Shown: one piece after another, positions 1 through 64,000 of the stretch
How the letters are laid out: every line of letters starts with the position of its first letter
Numbering within the stretch: the stretch's first letter is position 1
Source of the DNA: Mytilisepta virgata
Taxonomy: Eukaryota > Mollusca > Bivalvia > Mytilida > Mytilidae
Assembly (NCBI GenBank): GCA_028015205.1
Contig: CM051516.1
Span: 28,758,593-28,822,592 of the forward strand
Length of the DNA: 64,000 nt
Direction of reading: 5' to 3'
Translations under genes and position numbers: made by a program
The notes under the pieces: model-generated
What the model was told of the DNA's origin: nothing
The model's input: the letters and a program-made list of their open reading frames with translations, nothing else
The model's database searches: none

Positions 1-49
1 ATTACATCAAACATTTCTCTTTGTCCAAAAATGATGTTTCTATATTTAG

Positions 50-282
50 ATACAGACACAGAAGTTCCGGGATCCACTTCTGTCTCAGGGGCGGGAACGA
101 AGCGAGGAAGAAAGAACAATCCTGAGGTGTATGACTGGTTACAATTACACTGATAAAGATATTGAACAAGTAAAATTACCACCTGTGCCACTGGTGCCGC
201 TTGGACGTCATGGTACGGACAGTATCAAGTGGCTACGAATGCCACTTCATAATATAGAAAGTACTCCACGAATGGCTAGCAG
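50..282 (+). CDS. Internal coding exon of an unrecognised gene (gene A)
   Basis: The exon is bounded by a TTTAG acceptor (48-49) and a GT donor at 283, and stays open through its full 233 nt in the frame that contains the ATG at 131. The translation is polar, with a Glu/Arg-rich start, then a segment with KLPPVPLVPLGRHG and WLRMPLHNIESTPRMAS near the end. It ends with two bases (AG) of a split Arg codon, which is exactly the phase needed by the acceptor at 7628. The first codon after the acceptor is in frame, so the coding sequence probably continues upstream of the window; alternatively translation starts at Met 131. I do not recognise the protein family and see no signal peptide or membrane segment. 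A second frame is also open over the first 100 nt (see findings). Confidence rests on matched splice phases and not on homology. Confidence 0.62.
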
Positions 283-1412
283 GTATGAAATGAACATATA
301 TTGATATTTTGTTGTGTGTAACATTGTGTGTATTTTAGCTGGATATATGGTAACACATTTTTGCATGTGAATAACGAAAATCTCATGGGCATCTCTTTTT
401 GTGAGTGGTGAAATCACAATATACTGGAGTCGTGGCTGCATATCTTACAGTATGATTGTTTCGAATCATGTCTGCCAATGGATAAACTTATCATTTATGT
501 TCGCTTATATGACACCATGTACCAGTACCAGTTTGTGAGGCAAGCCGTTATCCAGGGCACTATCCTAATCCATCAAGTGTCATTTTGATAATCATTTAGT
601 GTGTGAATAACTAAAATATAATGAAATTATGTAACTATCTAGCTAAAAACTCTTAAGTTTTTTTGTTTGTTTTTTTTGTTTGTTTTTTATTTTTTTGTAA
701 TTTGTGCCTCGATACACTATTTGAAAACTCAACACTGGCCTAACAAAGTCAGAACTGATATTTATTAATGAAAGATTTCTGGTGATATTGATGGACATGA
801 TTAGGAACAATCGTAATGCATTGTAGAATGTTTTGAGGGTTGGAATATGAAGTGATTTTTATTGTGGTAAAATTGACATGTAATATGACCCGATTGGTCA
901 ATTATATTTGTCACATGATTACAGGCAGTTAATTTGACAACAGCAGTTTCATTTGTGCCAAGATTCAGTATGTTGCAAGTCAACTGATTAAAATAGAATT
1001 TTGCATTTAAAAGAACACTTTTCACGTATATAAAAATATATTGTGTTTTCTGTGTAGTTTGTCAATAGATGTTGCACAATTCAAATGCATAATGCACTCC
1101 CCTTATGATCATGCATGCCTTTCAACCTTTGAACATATTTTACTATTGGGGAGTGCAGTATGTGTTCCAACTATAGGACAAATTACATTGAAAACACAAT
1201 ATATAAAATATAATACCATTTTAATCCTATGGGGAGATATTTTTTGTTTTAATGTAACAAAATTTGTGATTGGTGTTGTAAATTACCCAAAATATGTAGT
1301 GTCTTTTAATTTCAGTAGTATGTTGGAAATTTCCTAATTTGTCCCTTTTTGTATCGATAAAATTTTCACCAAGTTAAAACCTAATTCTAATGCAACATTA
1401 CATATAACGTCC
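283..1412 (+). other. Intron of gene A, no element recognised
   Basis: AT-rich intron sequence with T-rich low complexity at about 655-705 built on a TTTTGTTTG motif. No exon, RNA gene or recognisable mobile element was seen before the F1 element that starts at 1418. Confidence 0.5.
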
Positions 1413-1417
1413 TTTTT

Positions 1418-3064
1418 AGCTCACCTGGCCTAAAAGGCCATGTGAGCTTTTCTCATCACTTGGCGTCCGTCGTCGTCTGTTGTCGTCTGTCGTCGTTAAC
1501 AATTTTTCAAAAATCTTCTCCTCTGAAACTACTGAATGGATTTGGATAAAACTTAGCATGATTGTTCCTTAGGGTATCCTGCACAAAGTTTATGCTTCGA
1601 TTTTTGATCCGTCGAAAAACATGGCCACTGTTACTAAAAATAGAACATAGGGGTCAAACAACAGTTTTTCGCAAGTATCTCAAAAATCATTAGGTTAAGG
1701 CAAGCTCTGGCAGGTTGAAAGTGTTCAGCATGATGAGAGCTACCTGTGTGCTTTTTTTCGTGAAAATCTGTCAACTGATGTTAGAGTTATTGCCCTTTTC
1801 TGACATTTTTGGCTTTTTTTAATGTTATTATTTTAAAAATCTTCTCCTCTGAAACTACTGAATGGATTTGGATAAAACTTAGCATGATTGTTCCTTAGGG
1901 TATCCTGCACAAAGTTTATGCTTCGATTTTTGATCCATCGAAAAACATGGCCACTTTTACTAAAAATAGAACATAGGGGTCAAACAACAGTTTTTCGCAA
2001 ATATCTCAAAAATCATTAGGTTACGCCAAATTCTGCACGTTGAAAGTGTTCAGCATGATGAGAGCTACCTGCGTACTGATTTTCGTGAAAATCTGTCAAC
2101 TGATGTTAGAGTTATTGCCCCTTTTTGACATTTTTGGCTTTTTTTTATGTTATTATTTCAAAAATCTTCTTCTCTAAAACTACTATTCAAAATCAAATGA
2201 AACTTGGTAAGATTGTTCCTTAGGGTATCCTGCAAAAAGTTAATGCTTGGATTTTTGATTGGTCGAAAAACATGTCAGCCCTTACTAAAAATAGAACATA
2301 GGGGTCAAAATGCTGTTTTTTGCTATTCTTTCCTGAATTATAGAAATAAAATGAAGATGAAAGCTACTTTCAAGGCAAACATGGTATCCCGAGTTGAATG
2401 GTGATGATGAAAGTTTGTTTTGGACGGCCATTTTTAAAATGGCTGCCATTTTCCCGCCATTTTTAACACTTGCTCGGATTTCAACAGTATTTGGTTTTTA
2501 AAGTAAACATGGTATCCTTAGTGAATGGTGATGATGAGAATGTTGTATAACAATGATTAAACTTCATAATATGTGAGCTTTTAATTGCCATCACTTGGTG
2601 TCTGTCATAATCGTTGTTAACAAATTTTCAAACATCTTCTCCTCTGAAACTACTAGGGGTATTTGGATGAAACTTAGCATGATTGTTCCTGCAATATTTC
2701 CTTTTCAAGTACAATAAAAAGCCTTAACCCACAATTTTTACATAACTTCTTTCAAACATTTTAAAAACGAAGACAACATATAGACCAAAAGATTTATACT
2801 TGTATTTGAAGATTAATTAAAGCTTGTATTTTGTATTTTGAATCATCAGATTGACCATGACTGTATCTTAATCAAGCGTAGGGAGAACTCATGCCCATTT
2901 CTTTCCAATGAAAATGCAGGTTCTTGAAAGGCTTTTAAAGGTATTTTCAGCATTTTACGTGACCTTTAATACTCAGTTTAATTTACAACAAACATTAATA
3001 TATTAATTTAGTTTATAGTGCATTGTTTACCAGGTGAGCGATTCAGGCTCTTGAGAGCCTCTTG
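1418..3064 (+). mobile_element. F1 family element, copy a (Helitron-like, tandem core)
   Basis: The left edge follows TTTTT and starts AGCTCACCTGGCC, which folds back on GGCCATGTGAGCT a few bases later. GTCCGTCGTCGTC repeats follow. The core repeats a unit of about 325 bp, each carrying CTTCTCCTCTGAAACTACTG (starts near 1509, 1835 and 2160), then degenerates. The right edge is CAGGTGAGCG followed by a GGCTCTTGAGAGCC hairpin and CTTG, then T. The start and end are mutually complementary (AGCTCACCTG and CAGGTGAGCG). No transposase is encoded. This architecture matches non-autonomous Helitron/pearl-type elements of bivalves; that assignment is inference from the hairpin and terminal tetranucleotide. 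Confidence 0.7.
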
Positions 3065-3196
3065 TTGATTGGATAACGTCAAGCGTAAAATCCACGGTTT
3101 ACCGTCGGAACCATTGACGACAACGTTGCGCAAACGCATTTGACATTTCCTGTTTACTTTTTATTCTATTTTTTAACGTTTAACGGAGGTGGCATT

Positions 3197-3374
3197 AGAA
3201 TGGGGATAACTGTGTTGTATTTTATCAGTTGCCGACATAAACCGGTGGTTTTACCATCGCAAATATCCGTTTACCTGGCTCCGCTACGCGTTGCCAGGTA
3301 AACTCAATTTGCAACGGTAAAACCAGCGGTTTACGTTGGCAACTGATAAAATACAATATAGTTATCCCCTAATT
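3197..3374. mobile_element. Foldback MITE with a near-perfect long hairpin
   Basis: Two arms of about 85 nt are inverted copies of each other, with a short centre around CTCCGCTACGCG (about 3285). The outer arms read GGGGATAACTGTGTTGTATT on the left and the complement of it up to AGTTATCCCC on the right; TTTTATCAGTTGCC and the AAACCG(G/C)TGGTTTTACC part also pair. No coding capacity was seen. It probably moved as a foldback/MITE. Confidence 0.75.
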
Positions 3375-3782
3375 ATACCTAATAATAGAATATCCCTAAT
3401 GTAATAGTTTTTCCAGTAGACTGTGGCTCTATAGATTTATTATATTATGTTTTTATAGAATAAGATTTGAGGTAAGGAAGTTAGTATAGATAATAACCCA
3501 TTATTAGAAACCTAATCTGCATAGATCTTATAGAATCCCTGCCCTATATATATATCACAGATAAGGTCAACCTTATGTTTAGATTCTTTGCTTCCCGTAT
3601 GATCGGATTTTTTTTCATAGTTGTTTTTTCTCTTATAGTTTTTCAGGAGTGCAACGACCTCTTTTAACATTTAACAATATTGCTACAATAGATTTTTTGT
3701 TAATTTCTTTTTTTAAATTTATGCTTTTTTGAGTATTTTGTGACAATATACAAAAGAAAATCAACTGAAATGTCCATGGTTT
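3375..3782 (+). other. Gene A intron between repeats
   Basis: AT-rich sequence between the foldback hairpin and the F5 element. Nothing recognisable was seen in it. Confidence 0.4.
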
Positions 3783-5200
3783 TTATCTCGCCTGCGACGA
3801 AAAGTCGCGAAGGCGAGATATAGGTATCACTTTCTGGCGGCGATGGCGTCAGCGGCGTAAACCTTTTTAAAACTTAAATAACTTTGTACATATAATACCT
3901 ACAATTAAGATTTATGGTCCACTAGATAGCTTACCATATAAGGTTTGCCGCAGTATACTTTTCTTGTGACCTTGACCTCATTTTCATGGTTCACTGACTT
4001 CATAGACGTGAATGTAAAATTTGCGTCCAAGTTTCGTGGTTAAATCCATATCTCAGCAACAACTGTAATACCTAGGCAAACCATATTTGGTCTATAGATA
4101 GTTCTTAGAGGGTACATGCCAGTCTAACACCTGGCTTGGGACCTTGACCTCAATTTCATGCTTGAGGGACTATACCACATTTTCATGGTTAAGTCCATTT
4201 CTCAGCAACTATAATACCTAGACCCACTATATTTGGTCAAAAGATAGTTCTCGGTGGGTACATGTCAGTCTGATACCTGCCTTTTGACCTTGACCTCAAT
4301 TTCATGCTTGAGTGACTATGTCACATTTTCATGGTTAAGTCCCTTTTTCAGCAATTATAATACCTAGACCCACCGTGTTTGGTCTATAGATAGTTCTTAG
4401 TGGGTACTTGTCGATATAACACCTGCCTTTTGACCTTGACCTCAGTTTCATGGATGAGTGACCTGTGTCACATTTTCACAATTAAGTCTTTTCTTAGGAA
4501 CTGTAATACCTAAGCCAACCATATAAGGTCAATATATAGTTCTTAGTCACAGGTACATGCCAGTCTGACACCTATCTCTGGACCTTGACCTCAATTTCAT
4601 GCTTGAGTGACTTGTGTTACATTTTTGAGATTAAGTCCATTTCTTAGCAACTGTATTACTTAGGCCCATCATATTTGGTCTGTAGATAGTTCTTAGTGGA
4701 TACATGCCAGTATAACACCTGTCAGCTAATCATTTTCATGATTTAGTCTAATTGTCAGCAACTGTACTACATTTAATTGATAGAAGTTCTTAGTGGGTAT
4801 ATACCACTTTAACATCTGACACCTTACCTTGGACCTCTCTTTCATTCTTGACTGACTTGTTTCAAGTTTTGGATTAATATCCATTTTTTCTCAGCATCTG
4901 CAATACATAGACCAAACATATTTTGTCTATGCTTGGTGGGTGCATGGCTGTCTGATACCTTGACTTGAAATTTCAGACTTGAGTCAAATTTTCATGATTA
5001 AGTCCATTTTTCTGTATCTGTAATACCTATATACAAATTAACCTCAGTTTTAGGTTTGAGTGATTCTTGTCCCATTTTTACAAACAAGCCCATTTCTCAA
5101 TAAATGTTATAAATGTATTATATAGACCCACCATTTTTGGTGGACCCGTCAGCTGGCTAATGGACTAAGTTTTAGGCTTGAATGACATGCATGAGATTTT
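3783..5200 (+). mobile_element. F5 family element with 146 bp tandem core
   Basis: It begins TTTTTATCTCGCCTGCGAC, which pairs with GTCGCGAAGGCGAGAT just downstream to make a strong hairpin at about 3786-3822. The core is a tandem array: GACCTTGACCTCAATTTCAT begins at 4140 and 4286, with related copies at 4432 and 4581, so the period is 146, 146 and 149 bp. Later units decay beyond about 4730, and I could not place the right end. A related array lies on the other strand at 32.8-34.3 kb. No protein is encoded. Confidence 0.65.
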
Positions 5201-5921
5201 TCAGACAAATTATCGCCTGACCATTACTATTTCTTTTGACACATTTTCCTTTGACTTGCAATGTCAGGTATCAGATAATCATTATTCTGTGTCCATGTGC
5301 ATACTCAGGCAAGACATGTAGTGTGTCCACTCTTGTTTATGTTTTATATTTAAATATTTCAAGTAGTTATCTTATTTGTGATTTGGAAATTAGTTTATGG
5401 GAAGCAAAGACACAAATGCTTGCCTGTTGCCCCAAAGGATGACCACAGACTATACAGAAATAAGGGTTTTTAAAATAAGATTTTCAAAGTCAACTTTAAA
5501 GACTTTTTGTCAGGTTTTAAGACAATTTAAAACACTATTATCATTTATACATTACTTGAAGATTTTAGCTTTTTCAATAGAAGTTTTAGAATTTCAAATT
5601 TTAGCAGACTTAGAAGATGTGCACTCTAAATTTCAGCTTTTTCTGAATAGAAAATTTAGAATTTTAACTTATGCTCTCTATCCAATTTGAAAAATCTTTT
5701 TATTATAATTAAGCTTCAAGCAGCTTTGGATATAACAGTTGCAAACAATTTTCACTAATGAAAAATTGATAAAGATAATAAATTAAATAAATTGCTTGCT
5801 TGTGTATAAATTCTCATGATAAAAATTTCTAGAAAGGACATTGTTGACAAAAGTTTAAGCAAAGGAATAATGCTTAAATTGCTGTCATTCATCTAAAAGT
5901 TACTATGAGACATAGACTTTT
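5201..5921 (+). other. Gene A intron, unremarkable
   Basis: AT-rich sequence. It includes two overlapping short open frames with no protein-like composition; I see no exon or repeat family here. Confidence 0.4.
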
Positions 5922-7337
5922 CAGCTTGGTAAAAGGCCATGTGAGCTATTGCCATCACTTTGCGTCCGTCGTCTGTCCTTCCGTCCGTTAACTTTTCACA
6001 TTTCAATCGGGGGCCTTGGTGGCCGAGTGGTCTAGGTAGTTCGTCATGACTACTAATGATCACTAGCCTTTCAACGCTGAGATTGTGAGTTCCTGTGGCG
6101 GGGTTTGTTCGACTCCGATCTTAATTGACAAGGATTGCCAATTTTCCTACCGGTACTCCGGATTCCTCCACCAATAAAAACTGGCCGCCGGGAAATAGCC
6201 AAATGTGCTGAAAACCCTAACTAAACAAAACACATTTCAATCTTCTCCAAAACCCCATGGCAAATTTAAACCAAACTTGGTGGGGATGTTCATTGGATGG
6301 TCCTCTACAAAGTTTATGTTTTTGGTTCTGATCCAAATTCAACATGGCTGCCAAGGCCAATTATTCACTCTGATTGGCTGAAATTTAAAAAAAAAACTTC
6401 TTCTCTGAAACTACAAAAGCATTTGAATTGTTATATTGCAGGAATGATCCTTACATGGTCCTCTACAAACTTTATGTTTTTTGTGCCAATCTGAAATCCA
6501 AGATCACCGCCACCATGGGATACAGTTTACATAGGATCCTATGGGAAATACATACAAACATCTTCTTGTCAGAAACTGTTTGACAGATGGAAGTAATATT
6601 ATGCCTGAATGATCAGATAATGGTCCCTAATAAAATTGATGTTTTTGGTGCCAATCCGAAATTCAGCATGGCTGCTAGAGTCAGCTATGCACTCTGATTG
6701 GTGGAATTTCAAAAATCATCTTCTCTGAAACTACAAAAGCAATTGAATTGTTACATTGCAGGAATGATCCTTACATTGTCCTCTACCAACTTTGTTTTTC
6801 ATGACAATATAAAATCCAAGATGTCTGAAACTACAGAGTCAGTTGGAACCAAACTTGGCAGAAATGGTCCTTAAATGGTCGTCTGCATGAATTGTGTCGG
6901 ATGATCCAAAATGTCAACCAAGATGGCTGCCACAGCTAAACTTAGTTAAACAAAGGACCCTATGGGAAAATTCATTAAAAAATATTCTGATCTGAGACCA
7001 ATTGGCCAATTAGGTCTGCTGACATGGCCTGTCAATCAAGATAGCCACCATAGCTGAACTTAGTTTAACATAGGACCCTATGGGAAAATTTAATTTGCAG
7101 TCACCATACCTTAAACTTGGCCATTTGGACACCAAACTAATACCAAAAGTGCTCTCTTTCAAAATTGTGTTTGATAACCTTGAATGTCAACTAAGATGGC
7201 CACCACACCCTAACATTGTTTAACATTGAACCTATGGGAAAGCTAGCCAAGATAACTGTGCCACTTAAACTATCAGTCCTGCTGAAGGTAGACAAGTTAA
7301 ATCCAGGTGAGCGATACAGTCTCTTTAGAGGCTCTAG
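5922..7337 (+). mobile_element. F1 family element, copy b, split by a SINE
   Basis: The left edge is a degraded version of the F1 start (CAGCTTGGTAAAAGGCCATGTGAGCT), followed by GTCCGTCGTCTGTCC. The core carries repeated segments with CTTCTCTGAAACTACAAAAG and CATAGGACCCTATGGGAAA. The right edge is CAGGTGAGCGATACAG, then a GTCTCTTTAGAGGC hairpin and CTAG followed by TTTT. The SINE at 6009-6230 interrupts it. No coding potential was seen. Confidence 0.65.
6009..6230 (+). mobile_element. SINE-1 (tRNA-derived), nested in F1 copy b
   Basis: It is flanked by perfect 12 bp direct repeats CACATTTCAATC (5997-6008 and 6231-6242). The head resembles a class II (Leu/Ser-like) tRNA, with box A GTGGCCGAGTGGTCTA and a damaged box B region GTGAGTTCCTGTGG. 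The body has the family sequence AATTGACAAGGATTGCCAAT and AAAACTGGCCGCCG. This copy has lost part of its box B and some body bases, so it is probably dead. Confidence 0.85.
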
Positions 7338-7627
7338 TTTTAAACATTACAACCACCTTACTAGCTTGATATAGACACAATTAAAAGTTTTAAGGAATAT
7401 TTCTGGGGTGTTGATATGGACTAAAGATAGGGTACTGGTGTCCATGAAACTGAAGAGAAAAGCTTGCTTTTCTTACCGTTTCTAAAGCTCTTACAGTTAA
7501 AAAAATTTGTTTGCAACATTTTTCATATATGGTTTATCTTTAAAATTACAAAGAAGTTTAATCAAGATTTATTTTGGTCAGTTCAGTCACATGTATTTAT
7601 AATTATTGAATTTTGTTTTATCTGTAG

Positions 7628-7952
7628 ACGACGTATGCAGGGAATGTTCAACAAATGTAATGTCGATTTTGAAGAATGGTCTCAAGCACGGTATAATCAT
7701 GGTCTAGTCGATAAGGAACTTCATATACAGAAGAAAAGAATGTTTAAAGAAATTCCACCTTTTGATAAACCACCTGTTAAGCCACAAGGGCTCAAAAGGG
7801 TCACATATGATATTGCATCTCAAGTTAAGCCTGAAGATTTTATAGAGACTACTACTTGTACAAGGGACTCAATTCCAGAAGAGGGTCAAAATCTGGCACT
7901 GTCAATATCACAACCTTATAATGGAGATAAACAAACAGTTGAAGTCTCTTAG
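7628..7952 (+). CDS. Terminal coding exon of gene A
   Basis: A pyrimidine-rich ATCTGTAG acceptor precedes 7628, and the frame stays open to a TAG at 7950-7952, giving 107 residues after the split Arg. Joined to exon 50-282, the visible reading frame is about 185 residues. The exon product is charged and soluble, with the sequence MFNKCNVDFEEWSQARYNHG early and a basic/proline stretch (KEIPPFDKPPVKPQ) in the middle; its last 40 residues are acidic and low in complexity. Sequence in the same frame upstream of 7628 is intronic and T-rich, so an ATG at 7464 is not the start. The family was not recognised; the composition would suit a small structural or ciliary protein, but that is only a guess. 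An AATAAA lies 230 nt downstream. Confidence 0.65.
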
Positions 7953-8183
7953 CCAATCAATGATTATGGTGTGATCCTTGCAATAATATGCATTTCTATG
8001 TTCACTGTACCTGGGAGTTCTTTGAGGTAGCAGTTTCTGTAAATTGCATTTATTTAGGATGTGAATTGCCTTTTTTGAAATCATGTCTCATATTGCTTAA
8101 TTACCTCCCTTTACTGAAGTTTTGCCAAGTCATTGTCAATTCAATCAAATGTCTGTTGTAATTATTTAATTATATAATTCTGT

Positions 8184-8189
8184 AATAAA
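8184..8189 (+). promoter_or_regulatory. Candidate poly(A) signal of gene A
   Basis: An AATAAA hexamer lies about 230 nt after the gene A stop codon in AT-rich, gene-free sequence. It is the first canonical signal after the stop. Such hexamers also occur by chance in DNA this AT-rich. Confidence 0.45.
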
Positions 8190-11100
8190 ATTTAGAACCT
8201 TTACAAGTTTTTTGTTAATGATTTACACTTGTGTCATGCTAAGATGGCAACAAATGTATTTTATACAAGTTTATGGTAGGTATTTTTTTATTGTGGAAAA
8301 TATTTGTGATAGTCCAGTTTGTATTGTTATAAAATCCACAAATTCAAGAACCTAACAAGATTACTTCACAATGAGTGAAAAATTGGACAACTGTAACTGA
8401 ACAATTGGCCTAATTTTGATTTTTCTAAAATTTGAATAGAAAAATTTGATAACTCACAAATATTTTATTTATCGTAAATCCCAGAAAATAGGTGTTGATG
8501 AAAATAGTAGCAGTTCATTAATTTTTACATCTGTTTAATATCTTCATACAAAATAGTGTAAATGTGTGATAAATTTTCTTCTCCACTGGTATCTCATGCA
8601 AAATAAATTTGTAAATCTGCATAAGGAACTTGCTCATATTTCATACCAGTTTCATGATTTATGTTATTCAATTTTGTTACTGTACCTTATTTATGAGGGT
8701 AAAAGTCTTGGATTTATTTTTGTATTTTGTGTGGCTAGTTTGTACAAATCATTTTGCCAGCTTTGTGTGCTTATATTTTATTAAAAATAATTTATATACA
8801 TTCAAATGTATTTAATTAGTAACCCATTTGTTACAATTTTAACATATATTTTGATCATAAGCTGTATTTTTTTTAGATGAATTTTTATTGTCTACTGGCA
8901 TTAATTTCTAAAAGTTTGTTATAAATTTTTAATGCAATAATGATTATTATAATATATAATTTTGTTAACAGTATCAATTGTGTATTAACAGTAATTAACA
9001 GTACTGTGAATGAAGATTTAAATTTACTGGTGTAATAATGATAAAATCCTTGTTTTTAACGGAGGAAAATTTTAAAAGTGCCTTAATTTCTAATTGCAAT
9101 TTCAAGAGAATATGATTTTATCTTTTCTCCCATTTGTATTTATATATCTATTTTATGATCCATCTAAATGATTAAATGTATTCTAGTTTTATTTTTCTAT
9201 AAATTTAGAATCTTGTTTTGTTGTGAGTTGGTTGTAATGTTTATAAATATCTGAACATGTAAAATATGGCCTGCATGAAGCAGATTTTTAAACTGCACAA
9301 AAAGATTTATGCTGTCCATTGCTCTGTGAATTTTAAACTGTTTTGCCAGATTACAATGGAATCGTTAGCCTCATTCTTTCCATGATTCACTATGCTTTGC
9401 TTGGGATAAAACAATTTGAATAAAAATAATGGTAAAATTAGAGATATATCCTGGTTGTCCATTAATAAATTGTAAAATTCTACAAAATGCAAGAGTTTTA
9501 ATCAGTTCAAGTGATCAACAAATGCATGCAGGAAAATTTTTGATGCAAATTTTTTCGGTTCCCTCTATGGCAAATATATATTATGAAATCATTATCAATG
9601 TTATTGCTAAAATTAGAGCAGTTGCCACTGCCCTGGTTGTGCTTGCTGATACTTCAAACTTAAGAAGAATATGCATGTAAGGTTTAAACACTTTTTTGTG
9701 TAATTACATGATCGTTATACCAGAAACTGCCTGTAGTTGTGTATGTTAATTCAGCCGAGTCATTGCTATGTGATAAATTGTGGTTTTTTTTTTAAATTCT
9801 TTAATGTGAATTTAACATTTTTTCAGAATTATGATTATAGTAAAAAACAGGGCCAAAGATTTCTATTTATCAAAATAAATGTACATGTTTAAATAAACAA
9901 GTAAATTTTATAACCTACAGAGTTATCTCCACTTTAATTTCATTTCTAACCAGATATGTAACAAAAATGAAAATGTAATGTAATGGAGTTATGCATTTAA
10001 TTATGTTCAGTACTAGTCATGTGTGTGTGTGTGTTTAGAATAATTTTTTAAAAAGAGACTTGTAGTTTTTGAATATGCATTAAGCATGTTCGCTGGTCAT
10101 GTTTTGGTATTTTTGTCAGATTTTCGGAATCCTCTGGTTTTATCCATTTCTTAAACATTAAATTTTTTGCCCATGAACCCCAACTTTTTCTTTTATAATT
10201 CAATCATATATACCTTAAAATGGTATTTGACAAAATTTTATGAAATCCTTTTTATTTTTTCATACATTTTTCAGAGACATAAGTTGCCAATGCAAAGACA
10301 ATGAAAAATCCAGAGAAAACCTATTTCCTGCAAATTTTCAAGGCTTTATAGCTATGAAATGAGCACATGAACCTATATTTTTTTCTTGCTTATTTGTTTA
10401 CTATTCATATGTTCTCTCAAACTAAAACACCTATTTCAAATCCTATTTATTTCCTATTTGAGCAGCGATCATCCTTAATATTGAATTATATTTTCAGATT
10501 TTGAAGGAAATACAAAAAAAGTTCATTTCCATTATATAGAATTAGAAAAAAATACCATGTTTAAGCTTTACGTTAAATTTAGTTGTTGCACTTTATGGCT
10601 GAAAAGTCACCATTAATGCATAGAGCATCAATCAATCAAAGTATTGTAAACCCTGTACAATTTCCATACAATTTAATTCAAACAGGAACTTTTCGGAGGT
10701 GAATCTTTAGCTATGATGACAATAGATGTCAAAAAGATAATTCTAGACTGTAAAATAAAGTAATTCTAAATTTCAGTGTGAATGCCCAATACAGTGTTAT
10801 TTAATTCACTAGCAGTTTATTACATTTGTAATTTTTTCGTGCTAAAAACTCAATATTTTTTATAGCTTTTCCAAAAAATCCAAGAGATTCTGAGATTATT
10901 TGGTCATATGTATTTGTATACAAGTATTCTGTGATAATTTTTAATGTATTCTAAATACAATATAAAAATAATAAAAAAAAATATTTAAATGTTTTGTTTT
11001 TAATCAATACATTGTTGTTAATGTTGCATGAAACTTGAGTTTCAATGTGCTGGCTGGCACAAGACATTGACCATTTTTCTTATGCCCCAAATTTTTACAA

Positions 11101-11317
11101 GATTAACAGCATGTATTACACTCCGAGGTCTCTTTTGTTCTGTAAAAGATATGTTGAATGAAGGAGAAACTTTTTTTTTCTTTCATTTACATACCTTGAA
11201 AGTGGAATTGTACTTAATTTTCGAATGATAAAAAGAAAACTTAACAAGATTTAAATTCAGATAGTGATGCTTGGAAAACTTGATAGAATTATTAGGTACA
11301 TATCTTTTTTATTTTAG
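8190..11317 (+). other. Gene-free AT-rich stretch
   Basis: Sequence between the gene A poly(A) signal and a candidate exon at 11318. It contains a short (GT)n run at about 10020-10034. A segment at about 10085-10520 with CTGGTCATGTTTTGGTATTT looks like it could be a dispersed repeat, but no second copy was seen in the window. Open frames here are short and AT-driven; no gene is supported. Confidence 0.45.
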
Positions 11318-11468
11318 ATTAAGAACTTATGATTTCAGGGAATTATATGAATTAATACCTGGTCATTTTACTCATGCTCTATACAAGATATCTGTCAAAC
11401 TTGATAAGAGTGTTGTTGACAGTTTCAAGAGTGCTATCAACACTTTTACTCATGTTTCCACCATTTGA
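11318..11468 (+). CDS. Candidate (alternative) terminal coding exon
   Basis: A TTTTTATTTTAG acceptor precedes 11318, and the frame runs to TGA at 11466-11468, encoding about 50 residues after one base of a split codon. The residues have normal protein composition (RLRTYDFRELYELIPGHF early, KLDKSVVDSF in the middle). The phase is the same as that of the gene A terminal exon: the AG left by exon 50-282 plus this A again makes Arg. It could therefore be an alternative last exon of gene A. It could also be the last exon of a separate gene, or chance. An AATAAA follows at 11760. Confidence 0.35.
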
Positions 11469-11469
11469 A

Positions 11470-13120
11470 TGTTGACTGGAAACCTATTTAAAATGTGCTA
11501 ATTTAAATCTTTGTTGAATTTGATCCTTTCTGTCATCCACTGCCTAGATTGTCTAAGACCTACTGTCTGTAAATCTCAATTTGTGGAATGGATTTTTCAT
11601 AATTTGAGTGCCTAAATCAATTTGAATTGTATTATCTTTTTGCTGAAAGATTTCATTATTTTGTCTTAACTAAAACAATTCAATCATGTCATTCTGAGAA
11701 ACAAAAACATTTCATCTATGGAATTTTCAATACAGAAAGGAAATATCTTTTCTTAAGAGAATAAAATTTCTACATTCCAATGTGCATTAAATATGCACAA
11801 AGTGCATGAAAAATACTGTAAACAATGTTTTTTTTTCAAATTTTAGAATAGGTCGGAGTAGGTTATTTCTAATTTTAAATATTTCAATGTTTTTACTGCA
11901 TTGATTTTTATATTGGGAATTCCCTGTTTATATTTGAGGTATAAAAAAAACATTCTGAACAATTGTAAAATGTTTATATTGTCTTGTATGACTTGTCATG
12001 TTTAATTAACAAAAATCAACAAAAAATTCTTAAAAATTTGTTGACCAAAAATGCAAAAAAATCCATACCACAAACTGAGAATATATATATATAATTTTCA
12101 AGTTCAATTATTTTGCTAGTTACAATGATTTATTCAGAAGATTCATAAGAAAATATAATTCAATTAATTTTATTGATATAGGGTCCAAACACTGAATTAT
12201 CATCAATATAAACACATACAAATACTTTTACAATACAATTCAAAAGAAAATTTAAACTAAAAATTAACAGTAAATGAAAATAGTGACACCACAGCTGAGG
12301 CTTACATAACAAACACATTGAATTATCTCCCCTATATCACTATCTTAGGGCCTCCTTTAAAGATTTATTAAATTGGTACATTTTTTGTACACCATTAATG
12401 TTTATTTTGCAAATGTCCAGATCATTAGAACTTAATGTGAATTTAAATTTTTCATAATCAGTGAGCTTTAAAAAAGAAGGAACAACTAATACAATATTAC
12501 AGGAACTGTATATATATAGTATTATATGATCCCTGAATATTATCAAATAATTTAGATCTCTCACTTTGCATTGCAGAACATTTCATAATAAACGGAATTC
12601 ATCTTCTATTCCACCCCCCTTTACGCAATTTACAAATTCCTTGATCTAATGGTATATTATTATATCTTACTCTTTCAATTTCTAAAATACTATTACTTAT
12701 TCTAAGTTTAATAAACGGAACAATAGTTTGCTTGTTTAAATCTGAATAAAGGTATTTCTCTGTACAAAATTGTGACTTAATTTTACAGTATGTCCTAAGT
12801 TTATTCCAGGCATCTGTCTGGTTTCCTTGTTGTGATTTCGTACATTTAGTACTGTGTAAAATTTGATTCCAATATAATATAAATTTTCTTTAATATGGGT
12901 TATGTTTTTATGTGACAACGCATTGACATTGTATTATGACGTTGTTGGCAACGGCTATTGTTACGTCACTTCGTAGAGTGAAGTATAACATTTCTCTTAA
13001 TATCCGAGTTTCTTTAACTTAGAAATTCTAGAACTTCATGACACTAAATGCAATAATAATATTTAATTTCATCGTAGATTCAGGTAATATTATTAATTAT
13101 GGGAATTTTTTTTCATCATG
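11470..13120. other. Gene-free AT-rich stretch
   Basis: No exon recognised on either strand. A short (AT)n run lies at about 12082-12093. Minus-strand open frames at 12340-12564 and 12736-12918 have AT-biased composition and no splice or homology support. Confidence 0.4.
11760..11765 (+). promoter_or_regulatory. Candidate poly(A) signal after the 11318 exon
   Basis: AATAAA about 290 nt downstream of the stop of the candidate exon. It is compatible with a real 3' end but not strong evidence alone. Confidence 0.3.
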
Positions 13121-13358
13121 ATGCCCCGCCTACGAATGTGGATGGGGCATATAGAGTTACCGTTGTCCGTCCGTACGTACATCCGAACTCTGTGGTTGTT
13201 TTGCGATTAGATTAATTTCTTTGCAACTATGCATAGTGTACCAATGAAACTTCATCAGTGGACGTGCCTACAATTATCGCCTGAGCAACTCTGGTAAAGT
13301 TTTGTGTTTGTATGGATTTTAGGGCGGGGCATCCGTGTAATACAGACACAATTTCTAG
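13121..13358 (+). mobile_element. F2 family element, copy a (short core)
   Basis: It starts ATGCCCCGCC, folding against GGATGGGGCAT, then GTCCGTCCGTACGTAC. It ends GGGCGGGGCATCCGTGT, a remnant of the GTGTCT/AGACAC hairpin, ATTTCTAG and then TTT. The same ends bound the longer copy at 46643-47381 on the other strand. Only about one core unit remains. The hairpin plus CTAG|T end is Helitron-like. Confidence 0.65.
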
Positions 13359-13485
13359 TTTTAACTTAATCTGCATCATTCACATATGAAATAAATCTAT
13401 CGCTTGATCACAATTTTTTTAACAGAAATGAATTCCTTTTAGACTTATTTTCCTTTTCAATCAATGAAATGCTGAAAGAGATACA

Positions 13486-13676
13486 ACATTTTAAATCTGA
13501 ACAGCCCGACATATTAATCGAATCGAATGTTCTTACAACTATACACATCAGAGTTGTGTTATGAGGTCGGACGAGTTCTGTATATTTTAAGTCATAATCT
13601 GGCCAATAATCTGGTTGTATGTCGGCAGAGTACGGTTCATTATGTCATTAGCAATCTTCTATTCATCATGGCAAAT
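13486..13676 (-). pseudogene. Broken duplicate of the last TMEM135 exon
   Basis: The sequence is clearly homologous to the last TMEM135 exon and its 3' flank (27845-28082), in the same orientation, with a conserved acceptor context (CTGTAAT on the plus strand). The frame starts FAMMNRRL, as in the parent. A one-base length change relative to the parent then shifts the frame, and a TAA appears at 13640-13642, 13 codons in. A segment near the parental stop is also missing. With the second pseudo-exon at 16567 it marks a duplicated TMEM135 3' region that is no longer coding. Confidence 0.85.
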
Positions 13677-14600
13677 CTGTAATTGGAAAAAAAGTTATAA
13701 CATTGTCTAAAATGAGTAGGGATGTTGAGGCCCAATATGAACATTTGAGGAATGGACTCTAAATCAGCCAGCATTTCAAAGGTAACACACATAAGATGCT
13801 AGAAAAATAACATAATTTCAAGCATTGTGTTGTCAACATATTGTTTCATTGACCAAATATCTTGAAAATAAGCTGATTTCAAGCAGATTTCCATGCATTT
13901 TTTGCTTGAGAAAACATTGTATGCATTCGAGAAACATTTTTTTTTACAGTAGACATTTACTATCCAATAAATATTGTGTTAAATATAAAGTTTTTTCATC
14001 CCCAAGCAATTTCCTGTTTCAAAGTTTATATGAAAATTGGTCAAAATTATCAAAAACTAGAGATTTTTATGAAATTGCACATTTTTGGTTATGGTTTATT
14101 AACATATAAATTTAAGAAATATGGCACTATTATATTTTTGGCAAAGTATGTACAACCAAATGTTATTTTTGAAAATGTTTCTTTGCTTGGTTGGGGTTTT
14201 ATTTTTGGCCATATTTCAGGCCTTCACTCCACTTGTCCTAATTCTGACTACATATTAATTTAAAACATATGCTTATATATGCTTAATGATTTCTTAATTG
14301 AATTAAATAATCAGTAGTCCTTCAATGACCAATGATAAATATTATATGCATGTTTGGGGCAAATTGCAGAAGTCATTTCTAACAACGTTTCATTTATTAC
14401 AGGGTAATCCCTGAAAACAATTGTTAGAAATCAATTTTGTCCACCCTATTACAATCATTTCTATTGTTATATACTTATAAAATTCTTTCAAATTGTCCAC
14501 CACAGGAATAAATCATTTGTGTCAAAACGTCAAATGATTAGTGGTGAACATAATTTGACGCCAACACATTTCAGTTTCGGTAATAGTTATCCCACGAGGA
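13677..14600. other. Decayed duplicate intron or spacer
   Basis: Lies between the pseudo-exon and an F1-type array. Weak similarity to 29370-29450 (both have CC..ATTACAAT.ATTTCT) suggests it is part of the duplicated TMEM135 intron. Two overlapping open frames at 13825-14263 look like chance. Confidence 0.35.
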
Positions 14601-15830
14601 CGCGATGTGTCTGTATAAGATCATCCCGAGGGCTGGATTAAATTGGCTGTGGCGGCAATCTTAGTTACCAGTTCAAATCATCTGACATAATTCTGAAAGA
14701 AGACTATTTAAGGGCAGTTGCTGTTAAGTCAGGTTCCGATTGCCCTAGTGGTTTCAGACAAGATTTTTTTTCAATTTTCCCATAGGATCTTATGTTAAAC
14801 CAAGTTCAGCTGTGGCAGTCATCTTGGTTAACAGTCTGGGTATTCAGACATACATCTGAAAGATGACCATCTAAGGGCCATTGCTTTCAAGCCTGCTTCC
14901 AATTGCCCCAGTGGATTCAGACAAGATTTTTAAATTAATTTTCCCAAAGGGCCCTATGTTAAACTAAGTTCGGCTGTGGCGGCAAACCTGGTAAACAGTC
15001 CGGGTCATCGGACATGATTCTGAAAGAGATCTTCCTAAGGACCATTACTGCTAAGTTTGGTTTCAATTGGCCATGTAGTTTCATAGAAGAATTTTGAAAT
15101 TCATCCCCCTTTTTCTATTTTTAGTAACAGAAGCCATGTCGGTTGGAAGTAGGGGGTGCCGGACATATCTTTGGAAGGGAGCCACCAAAGTTTGGTCTCA
15201 ATTGGCCCAACGGTTTCAGAGGAGAAGTTTTTTCAATGAATTTTCCCAAAGGGCCCTATGTTAAAACAAGTTCGGCTGTGGCCGCCATCATGGTTAACAG
15301 TCCGGATCATCGGACATACTTCTGAAAGAGAACTGCCTAAGAACCATTACTGCCAATTCTCGTTCCAATTGGCCAAGTAGTTTCATAGAAGATTTTTGAA
15401 ATTCATCCCCACTTTTTTCTATTTTTAGTGACAGCAGCCATGTCGGTTGGAAGTCGGGGCTGCCGAACATAACTTTGGAAGGGGACAACCCAAGAACCAT
15501 TCCATCAAAATTTGCTCCCAATTGGCCCTATGTTAAAACAAGTTCGGCTGTGGCCGCCATTATGGTTAACAGTCATCGGACATACTTCTGAAAAGCGAAT
15601 TGCCTAAGAACCATTACTTCCAATTCTCGTTCCAATTGGCCATGTAGTTTCATAGAAGATTTTTTAAATTCACCCCTTTCTTTTTTTAGTAACAGCACCT
15701 ATGTCCGTTGGAAGAAGAGGGATGCTGGACATAACTTTGGAAGGGGCCCAACCAAAAACCATCCCACCAAAGTTTGGTCCAATTAGCCAAGAGGTTTCAG
15801 AGGAGAAGATCCTGTCTCAATCAAGAATTT
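14600..15830. repeat. F1-type tandem core, ends lost
   Basis: An array in which the phrase CTGTGGC(G/C)GC..TC..GGTTAACAG recurs, at 14647, 14810 and 14974 (period 163-164 bp), then near 15275 and 15548 with intervening related units that carry AGCCATGTCGGTTGGAAG. The same phrases form the cores of the F1 elements at 24.7, 31.0 and 44.3 kb. Neither terminal hairpin is visible. Confidence 0.65.
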
Positions 15831-15834
15831 TTTG

Positions 15835-15956
15835 GTTTAAATGAAAATAAAAATTTAGGCCGCAATAGCTGCTGAAACAAATCCCGGACCAAAAAATATG
15901 TAGACCGATCAAACATTGCATCCTAGATCCCATAAAAATCAAATGGTTGCTCCCTA
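15835..15956. mobile_element. Fragment of the GGGAGCAACC MITE
   Basis: The right-hand terminal repeat is clear: ATCCTAGATCCCATAAAAATC, then AAATGGTTGCTCCCTA at about 15940-15955. The left terminal repeat is not intact. Fuller copies are at 18683 and 53081. Confidence 0.5.
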
Positions 15957-16312
15957 AAATATGTTATTTTTAATTACATTTCAATTCAGACCATTCATGA
16001 CTTAAAAAATGAACCTAAGCAATGTGTGCTGTAGTTAATACATGTACTGAATGGAAAGATAGACGAACAAACAGACAGATGGCAAGATGGACTACAGTAA
16101 ATGGTCCTGTTTCACAAATACCCCTACAACTTCTCATTAATGAAAGGCCTTTAATCTGTTTGTTCTTTTGACGTGCTGGAACCAATAGACCAGGTTATAA
16201 TATTTTTGAAACAGATCTGTAGTAGAGTCAGAATTCTGCTATTCCATTGCAAGATGTCCGAGTGAAGAGTTTACAGGCCTAATTACATTTCTTTGTTTCA
16301 AAGTGTTTTGTT

Positions 16313-16516
16313 AGGGTGCCGTGGTGTAGTGGTTACATCGGACTACGAAGCCAAAGGTCGCATGTTCGGGATGAAAATTTCAGGGATCAAATTTGCGATG
16401 CCCTATCGGTGCAAGTTCCGGGAACGAAATGGCTGTCCCGTATTATTGGAGAGCAACATAGTATAAGTTGGTATAACATGTTTCCCAATCCACTATATAA
16501 ATAAATAAGTTTAAAC
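16313..16516 (+). mobile_element. SINE-2 (tRNA-derived), short copy
   Basis: Flanked by perfect 14 bp direct repeats CAAAGTGTTTTGTT (16299-16312 and 16517-16530). The head has box A GTGTAGTGGTTACATCGGAC and a degenerate box B (CATGTTCGGGAT). The body contains GAAAATTTCAGGGATCAAAT and the tail is CCACTATATAAATAAATAAG. It lacks the middle section present in the copies at 36055 and 55655. It inserted into the TMEM135 duplicate. Confidence 0.88.
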
Positions 16517-16566
16517 CAAAGTGTTTTGTTTCTGTAGTTTGTTTACCAAAGCAAAAAAATACTTAC

Positions 16567-16665
16567 AGCATGAAAGACAAGGGCAGTGGGTACAGAATAT
16601 ATAATTATATCAGCACATTGTATATGAGGCACCAGTCCTTAAGCTATACCTTTAAAGTATAACAC
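16567..16665 (-). pseudogene. Broken duplicate of TMEM135 exon 30458-30556
   Basis: Same 99 nt length, same splice borders (CTTAC on the left, CTGG on the right in plus-strand view) and nearly the same sequence as the functional exon. The reading begins VLYFKGIA and then meets a TAA at 16639-16641 where the parent has AAA. Further changes include Tyr to His, Arg to Gln and Ser to Pro. Flanking intron sequence is also duplicated (16690-17060 against 30600-30660), with a SINE inserted at 16736. Confidence 0.9.
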
Positions 16666-16735
16666 CTGGAAAATAAAAAAGCAAGAAAGTCCTGTATGAA
16701 AAAACTGATATACCCTTCAAATATAAAAACAAAAG

Positions 16736-16999
16736 CGGGGCATCGGTGGTCGAGTGTTCTAGGTAGTTCGTCGTGACTACTTATGATCACTAGCTTGTCA
16801 ACATTGAGGTTGTGTTCGAATCTCACCTGTGGCGGGTGTGTTCGACCCCGATCTAAATTGACAAGGATTGCCAATTTTCATACCGAAGATCGGTGGTTCT
16901 CTCCGGGTTCTCCGGCTTCTTCCACCAATAAAAACTGGCCGCCGCAAAATAGCCACATGTGCTGAAAACGGCGTTAAACCCCAATTTAACAAACAAACA
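16736..16999 (+). mobile_element. SINE-1 copy in the TMEM135 duplicate
   Basis: tRNA-like head with box A TGGTCGAGTGTTCTAGGTAG and box B TGTTCGAATCTCACC. The body has GACAAGGATTGCCAATTTTC, TCTCCGGGTTCTCCGG and AAAACTGGCCGCCG, and the tail is GGCGTTAAACCCCAATTTAAC. The functional TMEM135 intron has no SINE at the matching place (TCAAATATAAAAAATTCTG near 30600), which confirms the insertion. AT-rich flanks make the exact target duplication unclear. Confidence 0.85.
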
Positions 17000-17170
17000 A
17001 TAAAAATAGAAGCTGTCTTATTGTCAGCAAAGAAGATTTCATTCTTCCTTGGTGTTAGCTAAACGTCCAACTGCTTAACAATCTACCAGGTTTTACCCTA
17101 CACAATTTAAGAAGAAGACTCGGAAAAGGTTTTAGTTAAAAATTTGGTACAATTTTAGTCTAGGCAATTT

Positions 17171-17955
17171 GTATGCCTTCGCGACGAACAGTCGGGGCAC
17201 ATTAATTTACCTTTGTCCGTCCGTTCGTCCGTCCGGATATAGATACATGGTTTGTTCGGCTATCTCCTCCTACAGTTTTAGAGCTGCAGCTTTGATATTT
17301 TGTAGGATGTTTATACACATACGGGAGGTGTGCATGTCCACGAATTTTATCTTTTTCAAATATTCGCAAAATGACAGGTAGTTGAACTTAGTCATTGTTT
17401 TCGTACTAGCTGCATAATGGGAACATGGTTTGTCCGGCTATCTCCTCCTACAGCTTTAGAGCAACAGCTGTAATATTTTGTAGGATGTTTATACTCATAA
17501 TGGAGGTGTGCATGCCCACAGGATTTTTTTTTTTTTTCAAATATTCGCAAAATGACAAGCAGTTGGACTTTTTTTCGAACTAGCTGCATAATGGGAATAT
17601 GGTTTGTTCGGCTAACTCCTTCTACAGTTTTGGAGCTACAGCTTTAATATTTTGTAGGATGTTTATGCACATAATGAAAGGGTGCATGTCCACAGGATTT
17701 TGATTTTTATTCAAATACTCTCAAAATTACAGGTAGTTGGACTTAATGGGAACATGGTTTGTCCGGCTAACTCCTTCTACAGTTTTAGAGATACAGCTTT
17801 AATATTTTGTAGGAATGGAGGTGTGCATGTCCACAGGATTTAGATTTTTTTCAAATATTCTCAAAATTACAGGTAGCTGAACTTAGTCATTTTTTTCGTA
17901 CTAGCTGCAATTTCTTATGGTCAGGCGGGGGCATCATTTGTGTCTTACAGACACA
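17171..17955 (+). mobile_element. F2 family element, copy c (degraded)
   Basis: The left part resembles the F2 start (GTATGCCTTCGCGACGAA, CGGGGCACAT), followed by GTCCGTCCGTTCGTCCGTCC. The core repeats a unit starting CATGGTTTGT with CTCCTACAG and ATATTTTGTAGGATGTTTAT, at 17246, 17424, 17599 and 17753 (spacing 178, 175, 154). The right part has GGCGGGGGCATC and a GTGTCTTACAGACAC hairpin, but the CTAG end is lost. Confidence 0.6.
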
Positions 17956-18236
17956 CTTCATTTAAAAAAAATCACTCCTAACAAAACAACTTTGTCCATA
18001 ATTATCAAATGCAAGCGGGGGACATACTTCTTTTCTAGTTTTTAAAAAAAAACAAACTAGATTGATTTTTTCCCTTCCACGCAGTCTTGATTTTGGTGAA
18101 ATAAAGAATCGTTTAGTTTAATCAAGTAAAAACATTCCATAACTACAGAGATTAACATATCCAGCAAACTGTTTTGAGACTGAAAATCCTGATGCAAAAT
18201 TTAAAATCTCTGATTAGCCATTGGCAATCTGTCATA
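17956..18236. other. Spacer with a stray F2-like end
   Basis: Contains GCGGGGGACATACTTC followed by TTTTCTAGTTTTT near 18014-18042, resembling an F2 right end without its hairpin. Otherwise nothing recognised. Confidence 0.35.
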
Positions 18237-18400
18237 AGATATCTTATAAAATCTAGTTTTTATCAGATATCTTAAATACTTTATAAAGTATATAAGATAT
18301 CTTATAAAGAAAATTATATGAGATATCTTATAAACTATATAAGATATCTTATAAACTATATGATCTTTCTTATAAAGTTTATTCGATATCTTGAAGTAAT
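18237..18400. repeat. AT-rich array of AAGATATCTT palindromes
   Basis: The palindrome (A/G)AGATATCTTATAAA recurs about seven times, with the clearest units TATAAGATATCTTATAAACT about 21 bp apart (18321, 18342). Each unit can pair with itself and with its neighbours. The minus-strand open frame across it (18201-18476) is a by-product of the repeat. Confidence 0.7.
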
Positions 18401-18682
18401 AAATAGTAAAACGGCTTGCCATACATTTTTTAAAAAGATCATCTCTGAAACAAATGTTGTGTAAAATATAAAGCATATTTTGTCACTTTCTTTGACTGAT
18501 TTTTTTTATATCCTGAGTGAGAACTAAAATTTATTAACTGCTACCAATTTTTGTACCTTCTGGTCCACTGATAAATATTTTGTTGTAATTCTACACAGAT
18601 GTGCAAAGTGATTTCCATATCTCCATTTGCTCTTTCTAGAAGACGATCCATAGAATGGACAGAAGGATGTACAGATATAACA

Positions 18683-18913
18683 TTAGGGAGCAACCATTTC
18701 ATGTTTATGTTTGATTCTGCCTATTTTTTGTCGAAATTTTGGTCCTGGCCTAAATTTTATTGTGATTTAAACCCCAAATGTCCTGATTGACACAGGTCCT
18801 GCATTTTTTTCGCACCTAAAGTGATCCAGTCTTTTTTGCAAAAATCCTGGCCTTGCCTTTTTATTTCAAATTTGATCCTAGCCCCAATAAAAATCAAATG
18901 GTTACTCTCTTAG
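18683..18913. mobile_element. GGGAGCAACC MITE, near-complete copy
   Basis: Left end TTAGGGAGCAACCATTT; right end ATCCTAGCCCC, then AAAATCAAATGGTTACTCTCTTA, which is its inverted partner. The inner part also shows inverted similarity (GGTCCTGGCCTAAATTTTAT against AAAATCCTGGCC). No coding sequence. Other copies: 53081-53267, and fragments at 15.9 and 21.7 kb. Confidence 0.65.
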
Positions 18914-19421
18914 ATAAGTTTCAACACTGTACGATCCAAATGCCTTACAGCAGAAGCATGAAAACTAGAGACTACCAGGAGCCTGTACTGCTTACCTGGA
19001 TTTCATCTGCATGTATTAAGCTGGATATTGTTTTGAATGATGTAGATAGTTAAATGAAAACTTTATGAAATAGGACAGTTTTATATGAAAATCTACAGTA
19101 AAAGTCCTTTATTTCAATTAATTTAAATCAACCTTATTGAAGAAATATAAAATTTCTTCGATATTTAGATGCAGTTTCGAATGTTCTAGCTGCATGTAAA
19201 ATTTCATGAAAATCCGTAATTTAGCGGATTTAAGTACCTCCTACCTTAACCAGAAATCAATAAAAGGACATTTAATTCAGCTATAAATTTAACAAATCTT
19301 TAAATGACTATCAGTAAATATATCTATATAATCTATTGTTTAAATATCATATTACCTTTAAAAATTGTCCGGACTTGTATAAGGAAGTTTAATAAGGCAG
19401 CCATATTATCTTTTACTGACT
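18914..19421 (+). other. Upstream region of the TRIM-like gene
   Basis: AT-rich sequence upstream of the start codon; no clear TATA box, initiator or 5' UTR splice acceptor could be singled out. The promoter is probably here or further upstream. Confidence 0.3.
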
Positions 19422-21101
19422 ATGGCATTTTCTCAATCCGTAAAAAGAGGACAAATTCCAGTTTACTGCAGACTGTGTGAAACCGGGACTGAAATTACTT
19501 CAAAATGCATTGACTGTGACCTGTTGATGTGTACAAAGTGTAAAGATAAAATTCATCCAAAGTTTAAGAATGCCAAGAACCACAGAATTGTGGATATTAA
19601 AGATGTTGGGCCTGATACTGTTGAAGACCTTCAGGAGATGGATTTTACCAACATAAAATGCCAAGCACATTCAGGTCAGACCTGTTGTATGTTCTGCAAA
19701 TCATGTGACCAATTGGTCTGTCCAATTTGCATATCAGACACCCATAATGGGCATGGTTTGGTGCAGATTAAAGAGGGTTATGAAATTCAGATTGAAAAAA
19801 TGTCTACTGTAGAAAGCAAAGTTTTTAAAAATCTAGAAGAAATCATGGATAAGGAATCAAAAATTGAGGAAGTAAAGAGAACAGAAAATGAAAAATATCA
19901 AGATTCCAAGAAAAGAATTCAAGAACAAAATGTCAGTCTAAAGAAAGCAGTTGATCAGTATACCAATGACATGCTGAAAAAGGTGGACCAAAGCTGGAAA
20001 GATTTCGAAAATGCCACGTCAAAAGAGCAACAAAAGGCAACAACTCAAAAGAAAGATTTGACAAAGAAAAAATCCCTTATAAAGAATCTGAGAGAGTCCA
20101 ATGACACAGAAAAAATATTTTCCGAAATCAAAAATATCACAAAATCAGTTGATCGTGACCATGAACCATTAGAACTTCGGTTTGATTCCATGCCTGTATT
20201 TATTCCAGGGGAGATAAGTCCATATAATTTTGGACAGTTAAATCAATCACCATCTATTGCTGATATTAATATTTCAAAAAGTTATACTACAGACTTGGAA
20301 ATAGTTGTTAATATATCAGTGAACAATGATAATTCATTATGGATAAACAATACTAATCAAGGACTACTAAAGAATGTCAAACCAGTAGGAGATAACCTCA
20401 GTACCATATCAAGTTACAATATCAAGGTTTGGGGCATGGCTCTCACTCCATCCAATGACATCCTACTGGTCACAGAGAAATCAACATTACAAGTGATCAG
20501 TAAAGTCAGTGGTGAATTAAAAGATACCAATTATATAGTATCACCTCTAGTTCCTACAGCTGTACATGTTACCAGTCATAATAAAGTCATAGTAGGAGGT
20601 ATAGAGGGAGGAAATGGAGCAGTGATAGTAATGGATATGGAGGGAAAACATGAGATTACATATGAACATGATAGAAACAATGAACCTTTATTTAGATATC
20701 CAAGAAAAATAACCTGTACAAGAAACGGAAATATATTTGTTATAGATCATTTAATTAAAAATGGTAAAGGAAGAGTAGTTATACTACAACAGACAGGAGA
20801 CATAGTCAACATATACAGAGGACATCCACATATCAATGATGACAAAAGACCATTCAAACCAGAAGATATGGCATGTACACCATCTGATAACATCATTGTA
20901 ACAGACATGGACTCACACACTATCCATATCCTCAACAATACTGGATACTTGATCAAATACTGCAACGTGAAAGACCTTGGAATATTACATCCATATTCAC
21001 TAGCCTTCAGTACATCAGGAAAACTATATATTGGTTGTTCCAGAAAGAAAGATAGTACAGAGAATGCCAAGTTAAATGAAGTGGACATTTCTGGATTTTA
21101 A
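19422..21101 (+). CDS. RING-less TRIM-like protein: two B-boxes, coiled coil, propeller-like C-terminus
   Basis: Intact single-exon frame of 559 residues. B-box 1 is C16-x2-C19-x9-C29-x2-C32-x4-C37-x2-C40-x4-H45-x8-H54. B-box 2 is C80-x2-H83-x8-C92-x2-C95-x4-C100-x2-C103-x4-H108-x2-H111. A charged, Lys/Glu-rich coiled coil follows (about 118-245), then a beta-rich region (about 285-559) with repeats of the kind found in NHL/propeller folds, for example RYPRKITCTRNGNIFVIDH and FKPEDMACTPSDNIIVTD. Zn-binding residues are complete in both boxes. There is no RING before B-box 1, so E3 ligase activity cannot be assumed; such proteins can act as scaffolds or partners of RING-bearing TRIMs. TRIM2/3/45/56/71-like genes of this type are numerous in bivalves, and intronless copies are common. 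The start ATG is the first in frame and lies just before the B-box. It sits between the dead and the live TMEM135 segments. Confidence 0.92.
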   Translation: MAFSQSVKRGQIPVYCRLCETGTEITSKCIDCDLLMCTKCKDKIHPKFKNAKNHRIVDIKDVGPDTVEDLQEMDFTNIKCQAHSGQTCCMFCKSCDQLVCPICISDTHNGHGLVQIKEGYEIQIEKMSTVESKVFKNLEEIMDKESKIEEVKRTENEKYQDSKKRIQEQNVSLKKAVDQYTNDMLKKVDQSWKDFENATSKEQQKATTQKKDLTKKKSLIKNLRESNDTEKIFSEIKNITKSVDRDHEPLELRFDSMPVFIPGEISPYNFGQLNQSPSIADINISKSYTTDLEIVVNISVNNDNSLWINNTNQGLLKNVKPVGDNLSTISSYNIKVWGMALTPSNDILLVTEKSTLQVISKVSGELKDTNYIVSPLVPTAVHVTSHNKVIVGGIEGGNGAVIVMDMEGKHEITYEHDRNNEPLFRYPRKITCTRNGNIFVIDHLIKNGKGRVVILQQTGDIVNIYRGHPHINDDKRPFKPEDMACTPSDNIIVTDMDSHTIHILNNTGYLIKYCNVKDLGILHPYSLAFSTSGKLYIGCSRKKDSTENAKLNEVDISGF

Positions 21102-21216
21102 ATGACATAACAAACTGTGGTTTACATTCATTATTCTGATAAAACAATGTGTTAATTTATGTTCATAATTCACTGATTTTACAATCACAATTTGTGTGAC
21201 TAATTTAATTATTTTC

Positions 21217-21222
21217 ATTAAA
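21217..21222 (+). promoter_or_regulatory. Candidate poly(A) signal of the TRIM-like gene
   Basis: ATTAAA variant 116 nt after the stop codon. No AATAAA occurs earlier in the 3' flank; the next AATAAA is near 21833. Confidence 0.3.
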
Positions 21223-21680
21223 AAGGATAAAACAGATTTTTGGTTAACAGAAAGAGACATGAAATGTAAAGTTTAATTGAAGAACAAAATTCTTTTGAGA
21301 GTTTTTATACACCAATTGCCATATATAATTTATTTTACTAGAATGGAAGTATATTTTTTCTACAGTTTTCAATGATTTGTTCAGTTTTATAAATTTGTTC
21401 ATAAAAACTTACATATTTTATACAGTTTGTAGTTTTTTTGTGTATTGGTATTTTAACGCAGTTCCATAATAGGTGAAGGATCCTAGGAAATCGTTACTTT
21501 AACTTCAAAATTTTATTTTAAAATTTTAAAATTTTAGCTTATAATATAAAGAGGGTATCACCTCTCATTTGTCATTACTTTGGCTGTGATGTTATTTTTA
21601 GATCCTTGTGTGAAATTTTCAGTTGATAAATTTTTAAATTCTGGAAAATATAAGTTTAGATTCCTCAGATAATGTGGACC
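21223..21680 (+). other. 3' flank of the TRIM-like gene
   Basis: AT-rich sequence, no recognisable feature. Confidence 0.35.
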
Positions 21681-21681
21681 T

Positions 21682-21745
21682 TAGGGAGCAACCATTCAAT
21701 TTTCATGGAGATGGTGACTAGGATGAAATGGTTGGTCTTTTACCT
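21682..21745. mobile_element. Left-end fragment of the GGGAGCAACC MITE
   Basis: Contains CTTAGGGAGCAACCATTCAA and GACTAGGATGAAATGG, matching the left arm of the copy at 53081. The right arm is absent. Confidence 0.5.
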
Positions 21746-21884
21746 GAAGTTTGAGTGAACTATCTATACACATTTGGTTCTATTGCTCACAATGTTTTGC
21801 TGATTCAAAAGTTTTGGTTAAGATATTACCTAATAAAGATCAATTCAGAAATGGCCAATGCATTCAAATAAAATTCTTTGTTAC

Positions 21885-22075
21885 CAATTTTGATGCACAA
21901 GATTTCCATATTTCGTCGATTTATGACTCATCAGTTGTGCTTAAGGTCTGAAATGTTGAAAACAAAAATAACAATCTAAAAGGTTGTATAGCAAATTCAA
22001 AATCCCAAAATGACAAAAACGGGTAAGGCCAAAACCATCTTGGGACAGAGCTATGCACGATGGAGATACTCCTTA
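21885..22075. repeat. Dispersed repeat R-B, copy 1
   Basis: Shares TTTATGACTCATCAGTTGTG, then AAAATAACAATC.AAA and CCAAAACCATCT with a copy at 48172-48330. Nature unknown; non-coding. Confidence 0.55.
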
Positions 22076-22145
22076 GTTTTTATACATTTTGCAATTTTGT
22101 AACAGTAAATTTAAAGTATCAGTTTGGGGCTAGTATCAAAGCATT

Positions 22146-22345
22146 TGGATGGATGAATGAATTATTAATTCATGTCCAGGAGCAATTGTTTAATGCACAT
22201 CAAGATTGTTATCGATATTATATGAATTGGAACCCTGTTTTTGTACTAGACCGATACGCTGTGGCATATTTTTAACGTGCTAGATCACAAGGTAACAGTC
22301 TACAGGAAGACTTATTGTATTTCGCCGCACCTATCTCACCCTGCA
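22146..22345 (-). mobile_element. SINE-3, degenerate partial copy
   Basis: Begins GGATGGATGAATGAATTATT (tail end) and retains AACCCTGTTTTTGTACTAGA, then GATCACAAGGTAACAGTCTACAGGAAGAC, in step with the copies at 37318 and 45753. The tRNA-like head is missing. Confidence 0.6.
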
Positions 22346-22470
22346 GAGTTCTGTAGAAAAGTCGTATCTTTACATCACAAACATCAATGGATGATGACCA
22401 GAAGTTGTCACCAACGTCATGTTTTGACCCGACGTTATCAAAATTTGACCCGAACTTATCACGACTTGAA

Positions 22471-23915
22471 CAAGAGGCTCCCAAGAGCCTGAATTGCTCA
22501 CCTGTTATCTTTCGTGTACCAGTAGATTTTGCATCAATGATTATTTTTGCTATTTAATGTATACCGTCACAATTTTCTCCTTAATATTGACCTGGACAGC
22601 TAAATTATAGAATTCTGAAACCAAATAGATATGGTTGCTAGGGACTTTTTCATCAGTTGCTATTGATTTTTCAATGGCATTGGCTACCGAAAAATATATG
22701 GTTGCTAGGGACTTTTTCATCAGTTGTTATGGACTTTTTCAATGGCATTGACTCTTGACTTTTCTTTTTGACTTATACAGGTAAATTATAAAGTCCTTAA
22801 CATAAATATACATGGTTCCTAGAGACTTTTCATCGGTTGCTATGGACTTTTTCAATGGAATGGACTCTTGACCTTCCATTTTGACTTGTACAGGTAAATT
22901 ATAAGGTCCTGAATCCAAATATATATGGTTGCTAGGGACTTTTTCATCTGTTGCTAGGGCCTTTTTCATCGGTTGCTATGGAATTTTTCAATGATCATGA
23001 CCTTCGCTCCATTTTACTTGTACTGCTACCATTTAATTTATTTCAAGTAACGCCCTAAACATCTGTGACAATGTCAGACCATAATTTTCTGTTTACATGT
23101 AAAGAATCTTTCAAGGGCAAAAACTCCTATAAGGGGTCAATTGACGATTTTGGTCATGTTGACTTATTTGTAGATCTTACTTTGCTGAACATTTTTGTCG
23201 TTTACAGTTTGTCTTTATTTATTATTATATTAAAGATAGGGGCCTCGGTGGGCGAGTGGTCTAGGTAGTTCGTCATGACTACTAATGATCACTAGCCTGT
23301 CAACGCTGGGGTTGTGAGTTCGAATCTCACCTGTGGCGGGGTGTGTTCGACTCTGATCTTAATTGACAAGGATTGCCAATTTTGCTACCGAAGGTCGGTG
23401 GTTCTCTCCGGGTACTCCGGCTTCCTCCACCAATAAAAACTGGCCGCCGCGAAATGGCCAAATGTGTTGAAAATGGCGTTAAACCCCAATTAATCTAACC
23501 TAACCTATATTCAAGATAACAACCTAAAACTGCAAAATTTCCTCAAAATTAACAATTCAAGGCCAATAACCCAACAAAGGGCTGGTAGATCTTGACCTGT
23601 TGAACATTTTTACCCCAATGTCAGTTTTGCCCTCAATGCTTTGGTTTATGAAATATAAGCCAAAAACTGCATTTGACCCCTATGTTCTAATTTTACAACA
23701 GCGGCGATGTTGGTTGATAGATCAAAACTTCAGATATAATTTATAAACTAGATACCATAAGGAACATTCAGTTAAAGTTTGAAGGTATTTTGCCCAGTAG
23801 TTTCAGAGGAGAAGATTCTTGAAATAGTTTACGACAACGACGATGACAGACAATCGACGACAACGGACGCCAAGTGATGGCATAAGCTCACATGGCCCTT
23901 TGGGCCAGGTTAGCT
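22471..23915 (-). mobile_element. F1 family element, copy c, split by a SINE
   Basis: Minus-strand orientation. The right edge (23915) reads back as TTTTTAGCTAACCTGGCC, pairing with GGGCCATGTGAGCT. The left edge has the GGCTCTTGGGAGCC hairpin and CTTG followed by TTC. The core has one array with ATATGGTTGCTAGGGACTTT (near 22629, 22696, 22808, 22922) and a second module, GGCAAAAACTCCTATAAGG to CAATAACCCAACAAAGG, shared with copy d. SINE-1 at 23239-23505 interrupts it. Confidence 0.7.
23239..23505 (+). mobile_element. SINE-1, best preserved copy, nested in F1 copy c
   Basis: Flanked by 13 bp direct repeats TATATTAAAGATA (23226-23238) and TATATTCAAGATA (23506-23518), one mismatch. The head has box A GGCGAGTGGTCTAGGTAG and an intact box B GAGTTCGAATCTCACC. 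The body has GGTTCTCTCCGGGTACTCCG, and the tail is GGCGTTAAACCCCAATTAAT plus TCTAACCTAACC. The matching place in F1 copy d (near 25398) is uninterrupted. Confidence 0.92.
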
Positions 23916-23954
23916 AAAAACATAGAAAAGCCCCTAGTTTCCAGCAAAAAATCC

Positions 23955-24180
23955 TCTAAGAAAACGATAAACATATTACCGGGTTCTCTGCATATAGATA
24001 TGTATAGATTATTGGGTTTTCTGCACACTGATATCGTAAAACATCAGCCGCGAGCCACAATATGAAGATTTTTGGCGAGTGAGCGCAGGGAACGAGCCTA
24101 AAAGATTCATATTGTGCTGAGACGCTGATATTTTACAATATATTCACGCAGAAAACTCGATAACCTGTTTATCGTACTAA
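23955..24180. mobile_element. Foldback element with ~95 nt arms
   Basis: Left arm: CGATAAACATATTACCGGGTTCTCTGC to CACAATATGAAGATTTTTGG; right arm is its inverse, ending CAGAAAACTCGATAACCTGTTTATCG. The centre is near CGAGTGAGCGCAGGGAACGAG. The left arm also contains an internal partial duplication (ATTGGGTTTTCTGCAC). A third partial arm is at about 24450-24497. Confidence 0.65.
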
Positions 24181-24263
24181 TTCTGTACATTTTAGTCACC
24201 CTTGTAAGACATTGTTTTACGTTTTTTGTCCTCCTGGAGGTAAGCTTGAATCAATGATAACGT

Positions 24264-24372
24264 CTGCTCTCACATTGTGATGTCGCTAATAAGTCCTGCT
24301 CTCATATTGTGACGTCGCTAATAAGTCCTGCTCTCATATTGTGACGTCGCTAATAAGTCCTGCTGTCGCGGA
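24264..24372. repeat. 32 bp tandem repeat carrying TGACGTCG
   Basis: CTGCTCTCA(C/T)ATTGTGA(T/C)GTCGC begins at 24264, 24296 and 24328, with a partial fourth copy at 24360, an exact 32 bp period. Two units contain TGACGTCG, which resembles a CRE core, but there is no adjacent gene start to support a regulatory role. Confidence 0.75.
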
Positions 24373-24654
24373 TAAGTCTCCTAATACGTCATTAAGCCTT
24401 AATACAGAGATTACAGAGCGGCTGAGCAGGGTGATATATACGCAGGGAAGTACGATAATGTAAAATATCAGCCGTTCGTCACAATATGAATCCTTTTGAC
24501 AAATAGAATATATTTAACAACAACAAAAAAATACAAAATCTTAAATATGTAACAAAAATAAAACTACAAAATGTTGAATTTGTTGTAAATGAACTCTTCT
24601 GTAGTTACAGTAAAATTATCAATTTCGTGAAAATCGAAAAATAAGAATTATAAA

Positions 24655-25786
24655 CCAGAGGCTCCTTGGAGCCTGATCACTCACCTGTGAACCTTAGCAC
24701 CATGGTTGCCAAAATTGGTCCACATTTGACTGAAAGATGACCAATGCTGTTATGTTTGGTTCAAATTGGCTCAGTGGTTCTCATAGGACTCCTATGTTAA
24801 ACCAAGTTTGGCTATGGTGGCCATGTTGGATGACCGACCGAGTCATTGGAAATAATTCTGAAAGAGGAAAACCTAAGGACCATTGCTGCCAAGTTTAGTT
24901 CAAATTGGCTAAGTGGTTAAGGACAAGAAGAAATTTTAGTTATTTTCCCATAGGGTTCTATGTTAAACTAAGTTCGGCTATGGCGGCCATCTTGGATCAC
25001 GGACTGGGTCATCGGACACAATTCTGAAAAAGGACCACCTAAGGACCATTGCTGCTAAGTTTAGTTCAAACTGGCTCAGTGGTTTCGGACAAGAAGAAAT
25101 TTTAGTGTTTTTCCCATAGGGTCCTATGTTAAACTAAGTTCGGCTAAACTAAACACAAACTTTATACTAGATACCCTAATGATCATTCAGCCTAAGTTTG
25201 GCTGAAATTTATGAAGTAGTTTCAGTGAAGAAGATTTAGAAAGTTTACAAAGATGACGAAAAATATGTGAAAAATTGTCTTTAAAGGACAAAAACTCCTA
25301 TAAGAGGTCAATTGACAATTTTTGTCATGTTGACTTATTTGTAGATCTTACTTTGTTGAACATTTTTTCTGTTTACAATTTGTCTTGCTCAATAATAATA
25401 TTCAAGATAATAACCTAAATCTGCAAAATTTCCTTCAAATTAAGAATTCGGGGGCAATAACCCAACAAAGGGTGAACCAATTCGTCTGAAAATTTCATGG
25501 CAGGTGGATGAACATTTTTAACCCATGTCAGTTTTTCTGACAATGCTTTAGTTTTTAAGATATAAGACAAAAACTGCAGTTTACCCCCTATGTTCTATAT
25601 ATTAGCCATGTTTCTCGACGGACAATAAAATAAAACACAAAGTTTATTCTAGATACCCTAAAATCATTTAGACAAAGTATGGCTGTAATTGGTTCAGTGG
25701 TTTCAGAAGAGAAGATCTTTGAAAAAGTTTACGACGGATGCCAAGTGATGGCAAAAACTCACATGTCCTTTTAGGACAGGTGAGCT
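24655..25786 (-). mobile_element. F1 family element, copy d
   Basis: The right edge reads back as TTAGCTCACCTGTCC with its ACATGTCCTTTTAGG partner. The left edge is a GGCTCCAAGGAGCC hairpin, TCTGG and then TTTA. Core units repeat CTAAGTTCGGCTATGGCGGCC. A second module with GTCAATTGACAATTTTTGTC and CAATAACCCAACAAAGGG matches copy c and preserves the pre-insertion site of its SINE. Confidence 0.7.
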
Positions 25787-25872
25787 AATCAATGGTAAAC
25801 ATTAGAAAACAGATATTTATGCTAATGGAAAAGTGGGGAGGGAGCTATGAGGGGCCCAAGTGGTGGCTATGA

Positions 25873-25965
25873 CAGTAGAATCTTGATTTCTCGAACTTGA
25901 AGCGGTCTGTAAATTAGTTTGAGGCATTGGTAGTTCGAGCCATCGAAGTCCGGATAATTTTCGGT
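25873..25965. mobile_element. Possible pogo/Tigger-type terminal fragment
   Basis: CAGTAGAATCTTGATTTCTCG followed by repeated TTCGA-type words resembles the terminal repeats of pogo/Tigger DNA transposons, which typically begin CAGTAGA.TC. Only one end is visible and no transposase is nearby. Confidence 0.35.
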
Positions 25966-26007
25966 TCCGTACCAGCAATAGATCTGAAATCTAATATACA
26001 TCCTTTT

Positions 26008-26113
26008 ACACCCCGCCACAGGTGAGATTCGAACTCACAACCTAAGCGTTGACAGGCTAGTGATCATTAGTAGTCATGACAAACTATCTAGACCACTCGG
26101 CCATCGAGGCCCC
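26008..26113 (-). mobile_element. SINE-1 head only (tRNA-like part)
   Basis: Minus strand: GGCCTCGATGGCCGAGTGG to box B GAGTTCGAATCTCACCTGTG, stopping at GGCGGGGTG. The whole 3' body and tail are missing. Boxes A and B are both intact. No target duplication found. Loss of the 3' side is the reverse of the usual truncation. Confidence 0.75.
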
Positions 26114-26331
26114 CTAACAAGTTTGAAGGCTCTGGACTGTAGGAGGAGTTGATTACACAAAATAGGTACCCTCCTTAAAGAATGTTTCTGAAAATTGACT
26201 AAGTTTCACAATATGGAAATTCTGCAAAAATGTTCCAAATGTATCCATAATAGGAGGTACACATGTCCAATATATATACAAACATTCTACTGAAGTCTTA
26301 ATACTGTGGACTGAAAACTGTAGGTGCAGTT
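26114..26331 (-). repeat. Fragment of a tandem-core repeat, left part
   Basis: Contains GGACTGTAGGAGGAGTTGATTACAC at the start and a second unit GGACTGAAAACTGTAGGTGCAG at the end, a period of about 180 bp. The word CTGTAGGAGGAG is shared in reverse with the F2 copy c core. It resumes at 26595 after an inserted MITE. Confidence 0.5.
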
Positions 26332-26594
26332 CAGGGGCGTTTCCAGGATATTTGAAAGGAGGGGCGTACAATAAAAATTTTTTGGACCTTTTTTTTGCTA
26401 AATAAAATAATTGTGAAATGCACTAATGTAACAGTTCCTGACTTGCTTAAAAAAGAAATCAGAGTATGTGTTTAATTTATAAATATGATAAATTGCCATA
26501 TTCAATACAATATAAGCAGACTACGATAGTTTTTTTTTTTTTTTTGAAAAGGGGGGTCGTACGCCCATTACACCCTCACCTCGACCTGCCCCTG
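26332..26594. mobile_element. MITE with CAGGGGC termini, nested in a tandem unit
   Basis: Starts CAGGGGCGTTTCCAGG and ends CGACCTGCCCCTG, giving a 7 bp perfect terminal inverted repeat, with GGGCGTAC also inverted further in. Host sequence resumes GAGTTGATTACAC, exactly as in the uninterrupted neighbouring unit near 26147. Likely a hAT-type MITE by its CAGGGGC ends; the 5-8 bp target duplication (G(C/G)AGTT) is imperfect. Confidence 0.55.
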
Positions 26595-26679
26595 GAGTTG
26601 ATTACACCTTACTTTCCACGCCTGCCCGCCAATCCGCCTGCCCACCCGACATTCACCATAACCCAGCCAAAAATCAAAC

Positions 26680-27724
26680 AGTATAATTTTCTAGAAATAA
26701 AATTTCAGTCAACGATATGGTGGTGTTTTATATAAATGTTGACAATTTATTGATGAAATATAGCTACAAATATAATTATGTGATTCTGAAAATGTTTTAA
26801 CAAATCAATAACCATGAGTTAACAGAGTCAGATAACCAACTATTAACATAAGACCTAGAGTTTGTTGTTTGCATTGACAATGAAAGAATGTGGAGGCAAT
26901 TCAATAAGTACTACTGAACAAATAGAACAAAATAAATATTTAGTAATATAAAACACAGACAATAATGCAATTAGAGAAACAGTATGATTATTTCACTTTC
27001 CAAATATGGCAGTGTAATTTTTTCCTAATCGTGTTCAATTACAATATGAAAAGGAGGGTAGGGTCACATCAATTAATTTTGCATTAATGTCCACTGTCAA
27101 AGTTTGACAATAATATGCCTTAAGGTAAGTCAATGTGACCTTGCATATTTGTTATATTGAAAGATAAAAAGAAAATGGTTTTAAAGCAAATCATCATTTG
27201 TTTAACATCTCGTTCTATTTCTGTTACAGACAATGATTTCTGTCTCAACCTTTAAATATTAAACCATTTTATGAAAACTTCTTCCATAATTGCATCCTTG
27301 TTGGACTGAATTATTAAGCTATTTAAAGTAAACATTTGCTGGAGAGAGTAGACAATTCTATTTATTTTTTCCAAACATTTCTATTTTGTTTTTGTATAAT
27401 TTTACATTCTGGCATTCAGATGTCTACTTAAAGATATTCAAAATTCAAAAAGTTCGATATAAAACAGAATATTTCTACTGTGACCTTATTTTTGTAACCA
27501 TATGGTACAGTGTACAATGAGTTGAAAGCAATACAGAATCATCTGGATTTATTAAAAATTCTACTTCTGAAACTTTCAGTTCCCATGTTATTTCGGGTAC
27601 TTATAAAGTGAGAATCGTCCACATGGCAATTTTGGCGATGCTCTTGATACCGGTAATAGTCAATGTTTATTTGAATATTTAAGGAAATACCAATATTTTC
27701 TCTTAATTAATGATAGCTTTGTTT
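26680..27724. other. 3' flank of TMEM135, no element recognised
   Basis: AT-rich sequence downstream of the TMEM135 3' end (which reads right to left). No exon or known repeat seen. Confidence 0.4.
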
Positions 27725-27730
27725 TTTATT
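27725..27730 (-). promoter_or_regulatory. Candidate poly(A) signal of TMEM135
   Basis: AATAAA on the minus strand, about 200 nt beyond the TMEM135 stop codon. A second AATAAA lies about 60 nt further on. Confidence 0.45.
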
Positions 27731-27931
27731 CAAGGCATTTTTGTTTCGTTTCGATTCCGTTTCTCACTTTGTTATTTTTTATCGTTCTAACATAAAACAT
27801 CCTGAAATTTACCTATGATGCAATACTGATAACAAATGAGTATCAGTGAGTGACTACAAGAGAAACAATATTTTAGATCTGAATAGCTTAACAGGTAAAT
27901 CAAATCGAACGTTTTCTAACAACTATACACA

Positions 27932-28082
27932 TCATCTGTGAATTGTTTTAAGTACACTAGTTGAATTAGGAGGTCGGACTAGATCTGTATATTTTAAGTC
28001 ATAATCTGGCCAATAATCTGGTTGTATGTCAGCAGAGTATGGTAAATATGGCACTAACAATCTTCTGTTCATCATTGCAAAT
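27932..28082 (-). CDS. TMEM135: TMEM135, last coding exon
   Basis: Acceptor CATTACAG in minus reading, then A completes the Arg codon begun in the previous exon. The product starts RFAMMNRRLL, aligned with the conserved 'RFA.MNR' near the C-terminus of animal TMEM135, and ends after a Tyr/Asp-rich tail (QPDYWPDYDLKYTD) and TIHR at a TGA (27932-27934). The tail is hydrophilic, as in vertebrate family members, but differs in sequence. A frame-shifted duplicate lies at 13486-13676. Confidence 0.9.
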
Positions 28083-28197
28083 CTGTAATGGGAAACATAA
28101 TTTTATCCTTATGTACATTTTGACAGTCTGTTTGCATTTTCTTCTGCCTTAAAAAAAAACTAAATCTCATGTTTTATGTATTGAATTTAATCTTAAA

Positions 28198-28991
28198 CTA
28201 GAAATACTGTGAGCAAAGCTCACTACTTGATACCCCCACACCCCCTATCACAAATCACAAGGAATGGCAAATTCAATGTTTTGCTATGGAAAACCCCAAA
28301 AGTTGGTCAGATCAAAATCTAAAACAGGAGGTGCACTATGGCATCATGTGATGAAGATTCTCTGAAAGTCTCATGGAATTCCCTTTAGTGGTTTAGGAGG
28401 AGTTGCGGATGGCACCCCCTATCACAAGGAATGGCAAGGTCCATGTTTTGGTATGGAAAACCCCTAATGTTGGTTAGATCAATATCTAAAACAGGAGGTG
28501 CATTATAGCATCATGTAAAAAAGATTCTCTGAAAGTTTGATCAAATTCCATTTAGTGGTTTAGGAGGAGTTGGGGATGGCATCATGGTACCCCTATCACA
28601 ATGAATGTCAAAGTCCATGTTTTGGTATGGGTAACTCCAAATATTCATCAGATCAAAATCTAAAATAGGAGATGCACTATGGCATCATGTAATAAAGATC
28701 CCTGAAAGTTTCATCAATTCCTAAGAGTGGTTTAGGAGGAGTTGTGGATGGCATCGTGGTACCCCCGATCACATTGAAAGTAAAAGTCCATGTTTTTCTA
28801 TGGGAAACCCCAAAAATTGGTCCGATCAAATTCTAAAATAGCAGGTGCACAATGCCATCATGGGATGAAGATTCTCTGAAAGTTTCATCAAATTCGATTC
28901 AGTAGTTTAGGAGGAGTTGCGGATACAAAGGTCGGACGAACGGACACAACGAATACTATATACCCCGCTTTTTTTTCAAAAGTGGGGGTAT
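28198..28991 (-). mobile_element. F3 family element with 167-174 bp core
   Basis: Minus orientation. It starts (right edge) TTATACCCCCAC, pairing with AGCGGGGGTATA, then GTCCGTTCGTCCG. The core has four units of a monomer containing AAACCCCAAAAGTTGGTCAG and GGTTTAGGAGGAGTTG, with spacing 167, 174 and 173 bp. It ends (left edge) with a GTGAGCTTTGCTCAC hairpin, AGTATTTCTAG and then TTTAAG. The hairpin plus CTAG|T terminus is Helitron-like. It lies in the last TMEM135 intron. Confidence 0.72.
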
Positions 28992-30000
28992 AATAATCAG
29001 TGCTTTCAATGATCAAGAATATAATATGCTGTTGGCGTGGCCAATGGTGCGAGTGCAGCAATAGCCCTGTCCAGAAACTCATTTCCGCAATCACGATTCT
29101 GACTCTAAAATTATGATTTAAAGCAATTTATTTCCCTTACTTTCCATTTCCGGCAAACGAAATTTTTTCTGGCCTTAGTATGTAGCACAATATGAACAAA
29201 TAAATTCACTTCGGATTGCAGAATGGCTGCCCCCATTAAACAAAGACTTTTCTAAATGACCCATATGTAGAAAATTCATATGCTCCTATAGCACTCGCTA
29301 TAAAACGTTAGGGTAAATTTCTTTCTGTTCTTTCTGACACTCATTCATTTGAATAAGTGAATTGCCTGAAAAAAAATGTTACAAATCAAATACCAAAATT
29401 CCACCATATTACAATAATTTCTGTTAATACATACATTGTATATATATATTTATAATATTTTTTATACATACAATGTATAGATATATTTATAATATTTTTT
29501 GAATTTTACAAGCAAAAACCTGGATTTTACAATAATTCATTAAAATACTCTAGAGGTATAAAACTAATATGATTGTTTAAAATAATATCTGTGAATATCA
29601 CTTATGCATTGTTGGACATAATAACATCCATTTGATTTTGAGCTGCATGTTAAGATCATAAAGTGGAGAAGTATCTCTCTATGAACAGCATGGGTGTAAG
29701 TACAGATGGTGCCAAAAAAACGTAAATTGGGAAGAATCCAATTTTTTATTTAGGAATACCGGAATATATAGACTAAAATGGTGGAAATCGGGCAAATTCC
29801 TGAAAACTTTCAGGCATGGAACAGCAGTTTGTAGCTAGATATTATACACTTTTCTTGCTCTCAGTAATATTCACAAGTGAAACGATCAACACTTGATAAA
29901 ACAGTGCCGGGATGGTAAATAACATCATAAAGGCCAATGATTCCATCAAATTGTATCGTCAATATTGTCTTGCAATGTTTTATTTGATACATCAACTTAC
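28992..30000 (-). other. TMEM135 last intron
   Basis: AT-rich intron. At 29424-29500 a segment of about 38 bp (ACATACATTGTATATATAT, ending TATAATATTTTTT) occurs twice in tandem. Nothing else was recognised. Confidence 0.45.
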
Positions 30001-30068
30001 CTGTTTCCTGTAACATTTAACAAAAATCTCCAGTAAGCTGGCCTGAGGTTATGTGGTTCAACTACAGC
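30001..30068 (-). CDS. TMEM135: TMEM135 exon (68 nt)
   Basis: Bounded by TTGCAG acceptor and GTAAGT donor on the minus strand. It encodes AVVEPHNLRPAYWRFLLNVT plus GN and two bases of Arg. The motif LRP.YW.FLL is one of the best conserved parts of animal TMEM135. Phase 0 in, phase 2 out, matching both neighbours. No duplicate of this exon was found in the dead copy at 13.5-17.1 kb. Confidence 0.93.
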
Positions 30069-30457
30069 CTGCAATATGTATGGATCATGAAAATATTTGA
30101 AAAAATAATCTTGAAAATAATTGGCAATAATTTACACTGTATTTCTTTATGAAAAAATATTCTTTATTAAAAAAAATATTCTTTAAAGTGGAAAATAGTC
30201 AAAATTTTAAGTGAAACGAACAGAACATCAGAAAATTAAATTGACTGGAACACCAACATGCAGATCTACATATGAAGATCATATAAAAATTCTACTTCTC
30301 CTGCCTAAGATGCATATTGAAGGTTGTTGTTTTCCTGACCACTATTGTTCAATAATAATGTATGCTGTGTTCCTTTTTTTGTTTCTTTGTTTTTTGTTTT
30401 TTGTTTTTTTTGTTTTTTGTTTTTGCTTACCACAACAACCAGTACAAATATACTTAC

Positions 30458-30556
30458 AGCATGAAAGACAAGGGCAGTGGATACAGAATATATAATTATA
30501 TCAGCACATCGTATATAAGGCACCAATCCTTTAGCTATACCTTTAAAATATAATAC
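30458..30556 (-). CDS. TMEM135: TMEM135 exon (99 nt)
   Basis: Minus-strand TTTTCCAG acceptor and GTAAGTA donor, with 33 whole codons. It starts VLYFKGIAKG and continues with VPYIRCADIIIYSVSTALVF, matching the conserved LYFKG and AD..IYS.STA segments of the family; the second half is probably a membrane segment. The plus-strand frame over this region (30211-30495) is antisense to it and not a gene. A duplicate with a stop codon lies at 16567-16665. Confidence 0.95.
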
Positions 30557-30599
30557 CTGGAAAATAAAATAAAGCAAAGTTCAAATGGAAATACGATAC

Positions 30600-30855
30600 A
30601 ACTTCAAATATAAAAAATTCTGTTTTGTTGACAGCAAAGTAGATTTCCCATGACCCTTCATCACAGTTTGAAGCTGCATGCCCATGAACTAGTAATTAAC
30701 TGTTAAAATTTTTACCATTTCTGCCTTGTTTAATCTTGCCTGTTTTGATTTTTACAATTTCTGAAATTTCAAACACAATCAAGAGAACATAATTAAATGA
30801 AGACATGATATCTTGCAGTCAAACATGACTCAATAAGATCAGTTCATTAAAGAAA
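30600..30855 (-). other. TMEM135 intron between repeats
   Basis: AT-rich. The first 60 bases are homologous to 16690-17060 in the dead copy. Nothing else recognised. Confidence 0.4.
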
Positions 30856-31588
30856 ACTATCTAAAGGCTGTATTGCTCACTTGAAAATCATTTGCAAACT
30901 CAAAGCATAAAAAATAGTGTTTGACTATCTCCATCTTGGCTGCCAAGTTCAAACTGGTTCAGTGGTTTTGCCAAATTGCTCATTTGTTTCAAACAAGAAC
31001 ACCTTTAAGTGGATTTTCCCATAGGATCCTATGTTAGGCTAAGTTCGCTTATGGGAACCATCTTGAATGGTGGTCTGTGTCATTGAATACAAATCTGATA
31101 AAGGACCATCTAATGATCATTTCTGCCATAGGGTCCCTCATTAAACTAAGTTCGCTTGTGGCATTCATCTTGGATGGAAGTAGGGGTCTTCAGATACAAT
31201 TCTGATAAAGGAAAATCTAAGGACCATTGTTGCAGATGGCTTACTCATTTCAGACTAGAAGATATTTAAGTGAATTAACCTTAGGGTCCTATGTTAAATT
31301 AGGTTCGACTGTATGTGGCCATTTTGGATACAATTCTGAAGGGCCATTGCTTCCAGGTGGCTTATTAATTTCAGACAAGAAGATTTTTAAGTCAATTTTC
31401 CCATAGGGTCCTATGTTCTGCCCTTTTGGCCATCTTGGATGGCAGGCGGGGTCTCTAAATTTTGTTTCAATTGGTCCAGTGGTTTCAGATGATTAGATCA
31501 TTAAACATGCTAAAGGACGACAGGTACGGACATCTGACGCATGTCAGGTGATGACAATTGCGAACATAGGCTTTGGGCTTGGTGAGCT
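30856..31588 (-). mobile_element. F1 family element, copy e
   Basis: Minus orientation: right edge reads back TTTTTAGCTCACCAAGCCC; the left edge hairpin is degraded (CTAAAGGCTGTATTGCTCAC). The core repeats TCCTATGTTA..CTAAGTTCG and CCATCTTGGAT. Inside a TMEM135 intron. Confidence 0.62.
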
Positions 31589-32615
31589 AAAAATGAATTA
31601 TGTTATGTTTAATTGAAAAGAATTTAATGTAAAATTCTGTCTTTTAGTTAAGTTAAGCCAATACTGATGATAGAGTCTGGTGGAGTGGTGCTGTCAATTC
31701 AAGGAAAGACACACTGTATGTCTTCAAATGGCCTAAGAGTAAGTTAAATAAATATTTATGCTGTGATGCCTATTTTGATTCTCCTTGGACCATAGCATCA
31801 AAGTTCTGATGCAATTGAAACAACTAACAGTTCAGGGGCAATAACCCAACAAACAGTTGATCGATTTGTCTGAAAATTTCATGACAGGTAGATCTTGACC
31901 TGATGAACAATTCTACTCCCTGTCAGTTTTGCTCTAAATGCTTTAGTTTTTGAGATATAAGCCAAAAATGATGGTAACTGATAAATGTTAAACCAGAAAT
32001 GTATTCAAGAAATTTGGTATCCAGTTTATTTTACCACCACTGAGCTCATAAAAAAAAACAAATTATTTTCTTTTGGATAAAATAAACATAATTCTGTCTT
32101 TCTTTTACATCCAATTGCATTCTCAAGTAAAGATACCTCCTGGTTCAAAGTCACAACCATCTACATGAGGAAACAGAAAGGACCTTTGACAAAATTTTGA
32201 TCCACTTTTGCCAAGTGGTTTAAGAGACTATTTTTTCACATGTACAAATGACAGACAACAAATGCAAAGTGATGTCAAAGGCTCTTATTTAAGTCTGGTT
32301 AGCAGGTAACTAAAGATTCTAGTCTTATTTGCCAAGCCTGGTCTAATTTTTATATATAATCTGTTTCATTCAACCTTATGACAGTCAGTGATAGTCAAAC
32401 ACCTTGTGAATTTTAGGTAAGTAACCTAATTTTTGCTATATCAACCTTACTGGGATGCATCTCTATAAGTACATTCCTGTATTAAGTACAGGAAATGATA
32501 AAACACAACATCATTCAACATCAAGTAGAAACATGTTAATTATAATGTTAAAGATAACTGATAAATGACACTATTCAGACTTATCAGATTGACCTAATAA
32601 AACATACATACAAAC
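31589..32615 (-). other. TMEM135 intron, partly F1-like
   Basis: A segment at about 31830-31970 (CAATAACCCAACAAACAGTT, then TTTAGTTTTTGAGATATAAG) matches the second module of F1 copies c and d, so it is probably a detached F1 piece. The remainder is unremarkable. Confidence 0.45.
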
Positions 32616-32756
32616 CTCTGCTAATTTAAATGCAGCATACAGTGCTATTGTTTGACTTTTATACCATAACATGGACCATCCTGCTAAAAATCCAGCTAAC
32701 ATACCATGTAAACTGTCATCTTTATCTCTCAACCATCGTAATAAACAATTCACTGA
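32616..32756 (-). CDS. TMEM135: TMEM135 exon (141 nt)
   Basis: Minus-strand TTTTTCAG acceptor and GTTTGTATG donor, with 47 whole codons (phase 0 both sides). It encodes SVNCLLRWLRDKDDSLHGML, then AGFLAGWSMLWYKSQTIALY and ends FKLAE. The LLRW.R..DD.LH..LAGFLAG..M..YKS motif is the signature of TMEM135 and resembles Tim17-type membrane helices. This is the strongest single piece of homology evidence for the gene. Confidence 0.96.
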
Positions 32757-32819
32757 CTGAAAAATATTGAAATTTAATTACTGAATACGAAGAACAACAT
32801 ACAAATATGTCTTGCTTGC

Positions 32820-34310
32820 CTTCTGTTCAATTGAACTGAGGTCAAGGTAAGGTGGCATAAGTCAGACTGACATATCTAACAATAACCCCACACATCCAAT
32901 CTTTTTTGACATACCATGTATGGTTACTGCAAAATTATCACAATAACTGGAACTCTGTAAGAGAAACATGAAATTCAGGTCAAAGATAGGTGACATATAT
33001 TAGACAGACAGAGATGTGTACACACTAAACAATGATTCTTTCCACAAATATCATTGAATCATTTATTTACTATGTGTAGTAACTAAGAAACAACTTGATC
33101 TAAGTCAGTGAAGTATGAAAATGAATTCAATGTCAGGTGAAATACATTGTACATACACCTTGAAAAATTATACAGACCAAATACAGTGGCACTTTCACTT
33201 ACAGTAGCTGGAAAACAGACATCATCACAATAGACAGCTGCGCCATGAGCGCATGATATGCCCATCGTCTAGAAAATTATATTTCACCAATTAACATATA
33301 GACCCTTTGATTTTGTTCCTTATTTTGGATGAACAAGTAACATAACACGCTGGAACAGAAAATCGAAATTTCATAAAAAAAAGTATAAAGACCTTTAGAC
33401 TATCACAACAAACAACTGGATGTGTAAAGTTTGAAGTAAATCGGACAATGTGTTCTTAGATACAGAATGACATGTGAAAAATTCCCCCTTTTTCAATGAA
33501 CAAAGTTTCACAACTCTGAAATTCATGTGAGATTGGAAATGAGGTCAATTAAATGTTGGACAGAAATAAATTCCTTGCAACAATTTACATACTAAATATA
33601 GATGACCTACCATGTATAGTTACCGAGAAACATACTTGATCCAAAACTTTAACCTGACAATCAGAGAGTTAAAATGAGGTCAAGAACAGATGACACCTGT
33701 CGGACAGATAAACTTCCCCAAGCAAATATACAGATCAATATAGTTGACCTTACACTGGAGCATGAAAATAAGGTCAGGGATTTTAGTACTTGTTGGACAG
33801 ACATACAGTCCTTGCAATGAATCTACATCTATACTACTAAAAAAATTAAGGGCTCGATTTCTTTGGGCCGTTGTCACGTATCAACTGCAACAGACACAAT
33901 TCAAATCAGAATTTGAATGATTGAGGATGAATGTGTTGTCTGAAATGTTTGGATCGATGCATTTCTTTAAATGCTGGAATTATTTGAATTAACCCTTACG
34001 GAAAGAATATCCGCCATGTTTCCAGGATTCGCCAATCGTCTCCACTACCGCTCAAATTTTAATTGTTCTGCTATACAGTGGCTAGAGGCAACCGAACATA
34101 GTACTGATATGAACAGTAATTATAGTGCAGATGATATTATTTTTTCTGATAACCATGCTTTCACAGGTGGTTGCCTAGTACTAAATATAGCTGGCCTACC
34201 ATGTAAACAAACTGAGGAATAGACCTAATCCAAAATTTTAACATGGTAAATAGAGCATGAAAAGGAATACAAGGTCAGGTGACTGAGCTCATAAGCAACT
34301 GTTACACCAA
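32820..34310 (-). repeat. F5-like tandem array in a TMEM135 intron
   Basis: Repeated units with GAGGTCAAG, GACACCTGT.GGACAGATA and TGACCTACCATGTATAGTTA, roughly 140-150 bp apart (for example 32826/32976 and 33538/33676). They resemble the reverse complement of the 146 bp F5 monomer at 4.1 kb. The terminal hairpins are not visible. Open frames at 33083 and 33680 are repeat by-products. The Helitron at 33828-34178 interrupts one unit. Confidence 0.55.
33828..34178 (+). mobile_element. Short non-autonomous Helitron
   Basis: It starts TCTATACTACTAAAAAAATT directly after a host A, and ends GGTTGCCTAG directly before a host T, which are the canonical TC...CTAG Helitron ends in an A^T target. A small stem (AACCA with TGGTT) lies just before the CTAG. 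A neighbouring array unit near 33585 reads TTTACA then TACTAAATATAG without the insert. It is only 351 bp long and encodes no Rep/helicase, so it would depend on an autonomous partner. The frame at 33971-34222 crosses its border and is not a gene. Confidence 0.85.
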
Positions 34311-34681
34311 ATTTGGATAACCTAGATGATATCCCTACTTAAAACTGTTGCCAATGTCAGAAAAGCGATACCTATGTCTCACCTTCAACAAAATTCATCA
34401 CAGGCCAGACAAAAATATATATTTTCTGTTCTATATCTTGTTACATTTTAAAGTACCTATAAAGTTAGACAGGCTCAAACTCTAGAGTTCGAAAGTTTTC
34501 AAAGCAGCTGTACCTAACTGTGAAAATCAGTGGCTGCCTGCCTGTATATTTTCAACATAATATTTTATGTGACCAATGAAATTTTATGTACTAAGACAAA
34601 CATTTTGTCCGTGCTTAAAAAACAATATGCAAATTTTCTGCTATATTCTTAATTTAACAACATACTAGTGGGTAAACTCAC
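34311..34681 (-). other. TMEM135 intron, unremarkable
   Basis: AT-rich sequence; nothing recognised. Confidence 0.4.
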
Positions 34682-34849
34682 CCTAAATACTGCAATAAAG
34701 CATCCTAAGAAGGCACCAAGATTAAAATTATCTCTATGTTTGACGGCTTGTAGAAGAGCACTTGGTCGTTTGAAGACTTTTGATAATGATCCTAAGATTT
34801 TCACAACACTCTGAATTCCATATCCTATACAAAAGTTTCGTAGTAATCC
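34682..34849 (-). CDS. TMEM135: TMEM135 exon (168 nt)
   Basis: Minus-strand TATTGCAG acceptor and GTGAGT donor, with 56 whole codons. It encodes GLLRNFCIGYGIQSVVKILG, then FKRPSALLQAVKH and ends LGAFLGCFIAVFR. This matches the conserved order in the family: a KGF/GLL start, an 'F..GY..Q' helix, 'PS.L' and a 'N.QLGAFLGSF' membrane segment. Phases agree with both neighbouring exons. Confidence 0.95.
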
Positions 34850-35239
34850 CTGCAATAGAAATGGAATATTTGACTTAGAAACAAGAAGCTGGCTCATTGA
34901 CAAACCAAATTTTCATTTATCATTATTTTGAGTCACATGTCAAAATATTCTTGATAAAACGGCAAAATTTTTTTTGTGCTCTGAAAATTTTAGTGAGCAA
35001 TTATTAAGTATGGTTGCATATTTTGTCGGGCAAGTTATTTTGCAGAATATAAATATATCTTTTTTTAAATCAGTATATAGACAATTGTTTCAGCTTTACA
35101 TACTACTGGTCTCGGCCATTACTGGAGTGATATATTTATCAGAATATGCATATGGGAAAAAAACATCTTAGATCCATTTAGACAAAGTATATTGTAACTG
35201 ATTCTATTGTCTTTTTCTTCTTATTGAACCAGTTCCATT

Positions 35240-35315
35240 CAAATTAGTTCTCACCATGATATTGGCTGCAATATCGCCAGCTCGGCGTTAAAAAATATTC
35301 AATCAATCAATCAAT
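35240..35315 (+). mobile_element. SINE 3'-end fragment
   Basis: CTGCAATATCGCCAGCTCGG then CGTTAAAAAATATTC and four AATC repeats, the style of SINE/LINE 3' tails seen in molluscs; SINE-1 also ends in GGCGTTAA plus an AATC-like run. The head is absent. Confidence 0.4.
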
Positions 35316-35352
35316 CTTCTTATTGACCCTTACTCAATATCCTTATATTTTC

Positions 35353-35702
35353 GACCGCCTCAGTGGTCTCGTGGTAGCGTGCTCGCCCCAAGTGCGGAAG
35401 GTCGCGGGTTTGATCCCCGGCCGGGTCAAACCAAAGACATTAAAATTGTTATTTGCTGCTTCTCTGTCAAGCACACAGCATCTAGGAGTAAGAGCAAAGA
35501 CTGGTCGGCTCAGAGTCAGTATAATGTGTCCGAGTGAGGTGATATGTCTTCCTGCAGACACTCGTGAGCAAGCACATTAAAAATCTGACTTAGCGTGTCT
35601 GTCTAGTACAAAGCAGGGATCATATTCATTGTCATATCAACATGTTCTTGTCCAGAAATGCACCTGGTTGCCAATGGACAATAAACAATAATTCATCCAT
35701 CC
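35353..35702 (+). mobile_element. SINE-3 (tRNA-derived), full-length copy
   Basis: Flanked by perfect 14 bp direct repeats ATCCTTATATTTTC (35339-35352 and 35703-35716). The head has box A CAGTGGTCTCGTGGTAGCGT and box B CGCGGGTTTGATCCCCGG. The body includes TTGCTGCTTCTCTGTCAAGC and the tail is an (ATCC)n run. Length 350 bp. It lies in the TMEM135 intron. Confidence 0.92.
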
Positions 35703-35785
35703 ATCCTTATATTTTCACATGTTTGGAATTCATTTATTTTTTTTATTTTTTTAGATCAAAACAATATATATAAGCCTATAATTAC

Positions 35786-35990
35786 CTGAAGGGTATAATA
35801 AGTACAACTACTTTTATGTTGGCATAGATGATGCTTTGGCAGATCTTTAATCCATTTAACAACAGTCTGGACTGATTTGTACTGTTTGAATTGTTGTTTT
35901 ATCCCATTACGTCTATGTTGGACTGGATCCTGCTCTACTGTTTCCTCTGATAATACTGTAAGTGGTAGTTCTTCTTTTCCTAATATCTTA
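35786..35990 (-). CDS. TMEM135: TMEM135 exon (205 nt)
   Basis: Minus-strand TTTGCAG acceptor and GTAATTA donor. One base (T) completes a Ser codon, then 68 codons follow. It starts KILGKEELPL, matching the family's 'GKEEIP' motif, runs through a variable polar loop (about 40 residues) and ends with a Cys/His segment HHLCQHKSSCTYYTLQ, corresponding to the Cys-rich stretch of TMEM135. The loop is probably soluble. Confidence 0.93.
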
Positions 35991-36054
35991 CTGCAAATAC
36001 ATTTATTAACAACAAACTCATTAAAATATGAACTTTAATGCACAAAAAATTTCA

Positions 36055-36509
36055 AGGGCACCGTTGCGTAGTGGTTTGCGCATTGAACTACGTAACCAAA
36101 GGTCCCTGGTTTGATTCCCATTTGGGATCAAAATTTCTGGGATCAAATTTGTGATGCCCTATCAACACCATTTGCAAGGATGATCTCAATAAAAGTTGCT
36201 TGTTCGTTAGATGGGGCGAAAAAGTCTGTCCCATGTTAAGGGAGAGCAACACCCTTAGCATGATAGACTCCCCTGTAGATGTCAGAAAATAGTAGGTTAA
36301 ATGGTCTCAATAAAAGTTGCTTGTTGTTCGTCAGATGGGGACAAAAAAGGCTGTCCTATGTTAAGGGAGAGCAACATCCTTAGCATGTAAAAGATTCCCC
36401 TGTATATTTCGAAAAAAGTAGGTTTAATGGTACTACAGGTCAAGAGGAGAGGGATTAACATAAGTTGGTATAGCTTGTTTACAAATCCACTATAAATAAA
36501 TAAGTTTAA
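36055..36509 (+). mobile_element. SINE-2, long copy with internal duplication
   Basis: Head with box A GCGTAGTGGTTTGCGCATTG and box B CTGGTTTGATTCCCAT. The central part, starting (G/A)(G/A)TCTCAATAAAAGTTGCTTG, is present twice at 36182 and 36303 (121 bp apart). The tail is CCACTATAAATAAATAAGTT. No target duplication could be fixed. Confidence 0.82.
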
Positions 36510-37208
36510 ATTAATTACATTAAACTAACATTTTAATGATATTTTCAACTGACCCCTCACACCTAATAATCCAAGTCCTGATGTTTACACTGCAATAAAT
36601 ATCCTTTATTTTCTCATAAACTGTCTTGGGTATTTTGAAATCATCTAAAAAGTATGGCCGGACGTATGGCTTTAGTTGGTAATCAAGTCAGGTAATTATT
36701 GTCAAGTTGGAGATTTGGGTCAATTGGTTTAAAAAACAGCTCTTTTATTTTTATGTTGATACACAGGTGTGGCTAATTTTTTTGTTATCCAATACTCCTA
36801 CTTTTACGGCTTTAAAATACATCAATACAAATAATATCTAAAATCTGAGGATGAAAACTAATCCAAATTGTCTTATTTTTGCCTAAAATTTGAAAATCTC
36901 TTCCCCTGATAATTTTCAAAAGCTTAAAATTATAGAACCAACTTTTACTTAAAGATTTTAAGACAGGTATTAATTTTCTGAAGTATGACTAAAACTAATT
37001 CAATGAGAGTAGTGAAAATCGTGACTTCTCAATATTTCAACCTAGCAGTGATAAAACATAACAAATGTAATTGTGCATTATATGTACAATTCCTCATATT
37101 TTTGCAATAAATCTGTCAATTTAATAAATATAAAGACTTCTGAAATCTACAAAATATTTCTAAACATTCACTAATTCCAGTAAGAGTTATTCCCCTTATA
37201 CCACTTAC
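36510..37208 (-). other. TMEM135 intron, unremarkable
   Basis: AT-rich; no exon or repeat family recognised. Confidence 0.4.
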
Positions 37209-37247
37209 CTGAAGGTGGAAAGCAGTGACTTGGGAAGACTATTTTTC
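37209..37247 (-). CDS. TMEM135: TMEM135 micro-exon (39 nt)
   Basis: Minus-strand TGTTTCAG acceptor and GTAAGTGG donor. One base finishes a codon, then KNSLPKSLLSTF, and the last two bases (AG) join the T of the next exon to make Ser. The phases fit exactly, and the peptide aligns with the short segment that precedes 'GKEEIP' in vertebrate TMEM135. It is the most upstream exon I can place; about 165 N-terminal residues of the ~458-residue protein are not accounted for in the window. Confidence 0.85.
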
Positions 37248-37317
37248 CTGAAACAGAAACAAAACAATATATATTGTAAAACCATCTCTGAGATAAACAG
37301 ACATGTTACTGACAATG

Positions 37318-37515
37318 ATGGATGGATGGATGAATTATTGTTTAACCTCCAGTGGCAGCCAGGAGCATATCAGGAACAGAACATATGATAATGAATATGA
37401 CCCCTGCTGTGTACTAGACAGACACGCTGAGCTGGATTTTTAACATACTAGCTCACGAGGTAACTGTCCTCAGGAAGACATATCACCCTACTTGGACACA
37501 TTATACTTGCTCCGA
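37318..37515 (-). mobile_element. SINE-3, 5'-truncated copy
   Basis: Starts with the (GATG)n tail and GAATTATTGTTTAACCTCCA, then CTGAGCTGGATTTTTAACAT and GCTCACGAGGTAACTGTCCT, ending at CCGAGCCGACCGG. The tRNA-like head is missing, as expected for target-primed 5' truncation. Confidence 0.75.
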
Positions 37516-37616
37516 GCCGACCGGTCGATCTTTGCTTTTAATTATAGATTACTAACAATTAAACAAAGACTTAACCAATAATTACCACATTCTCAGATTT
37601 TTTTTTTACTAACTAT

Positions 37617-37897
37617 GAAAATAACAATCCAAAGATACTAATATTAGATATAGTAAATTTATACTATGCTGTACACGACGCATTTCAAGGAGTTACCTCT
37701 CATCAGCAGCATTAAAACCGAAACATTTGGAAGACCAAAAACCAAACTTATATTAAACAAGAAGTACTCAACCAAAAATACCGAAATAGGAAGCCAAATT
37801 TCAGCTAAGGAGATCTACCATGTGCAATACAAGGAAAGAACCCTTAGTATTTCTATTATTTTTGAATTTTGCTAAATACTGGTAATTTCTAAAACAA
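37617..37897. repeat. Dispersed repeat R-A, copy 1
   Basis: ATAACAATCCAAAGATACTA to AAATACTGGTAATTTCT, matching 47697-47977 with about ten differences by eye over 280 bp. A 69-residue plus-strand frame exists in this copy but is not maintained in the other. Nature unknown. Confidence 0.75.
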
Positions 37898-39185
37898 AGC
37901 AATCCTTTCAATTGTCTCTTTTATTTTTAAAGATTTATAATTTGTCAAACTGTTGAATGACTTCATAAATTGTTAACAACTTTTTAAAATTTTTGGACAG
38001 AAGTCCAAAATTATTTAATGTATACTTATACATTTTCTTAAAAACTAAACTTTGGATTCAAGTTTCTAACAAGATGGAGAAAAAAAACAAACAAAAGTCG
38101 TCAAACAGGAATTTTATGTCGCATTGCTCTGAAAATGTTTCCTAGAATATGGTGTACCTATGAAGGCTTGTGACAAAATATCAAGCAGCTGTAATGAGTT
38201 GTTGCAGAGAAAAGTGTGAGGAAAAATTTTGTATTCCAAACAATAAGTTCGATGCAGAAAAAATTCTGTTACAGACAGATAGACGCATGGACAGAACCAC
38301 AAGGGTAAAACAGTATACCCCCCTCTCCATTGACCTGAGGCATAATTATTTACAAATCTATTCTTATGTATATAGATATAATGTCAAGTTATAAATATTG
38401 TTTATTATGACACTACTCCCCCACACCCCTTACATTAAAAAGTATATATGCAGAAAACAAGGAATATATTTCTAGGTGACACAATAAAAGTATTCATACA
38501 CAATAATATTCAAGTTAAAGGTCAATAAATGCTACTATGGTTTCTGTCAATCATTTCATAATTATGATCAGGGGCAGATAACTAATGTCAGTCATAATTG
38601 ATTATTTTTAAGGGGAGATAATTCAATGTCAATCAATGGAAGTAGAAGATAATTGAATGGGATTGGTTTCTGGCACCTGACTGATCAAATCTACATTTTC
38701 ATAAATCATGAAGATAACTATTATACTACTTGTCAGGATTTTCCTGCCAAATAATCTGTTGGAATCTATCACTAAAGAATGGAATGTACACAGAGGAAGA
38801 AGACATTAGTTTTAGGATGGAATGGTCTCATCTGTATCATAAGCTGTTTGTCATTTTAGACTTAAATTGAAATGTGCATTTATATATGCTGCAGATGACC
38901 TCAAAGAAAATGAAAAGGAAAGCAAATTAAGTTCTTCAAGTCTTTTGACTTTGTTAAAGAATGGAGCTTGTCTTTCACATTCATGCTTTATTATTTCACT
39001 ATTATGATTACAAAATTTACTCAAGATCAACAAAATCAACCATTCAAGTAAAAATACAATCAAAATAATGGTAATCTAACTGCCACTATCCTGTGTTCTT
39101 CTTATCATTTAGATGTTTACTTATAGTTATTTTTTATTTTTTCATAAAATAAAAAATCATAAACATTCTAATAATGAACAAGACC
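37898..39185. other. Putative TMEM135 intron, unremarkable
   Basis: AT-rich. No supported exon: the open frames at 38114-38394 and 38851-39063 have no splice or homology support. Confidence 0.35.
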
Positions 39186-39626
39186 AATTACATGTCTGGA
39201 TCTGCGTCACCGTCATATGTTTGTCAGGCTAAGTTCAACATGCAAAAATTCATTGTAAAAATTTGCCACATTTGCCCCAAATACGAGGTGCACATCTTCT
39301 ATATGTATATAAACACTAATCAAAGTTTGAAAAATATTGGTTAAATACAGTCGGAGTTACAGATTACACAAAGTATACACCGTTCATAGCATGAATTGAT
39401 GAAAATTGGTTAAGTTCAACATGCAAAATTTCATAGTAAACATTTGTCAAATTTGTCCAAAATAGAAGGTGCACATCTTCAATATGTATATAAACACTAG
39501 GAAAAGTTTGAAAAATACTGGTTTAATACAGTCAGAGTTACAGATTACACAAAGTATGTACCCCTAAGCATGATGGACGGAGTGGAGCAGTTACTAGACC
39601 TGCTTTCACCATTGCTGAAGCAGGTA
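39186..39626 (-). mobile_element. F4 family element, two 181 bp units
   Basis: Right edge reads back TTTTTACCTGCTTCAGCAA, pairing with AAAGCAGGT, then CTCCGTCCATC. Two tandem units with AAGTTCAACATGCAAAA.TTC begin at 39230 and 39411 (181 bp), sharing AGTTACAGATTACACAAAGTA. The left end is not recognisable. Confidence 0.6.
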
Positions 39627-40845
39627 AAAAGAAATATTTTATTTATAACACAAGAGACAGACAACCATCACAGAGATTCTCTTACATTTTACACAAAGTA
39701 CACCAAAAGGGAATATGTAGGCTGTACTAACAACATGGCTGAAAAGTAAAAAAACCTGTCAAACACCCAAAATCATCAATGTTTTTAGACTATATTAAGA
39801 CAATAGCTGAAAGTACAGAACTTGTTAAAAACCCAAAAACATCAATGTGTTTAGACTGTATTAAGATCATGGCTTAATTTTAACAGAACTTGTCAAAAAC
39901 CCAGAATCAGAAAACCATCAAAGTTTTTTCTGTTTTATAAAATTTTCAACTATAGAGACCAATTACCAATATCTGGACATATGGCTTATTTAGGGAAACT
40001 TTCACCATGTCAAACTACTCGATGTTCAGTCTGAAGCAAGAACATTCAGGCTCAAATTATTCAAATTAAATAAATCTCTTCAAATCCAAGTTTAAAAACT
40101 TTGAGTAGTGGAATTTTATGCCACAAATCAATAAACCATATCTCTACATAAAATTATGGCTGAACTAGATCACTTTGTATGGGGAGGTTACAAATGGTAT
40201 GGCTGACACTGCAAAACATCAACATTTAAAATATCAAAATATAATGTTTACAACTATGTTACATGTTCTTATCACATAATAATTGTTTTCCTTCTTCTTT
40301 GATCTTAAGACATTGCCACCCTGACAGTATTTCTTATGTAAGCACAACCGCCATGATGTCTGTGATAAAATATCAAGCCTTACATAACGGACTTTTGGTG
40401 CAAGTTTTGTCCTGTAGACCTAAACAAAGTACCAACTGCCTCTGGCATTAATGACAAAAAACCAAATGAAAGTAAAACTGGTTATGAGTTACAACAATCT
40501 AAGCAAAATAAAACTACACAAAGATACCGGTATCTGAGTAACAATTTTTCTTTGTCAGCGTTTAGAGCCGCCTGCTCGCACATGATGCCAAAACTAATAC
40601 AGGGAAGGAGGAAAATTTGCTAAAATTCTGTTTAACTGGATACGGGGTATGCATCAATGAGCCCTAGTTACAACAAACATGGCTGTAGGTTGATAACAAC
40701 TTCAAGTTGTCCTGTGGCTTTAAATACATGTTTCTAAGCAACCGAAAACATCTCAGGACAGCTGTCATTACAATTTCAATGCCAGTCATAGAAAAATCCA
40801 ATTAAAATACAATCATGTAACAAAGCAGAGCTGGAGATAACCACT
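39627..40845. other. Putative TMEM135 intron
   Basis: Contains an imperfect ~60 bp direct repeat at about 39775-39905 (TGTTTTTAGACTATATTAAG and AACTTGTCAAAAACCCA words). No gene recognised. Confidence 0.4.
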
Positions 40846-40849
40846 AATT

Positions 40850-41712
40850 ATACAGGTTCCTGTCTTTACAGGCAGACTACTAAATATACAAGTTCCTGGC
40901 TTGAGACAGGCAGACCACTTAATATACAGGTTCCTGGCTTGAGACAGGCAGACCACTAAATATACAAGTTCCTGGCTTGAGACAGGCAGACCACTTAATA
41001 TACAAGTTCCTGGCTTGAGATAGGCAGACCACTTAATATACAGGTTCCTGGCTTGAGACAGGCAGACCACTAAATATACAAGTTCCTGGCTTGAGACAGG
41101 CAGACCACTTAATATACAGGTTACTCGCTAGAGACAGGCAGCCCACTAAATATACAAGTTCCTGGCTTGAGACAGGCAGACCACTAAATATACAAGTTCC
41201 TGGCTTGAGACAGGCAGACCACTTAATATACAGGTTCCTGGCTTGAGACAGGCAGACCACTAAATATACAAGTTCCTGGCTTGAGACAGGCAGACCACTT
41301 AATATACAGGTTACTCACTAGAGACAGGCAGCCCACTAAACATACAAGTTCCTGGCTTGAGACAGGCAGACCACTTAATATACAGGTTCCTGGCTTGAGA
41401 CAGGCAGACCACTAAATATACAGGTTCCTGATATGAGACAGGCAGCCCACTAAATATACAAGTTCCTGGCTTGAGACAGGCAGACCACTTAATATACAGG
41501 TTCCTGGCTTGAGACAGGCAGCCCACTAAATATACAAGTTCCTGGCTTGAGACAGGCAGACCACTTAATATACAGGTTACTCGCTACAGACAGGCAGACC
41601 ACTAAATATACAAGTTCCTGGCTTGAGACAGGCAGCCCACTAAATATACAAGTTCCTGGCTTGAGACAGGCAGACCACTAAACATACAAGTTCCTGGCTT
41701 AAGACAGGCAGA
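40850..41712. repeat. 38 bp minisatellite, about 22-23 copies
   Basis: Unit TATACAAGTTCCTGGCTTGA plus GACAGGCAGACCACTAAA, exact 38 bp period (for example CCTGGC at 40895 and 40933). Two main variants alternate (CTTAATATACAGG and CTAAATATACAAG), with a rarer variant GGTTACTCGCTA at 41119, 41309 and 41575, spaced 5 and 7 units. Because 38 is not a multiple of three and the unit lacks minus-strand stops in all frames, long false open frames arise on the minus strand (40813-41526). Confidence 0.95.
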
Positions 41713-42159
41713 TGTCTACAAGAAGATGTAACCAGAATTTTTCTTCAACACTGTTTTAATCCTGCCTGCCTGCCTGCAATACTTTGCCAAAGTAATAAAT
41801 AACCAATTTTTTCTATTGCAAAATTTGGTTAATAAAATGTGTACATGTAAATATGCATACAATTTCTATGCCAAATCTAAAGGATTGTATACAACACAAT
41901 CATGAGCTTTTTTAATTCTTTTTTCTGTTTGCACTTCAGTGTTTCATATCTGAAGAAAATCTTTCACATGAAATCTAATTGATGTACTTTCATATCTAAA
42001 ATGGAAGCTCCCCCCCTCTCTTTCACATATCAATTCATTCATGTGTACTCCATTGCTTCAAATAACATGAATAATATTTCTCATGTCAAATAATCCAAGT
42101 GCACTTGTTTCAAATCTCATGATTTCAGCAAACTAGTTCAACTTTCCATTTTTTAATAA
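41713..42159. other. Spacer after the minisatellite
   Basis: Short (GCCT)n run at about 41763-41777; the rest is AT-rich and unremarkable. Confidence 0.4.
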
Positions 42160-42425
42160 CTGTTTCAATTTAATATTTTTTACAAAATTGAAGTTTATAC
42201 AGACTGTTTTAAATTTAAATGTTTCTGGCTTGGCAGATTTATACAAGAAACTGTCAGAGTGACAAGAAACCAGATTTACGAACTGTTTCAAATTTTAACA
42301 TTTTTTTTTTACAAACTGTTTCAAATTTTAACAAATTTCTTTCAAACTGTTTCAAATGTTATCAAGTTTTTTTAAAATTTGTTTCAAATTTAAAACTTTG
42401 TTTTACAATCTGTTTCAACTAAAAC
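42160..42425 (+). repeat. Degenerate ~32 bp tandem repeat (CTGTTTCAAATTT)
   Basis: CTGTTTCAAA words at 42283, 42316 and 42347, then near 42379 and 42410, spacing 31-33 bp, with earlier weaker units. The overlapping plus-strand frames here come from the repeat. Confidence 0.6.
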
Positions 42426-44209
42426 AATTTTTCACAAATTTAGCAGAGTGCATCCTTTCAAAGAAGATTATGTCAACTTTTTCATGGACCACATTTTACA
42501 AAAGGATCCATTATCATATTTCTCAGTGCCATCTATATAGTAAATTTAACCTTCTCTCCCTTTTTGTGTGGGTGTCATCTATCATACAGTCCCAAATGCA
42601 TTTACGTGCCGACATTTATGGGTTTGTACCGATTTCTATGGTCCCTCTGACCTTGTTTGACCAAAAAACATTTGAATGACATCATTTATGACTACAAACA
42701 TTATATATATGACAGACTGTATAACTATTACATAGTACTTCAACCAGAGTTATTTATAGCACGACAATGACTTTACAACTGGTGTCAGTTATAATATATG
42801 CCGATAATAGACAAAAGTCAAATACCTCTTCACATACCAGCTCCCAAATTCTCTGGTCTACACAGGTATTCAAACTTTAACATGTAATATGGCATTACTG
42901 CAATTTATACAACCGACTTATTTTATGACACTATTCAGAAACTACTTGCTCTTGTAGGCTTGTAAACTTCGATTTTCCTAATATAAACAAACTTATCCCA
43001 TGATGCCATTAAATTCGACTAGATATTCTGCATTTGTCATACTTTAATATCATAGCATCAGGTAAATTCCTGAAAGACCATCCTCCTAAATGATCAAAAA
43101 CTATCATGTTCACTTAGTAAAGTATCATGGTATATGAATTGGCTATACAATATGTACCCCTACTCGACTAACTAAAAATACATTTCTAATTTTTCAAAAT
43201 TGTTGAAGAAAAAATGGAAAATTTATAATGACTGCAAATAAGTCGCATTTGAAGCTGAAGTAAACCTTGATAAATATAGATTCTACAACGATAACCAGTT
43301 GATTATGAAACTCAAGATAATTAAATTTTCATTTAAATAAACTGTGAGGCTTGTCCGAACAGTTTAAAAAAATGAAAATTTAATTATCGAGAGTGGATAA
43401 ATTTCATAATTTACCTGTCAAGAGTTTTAGAATCTTTTTCTCAAATGACTATTTAAAACTTTGAGAGGTCTTCTGAATGTTTTTAGGTAGGAAATTTCAC
43501 GAGCATTTAACCAATGTGTGGTGATACCAGAATTTATCAAACGGGTCAAGAGATGTATATAAATGCGCAAAGAATTAGAGAAAGAATTTTATGTACATTG
43601 TATCAGGTCCAAACTTTGCTCAACAGAATCACAATCCTGGAATTGATTATGGAAGATACAAAAAAAAACCCAGATTTTTCGTCAATTCAGACTATTTAAA
43701 TTTTATACAAAAACAAAACAAAAAACAAAAAAAATTTTAAAAATTTTAAAAATACAAATTACAAAATATTCAAACCACAAGAAAAAATTTTTTGAAGAAT
43801 TTTCTGTTCAAATTCAGAAGCTAATTATTTATTTGAAAATAAACTTGACTTAAACATCAAGTTCAAAATTTAGGTTCCTTCATTATACAGAGTGTAGAAC
43901 TTAGGACAAGGGACTGTTGATTTAGAATTGAACAATTTGTAACTTATTTCATTTAGTGCATTCAATAATTGATATATGTTTACTGCCATTTGTATACATG
44001 TATTTGTCACAAGTTCTTATTTGAATAAAGTTTTCATATTCATTTTCCTAGTAAACAAATTTTTTGAATATTCAAAGATTCTTATTTCATCGGATACTTC
44101 AATTAATGGCTTGACTACAGCCATGATAACCAATTAAACTGATATCAAACAGACTATAATGAATCTTCCTTAGACAATAAAAAAAAAAATTCTGTTAAAC
44201 TGTATAAAA
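42426..44209. other. Putative intron or intergenic sequence
   Basis: AT-rich with A-rich low complexity at 43700-43760. A plus-strand frame at 43514-43699 (61 codons) has ordinary composition but no supporting splice sites. No gene called. Confidence 0.35.
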
Positions 44210-45322
44210 CCAGAAGCTTCCAAGAGCCTGTATCGCTCACCTGATTTTTCCATTGCTAAAGGACCTTGAGATTAACATCCATGCCATTGCCATGTTTGGT
44301 TTCATTAATTTTCAAGAAGACGCAATTTGTATGTAATTTCATAGGGTCCTATGTTAAACTAAGTCTTCCTCTGACGGCCATCATGGATAACAGATCAGCA
44401 CAAATGTACCAAAACTTGGTCAAAACGTCTTAAGGAGCATTCATGCTATGTTTCAATCCATTCAGCGGATCTATAGAAGAATATTTTAGTATGTAATTTC
44501 CATAGGGGTCTAACTTAAACTAAGTCCCCCCTGGCAGCCATCTTGGATGACGGATCGGCAACAAATTAATAACATTTGGTCAGCACTTCATAAGGAACAT
44601 TCATGCCATTTTTGGTTTGAATCCACTGAGCGGTTCTCTAGAAGAAGATTTTTGTATGTATATTTCCCATAAGGTTCTATGTTGTGCCAAGTCCTTTGAT
44701 GGCGGCCATCTTGGATGATGGATTGGTATTCAAGTACCAACACTTGATCAGCACCTCATAAGGAAAATTCATGCCATGACTGGTTTCAATCCATTCAGCA
44801 GTTCTCTAGAATGTATGAATTTCCCACAGAGTTCTATGTTAAGCTAAATCTTGAATAATGGATCAGCAACACAGTAGCAATACTTGGCCAGCACCTCATA
44901 AGCAACATGTTTGGTTTCAATCCTTTCAGCGGTTCCCGAGAAGAATATTTTTGTAGGTATTTCCCATAATGTCCTATGTTAAACCAAGTCCCCTGCTGGC
45001 AGCCATGTTGGATGACGGATCAGCACCAAAGTAATAACACTTGGTCAGCACCTTCATAGGAACATAACTAATAAGTTTAGTTTCAATCGTTTTAGTCGTT
45101 CTTCAGAAGAAATTAGAAAACACCATGGAGGCCATGTTTTTTGACACATTGAAACCCAAGTTAAAACACTTGAAAAGGACCTTGTAGGGAATATCTATGC
45201 AAAATCTAGTTTCATTCTGTTCAGTGGTTCTCAAGAAAAAGATGATTTTGTGAAAAAAATTAACGAAGCTGCCGGACGCCTATTGATGGCAAAAGCTCAC
45301 ATGACCCTTGAGTCAGATGAAC
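44210..45322 (-). mobile_element. F1 family element, copy f
   Basis: Left edge in minus reading: a GGCTCTTGGAAGC hairpin, TTCTGG and then TTTT. The right part keeps AAAGCTCACATGACCC; the outer arm is mutated. The core repeats units with TTTCCCATA.GGTTCTATGTT, GGCGGCCATCTTGGATGATG and CAGCACCTCATAAGGAACAT, five to six copies, about 150-190 bp each. Confidence 0.68.
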
Positions 45323-45742
45323 TTGAATAAATGAAAAATTATTTGGCAACCTACCAACCCTATTTTTTTTTCAGGGATGTAACCAGTAACACACATTTTT
45401 TTTCTTGGCCTTACAGGCATTATATGATCCACCCCTGAATAAATATCTGACATTTTGTTATCGCCACACATAATTAGAACATATTAACACATCTGTGACA
45501 CAGGACAAACAAGTTCATTTTAAATATTAATAACTATATATCATCTATTTTACTATCTGTAACAGTAACAGCTGCTCTTTGACCTTGATAAAAATCTCCT
45601 AATTCATTTTTAAATATTTTTTTTCCTTCGATTTAATATTGTCATTTTTATGTGGTATCTTTCAAAGCATCTGGTAGGTACTCTATTCTAAATGAGAATT
45701 TTAAATCTACATTTTTCTTCTTCTTTGGTTTAAACTGTTGCC
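45323..45742. other. Spacer, unremarkable
   Basis: AT-rich; nothing recognised. Confidence 0.35.
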
Positions 45743-45752
45743 GAAAGAGTAG

Positions 45753-46096
45753 ATGATGATGATGGATGAATTATTGCTTAACATCCAGTGGCAACCATTA
45801 AGTGCATAATGTTGATATGATATGAATATGAACCCTGCTTTGTACTAGAGCGACATGCTGAGCTGGATTTTTAAGTGACAGCTCACAAGGTAACACTCAG
45901 TCGGCAGGCAGACATATCAACCCACCAGTATCTATTATACTCAATCTGAGCCGACCTTTTCCCTTACTCCTAAATGCTGTGTGCTTGGCAGAGAAGCAGC
46001 AAATACCAATTTCAATGTCTTTGGTTTTGGGATTGAACCTACAACCTTTCTATACTCAAGGTGAGCATGCTACCATGAAACCACCGGGGCACTTCA
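45753..46096 (-). mobile_element. SINE-3, full-length minus-strand copy
   Basis: Flanked by perfect 10 bp direct repeats GAAAGAGTAG (45743-45752 and 46097-46106). The minus strand shows the head CCGGTGGTTTCATGGTAGCA and box B AGGTTCAATCCC, the AATTGGTATTTGCTGCTTCT body and a (CATC)n tail. 344 bp, closely matching the 350 bp copy at 35353. Confidence 0.88.
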
Positions 46097-46319
46097 GAAA
46101 GAGTAGGAAAACAAAGGATAGTTATAGAAGTTATGTTTTTTAGTAATATTGTATACTGATTATTTTCAGATGAAATTTGAATACAAAACATGTCATCTTG
46201 AGATTATACTAAAATGCTTTATTGATGAGAAACTAGACATTGGTGTACCAGTACATCAAGAACACAAAACACAATTATTATACAACAATGAGTAAAAAAA
46301 ACATAAGTTATACAAATGT

Positions 46320-46589
46320 TTGTTTGTTTAGTTGGGGTTTTATGCTGTTTTCAGCACACTTGGCTATTTCGCAGCGCCAAGTTTTTGTTGGTGGAGGAAG
46401 TAGAAGTACCCAGAGAGAACTACCAACCATTGGTATGAAAATTGGCAATCCTTGTCAATCAAGATCGGAGTCAAACACACACCCCGCCACAGGCGAGATT
46501 CAAATTACCAATCTCAGTGTTGACAAGCTAGTGATCATTATATTAGTCATGACGAACTACCTAGACCACTCGGCCACCGAGGCCTCCAA
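46320..46589 (-). mobile_element. SINE-1, minus-strand copy
   Basis: Flanked by 12 bp direct repeats TTATACAAATGT (46308-46319) and TTATGCAAATGT (46590-46601), one mismatch. Minus strand: GGCCTCGGTGGCCGAGTGG head, AATTTGAATCTCGCCTGTGG box B, GACAAGGATTGCCAATTTTC and a GTTAGGGTT-less tail ending in AACTAAACAAAC. The frame at 46240-46641 is antisense to the SINE and not a gene. Confidence 0.88.
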
Positions 46590-46642
46590 TTATGCAAATG
46601 TCTCTGGTAGAAAAAAATGTATGTATATCAAACATAGTTAAA

Positions 46643-47381
46643 CTAGAAAATGTGTCTATAAGACACAGATGCCCCACCCTAAAAACAATATAGGTTTCTG
46701 AAAATTGAACCTAAACACGAAACTTAACCAAAGTCATTGAAGGATGAAATGTAGGTCATAGTGACCCAAGTGTTGCTGAACTGCGTTGTACTATACAAGA
46801 GGACTGTAGTGGTACAATATCACTGATATATTACTATAGGTTTCTGAGAAATGAACCTAAATGCAAAACTTAACCAAAGTCATTGAAGGATGAAATGTAG
46901 GTCATAGTGACCCAAGTGTGGCTGAACTGCGTTGTACTATACAAGAGGACTGTAGTGGTGAAATATCACTGATATATTACTATAGGTTTCTGAGAAATGA
47001 ACCTAAATGCAAAACTTAACCAAAGTCACTGAAGCATGAAATGTAGGTCATAGCGACCCAACTGTTGCTGAAATGTGTTGTACTATACAAGAGAACTGTA
47101 GTGGTGAAATATCATTGATATATTGCTATAGATTTCTGAGAAATGAACCCAGACGCAAAACTTAACCAAAGTCACTGAAGCATGAAATGTGGGTCAAGGG
47201 TTGCTGAACTGTGTTGTACTATACAAGAGGACTCTAATGGTGAAATATCATGGATATATTACTATATGTTTCTGGGAAATGGAGCTAAACGCAAAACTTA
47301 ACCGAATCGGGACGTACGTATGTACGGACGGACGGACAAGGGTAAATCTATATGTCCCAACCATATTCGTGGCGGGGCATA
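46643..47381 (-). mobile_element. F2 family element, copy b (146 bp core)
   Basis: Right edge reads back TTTTTTATGCCCCGCCACG, partner GGTTGGGACATATAG, then GTCCGTCCGTCCGTACATAC. Five units of a core with GAACCTAAATGCAAAACTTA, at 46691, 46837, 46983, 47129 and 47265: period 146 bp for the first three steps. The left edge is GGTGGGGCATCTGTGTCTTA with TAGACACA (hairpin), TTTTCTAG and then TTT. Best example of the family. Confidence 0.78.
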
Positions 47382-47696
47382 AAAAAACCAATGTATATGA
47401 GAGTCCACTTTCATTTTTGGAAGTCTTTCTTATAGATAGAGAATCTTGCAGAAATTTGCATACTTAATTTCACTGTTTTGAGATCTGGATGATTTAGAAT
47501 ATCCCTTAAATGATCTGCATCCAAAATCAGTATTTCTAAGTTCAATGTATAGAGGACATTTCAAAATGATTATAATACATTTTGTGAAAAATTTTGAAAG
47601 CAGATTGACTGCTGAAACTTTGATGAGCAATGTTCTTAGGATATGATTTTTCAACAAATTCAACATTTAACTTTTCATAAGGACAGCACAAGTAAT

Positions 47697-47977
47697 AAAA
47701 TAACAATCCAAAGATACTAATATTAGATATAGCAAATTTATACAATGATGTATATGACGCATTTCAAGGAGTTACCTCTCATCAGCAGCATTAAAACCGA
47801 AACATTTGGAAGACCAAAATCCAAACTTATTTTAAACACGAAGTACTCAACCAAAAATACCGAAATAGGAAGCCAAATTTCAGCTAAGGAGATCTACCAT
47901 GTGCAATACAAGGAATGAACCCTTAGTATTTCTATTATTTTTGAATTTTGCTAAATACTGGTAATTTCTGTAACAAA
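47697..47977. repeat. Dispersed repeat R-A, copy 2
   Basis: Nearly identical to 37617-37897. The first ~70 bp (AACAATCCAAAGATACTA to CATTTCAAGGAGT) occur again at 48077-48150, about 380 bp on, so the unit may be a tandem of that length. Confidence 0.75.
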
Positions 47978-48076
47978 TCAATGAATAATCATGTCAGCCA
48001 AGTCTGACGACTGGGTTGGCGAATACATTCAGGGACCTAGGATCCACCATGCAGAGGCATCGTCCCAGGAGTTTCA

Positions 48077-48150
48077 AAATAACAATCCAAAGATACTATT
48101 ATTAGATATAGTAAATTTATAATATGCAGTATACGACACATTTCAAGGAG
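48077..48150. repeat. Dispersed repeat R-A, partial copy 3
   Basis: AAATAACAATCCAAAGATAC to ACACATTTCAAGGAGT, the start of R-A only. Confidence 0.65.
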
Positions 48151-48171
48151 TATAAATTCTATGATAACATT

Positions 48172-48330
48172 TTTGTTGCACTAGATGTGCACATTTTGTT
48201 GTTTTATGACTCATCAGTTGTGCTCAAGCCTAAGATGTTAAAATAAAAACAATAATCCAAACATTGAAGAACATTTTAAAAAGTTTTAATGACCAAAAAT
48301 GGTAATGCCAAAAACCATCTACGAACAGAT
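48172..48330. repeat. Dispersed repeat R-B, copy 2
   Basis: Shares TTTATGACTCATCAGTTGTGC, AATAATCCAAACATTGAAGA and CCAAAAACCATCTACG.ACAG with the copy at 21885. It directly follows the R-A block here, which suggests that R-A and R-B may belong to one larger element. Confidence 0.5.
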
Positions 48331-51300
48331 AAGGGTTTCATTTAATTATGATGCTATTATTTTTTTATATGATTCTGTGACACATGTCAAGGTCTTCCTT
48401 TCCAACACAACTATATGCTTACAATTCAAGATTCACGTGACTGTCAATGTGAAGAATTTTTCTACTTTAGAAACACGATATAAATTTATTAATCATTCAT
48501 TGAACTTAATCTGCTATGGGAATGCATTAAATATGCTGTCAAAGTACAGTTTCTGCAAGTTCCCAATCAGCAAACGGAATATATGCCAAATAGGACACGT
48601 CTATACAATAAAACTTGCACCATAAAAGTATAGCCTTTGTGGTTTGAATCATTTTATAAAAAATAGGCAGCTGACTTTCACAACCGATAAAATCCTTTAA
48701 CAGTCTTTAACACCTATTTAACTCTTTACAGATTATCCCCCATCGTAATTCAACTTTACGATGACTTGTTCAAATAAAATATTTTGTTTATGAAACTCGA
48801 AGTGTGTATAGCTTTAAATCATATGAAATCGTTATAAAATAGCAATAATTGAAATAATAGGGAGAATAAATTTCCTGGGAGTTCTATAAACAGTCAGCGA
48901 GTGCACGACGTGTTAAATGCATGTCTGAAAGGCATGTTCTGGGCTGAGATAATTGACAAACTATAAACATGCAAGTGCAGGTTGCAAGAACAATAAACAT
49001 TTTTGTAGGTTTGTGGTTTAAAATATAATCAATACACCCAAACCATTTTTTCCCTGATCTTGTGTCAAGTGTCTGAATGCTTTAGATTTAATTGTTACTG
49101 ATTTTCAATGCATTTTTGTGGCCTAAACCATGGAGAATTTATATCTGATATTTTTTTGCCATGTGCAGATAGGGATTTTGTGGCAAGAGTTTATACCTTA
49201 TGTATCGGCATGTCTATTACATATATTTATTTAAATCAAGACTCCAAAAACTGCAAAGAATTTACAGCCTACCCTTGCTGCCAGACAACTTAGTACTCCC
49301 CCCAACACCATCCAAGCAAAGGCACTCCATACCAAACTGAAGAAAAGCCTATATCTCTGTCTTATTATCTTTGTCTAATAAAAAATATTTTTCCAGGTTG
49401 TGTCAATTATAATTTCTAATTCGTTTAGTTCATTCCGATGGTAATTGCAAACTACACATATGTACATACCACCCGCAATTATAAAATTTAACTAATTAAA
49501 ATGGTACTGTTCTAAATTTATCAAACCCATTAGTTTGTGTATACCTGCAGAAGAAAACATTCTGAAGCTCTTAGGATCCTAATTATGAAATAGTAAATTG
49601 TTATTATATAAATCATAGTTAGCAGATTGAGTTTTTGGCAGATGTCAAGTATATAGTAAAGACAGGTGCTCCTGTTTAGGCCAGAATTACAGAATGTTTG
49701 TGAAATTCCATGCCTTCCTAACATTTCAAGACATTTCCTGACAGCTTAAAAGAAACACCCAGTCCTTTTTCATGTTACTGGTTGAACATTCATAGGCTAG
49801 TCCATCCAATACCTGCCCCCTCTTAGCCATTTCCCTCTCCCTACTTGTGTACTGCACCCACTCCCATGCAGCCATTCTATTTTACAACCTTTGCTGCATC
49901 ATTTTTTCAACCTTATCTGTTTTAAATTTTCCTAGCCACCTTATCCCCTCTCCTGTCTAATATGTAAACAAGTATCAAAAATTTATGAAAACTAACAAAT
50001 CTTTGATTTGAGAAAGACAATCCCTTTAATTTTTTCTTAGCTCCATCTTTAATAGTGTCCAGTGATTGATTCAAGAGTTCTGCCAATGATCCATCAAGAA
50101 AATTATCTGAAATGAATCCTTGAAACAGTAAATTTTATATTCCTGGCCTTGCTCTTGAATTAAATACACCAGAGAATTGCTGTAAATATTCACTTTTTTT
50201 CTCTAAACTACAAACAGAATTTAATCAAGACCAAACTCTTTATCCTGGCTGTAGAGCTGTTAACAGGTTAGTAAAATCTTTTGTTCTCTGATTATACAGC
50301 TGTCTGATAGGACATGGGAAAAAAATTACAGAGTCAAAGTTCAACTATGCAAGGTCACTGCACTTCTATTGTTAACAGATAAAAATGCTCTTGTGTATAT
50401 CAGTTTTAAATACATGAAATACACAGATTTAGCAGTATGCAAAATTGGACAGTCAGTCAGTCATCCCAGTAAAATCTCCCTACATCCAGTAATTAAAACA
50501 TGAATTCCAGACGGAATGTCAAAAAAACATTCTTTCACTATATACTCTTAAATTTGATTAACAAAAATATTAAAAAGTGTTTTGAAGCTTTATTATGAAG
50601 TGGTCAATAGTATTTCTCATTTGGCAGTAGAAATGGGAAGTTAGACCATAATTCACCTTATTTGTCAGAACTGTTGATACTCCACTAAAATATTGGTCCA
50701 GTAAAAGCAGTCATTGACATTGGACAGAATGTCCAATGCATATTTTAGGTATGAGTCTGTGTAGTAAAGTTTTTCATATAGGATACTTTAAAGTAGCCTA
50801 AATGACCAACAACCTTGATCTTTTTCACTGAAAATTCATAACTAAAGATTTCTCATATCTAAAAAGTATTTAATTTTCTATATACAATGCTTCATAGTAC
50901 AACATATTTTATTACATGTAAAATCTTCACACCTTTACTGAAAAACTCCCTTCCCAGAAATACTCGTTTGATTATTTTCAATTTTTTCAGTTATCTCTGT
51001 TATGAAAATAAATTTGACCCCAAACAATCTCAAAGATTTGTAAATGCTAAAATTTTTTTTTAAAAAGTCACTGGTGACACTAAGCCAAGTCGATAGCAAA
51101 AATTAAATACCAAAAGATCAACAGTATAAAATCTTCGAGCGGACATGAGAGTAATCCCAAACATTTATCATATACCGCATAGAATTACAATCCTGACTTC
51201 CGCAGATTAATTATAAGTTGTAACATTGGATAATATCCCGTAATAACAATGGAGGTCCACTTGACACCCTATCAGTTTGCCTTTGTGGGAGAACCCAATA

Positions 51301-53080
51301 TAAACTGTGATAAATGACGTGTCAAGACCTTTCAATGGTGAAGGTAATTTTTTTAGTCCACTTTTCGTCCTTATTATGTGACCCTAATTTAAATAAATGG
51401 TTATTTATCTTAATTTTTCAGAATAGGTCTGACATTTCCACCGATCATTTGATACTTTTAAATGTAATGATACCAGAGGAAAAGAGAAATTGGTTCACAA
51501 CTTTTGATTGTTTCATCAAATTATTGTAATAAATACCCATTCACGGTGTGAAAACACTAATTCACAGGATATCGCCCTAACAATAACTTCTCTATGACAT
51601 TTGAAATGTTGAAAACAGGGATTACAAGATCCACTGTGGAAAATATTGCTGAAACCCATACATAAGATTTTTATAATAAATTGAACCATCATGAACAAAA
51701 ACTTTTCTCAAAAGATATGCTTTAATAACATCAACCAATTAATTGATTAAATTTAATGCTTGATTTACAATTGTTTAAATCTCTTTTGTTGTGTTCATAA
51801 TAGTGCATAGTGCCTTGACCAAACACTTGATGTAAATGAGCATTTAGTATTGTTTTGTATTAGATATACTATGCACACAAAAAAAATCCTCGTACCTGTA
51901 ACCTGATTTTTGCAGAGCACTTTTTTTTTTAATGTAATCTCCATGAATTTGGGGGCAAAATTCAAATTTTCCTTAAATTTTATCATCTAAGCCCCTTTTT
52001 TCCTTTTCCTATTCCTGTGCAGATTAGATTATCTGGGTCTGCAAATGTTTGTGATACAGTAAAATCAACAAGTAGGGTGTCTTATCAATCTGAGTCAGAC
52101 TTAATCTTAACCAAGGCCAATAAGAATTTGCTATTGCTCCTCACTGTCTTTTCCTCTCATGAGAAGCAGCAAATGGCTGCAACCTTAGTAACATACATGT
52201 GTAATAAAATATTTCTGAAAGATCTTTTACATTAATTAAATTGTAAGAGGACATGAATTGTTTTTTTTTATGTCTTGACAGATTTCAGTAAAACTGTTGA
52301 TGGCATGTAAAATTCTACATTCAACTTCAAAGGATTCCAACTGCATTTTGTTGGAATTCTGAAAATCTGGAAAAAAAACATTTAATCAAAGGGTATCTTA
52401 ACATTCTCAGATGGACATTTTAAACTGTGTACTCTAATTGTCTTTAGAGACCTGTTTCGGAATGAGACCTCACTTTTTAAAAACAGAATTGTACATAGAA
52501 ATCTGGGTTCTAAATCTGTAAGAACTTTACAGATTTTTTCTTAAACACACATATCTATTTTACAATTTTTCATTTTGCAAAATTTTATTTCTTTGAGTTA
52601 TCTTCCTTATGCCATAAGTTTTGAATTAGCTAACCTCCTGCTGCAAAACAGATAAATTATCTTTTACATTGATCATTAATTAACCCTGATAGGATAGTAA
52701 CCTCCTGTTGGCAAACCTCTATGCTGCCAATCAAACTGATAAACTGACCATTTACCTGACAATAATCACAGCAGAGCAAAGCACCAGGAAGTCCTTTTAT
52801 TCTTTCCATAACTTAGGGCTATAGCATGATTTACAATAACCAATTTCTATCTGTGCTCTTCTGAAATTTTATTTCTTAAAACAAAATCACTTAGGAAAAC
52901 TTCATTTAGTACCTTCTAGTGTAATCTTCATGTTTTTGAGAAAACAAGAATACTGGAGGATTTGCTTGCTAAAACTTTGTGTCCAAGTTTTATTTACATC
53001 GCTTTGCCTAACTTTCATTACTGTAAGTACCCTCTATAACAACCAGTTTTTGTTAGTCCCTTGAATTATCAAATGACAAG
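48331..53080. other. Long gene-free AT-rich stretch
   Basis: No supported exon. A minus-strand frame without ATG stays open from about 50111 to 49920 after a TTTCAG (starting with the residues NFLDGSLAELLNQSLD), but no donor or homology was found. The other open frames are short and AT-biased. Confidence 0.35.
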
Positions 53081-53267
53081 TATGGGAGCAACCATTTGAT
53101 TTTGGAAAAGGGGGGGGGGGGCTAGGATGAAATATTTGTCCTCTCTATCTTCTTTATGCCAATATTTAGGTCCAGGATTTGTTTTGGCCAAAATCCTGGT
53201 CCTGCCCTTTTATTTCAAATTTCATTCTAGCCCGCCGCCCATAAAAAATCAAATGGTTGCTCCCTAA
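53081..53267. mobile_element. GGGAGCAACC MITE copy
   Basis: Left end GGGAGCAACCATTTGATTTT plus a G run and GCTAGGATGAAAT; right end ATTTCATTCTAGCCC and AAATCAAATGGTTGCTCCCTA: inverted repeats of about 35 bp broken by the G run. No coding sequence. Confidence 0.7.
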
Positions 53268-55654
53268 TTGTACAACAAATTGCCAAATATACATCATATG
53301 TGATTTCAGGCTTTAGCATTGACACTGACACCTTTTTTGTTAAAAAAAATTCTTCAATTTTGGTAAAAGTATGAAACCCCAAAAATTCCTCAAATTCTGT
53401 GTTAAGCCCTTAATAGGGGAAAATCTCAACATTACCATTTTAGACTGATCCCATGTACAATGTTTAATGTACATCTATAAACCACTCCTTGAATACATAT
53501 TCAAGTCAAATAATTTTCAAATAAAACTGTACTGTTAGGTACAGATATGATAATACAAATGAAAAAAATATAATAACTGTTTCTTCAAGACATGTAGGAA
53601 ATCACTAAAAATTTTAATTTTTACTTTTCCTACAAACAACTCCCAAAGGATTCACAAAGTACAGATTTTATTTCTATTAGAATAGATTTGGTTTTACTTT
53701 ATCAAATTTGCATGAATGGCAACCAAAACTGATTTTAAAAGTATATTTTATAGTTTTCCCAATACCCAAGAGCTCAATTGAATGGAAATTTTAACGAATA
53801 AAAATGATAGCATGTGTAGTATATAAATATTTATTAGGAGAATAAATCTATTTACTGAATTTTTATAAACAATGAATCTTGGCAAGGTTGGTGAGAAAGT
53901 GATAAAAATGGCTCCATACTACTAAAGATATATATTAAAAGGTTTTCTATCAATACTCTGTAGAATACAACAAAATAAATGTTTAATGGTATCTTAATTT
54001 ACTGTCTTATCAATTTCTTCAGTTTCCTGGAAGACTGCATGAATTTCTTTTATTTCCCCTATGTTTTTTTTTTACAGATTACTAAAATTTAAGAAGAAAA
54101 AAACCAACTGGATAAAAATAACGACAATATTGCTTTGACGTAAATTATCCCTTTTTAGAAATTTTGGCGAACCAATGGAACATCTGAGTATCTTCCCTAT
54201 AAAAAAACAGGAAAATTGCTGATCCTATCCAGAATTGGTTTGACTAATCCATCAGAAGCTGTCTGAGTGATAGCAAACTAGATTTTCCTTTATCACTGTT
54301 TGGAGCCATATTCACCAAGTTATCTCCCATTTACGGAGTTATCTACTCTTTGGGAAAGTTGTCTTCTAAAGATATCAATGGACAAATTGTCATTTTTCTG
54401 CAAAATAGTTTTCCTTCCTTACAATATCTTCCACACACATCAACGATACCTTCTTGGAAATATTTTCCCACAATTTTTTATATTTGAAAAAAAGGACTTT
54501 CCCAATTTAATATTTTATGAAAAAATTAAAAGCATTTTTTGCCCTTTTTATTTAATACAAGACAATGTCTGTCAGGATACATAACTTATGCATATGGGAG
54601 ACAACTCCAGTATCCACATGTTCTGGGAATATCAGCAAACTTATATCAGAAAACCTAGTGAAAAATTTATTTTCTACCATAAAACCTTATAAATTTCACT
54701 TTCCTGCTACATTCCTTCAAACTGAAATCAGTCATACCATCATTCAATGGCGGAAAACACCACAATATTCAATGGGGAAATTCTCAGTTTTTTATATGAA
54801 GTAACCTGAGATGTACTTTGTACAAGTAGTCAAAGACAATACCTTTTGATAAGATGAATCTTGGACTGAAAAATCATATTGTATTGTATTACAGTAATCC
54901 AAAACTCAGAGAAGAATCTGTCTAACAAAAAAAAAGAGAAAAAATACCTGGACACTTGCCAATCCCCCTCCCTACCCCTAGAATATATGATCCCATGTTG
55001 AATCATACCACTAGAATGATAAAACACTGTTACTTGTACCTTAAACTTTTATTTCAATAACTCATTTGTTAATCACGAAATAAAGCCAAAGTAAAGCTAA
55101 GAAAACATTTGTTTCAAAACATTTGGCACAAATACTTTCATATACATCAGCATATCATGAAATTTATAAAGAACATGCCTTTAGAAAAAGCAAAAAAAAC
55201 AATTATCAACTGTGCATTTCATGAAAATGATGCTGTCAAACAGGCATATTTGAACTTTATCCCTCCAAAAAAACACCCCTCACTGTCTGTTAGACAAATA
55301 CATTGTCTGGAACTCTGGTGAAGTATAGCATCTGGTTTATGTAAGATGCTGTAAGGGAGAGGTATGGCACATCTCTACTTCATTTTTAAAACAAAAGTTG
55401 AAATGTTTACACCAGTGTGATGTATAACATACTATTAATCAGTGAAGTTAATAATGTCTGCCAGATGCAACCTTATAAATTAGGCACTAAGTAAATGTCT
55501 GAATACTTCCTTGCTCAAGATTCTGAGGGCCATGTTTGACCTGTGTATTCTATATGGGACTTCATTCTCAAGTCCTGGATAGTACATAAGATTTTACCTC
55601 ATGCCATGTCAACATAAACAGACAAACCCTTATATCTCTGTAACTGAAATGAAC
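53268..55654. other. Gene-free AT-rich stretch
   Basis: Plus-strand frames at 54300-54804 and 55109-55321 overlap and have no splice context or recognisable domain. No repeat family seen. Confidence 0.35.
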
Positions 55655-55978
55655 AAGGGCACCAAGGTGTAGTGGTTAGCACATTAGACTATAGAGCCAA
55701 CGGTCCCTGGTTCGATTCCCGTTCGGGATGAAAATTTCAGGGATCAATTTGTGACGCCCCATCGACACTATTTGTGAAGATTGTCTCGGTTAACGATGCT
55801 AGTCCATCAGATGGGGACGAAAAATGGTTGTCCCGTGTTAAGGGAGAGAAACACTCTTACCACATTAAAGACTCTTTAACAGTAGGCTACAGGGGCCACT
55901 GTCGCCCCCTCCACGTGGAGAGGAATTAGTATAAGTTGGTATAACTTGTTTCCCAATCCACTATAAATAAATAAGTTT
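55655..55978 (+). mobile_element. SINE-2 copy
   Basis: Head with box A GTGTAGTGGTTAGCACATTA and a canonical box B TGGTTCGATTCCCG; body ATGAAAATTTCAGGGATCAA, CGTGTTAAGGGAGAG and a ~50 bp insert GTAGGCTACAGGGGCCACTG; tail CCACTATAAATAAATAAGTT. It has the best preserved head of the three copies. Confidence 0.85.
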
Positions 55979-58900
55979 CAACTAAACTTTCTTGATGATT
56001 TGAATGGAAGGGTTTGACCTGGGTTTTGTAAAATAAATCAACTTTAGGCTCATCCTCAATTTATATACTGACCAATTATATGACACGAAATTTAAATCAT
56101 GTAGAAAATTCAGCAGTTCAAGAAAATCAATTTTGATGAAGATAATCCAGAATATCATATCATCTTAGACAAAAAAACTGGCAATTTTTGTCAACACTTT
56201 GTCATGAAAACCTCGTGTGTTGACCTGAAAGGGATCATCAGTATTAATGAAAAATTCCCCACTAACTCTATTGCACCAAATGTATCTATTTAAATGATGT
56301 ATGTGATACATGTACTTAGAAATTATATTTTATATTAAAACAGTACCGGTACAGCCTAACATTAGCAAGATAAACCATCCTTAACAAGACAGCCAGAGAA
56401 AAATAATTAATGAAATTATACAAACAAATTCATTAAATATTACATAATGTTAAACATTATTTATTACACATACAAAATGTCTTAATAAATTAACATTTTG
56501 AACTTTCCACTTCATATATACATTTTAATTTTAGTACATTGCTTATCCCTCTCATGCATAACAAATGATAATGTTAGATAATTTTCCAGCTCTTTCATAG
56601 CAAATATTTGTCTGGGACAGATTCTTCAACCATATCTGTATGTATATTAATGGGACACTACACATACATCAAACTTGAACAATTTCATTGAATCACATTG
56701 CCAAAAATTTAATTTTCTCATTTTTTTTGGAAAAATTTAAGCATAACCAAATGTTATGAATTAGAGAGACGTGTGGCGTGAAGATAGGTCCTGATCATGA
56801 CTTGTCGAACTATTTGTGTTCCTATCTAATATCTCACTACTAACAAATTATGCAAGAAAGTGGTCTCATATCCACGCATTAGTAGTTTTTTCCACATGCA
56901 AAGGGAACTGCAAATTTATGCTTCTGATATTGGTTAGAAAAAGGGAATGTTAAAAATTAAAAACTTTCCATAAAGTAAGTCTTTCAAAAGAAACCATCAA
57001 AAAATATTCTTTTGTTTGCCTGGTAACTCAACCCCCACCCCCCTTTTCATTTCCACGAATTGATTCACCATATCCCTTCCATTTACACTAAAATCAAAAA
57101 CCAATTTCAAATCCCTTAGAAACCCCTTTACTCTGACCCCTAATCTGTTACCTACATATACCTGTCAAGGGAAACAATAAGACACCTGTCTTATAGCTGA
57201 TTAATGTCAATGTAAATAATTATAATTTTAAGGAAGGTTAACTAGAAGGATTCATAATTAATCATTCATAATTTTTAAACATGTACATAAAATGTTTTAA
57301 CAAGACTTTTATGTTGTTCTAATTGATGTCAGGAAGAACATGCAGTTTATTTTTGGAGGAAAAATGTTTGTACAAAGTTCATTTTTTTCAAAGGAATTAG
57401 GTAAGGTAACCAGCCATGCAATGAACAGTTATTTTACTGAGAGCAGACAAAATATCTGTATTATTTTTTTTGTAGGAAATGTACTTTCTACAAGACATTA
57501 TTTTTTATTTTAACTTGAGTCAGGATGGAACATAATAATGCAAGCCCAAGTATATTTTCCAAAGTGATACCACCACTACCTTTATATTTAACTATATTTA
57601 TACTAATTATCAACATCGAAAACAGTAATTTTGACTTGTTCTGAAAACATATTATTGAACTCTTTTTTACACAAACTGATTCATAGTGAAAAAACAAAAA
57701 AAAATCTTTTGGGTTATGTAACAAAACCTAAACTTGTTTCCCACAAAATTAGTAGATTTCAGGAAACCTGGGTTATTCCATTGATTTTTTTGCTTCTTTT
57801 TTAATTTTGTTTATGGAAACGTTGACCTTCCTACTTTACTTTCCAATCAGACGTTATAGGAAACACTTTTTTTGGTTGGTCTTTTTGGGCCCCTCCAGTG
57901 TTCTAGCAACCGAAGGTTTACTGTTCTTGTTTTTAAAATCGGAATGACTGACGATTTTCTTAATCCCCGATAAAGCAAAGCCAAACAGTCAGTCCATGAT
58001 GTCACCATGTGACAACTGTGTTGCTATCATCTACCAACTCGAGGATCCAAATTCCAATAATATCAAGCTAAGGGTTAAGACATGACAATGCAATAATCAG
58101 AGGTTTGTGGATATTTACATACCCGATATTAAAATTCTGACAAATTTTAATTTCATTTTCGTTATGTGATAAATAAATGAGGACCCCATTATAACAGACA
58201 GACTTAAACCCATTAATACAATCATTCAATGGGACAACGAAAACAAACCCTCCGTGATCTGAAAGAATTTTTTTCAATTTTTATGTCTTCTTTTGTTGAC
58301 ATAATATTTCTACCTCCTGTCAAAATAAATAGACACATTATCAAAAACTTATTAATTAATACGAAATATCCCCCACTCTAGGATACCTAATTTTAACGGA
58401 TATGAAATTCTTTCTGGTATTTAATTGATATGGTTAATAAGTTTGCCTAGCGTCAAGTAAAATTAAAAATGTTCAGATGATTATTGTCCTGGCATATTGT
58501 TTTCACCTTAGTACTAAGGTGTAGTCGGTAATTAATTTTTACCTGATATTTTTGACAAGTTAAATACCTGAGCATGATATATTACAAAACATCTGCCATA
58601 TTAATAGAAATATTGAGTTATTCCCCTTTTCACATAAAATCTCTCATTATCCAGAAAAGACTTGAAAAAAAACTTTTTTCAGAATTTTTCAAATCTGTAC
58701 ATCAATAAACCCACAATACTGAATAATAAGGAAAAATCAATATGTTATAAATGTATGTGCTAAACTAACCTATATCAAATAAAGGGACTGCTCTAACTTT
58801 TTTTTTTAATTTCTGGCACCTATATAGGTGCTTAAGAATTTTGAGATGTAAAAGTTTAAACTTAGCAGATTTCTATGATTTCTAAAACAACTTCACAGTT

Positions 58901-61112
58901 TAAGTTATAAAGACAATCTTTTTGATTTTATCATCCACAATGACTCAACCTAATACATGTAGATACAAGAACATCTTAAAATTTACAACTCACTTTTTAA
59001 GTTGTTTAAGGACCATACATTAATTCAATAGAAAAAAAAATTGGAAATGTTTCCTGCACACTGTAATATAAGTGATCAGCAATACCATAATTATTAAGTT
59101 AGAAATGTGCAGTGGCAACAGTATGTACATATAATTTCAATACAATGTGTATTGTTAATTCTGATTGGTCGACAATGTGATGTCTGAGGTCTTTTATTTT
59201 CCGATAAATGACATTCTGCGTATGAATATGTGACCCAGTAAAAGAGTACCATTCTAAACTACCTGTTTCTTTCTTATTTTAAAAACCCACAATTCTCTTT
59301 GTTGGCCTTTCTTCATTTTAAATCTAGTTTTATAATTTTCCATCCAAAAAACCATTGGTTATTTAAGTTATCCAGACCATAACTGACCATATGATTATTC
59401 TAAAAATCCCGGATGTTTCAAAAAAAAATTAATGGCAAAAGACCTCAGCAATATTTGGCAAACTTCGGACACACTATATATAATGCAAATTATTTTCAAA
59501 TACCATAAACACACTAAGAAATTGTTTCTCGCTTCACAATATTTCTGTCTGTATGGACAGTCTGGATAGCAACCTACATTCATTTTTTTCACTGCCTGAA
59601 GAAATCATAACAAAATTATCTTGAATGGCCGACTCTATGTTGGGTGGTATCTTATATTTGCACAAGAAATACATGCAAGACATCAACGATATCAATATGC
59701 AGAACAGAAATTATTCATAAAAAATTTCCTTTTTACCTATGACATTATATTTGCCATAAAAATATTTCTGTAAATAATGCTGCAAGCTCTATGTTTCAAA
59801 TATCTTAGTCCTTTCCACGACATTACAAAACAAGCCTTAGACAAAATTATACAAAAAGAGTAAAAAAAAACCAAACAAACAAACAAAACAAAAAATCTTT
59901 TTGCAAACTTCAATTCAGACTTTTAGACTATATTATACATTTTTGTCAAGATTTTATACTACGTAATATCTAGATTGATTTTGTCCTCATTATCGGCTTA
60001 CGAAACCCATTAGAGTCAATTATCCAAGTCTTAAAATGACATTTTACATTCGTATAAAACCAAACGATAATAATAAGGTATCGATATCATCATTTATAAT
60101 CATTTATAAATTAAAAACATCCCAGAAAAGGATGTATCTTATAAAATCGATGATATTTTAATGAACAAAATTCAGGTGTCAATAAAAAGGGAGTAACAAC
60201 CAACACAGCTTACATGTAAAAGGATAAATGTTCCTACAAATGGAAAAGCAAAATGGAGTTTTGATAACAGGCAGCCCTTTTACAAAAGTAATTCAAAATT
60301 TCAATGAATTTCTGAGTGAACTAAAAAAAAATTGTAAAAATGACCATCATAAAAGGTACCAGTATTTCAATAATATAGCCAGTTTTTACTATAAATGGTA
60401 ATTTTTGTCACTTCGGTGAAGAAAATAAAAGAAATTAAGAAATCTAGAGTGTCCATCTATAACCCAGATACACTTAATAATGAAATTCTACTTCAGACTT
60501 TCTTCCAAGACAGTAAAATAATTTTTTAACAATTTTATTGAATGAAAATTTTTAAACAATATAATGAATGAAAATTTTTAAACTGTCTTCCAAACATCCA
60601 GGTCAAGTTACACAGAACAATAGTTTAGCTATGGAAAATATTAAAACCTTGTTAATGGGGTGTTACAATATAACAGTCTGTTGTTACAGTAATAACCACT
60701 ACTTTCAAAGGTTATAGATACGAGATTTAGACATGTCACATATCTTATAACTTTGCTCTTTTTCCAAATTCTTATGAATTTATATAAAAACTACCTGGAT
60801 TTAGTCATTCACATGAACTCATTTTAATTAAAGATTACTGATTACATTGACCTAAGCTTATATTTACATAACATGAATTAATCAAAGTGCCATATTTTGT
60901 ACTTGGTCTAATAACGCAGAGCAGAAACAATTTAATTTCACTTTTAAGAATGATTTCCTTGTCAAAATAAATTTTGAAGATAATATTAAAACCTCTCCTC
61001 CCGTCTGCTTATCCTGCTTTCCTTTTAGATCTTTTCTCCGAGATAAAAACGGGTAATTTGTCACTACCAAAATGACGACTAAAAAAGACGAATTGATCCC
61101 TTAATCAACGAT
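55979..61112. other. Gene-free stretch with one GC-richer patch
   Basis: Mostly AT-rich. A less AT-biased patch at about 57830-58060 includes a minus-strand 49-codon frame; too little supports a gene. A hairpin GCACCTATATAGGTGC lies at about 58817-58833. No known repeat family seen. Confidence 0.35.
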
Positions 61113-61268
61113 TTATCTAACTACCAATATATTCAAAGTCTCCCGTGGAAATAACTTATCGAATTGGCCGATATTTACCACATAGAAAATCAATCTATTT
61201 TCATTAAGAATCGGGTTTAAAGCCGTGCGCCTTGTCCCAGAATTATGTGGTATTTCTTCGTCTTCCAT
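61113..61268 (-). CDS. Weak candidate first coding exon
   Basis: A minus-strand frame of 51 codons from an ATG at 61268 to TAA at 61113, beginning MEDEEIPHNSGTRRTALNPI. A donor-like GTAAAT follows codon 30, so only about 30 residues might be coding. The 120 bp around the start are richer in CpG and GC than the surroundings, as at a promoter or first exon. I do not recognise the protein and it does not resemble the TMEM135 N-terminus. It may be chance. Confidence 0.28.
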   Translation of the reverse strand: MEDEEIPHNSGTRRTALNPILNENRLIFYVVNIGQFDKLFPRETLNILVVR

Positions 61269-62606
61269 TAGTCAGTAGCGTCACGCTGTACAACAAACAC
61301 GACACTAATCCAGACAATGTGTCACAAAGAACATAAAATATACTGCTTCTATTTGTCATGACACAAACCTATCTTGTATTATATAGTTATACAACCAATC
61401 AATTATTCTCACACATCAATACATAGGAAGATGGAAAGAAACAGCAAAAGACATTTTGTCCCCAATCTCCCATTTGATCTTTTTCTAATATTCTATAATC
61501 ATAAAAATTTTTTCTCCTTCAGGCTATCTAGGTCTGCATTTAATTTAAGACAGTTTCACCACTGACCCATGGTCTGAAAAGCGAATTAAGGGCAACATTA
61601 ATTATTTAAACTCTGTGACTTTTATTTTCGGAAAAATGTTTTGACTTCTTTTAAGCATCACTCAAGACTGGTCTTTCAGCTATGAAACAAATGAAAGTAA
61701 TCCATAATATGAAAATAGAGTATGTATAACCATGCTTATTCTAATTATGCTATTTCAATTCATAGGTCTATAGTCTTTTTTAACTACAGAAACTATTAGT
61801 TAGATTAGAGTCTAGAGGTCAATTATAGGAAAACATGCAGAATCTTTGTCATTAAAACAGAAGGTAGACTATACGGTTACTCAATGATGTGGAGAAAAAG
61901 ATAAAATAGCAGACCATGGACTACCTACTATGGATACACAAGCTGAATATGTATGGCTTCTTTACACATTATTGGTATCTCTTGAACAGGAATCCAACAG
62001 TGAATTTCTAAATTCTTTTCATCCCTACGTCTCACTCTCAGGTTTGCAGAAAAAATACAATGATGCAAAAAAAACAATTCCCTAATAACAATTTTAATGC
62101 ACTGTGTACATAAGAACAAAATGGATAATAGGAAAGGTCAATAATGACACACTATAAATCAAAGCAACCAAACCTACAGAACCCAGGACAAAAAAATAAC
62201 ATAAATGAATACAAAACAGAAGTTTACATAAACACAACATAGAGTCAGGATAGTCAGTGACTTGGTACAGACACTAAACTGTGGTGGGGTTCAAACGGTT
62301 CTATGCATCACCCAAAACCTCCCCCTTATCTATCATGGCACTCTGGTGTATAAAACATACCATAAAAACCAATACATTGTAAAACTAGCTGAGGCTCACA
62401 TAGCATAGCACTAGGCCTGCATTTCACAAAAATCGTACAGCTATGATTAATCATACATCTTATTTATTGTACACAGAATATTTGGCAATTATTTCGCAGT
62501 TCCATCGTAGTCATATGATTTGTTTGTTAAATGAGGGCCAAGAGCATATATTTTGCATATTTATGAAAAAAAATAAATATATACAACACATCTTACCAAT
62601 ATTAAA
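61269..62606. other. Gene-free AT-rich stretch
   Basis: Would contain the promoter of the candidate exon at 61268 if that is real (minus strand). Nothing else recognised. Confidence 0.3.
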
Positions 62607-63163
62607 CAAGAGGCTCAAGAGAATTGAGCCTGTATAGCTTACCTGACAGTACCACAATCAATCCATTTTATTTCAAGTGAAATTGTAATGGACCTTCCAT
62701 AGATGTTTCATACCAAGTATCAGTTAATTTGGTTATAACTGGTTTCAGAGGAGGAGATTTTTTAAATTTTGACCAATCAAAAATAAGAATTCATCATAGC
62801 TGCCATATTAGCTGTCCGACCGGGACGAAATATGCAAACTTTATAAAGGTCCTTCCACAGATGCTTCATACCAAGCTACAGCTCATTTGGCTTTGCAGTT
62901 TCAGAAAATTGAATTTTTAAAATTTTGACCAATCAGAAATAAGAATTCATCATGGCGGCCATATTAGTTGTCCGACCGGAATGAAATACACAAACTTTAT
63001 AAATCTCCTTCCATAGATGCTTCACACCAAGTTTCAGTTCATTTTTCCTATGGGTTTCAGAGGAGAAAATCAAAATGTAAAAGTTTACAGACGGACGGAC
63101 AGAAGGACAAACGGATACCAAGTGATGACAAAAGCTCACATGGCCCTTTGGGCCAGGTGAGCT
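62607..63163 (-). mobile_element. F1 family element, copy g (short, well-preserved ends)
   Basis: Right edge reads back TTTTTAGCTCACCTGGCCCA, partner GGGCCATGTGAGCTTTTGTC, then GTCCGTCCGTC. Two to three core units with GACCAATCAGAAATAAGAATT and TTCATACCAAG..ACAG. Left edge: GGCTCAATTCTCTTGAGCC hairpin, TCTTG and then TTTAA. At 557 bp it is the most compact complete copy and the best template for the family ends. Confidence 0.78.
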
Positions 63164-64000
63164 AAAAATTATAAGATTTGGGTATCTTAATGTGACCTTT
63201 CAATGATTAACCGCAACACTTGTTTATACCCATAAACTGAAATCATTATAAATGCTTCATTACATTTTTTATATGTAAAATGAAGAAAAGGAACCAAATT
63301 TACTAAAGGCAAATGTATCAACAAACAAAAACCAAAAAACCTGTACCAGGAATTTGGCTTTACCAATTCGTGATTCAACATCTTATTCATAATCAAGGAT
63401 GGTTTAAATGAGCAGAGGAAACAACTGGAAATTGCTAAAAATAACTGAATTAAGGGGGTTAGGTGTGCAAAAATATCATTTTCTGGCAGGTTCTGCCAAG
63501 TTTGACAACTTTTTAAATAAATTTTGCAATACCAAATAACTGAAATCAGCTAAATAACTTGACTAAAATCATCCCTGTATAATTAATTATAAAAAATTGT
63601 GAGCAAAATTTCCTCAAATATGTCAATTTATTTTGATAGGATTTACAATTTGTCTGCAGTTTAAATAAAAATAATAAATAGAGGATTTAATTTAATACAT
63701 AATAAATTTGAAGATTAAAAAATTAAACTGAAAATTGAAATATAATTCCACAAGATATCCCAGGTTGACATATGATGATAGAAAGTGGTCTCATCTATCA
63801 TTTATAAAGGGACCAACATGTCTAAGGACCCTAATTCTGTTATTTCAAAATTGGACTGCGATTATTCAATGACTCTTAAATCTAAAGATAAATTGACTGA
63901 ATTGTTTGGGAAATTTCTAAATCAACAGAAAGCAAGATTAAGATGTCTTAATTTTTTTTTTATATAAACAAATATAAGACCTATTCCAAATAAATTTTAT
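63164..64000. other. Gene-free AT-rich end of window
   Basis: No exon recognised; the plus-strand 60-codon frame at 63785 has no supporting context. Confidence 0.3.

What the first reader, a model, noticed from the sequence alone, without database searches (positions are those of the whole stretch)
1418..63163. Five repeat families unrelated in sequence share one building plan
F1 (seven copies with at least one recognisable end), F2, F3, F4 and F5 have different sequences but the same order of parts. Where visible these are: a TTTTTA or TTATA edge; a 5' hairpin (AGCTCACCTGGCC, ATGCCCCGCC, TATACCCC, ACCTGCTT or ATCTCGCCT with its complement); a GTCCGTCCG-type tract; a tandem core; a 3' hairpin; and CTAG, CTGG or CTTG followed by T. 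F2 and F3 end hairpin + 5-9 nt + CTAG|TTT, as Helitrons do. Bivalve 'pearl' elements and Helentron/DINE-type elements have tandem cores, so the class may be known. The common grammar with independent hairpins and cores looks like a set of elements served by one mobilising machinery. The 5' hairpin and the CCGTCC tract are not explained by textbook Helitron rules and may be recognition sites.
Basis: partly seen in the sequence, partly recalled or inferred. Interest (0 to 1): 0.85.

Follow-up and report, generated by a model that had tools for sequence, protein, structure and literature searches.

The report
Bivalve rolling-circle transposons sharing one plan
The five repeat families are short, protein-less relatives of known rolling-circle jumping genes (Helentrons and Helitron2) in a mussel-like genome, and for one of the five types the same genome still holds a full-length, protein-coding element with the same ends.

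Summary
It was found for F1, F2, F3 and F5, not F4. In the source genome (1.03 Gb, bivalve-like) the F1 arm occurs 13,880 times against 1 for the reversed control.

New here:
- The F5 type has a 20.9-kb element (K) with an open Rep ORF of 2398 aa. Its ends match those of non-autonomous copies: 5' 2.5 kb at 99.8%, 3' 292 of 292 nt (copy L058).
- A second coding lineage (C) has the same plan but different end letters.
- Filled/empty sites for one F1 copy, one K derivative and one C copy all show insertion into a T-run with two extra T's and no other duplication.
- Cores are not independent: F2-2 and F5 cores are related, and K carries one array akin to each.

The class is known. A coding partner answers a point left unresolved for oyster HINEs. 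Partners for F1-F4 were not found.

The parts
1413..3066 (+). F1-1, complete: TTTTT|AGCTCACCTG arm + IR, GTC-rich tract 1464-1496, 325-bp core from 1505, 3' subTIR 3031, palindrome, CTTG end at 3064 | TT. Contains a second F1-like 5' fragment near 2570.
   Evidence: paralogous empty sites
5918..7337 (+). F1-2, 5' arm eroded, GTCC tract, core, 3' end CAGGTGAGCG...CTAG|TTTT; carries a tRNA-type SINE near 6009-6230
22471..23920 (-). F1-3, complete, ends CTTG|TT
24655..25791 (-). F1-4, complete, 166-bp core, ends CTGG|TTT
30850..31593 (-). F1-5, 5' end and eroded 3' end (no CTNG)
44210..45323 (-). F1-6, eroded 5' arm, core, 3' end CTGG|TTTT
62607..63168 (-). F1-7, complete, 156-bp core, 3' subTIR CAGGTAAGCT, palindrome, CTTG|TTT
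18965..18998 (-). F1-8, orphan 3' end, CTAG|TTTT
13121..13358 (+). F2-1: ATGCCCCGCC arm + IR, GTCCGTCCG tract, no tandem core, 3' subTIR GGCGGGGCAT, CTAG|TTTT
46643..47385 (-). F2-2: same ends, 146-bp core (46689-47303), 3' subTIR GGTGGGGCAT, hairpin, CTAG|TTT
17176..17965 (+). F2-3: eroded F2-type ends with a different 174-bp core (17245-17744)
28198..28995 (-). F3: TATACCCCCAC arm + IR, GTCC tract, 167-bp core, 3' subTIR GTGGGGGTAT (10/10), hairpin, CTAG|TTT
39230..39631 (-). F4: 5' arm ACCTGCTT + complement and 181-bp core; no 3' end found
3780..5335 (+). F5: TTTTT|ATCTCGCCTGCGAC hairpin, GGCGGCGA tract, 146-bp core (4032-4721), 3' subTIR CAGGCAAGAC at 5306, CTTG|TTT end at 5335 (found by homology to element K)

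Best explanation
The five families are non-autonomous rolling-circle transposons of the Helitron2/Helentron branch (HINE/DINE/pearl type). Inferred mechanism, from established knowledge of this branch: a Rep-helicase encoded elsewhere in the genome recognises the 5' subTIR/IR hairpin, nicks at the T edge, and peels off and copies one strand through the tandem core. It stops at the 3' module (the inverted copy of the subTIR, usually a palindrome, CTNG), and the copy is inserted into a run of T's. Shown here: the anatomy; the own-family match of 5' and 3' inverted repeats; insertion into T-runs with two extra T's and no other duplication, in one element each of three families; and an element with an open Rep ORF (K) whose ends are those of an F5-type non-autonomous family. 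Inferred: the biochemistry, and the helpers of F1-F4.
For: (a) Own-family 3' subTIR: strictly best in 13 of 15 ends, tied in 2. (b) Genome copy number: F1 arm 13,880 against 1 in the reversed control. (c) Helpers: 150 of 317 PF14214 candidates scored, all 150 listed over the cut-off, many in open frames of 1,800-2,900 aa. Of the 30 loci received, 23 read GSPH, the motif PMC4067079 gives as the Helentron signature, 3 read GLPH and 4 GQPH. Lineage C ORF (1849 aa): GSPH, Helitron_like_N 3e-33, PIF1 2e-28. (d) Lineage C ends: 8 copies shown at 100% identity on 4 contigs start at query 1677-1689; hairpin z -5.9; 3' end ranked first by the pairing scan and repeated in a second copy. (e) Element K: the 39 other near-full rows of the 40 candidates scored (of 4377) all start at the F5-type 5' module; 7 run on into the ORF, 32 leave K's sequence at query 2441-3251. 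Three of the 32 were fetched: 99.6-99.8% identical to K over the shared 5' part. The 3' end of one, L058, is 292 of 292 nt identical to K; L059 and L060 match L058 there (at least 189 nt, 100%). K's 2398-aa frame starts with an OTU protease region, holds the PF14214 hit and ends where the frame predicts. (f) Empty sites: F1-1 7 T's filled against 5 empty in 10 of 10 loci read; K derivative L058 10 against 8; lineage C 9 against 7. (g) The published HINE plan is the same.
Against: The loose blind scan did not separate the window from a direct-repeat decoy. The pairing scan that found lineage C's end found no pair for A, B, D, E or K. The 3' palindrome is weak or missing in the K/F5 end (z 0.25). 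F4 has no 3' end. No empty site was found for F2 or F3 (8 of 9 window junctions gave none, with only 40 of 777 candidates scored). Pfam shows no endonuclease in lineage C, so C is better called Helitron2 than Helentron sensu stricto. The Rep domain of K was not read letter by letter; it rests on the PF14214 hit (E 1.7e-26). The window's F5 is only 68% identical to K.
Confidence: 0.93

Rival explanations
1. Canonical Helitrons (Helitron1): 5' TC, 3' hairpin + CTRR, insertion between A and T, no end inverted repeats.
For: F2 and F3 end hairpin + 4-7 nt + CTAG. GLPH-type Rep loci also exist in this genome (3 of 30 read).
Against: F1, K, C and F5 end CTTG, or CTGG/CTAG in some F1 copies; inverted repeats near both ends; insertion inside T-runs; the coding lineage C with such ends has the GSPH motif.
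Confidence: 0.03
2. MITE-like or foldback elements moved by a cut-and-paste transposase; the hairpins are terminal inverted repeats.
For: Short elements with inverted repeats near both ends; pearl was first filed as a MITE (PMC7492417).
Against: The 3' copy of the repeat starts about 30-40 nt before the end, not at the end; no target duplication except, at most, TT; ends shared with an element whose ORF bears a Rep domain.
Confidence: 0.02
3. Ordinary satellite or tandem arrays whose similar edges are chance or AT-rich bias.
For: The loose scan in AT-rich DNA gives many chance structures.
Against: Shared boundaries in 39 of 39 other near-full rows of K and 8 copies of lineage C; 40 matches across the joined F1-1 flanks, 10 of them read; 13,880 against 1 for the F1 arm.
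Confidence: 0.01
4. One single helper protein serves all five families.
For: Same grammar and the same two extra T's in the three families tested.
Against: The two resolved coding lineages have different subTIRs (TGCCTGAACT and GTCTCGCCTG), and each matches its own 3' end best. Nothing links F1-F4 to K or C by their ends.
Confidence: 0.1

Closest known systems
Cg_HINE elements of Crassostrea gigas (Vojvoda Zeljko et al. 2020, PMC7492417)
   Same: 5' subTIR, complementary IR, GTCY/GTCC microsatellite, mostly 140-180 bp core array, 3' subTIR + palindrome, TT/T-rich target without TSD; several families with unrelated sequences; same flanks with different cores (their group 2, here F2).
   Different: There the partner was unresolved; here an F5-type family has one. 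Here distantly related cores sit between unrelated ends, and the coding element itself carries the cores.
DINE-1 / HINE and Helentrons (Thomas et al. 2014, PMC4067079)
   Same: subTIR + IR + microsatellite + 3' stem-loop; T-rich target, uncertain T count; OTU-like protease in some coding elements; GSPH Rep motif.
   Different: No endonuclease domain was found by Pfam in lineage C; not tested in K. Their end sequences were not compared with these.
Helitron2 elements of Fusarium (FoHeli, PMC5148889)
   Same: Asymmetric terminal inverted repeats with the 3' copy 20-40 bp inside; a 5' hairpin; one group lacks the 3' hairpin, as K/F5 does here.
   Different: FoHeli1/2 insert at TNAT|A rather than in T-runs; no tandem core is described in the passages read.
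Pearl elements of bivalves, MgE of Mytilus, DTC84 of Donax
   Same: Pearl has a short array of ~160-bp central repeats and was re-filed as a non-autonomous Helentron; MgE and DTC84 are said to be of comparable architecture (as stated in PMC7492417).
   Different: Their sequences were not at hand, so no alignment was made.

Membership tests
HINE (non-autonomous Helentron/Helitron2) | 5' subTIR repeated inverted near the 3' end | tested here: met
   F1, F2, F3, F5: 8-10 of 10. F4: no 3' end found.
HINE (non-autonomous Helentron/Helitron2) | IR complementary to the 5' subTIR close by | tested here: met
   fold of F5 (z -5.7) and of the K-type 5' end (z -5.0). The 5' arm or IR is eroded in F1-2, F1-5, F1-6 and F2-3.
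HINE (non-autonomous Helentron/Helitron2) | Short microsatellite after the 5' module | tested here: met
   GTC/GTCC in F1-F3, a single CCGTCC in F4, GGCGGCGA in F5 (CGGCGA repeat in K).
HINE (non-autonomous Helentron/Helitron2) | Palindrome near the 3' end | tested here: inconclusive
   Three window ends folded: F1-7 (z -2.8), F2-2 (-4.2), F3 (-2.6); also lineage C (-1.7). Not met in the K-type end (z 0.25). Window F5 end not folded.
HINE (non-autonomous Helentron/Helitron2) | T-rich/TT target, no target duplication beyond T's | tested here: met
   F1-1, a K derivative and lineage C: two extra T's only. F2, F3, F4 not shown.
HINE (non-autonomous Helentron/Helitron2) | Coding partner with the same ends | tested here: met
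   F5 type only: K. F1-F4: none found among six lineages looked at (A, B, C, D, E, K), of which only C and K have both termini known.
Helentron sensu stricto | GSPH Rep motif 2 | tested here: met
   23 of 30 PF14214 loci read and lineage C itself. Letters of K not read.
Helentron sensu stricto | Endonuclease domain in the Rep-helicase protein | tested here: not met
   Lineage C ORF, Pfam at E 0.01: none. Not tested in K.
Helitron1 (canonical) | 5' TC, 3' CTRR, insertion at A|T | tested here: not met
   T-run insertion; CTTG ends; no TC start. CTAG of F2/F3 alone would fit.
MITE / TIR transposon | Terminal inverted repeats and a fixed target duplication | tested here: not met
   Subterminal repeats; at most TT duplicated.

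The most novel reading that the evidence does not exclude
The satellite-like cores are native parts of the coding Helentron/Helitron2 elements, not later captures: K keeps two 146-bp arrays between its 5' module and its ORF, and HINEs arise by internal deletion that keeps core and ends. Ends and cores then recombine among families, so that elements with unrelated ends carry related cores (F2-2 with F5, F2-3 with F4, F1-1 with F3). Each helper lineage reads its own subTIR, while all share one T-run integration rule that leaves exactly two extra T's.
Probability: 0.4. Interest if true: 0.6.

Novelty: new member of a known kind. Interest (0 to 1): 0.42.

Why it matters
Tandem-repeat-bearing HINEs are abundant in the Pacific oyster and F1 is abundant here, and the partner of the oyster set was reported as unresolved (PMC7492417). 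An F5-type family here has a partner with eight copies (K and seven others) that reach the ORF and are 99-100% identical over the 5' stretch compared, so they look recently active. That makes transposition, end recognition and the origin of satellite-like arrays testable in one genome. The two extra T's in three unrelated families are a concrete prediction for the integration step.

Tried and rejected
Tried without result. Blind whole-window scan for linked 5'/3' modules: not discriminating. Pattern scans for F1 ends in viral contigs (two) and genome contigs (one): 0 hits. Rfam at gathering threshold: 0 matches. Coding lineage A: five of eight near-full rows, the fetched copy included, match the whole 5 kb fetched upstream at 99-100%, so the terminus was not reached; the F5-like module found there is inside the shared stretch, so A is not shown to be an F5 partner. 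Lineage B: no termini found. Lineage D: an F3-like module upstream of the ORF looked like a partner for F3, but two copies are identical on both sides of it (100% over 2001 nt), so it is not a boundary; rejected. D's 3' end is likely ...CTAG|T. Lineage E: terminus not reached (4500 nt at 99.8%). F4 3' end: not found. Counts of the F5 module genome-wide: not completed; counts for F2-F4 were planned and not run. In one search the left edge used for F1-6 was 8 nt too far inside the element, so its junction was imperfect. My note after says 31 truncated copies; the table gives 32, which is used here.

Considered and rejected: canonical Helitron, MITE, plain satellite (see rivals).
Full report
What was checked. 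A B-box/NHL-type ORF at 19383-21098 has its best named matches in Mytilus (best hit 44% identity; 82 proteins at E<=0.001, the two weakest from Tegillarca), so the source is probably a mytilid or near relative. No species name was available.

The observation. It did not see that the 5' arm is repeated, inverted, starting about 30-40 nt before the 3' end. In the last 60 nt of 15 ends (eight F1, three F2, one F3, the window F5, one K derivative and lineage C) the reverse complement of the family's own arm scores 8-10 of 10. It is strictly best in 13 of 15, and ties with another family's arm in two (F1-8 and the eroded F2-3) (K and window F5 counted as one family). An earlier run on 12 of these ends gave 2 to 1249 of 20,000 random window 10-mers reaching the own-family score, by end. 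Against this, a loose blind search for such linked structures is not usable: 15 in the window, mean 4.2 and maximum 11 in 63 shuffles, but 18 for a direct-repeat decoy.

Exceptions to the grammar. F4 has no 3' end. F2-1 has no tandem core. The 3' end of F5, found only through its relative K, lacks an evident palindrome; the K-type end folds no better than shuffles (z 0.25, against -1.7 to -4.2 for C, F1-7, F2-2 and F3). F5's tract is GGCGGCGA-like. F1-5 and F2-3 lack CTNG.

Known class. Thomas et al. 2014 (PMC4067079; passages read) describe DINE-1/HINE elements by subTIRs, a short IR by the 5' subTIR, a microsatellite, sometimes central repeats, a 3' stem-loop and TT or T-rich targets. Vojvoda Zeljko et al. 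2020 (PMC7492417; parts 1-4 of 7 read) describe 11 such elements in the Pacific oyster, several with GTCY/GTCC/GTCK microsatellites, with cores mostly of 140-180 bp, some unrelated in every module. Helitron2 elements of Fusarium (PMC5148889; passages) have asymmetric inverted repeats with hairpins, one group without the 3' hairpin. So the 'five families, one plan' is the published plan.

Coding elements in this genome. PF14214 (Helitron_like_N) gave 150 scored matches of 317 candidates, all listed as over the cut-off, many in open frames of 1,800-2,900 aa and in near-identical groups. Of the 30 loci received, 23 carry RGSPH (the Helentron signature in PMC4067079), three RGLPH and four RGQPH. 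Six lineages were examined for termini (A, B, C, D, E, K). Two were resolved at both ends.

Lineage C (G000:C6:11904145-11917704, 13.6 kb). Eight copies on four contigs, shown as 100% identical over 8.3 kb, begin at the same place (query 1677-1689): T-run | GCCTGAACTATTAAGTTCAGGC, a hairpin with z -5.9. A pairing scan of the flanks ranked the 3' end first: AGTTCAGGTA, palindrome, CTTG|TT. A second copy diverges from the first just after CTTG TT. The 1849-aa ORF has the GSPH motif, Helitron_like_N, PIF1 and DUF6570 domains and no endonuclease match. A following ORF has a weak HIN-200 match (E 3e-4, below Pfam's cut-off).

Lineage K, the partner of the F5 type (G000:C7:40630316-40651246, 20.9 kb). 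Of 4377 candidates 40 were scored: K itself and 39 other long matches. All 39 start at the F5-type 5' module TTTTT|GTCTCGCCTGCGACGAAA... (query 249-262). Seven run on into the ORF region and 32 leave K's sequence at query 2441-3251. Three of the 32 were fetched (L058-L060). L058 and L059 are 99.96% identical over 2.79 kb; the shared 5' parts are 99.6-99.8% identical to K. L058's last 290 nt plus TT are 292 of 292 identical to K's 3' end. The 3' end is CAGGCGAGAC...CTTG|TT, the perfect inverse of the 5' arm GTCTCGCCTG. The Rep domain lies in a 2398-aa open frame. That frame begins at L053:3010 and ends at the first stop in L054, which gives 2398 aa; the stretch between, with the Rep letters, was not fetched. 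Its N-terminus has an OTU protease match (E 3.5e-10) and a C2H2 match just under the cut-off. The window's F5 copy aligns with K's 5' part over 945 nt at 68% (E 1e-96), and its 3' end at 5306-5335 was recognised by searching for K's subTIR. It shares TCTCGCCTGCGACGAAA with K, which would meet the 11-bp subTIR rule of PMC4067079 for one family. K is therefore the coding relative of the F5 type. It is not the immediate parent of the old window copy.

Filled and empty sites. F1-1 sits inside another dispersed repeat. A query of twelve joined flanks gave 41 hits: 40 span the F1-1 junction and one the L058 junction; the other ten junctions gave none (40 of 777 candidates scored). Ten of the F1-1 sites and the L058 site were read: F1-1 7 T's against 5 in all 10; L058 10 against 8. 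For lineage C, with flanks 98.6% and 99.7% identical to one unfilled locus, 9 against 7. Thus one element of each of three families sits in a T-run with two extra T's and nothing else. Whether the T's belong to the element or are a TT duplication cannot be told.

Cores. Two K arrays of 146-bp period lie between its 5' module and the ORF, and the derivative L058 keeps them. Local alignments of hand-picked monomer pairs against 100 shuffles each (45 pairs of ten cores): F5-K1 z 68, F2-2-K2 47, F5-K2 18, F2-2-F5 17.5, F2-2-K1 15, F1-1-F1-4 13, F2-3-F4 11.5, F1-1-F3 9.8, F1-1-F1-7 9.0, F1-7-F1-4 8.4, F3-F4 6.5, F1-7-K1 5.4, K1-K2 3.8; the other 32 of 45 are under z 3, among them F2-2 with F2-3 (-2.1). 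Reverse-complement scores stay at background. So F2-2 and F5, with unrelated ends, have related cores in the same orientation, F2 ends carry two different cores, and F2-3's core is related to F4's.

Mechanism. Shown: anatomy, end matching, integration footprint, a coding element with the same ends for the F5 type. Inferred from the biology of the branch: nicking at the T edge by the Rep domain, strand displacement by the helicase, termination at the 3' module, single-strand insertion. The 5' hairpin with its 3' inverse is the likely lineage-specific recognition pair; the tract is of unknown role.

Not in print, as far as searched: six paper searches (listings) and passages of PMC8268682, PMC12818792 and PMC10294476 showed no report that links a bivalve HINE to a coding partner. 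PMC7492417 says it could not relate any of 10 coding elements to its HINEs. Subscription papers and Repbase were not searchable, so this is no proof of priority.

Noticed in passing
window 5997-6242: A tRNA-type SINE is inserted in F1-2, flanked by a 12-bp duplication CACATTTCAATC (5997-6008 and 6231-6242); related copies lie near 16831, 23239, 26008 and 46317-46591.
   Followed up: partly
window 1373-1417 and 3065-3369: F1-1 sits inside a dispersed repeat with 40 further matches across the joined flanks genome-wide (92-96%); a 63-nt inverted repeat (3202-3264 / 3307-3369) suggests this host repeat is itself a transposon.
   Followed up: partly
window 40840-41712: A 38-bp minisatellite of 23 copies, not seen to be linked to any of the families.
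   Followed up: no
window 19383-21098: Open frame of 572 aa, B-box + NHL type (TRIM-like), with many relatives in Mytilus.
   Followed up: partly
L047 about 3207-3271 (-): A further 5' module of the same plan: TAGTCCCCTACCGG hairpin followed by GTCCGTCCGTCTGTCTG, downstream of the ORF of coding lineage A.
   Followed up: no
L046 (lineage A upstream): Coding lineage A copies share over 5 kb upstream with several nested HINE-like pieces (F3-like 3' ends at 539 and 960, an F5-like 5' module at 1008), so the element may be very large or composite, or part of a larger duplication.
   Followed up: partly
window 38324 (-): Possible further 5' module: GGGGGGTATAC followed by GTCC/GTCT repeats.
   Followed up: no
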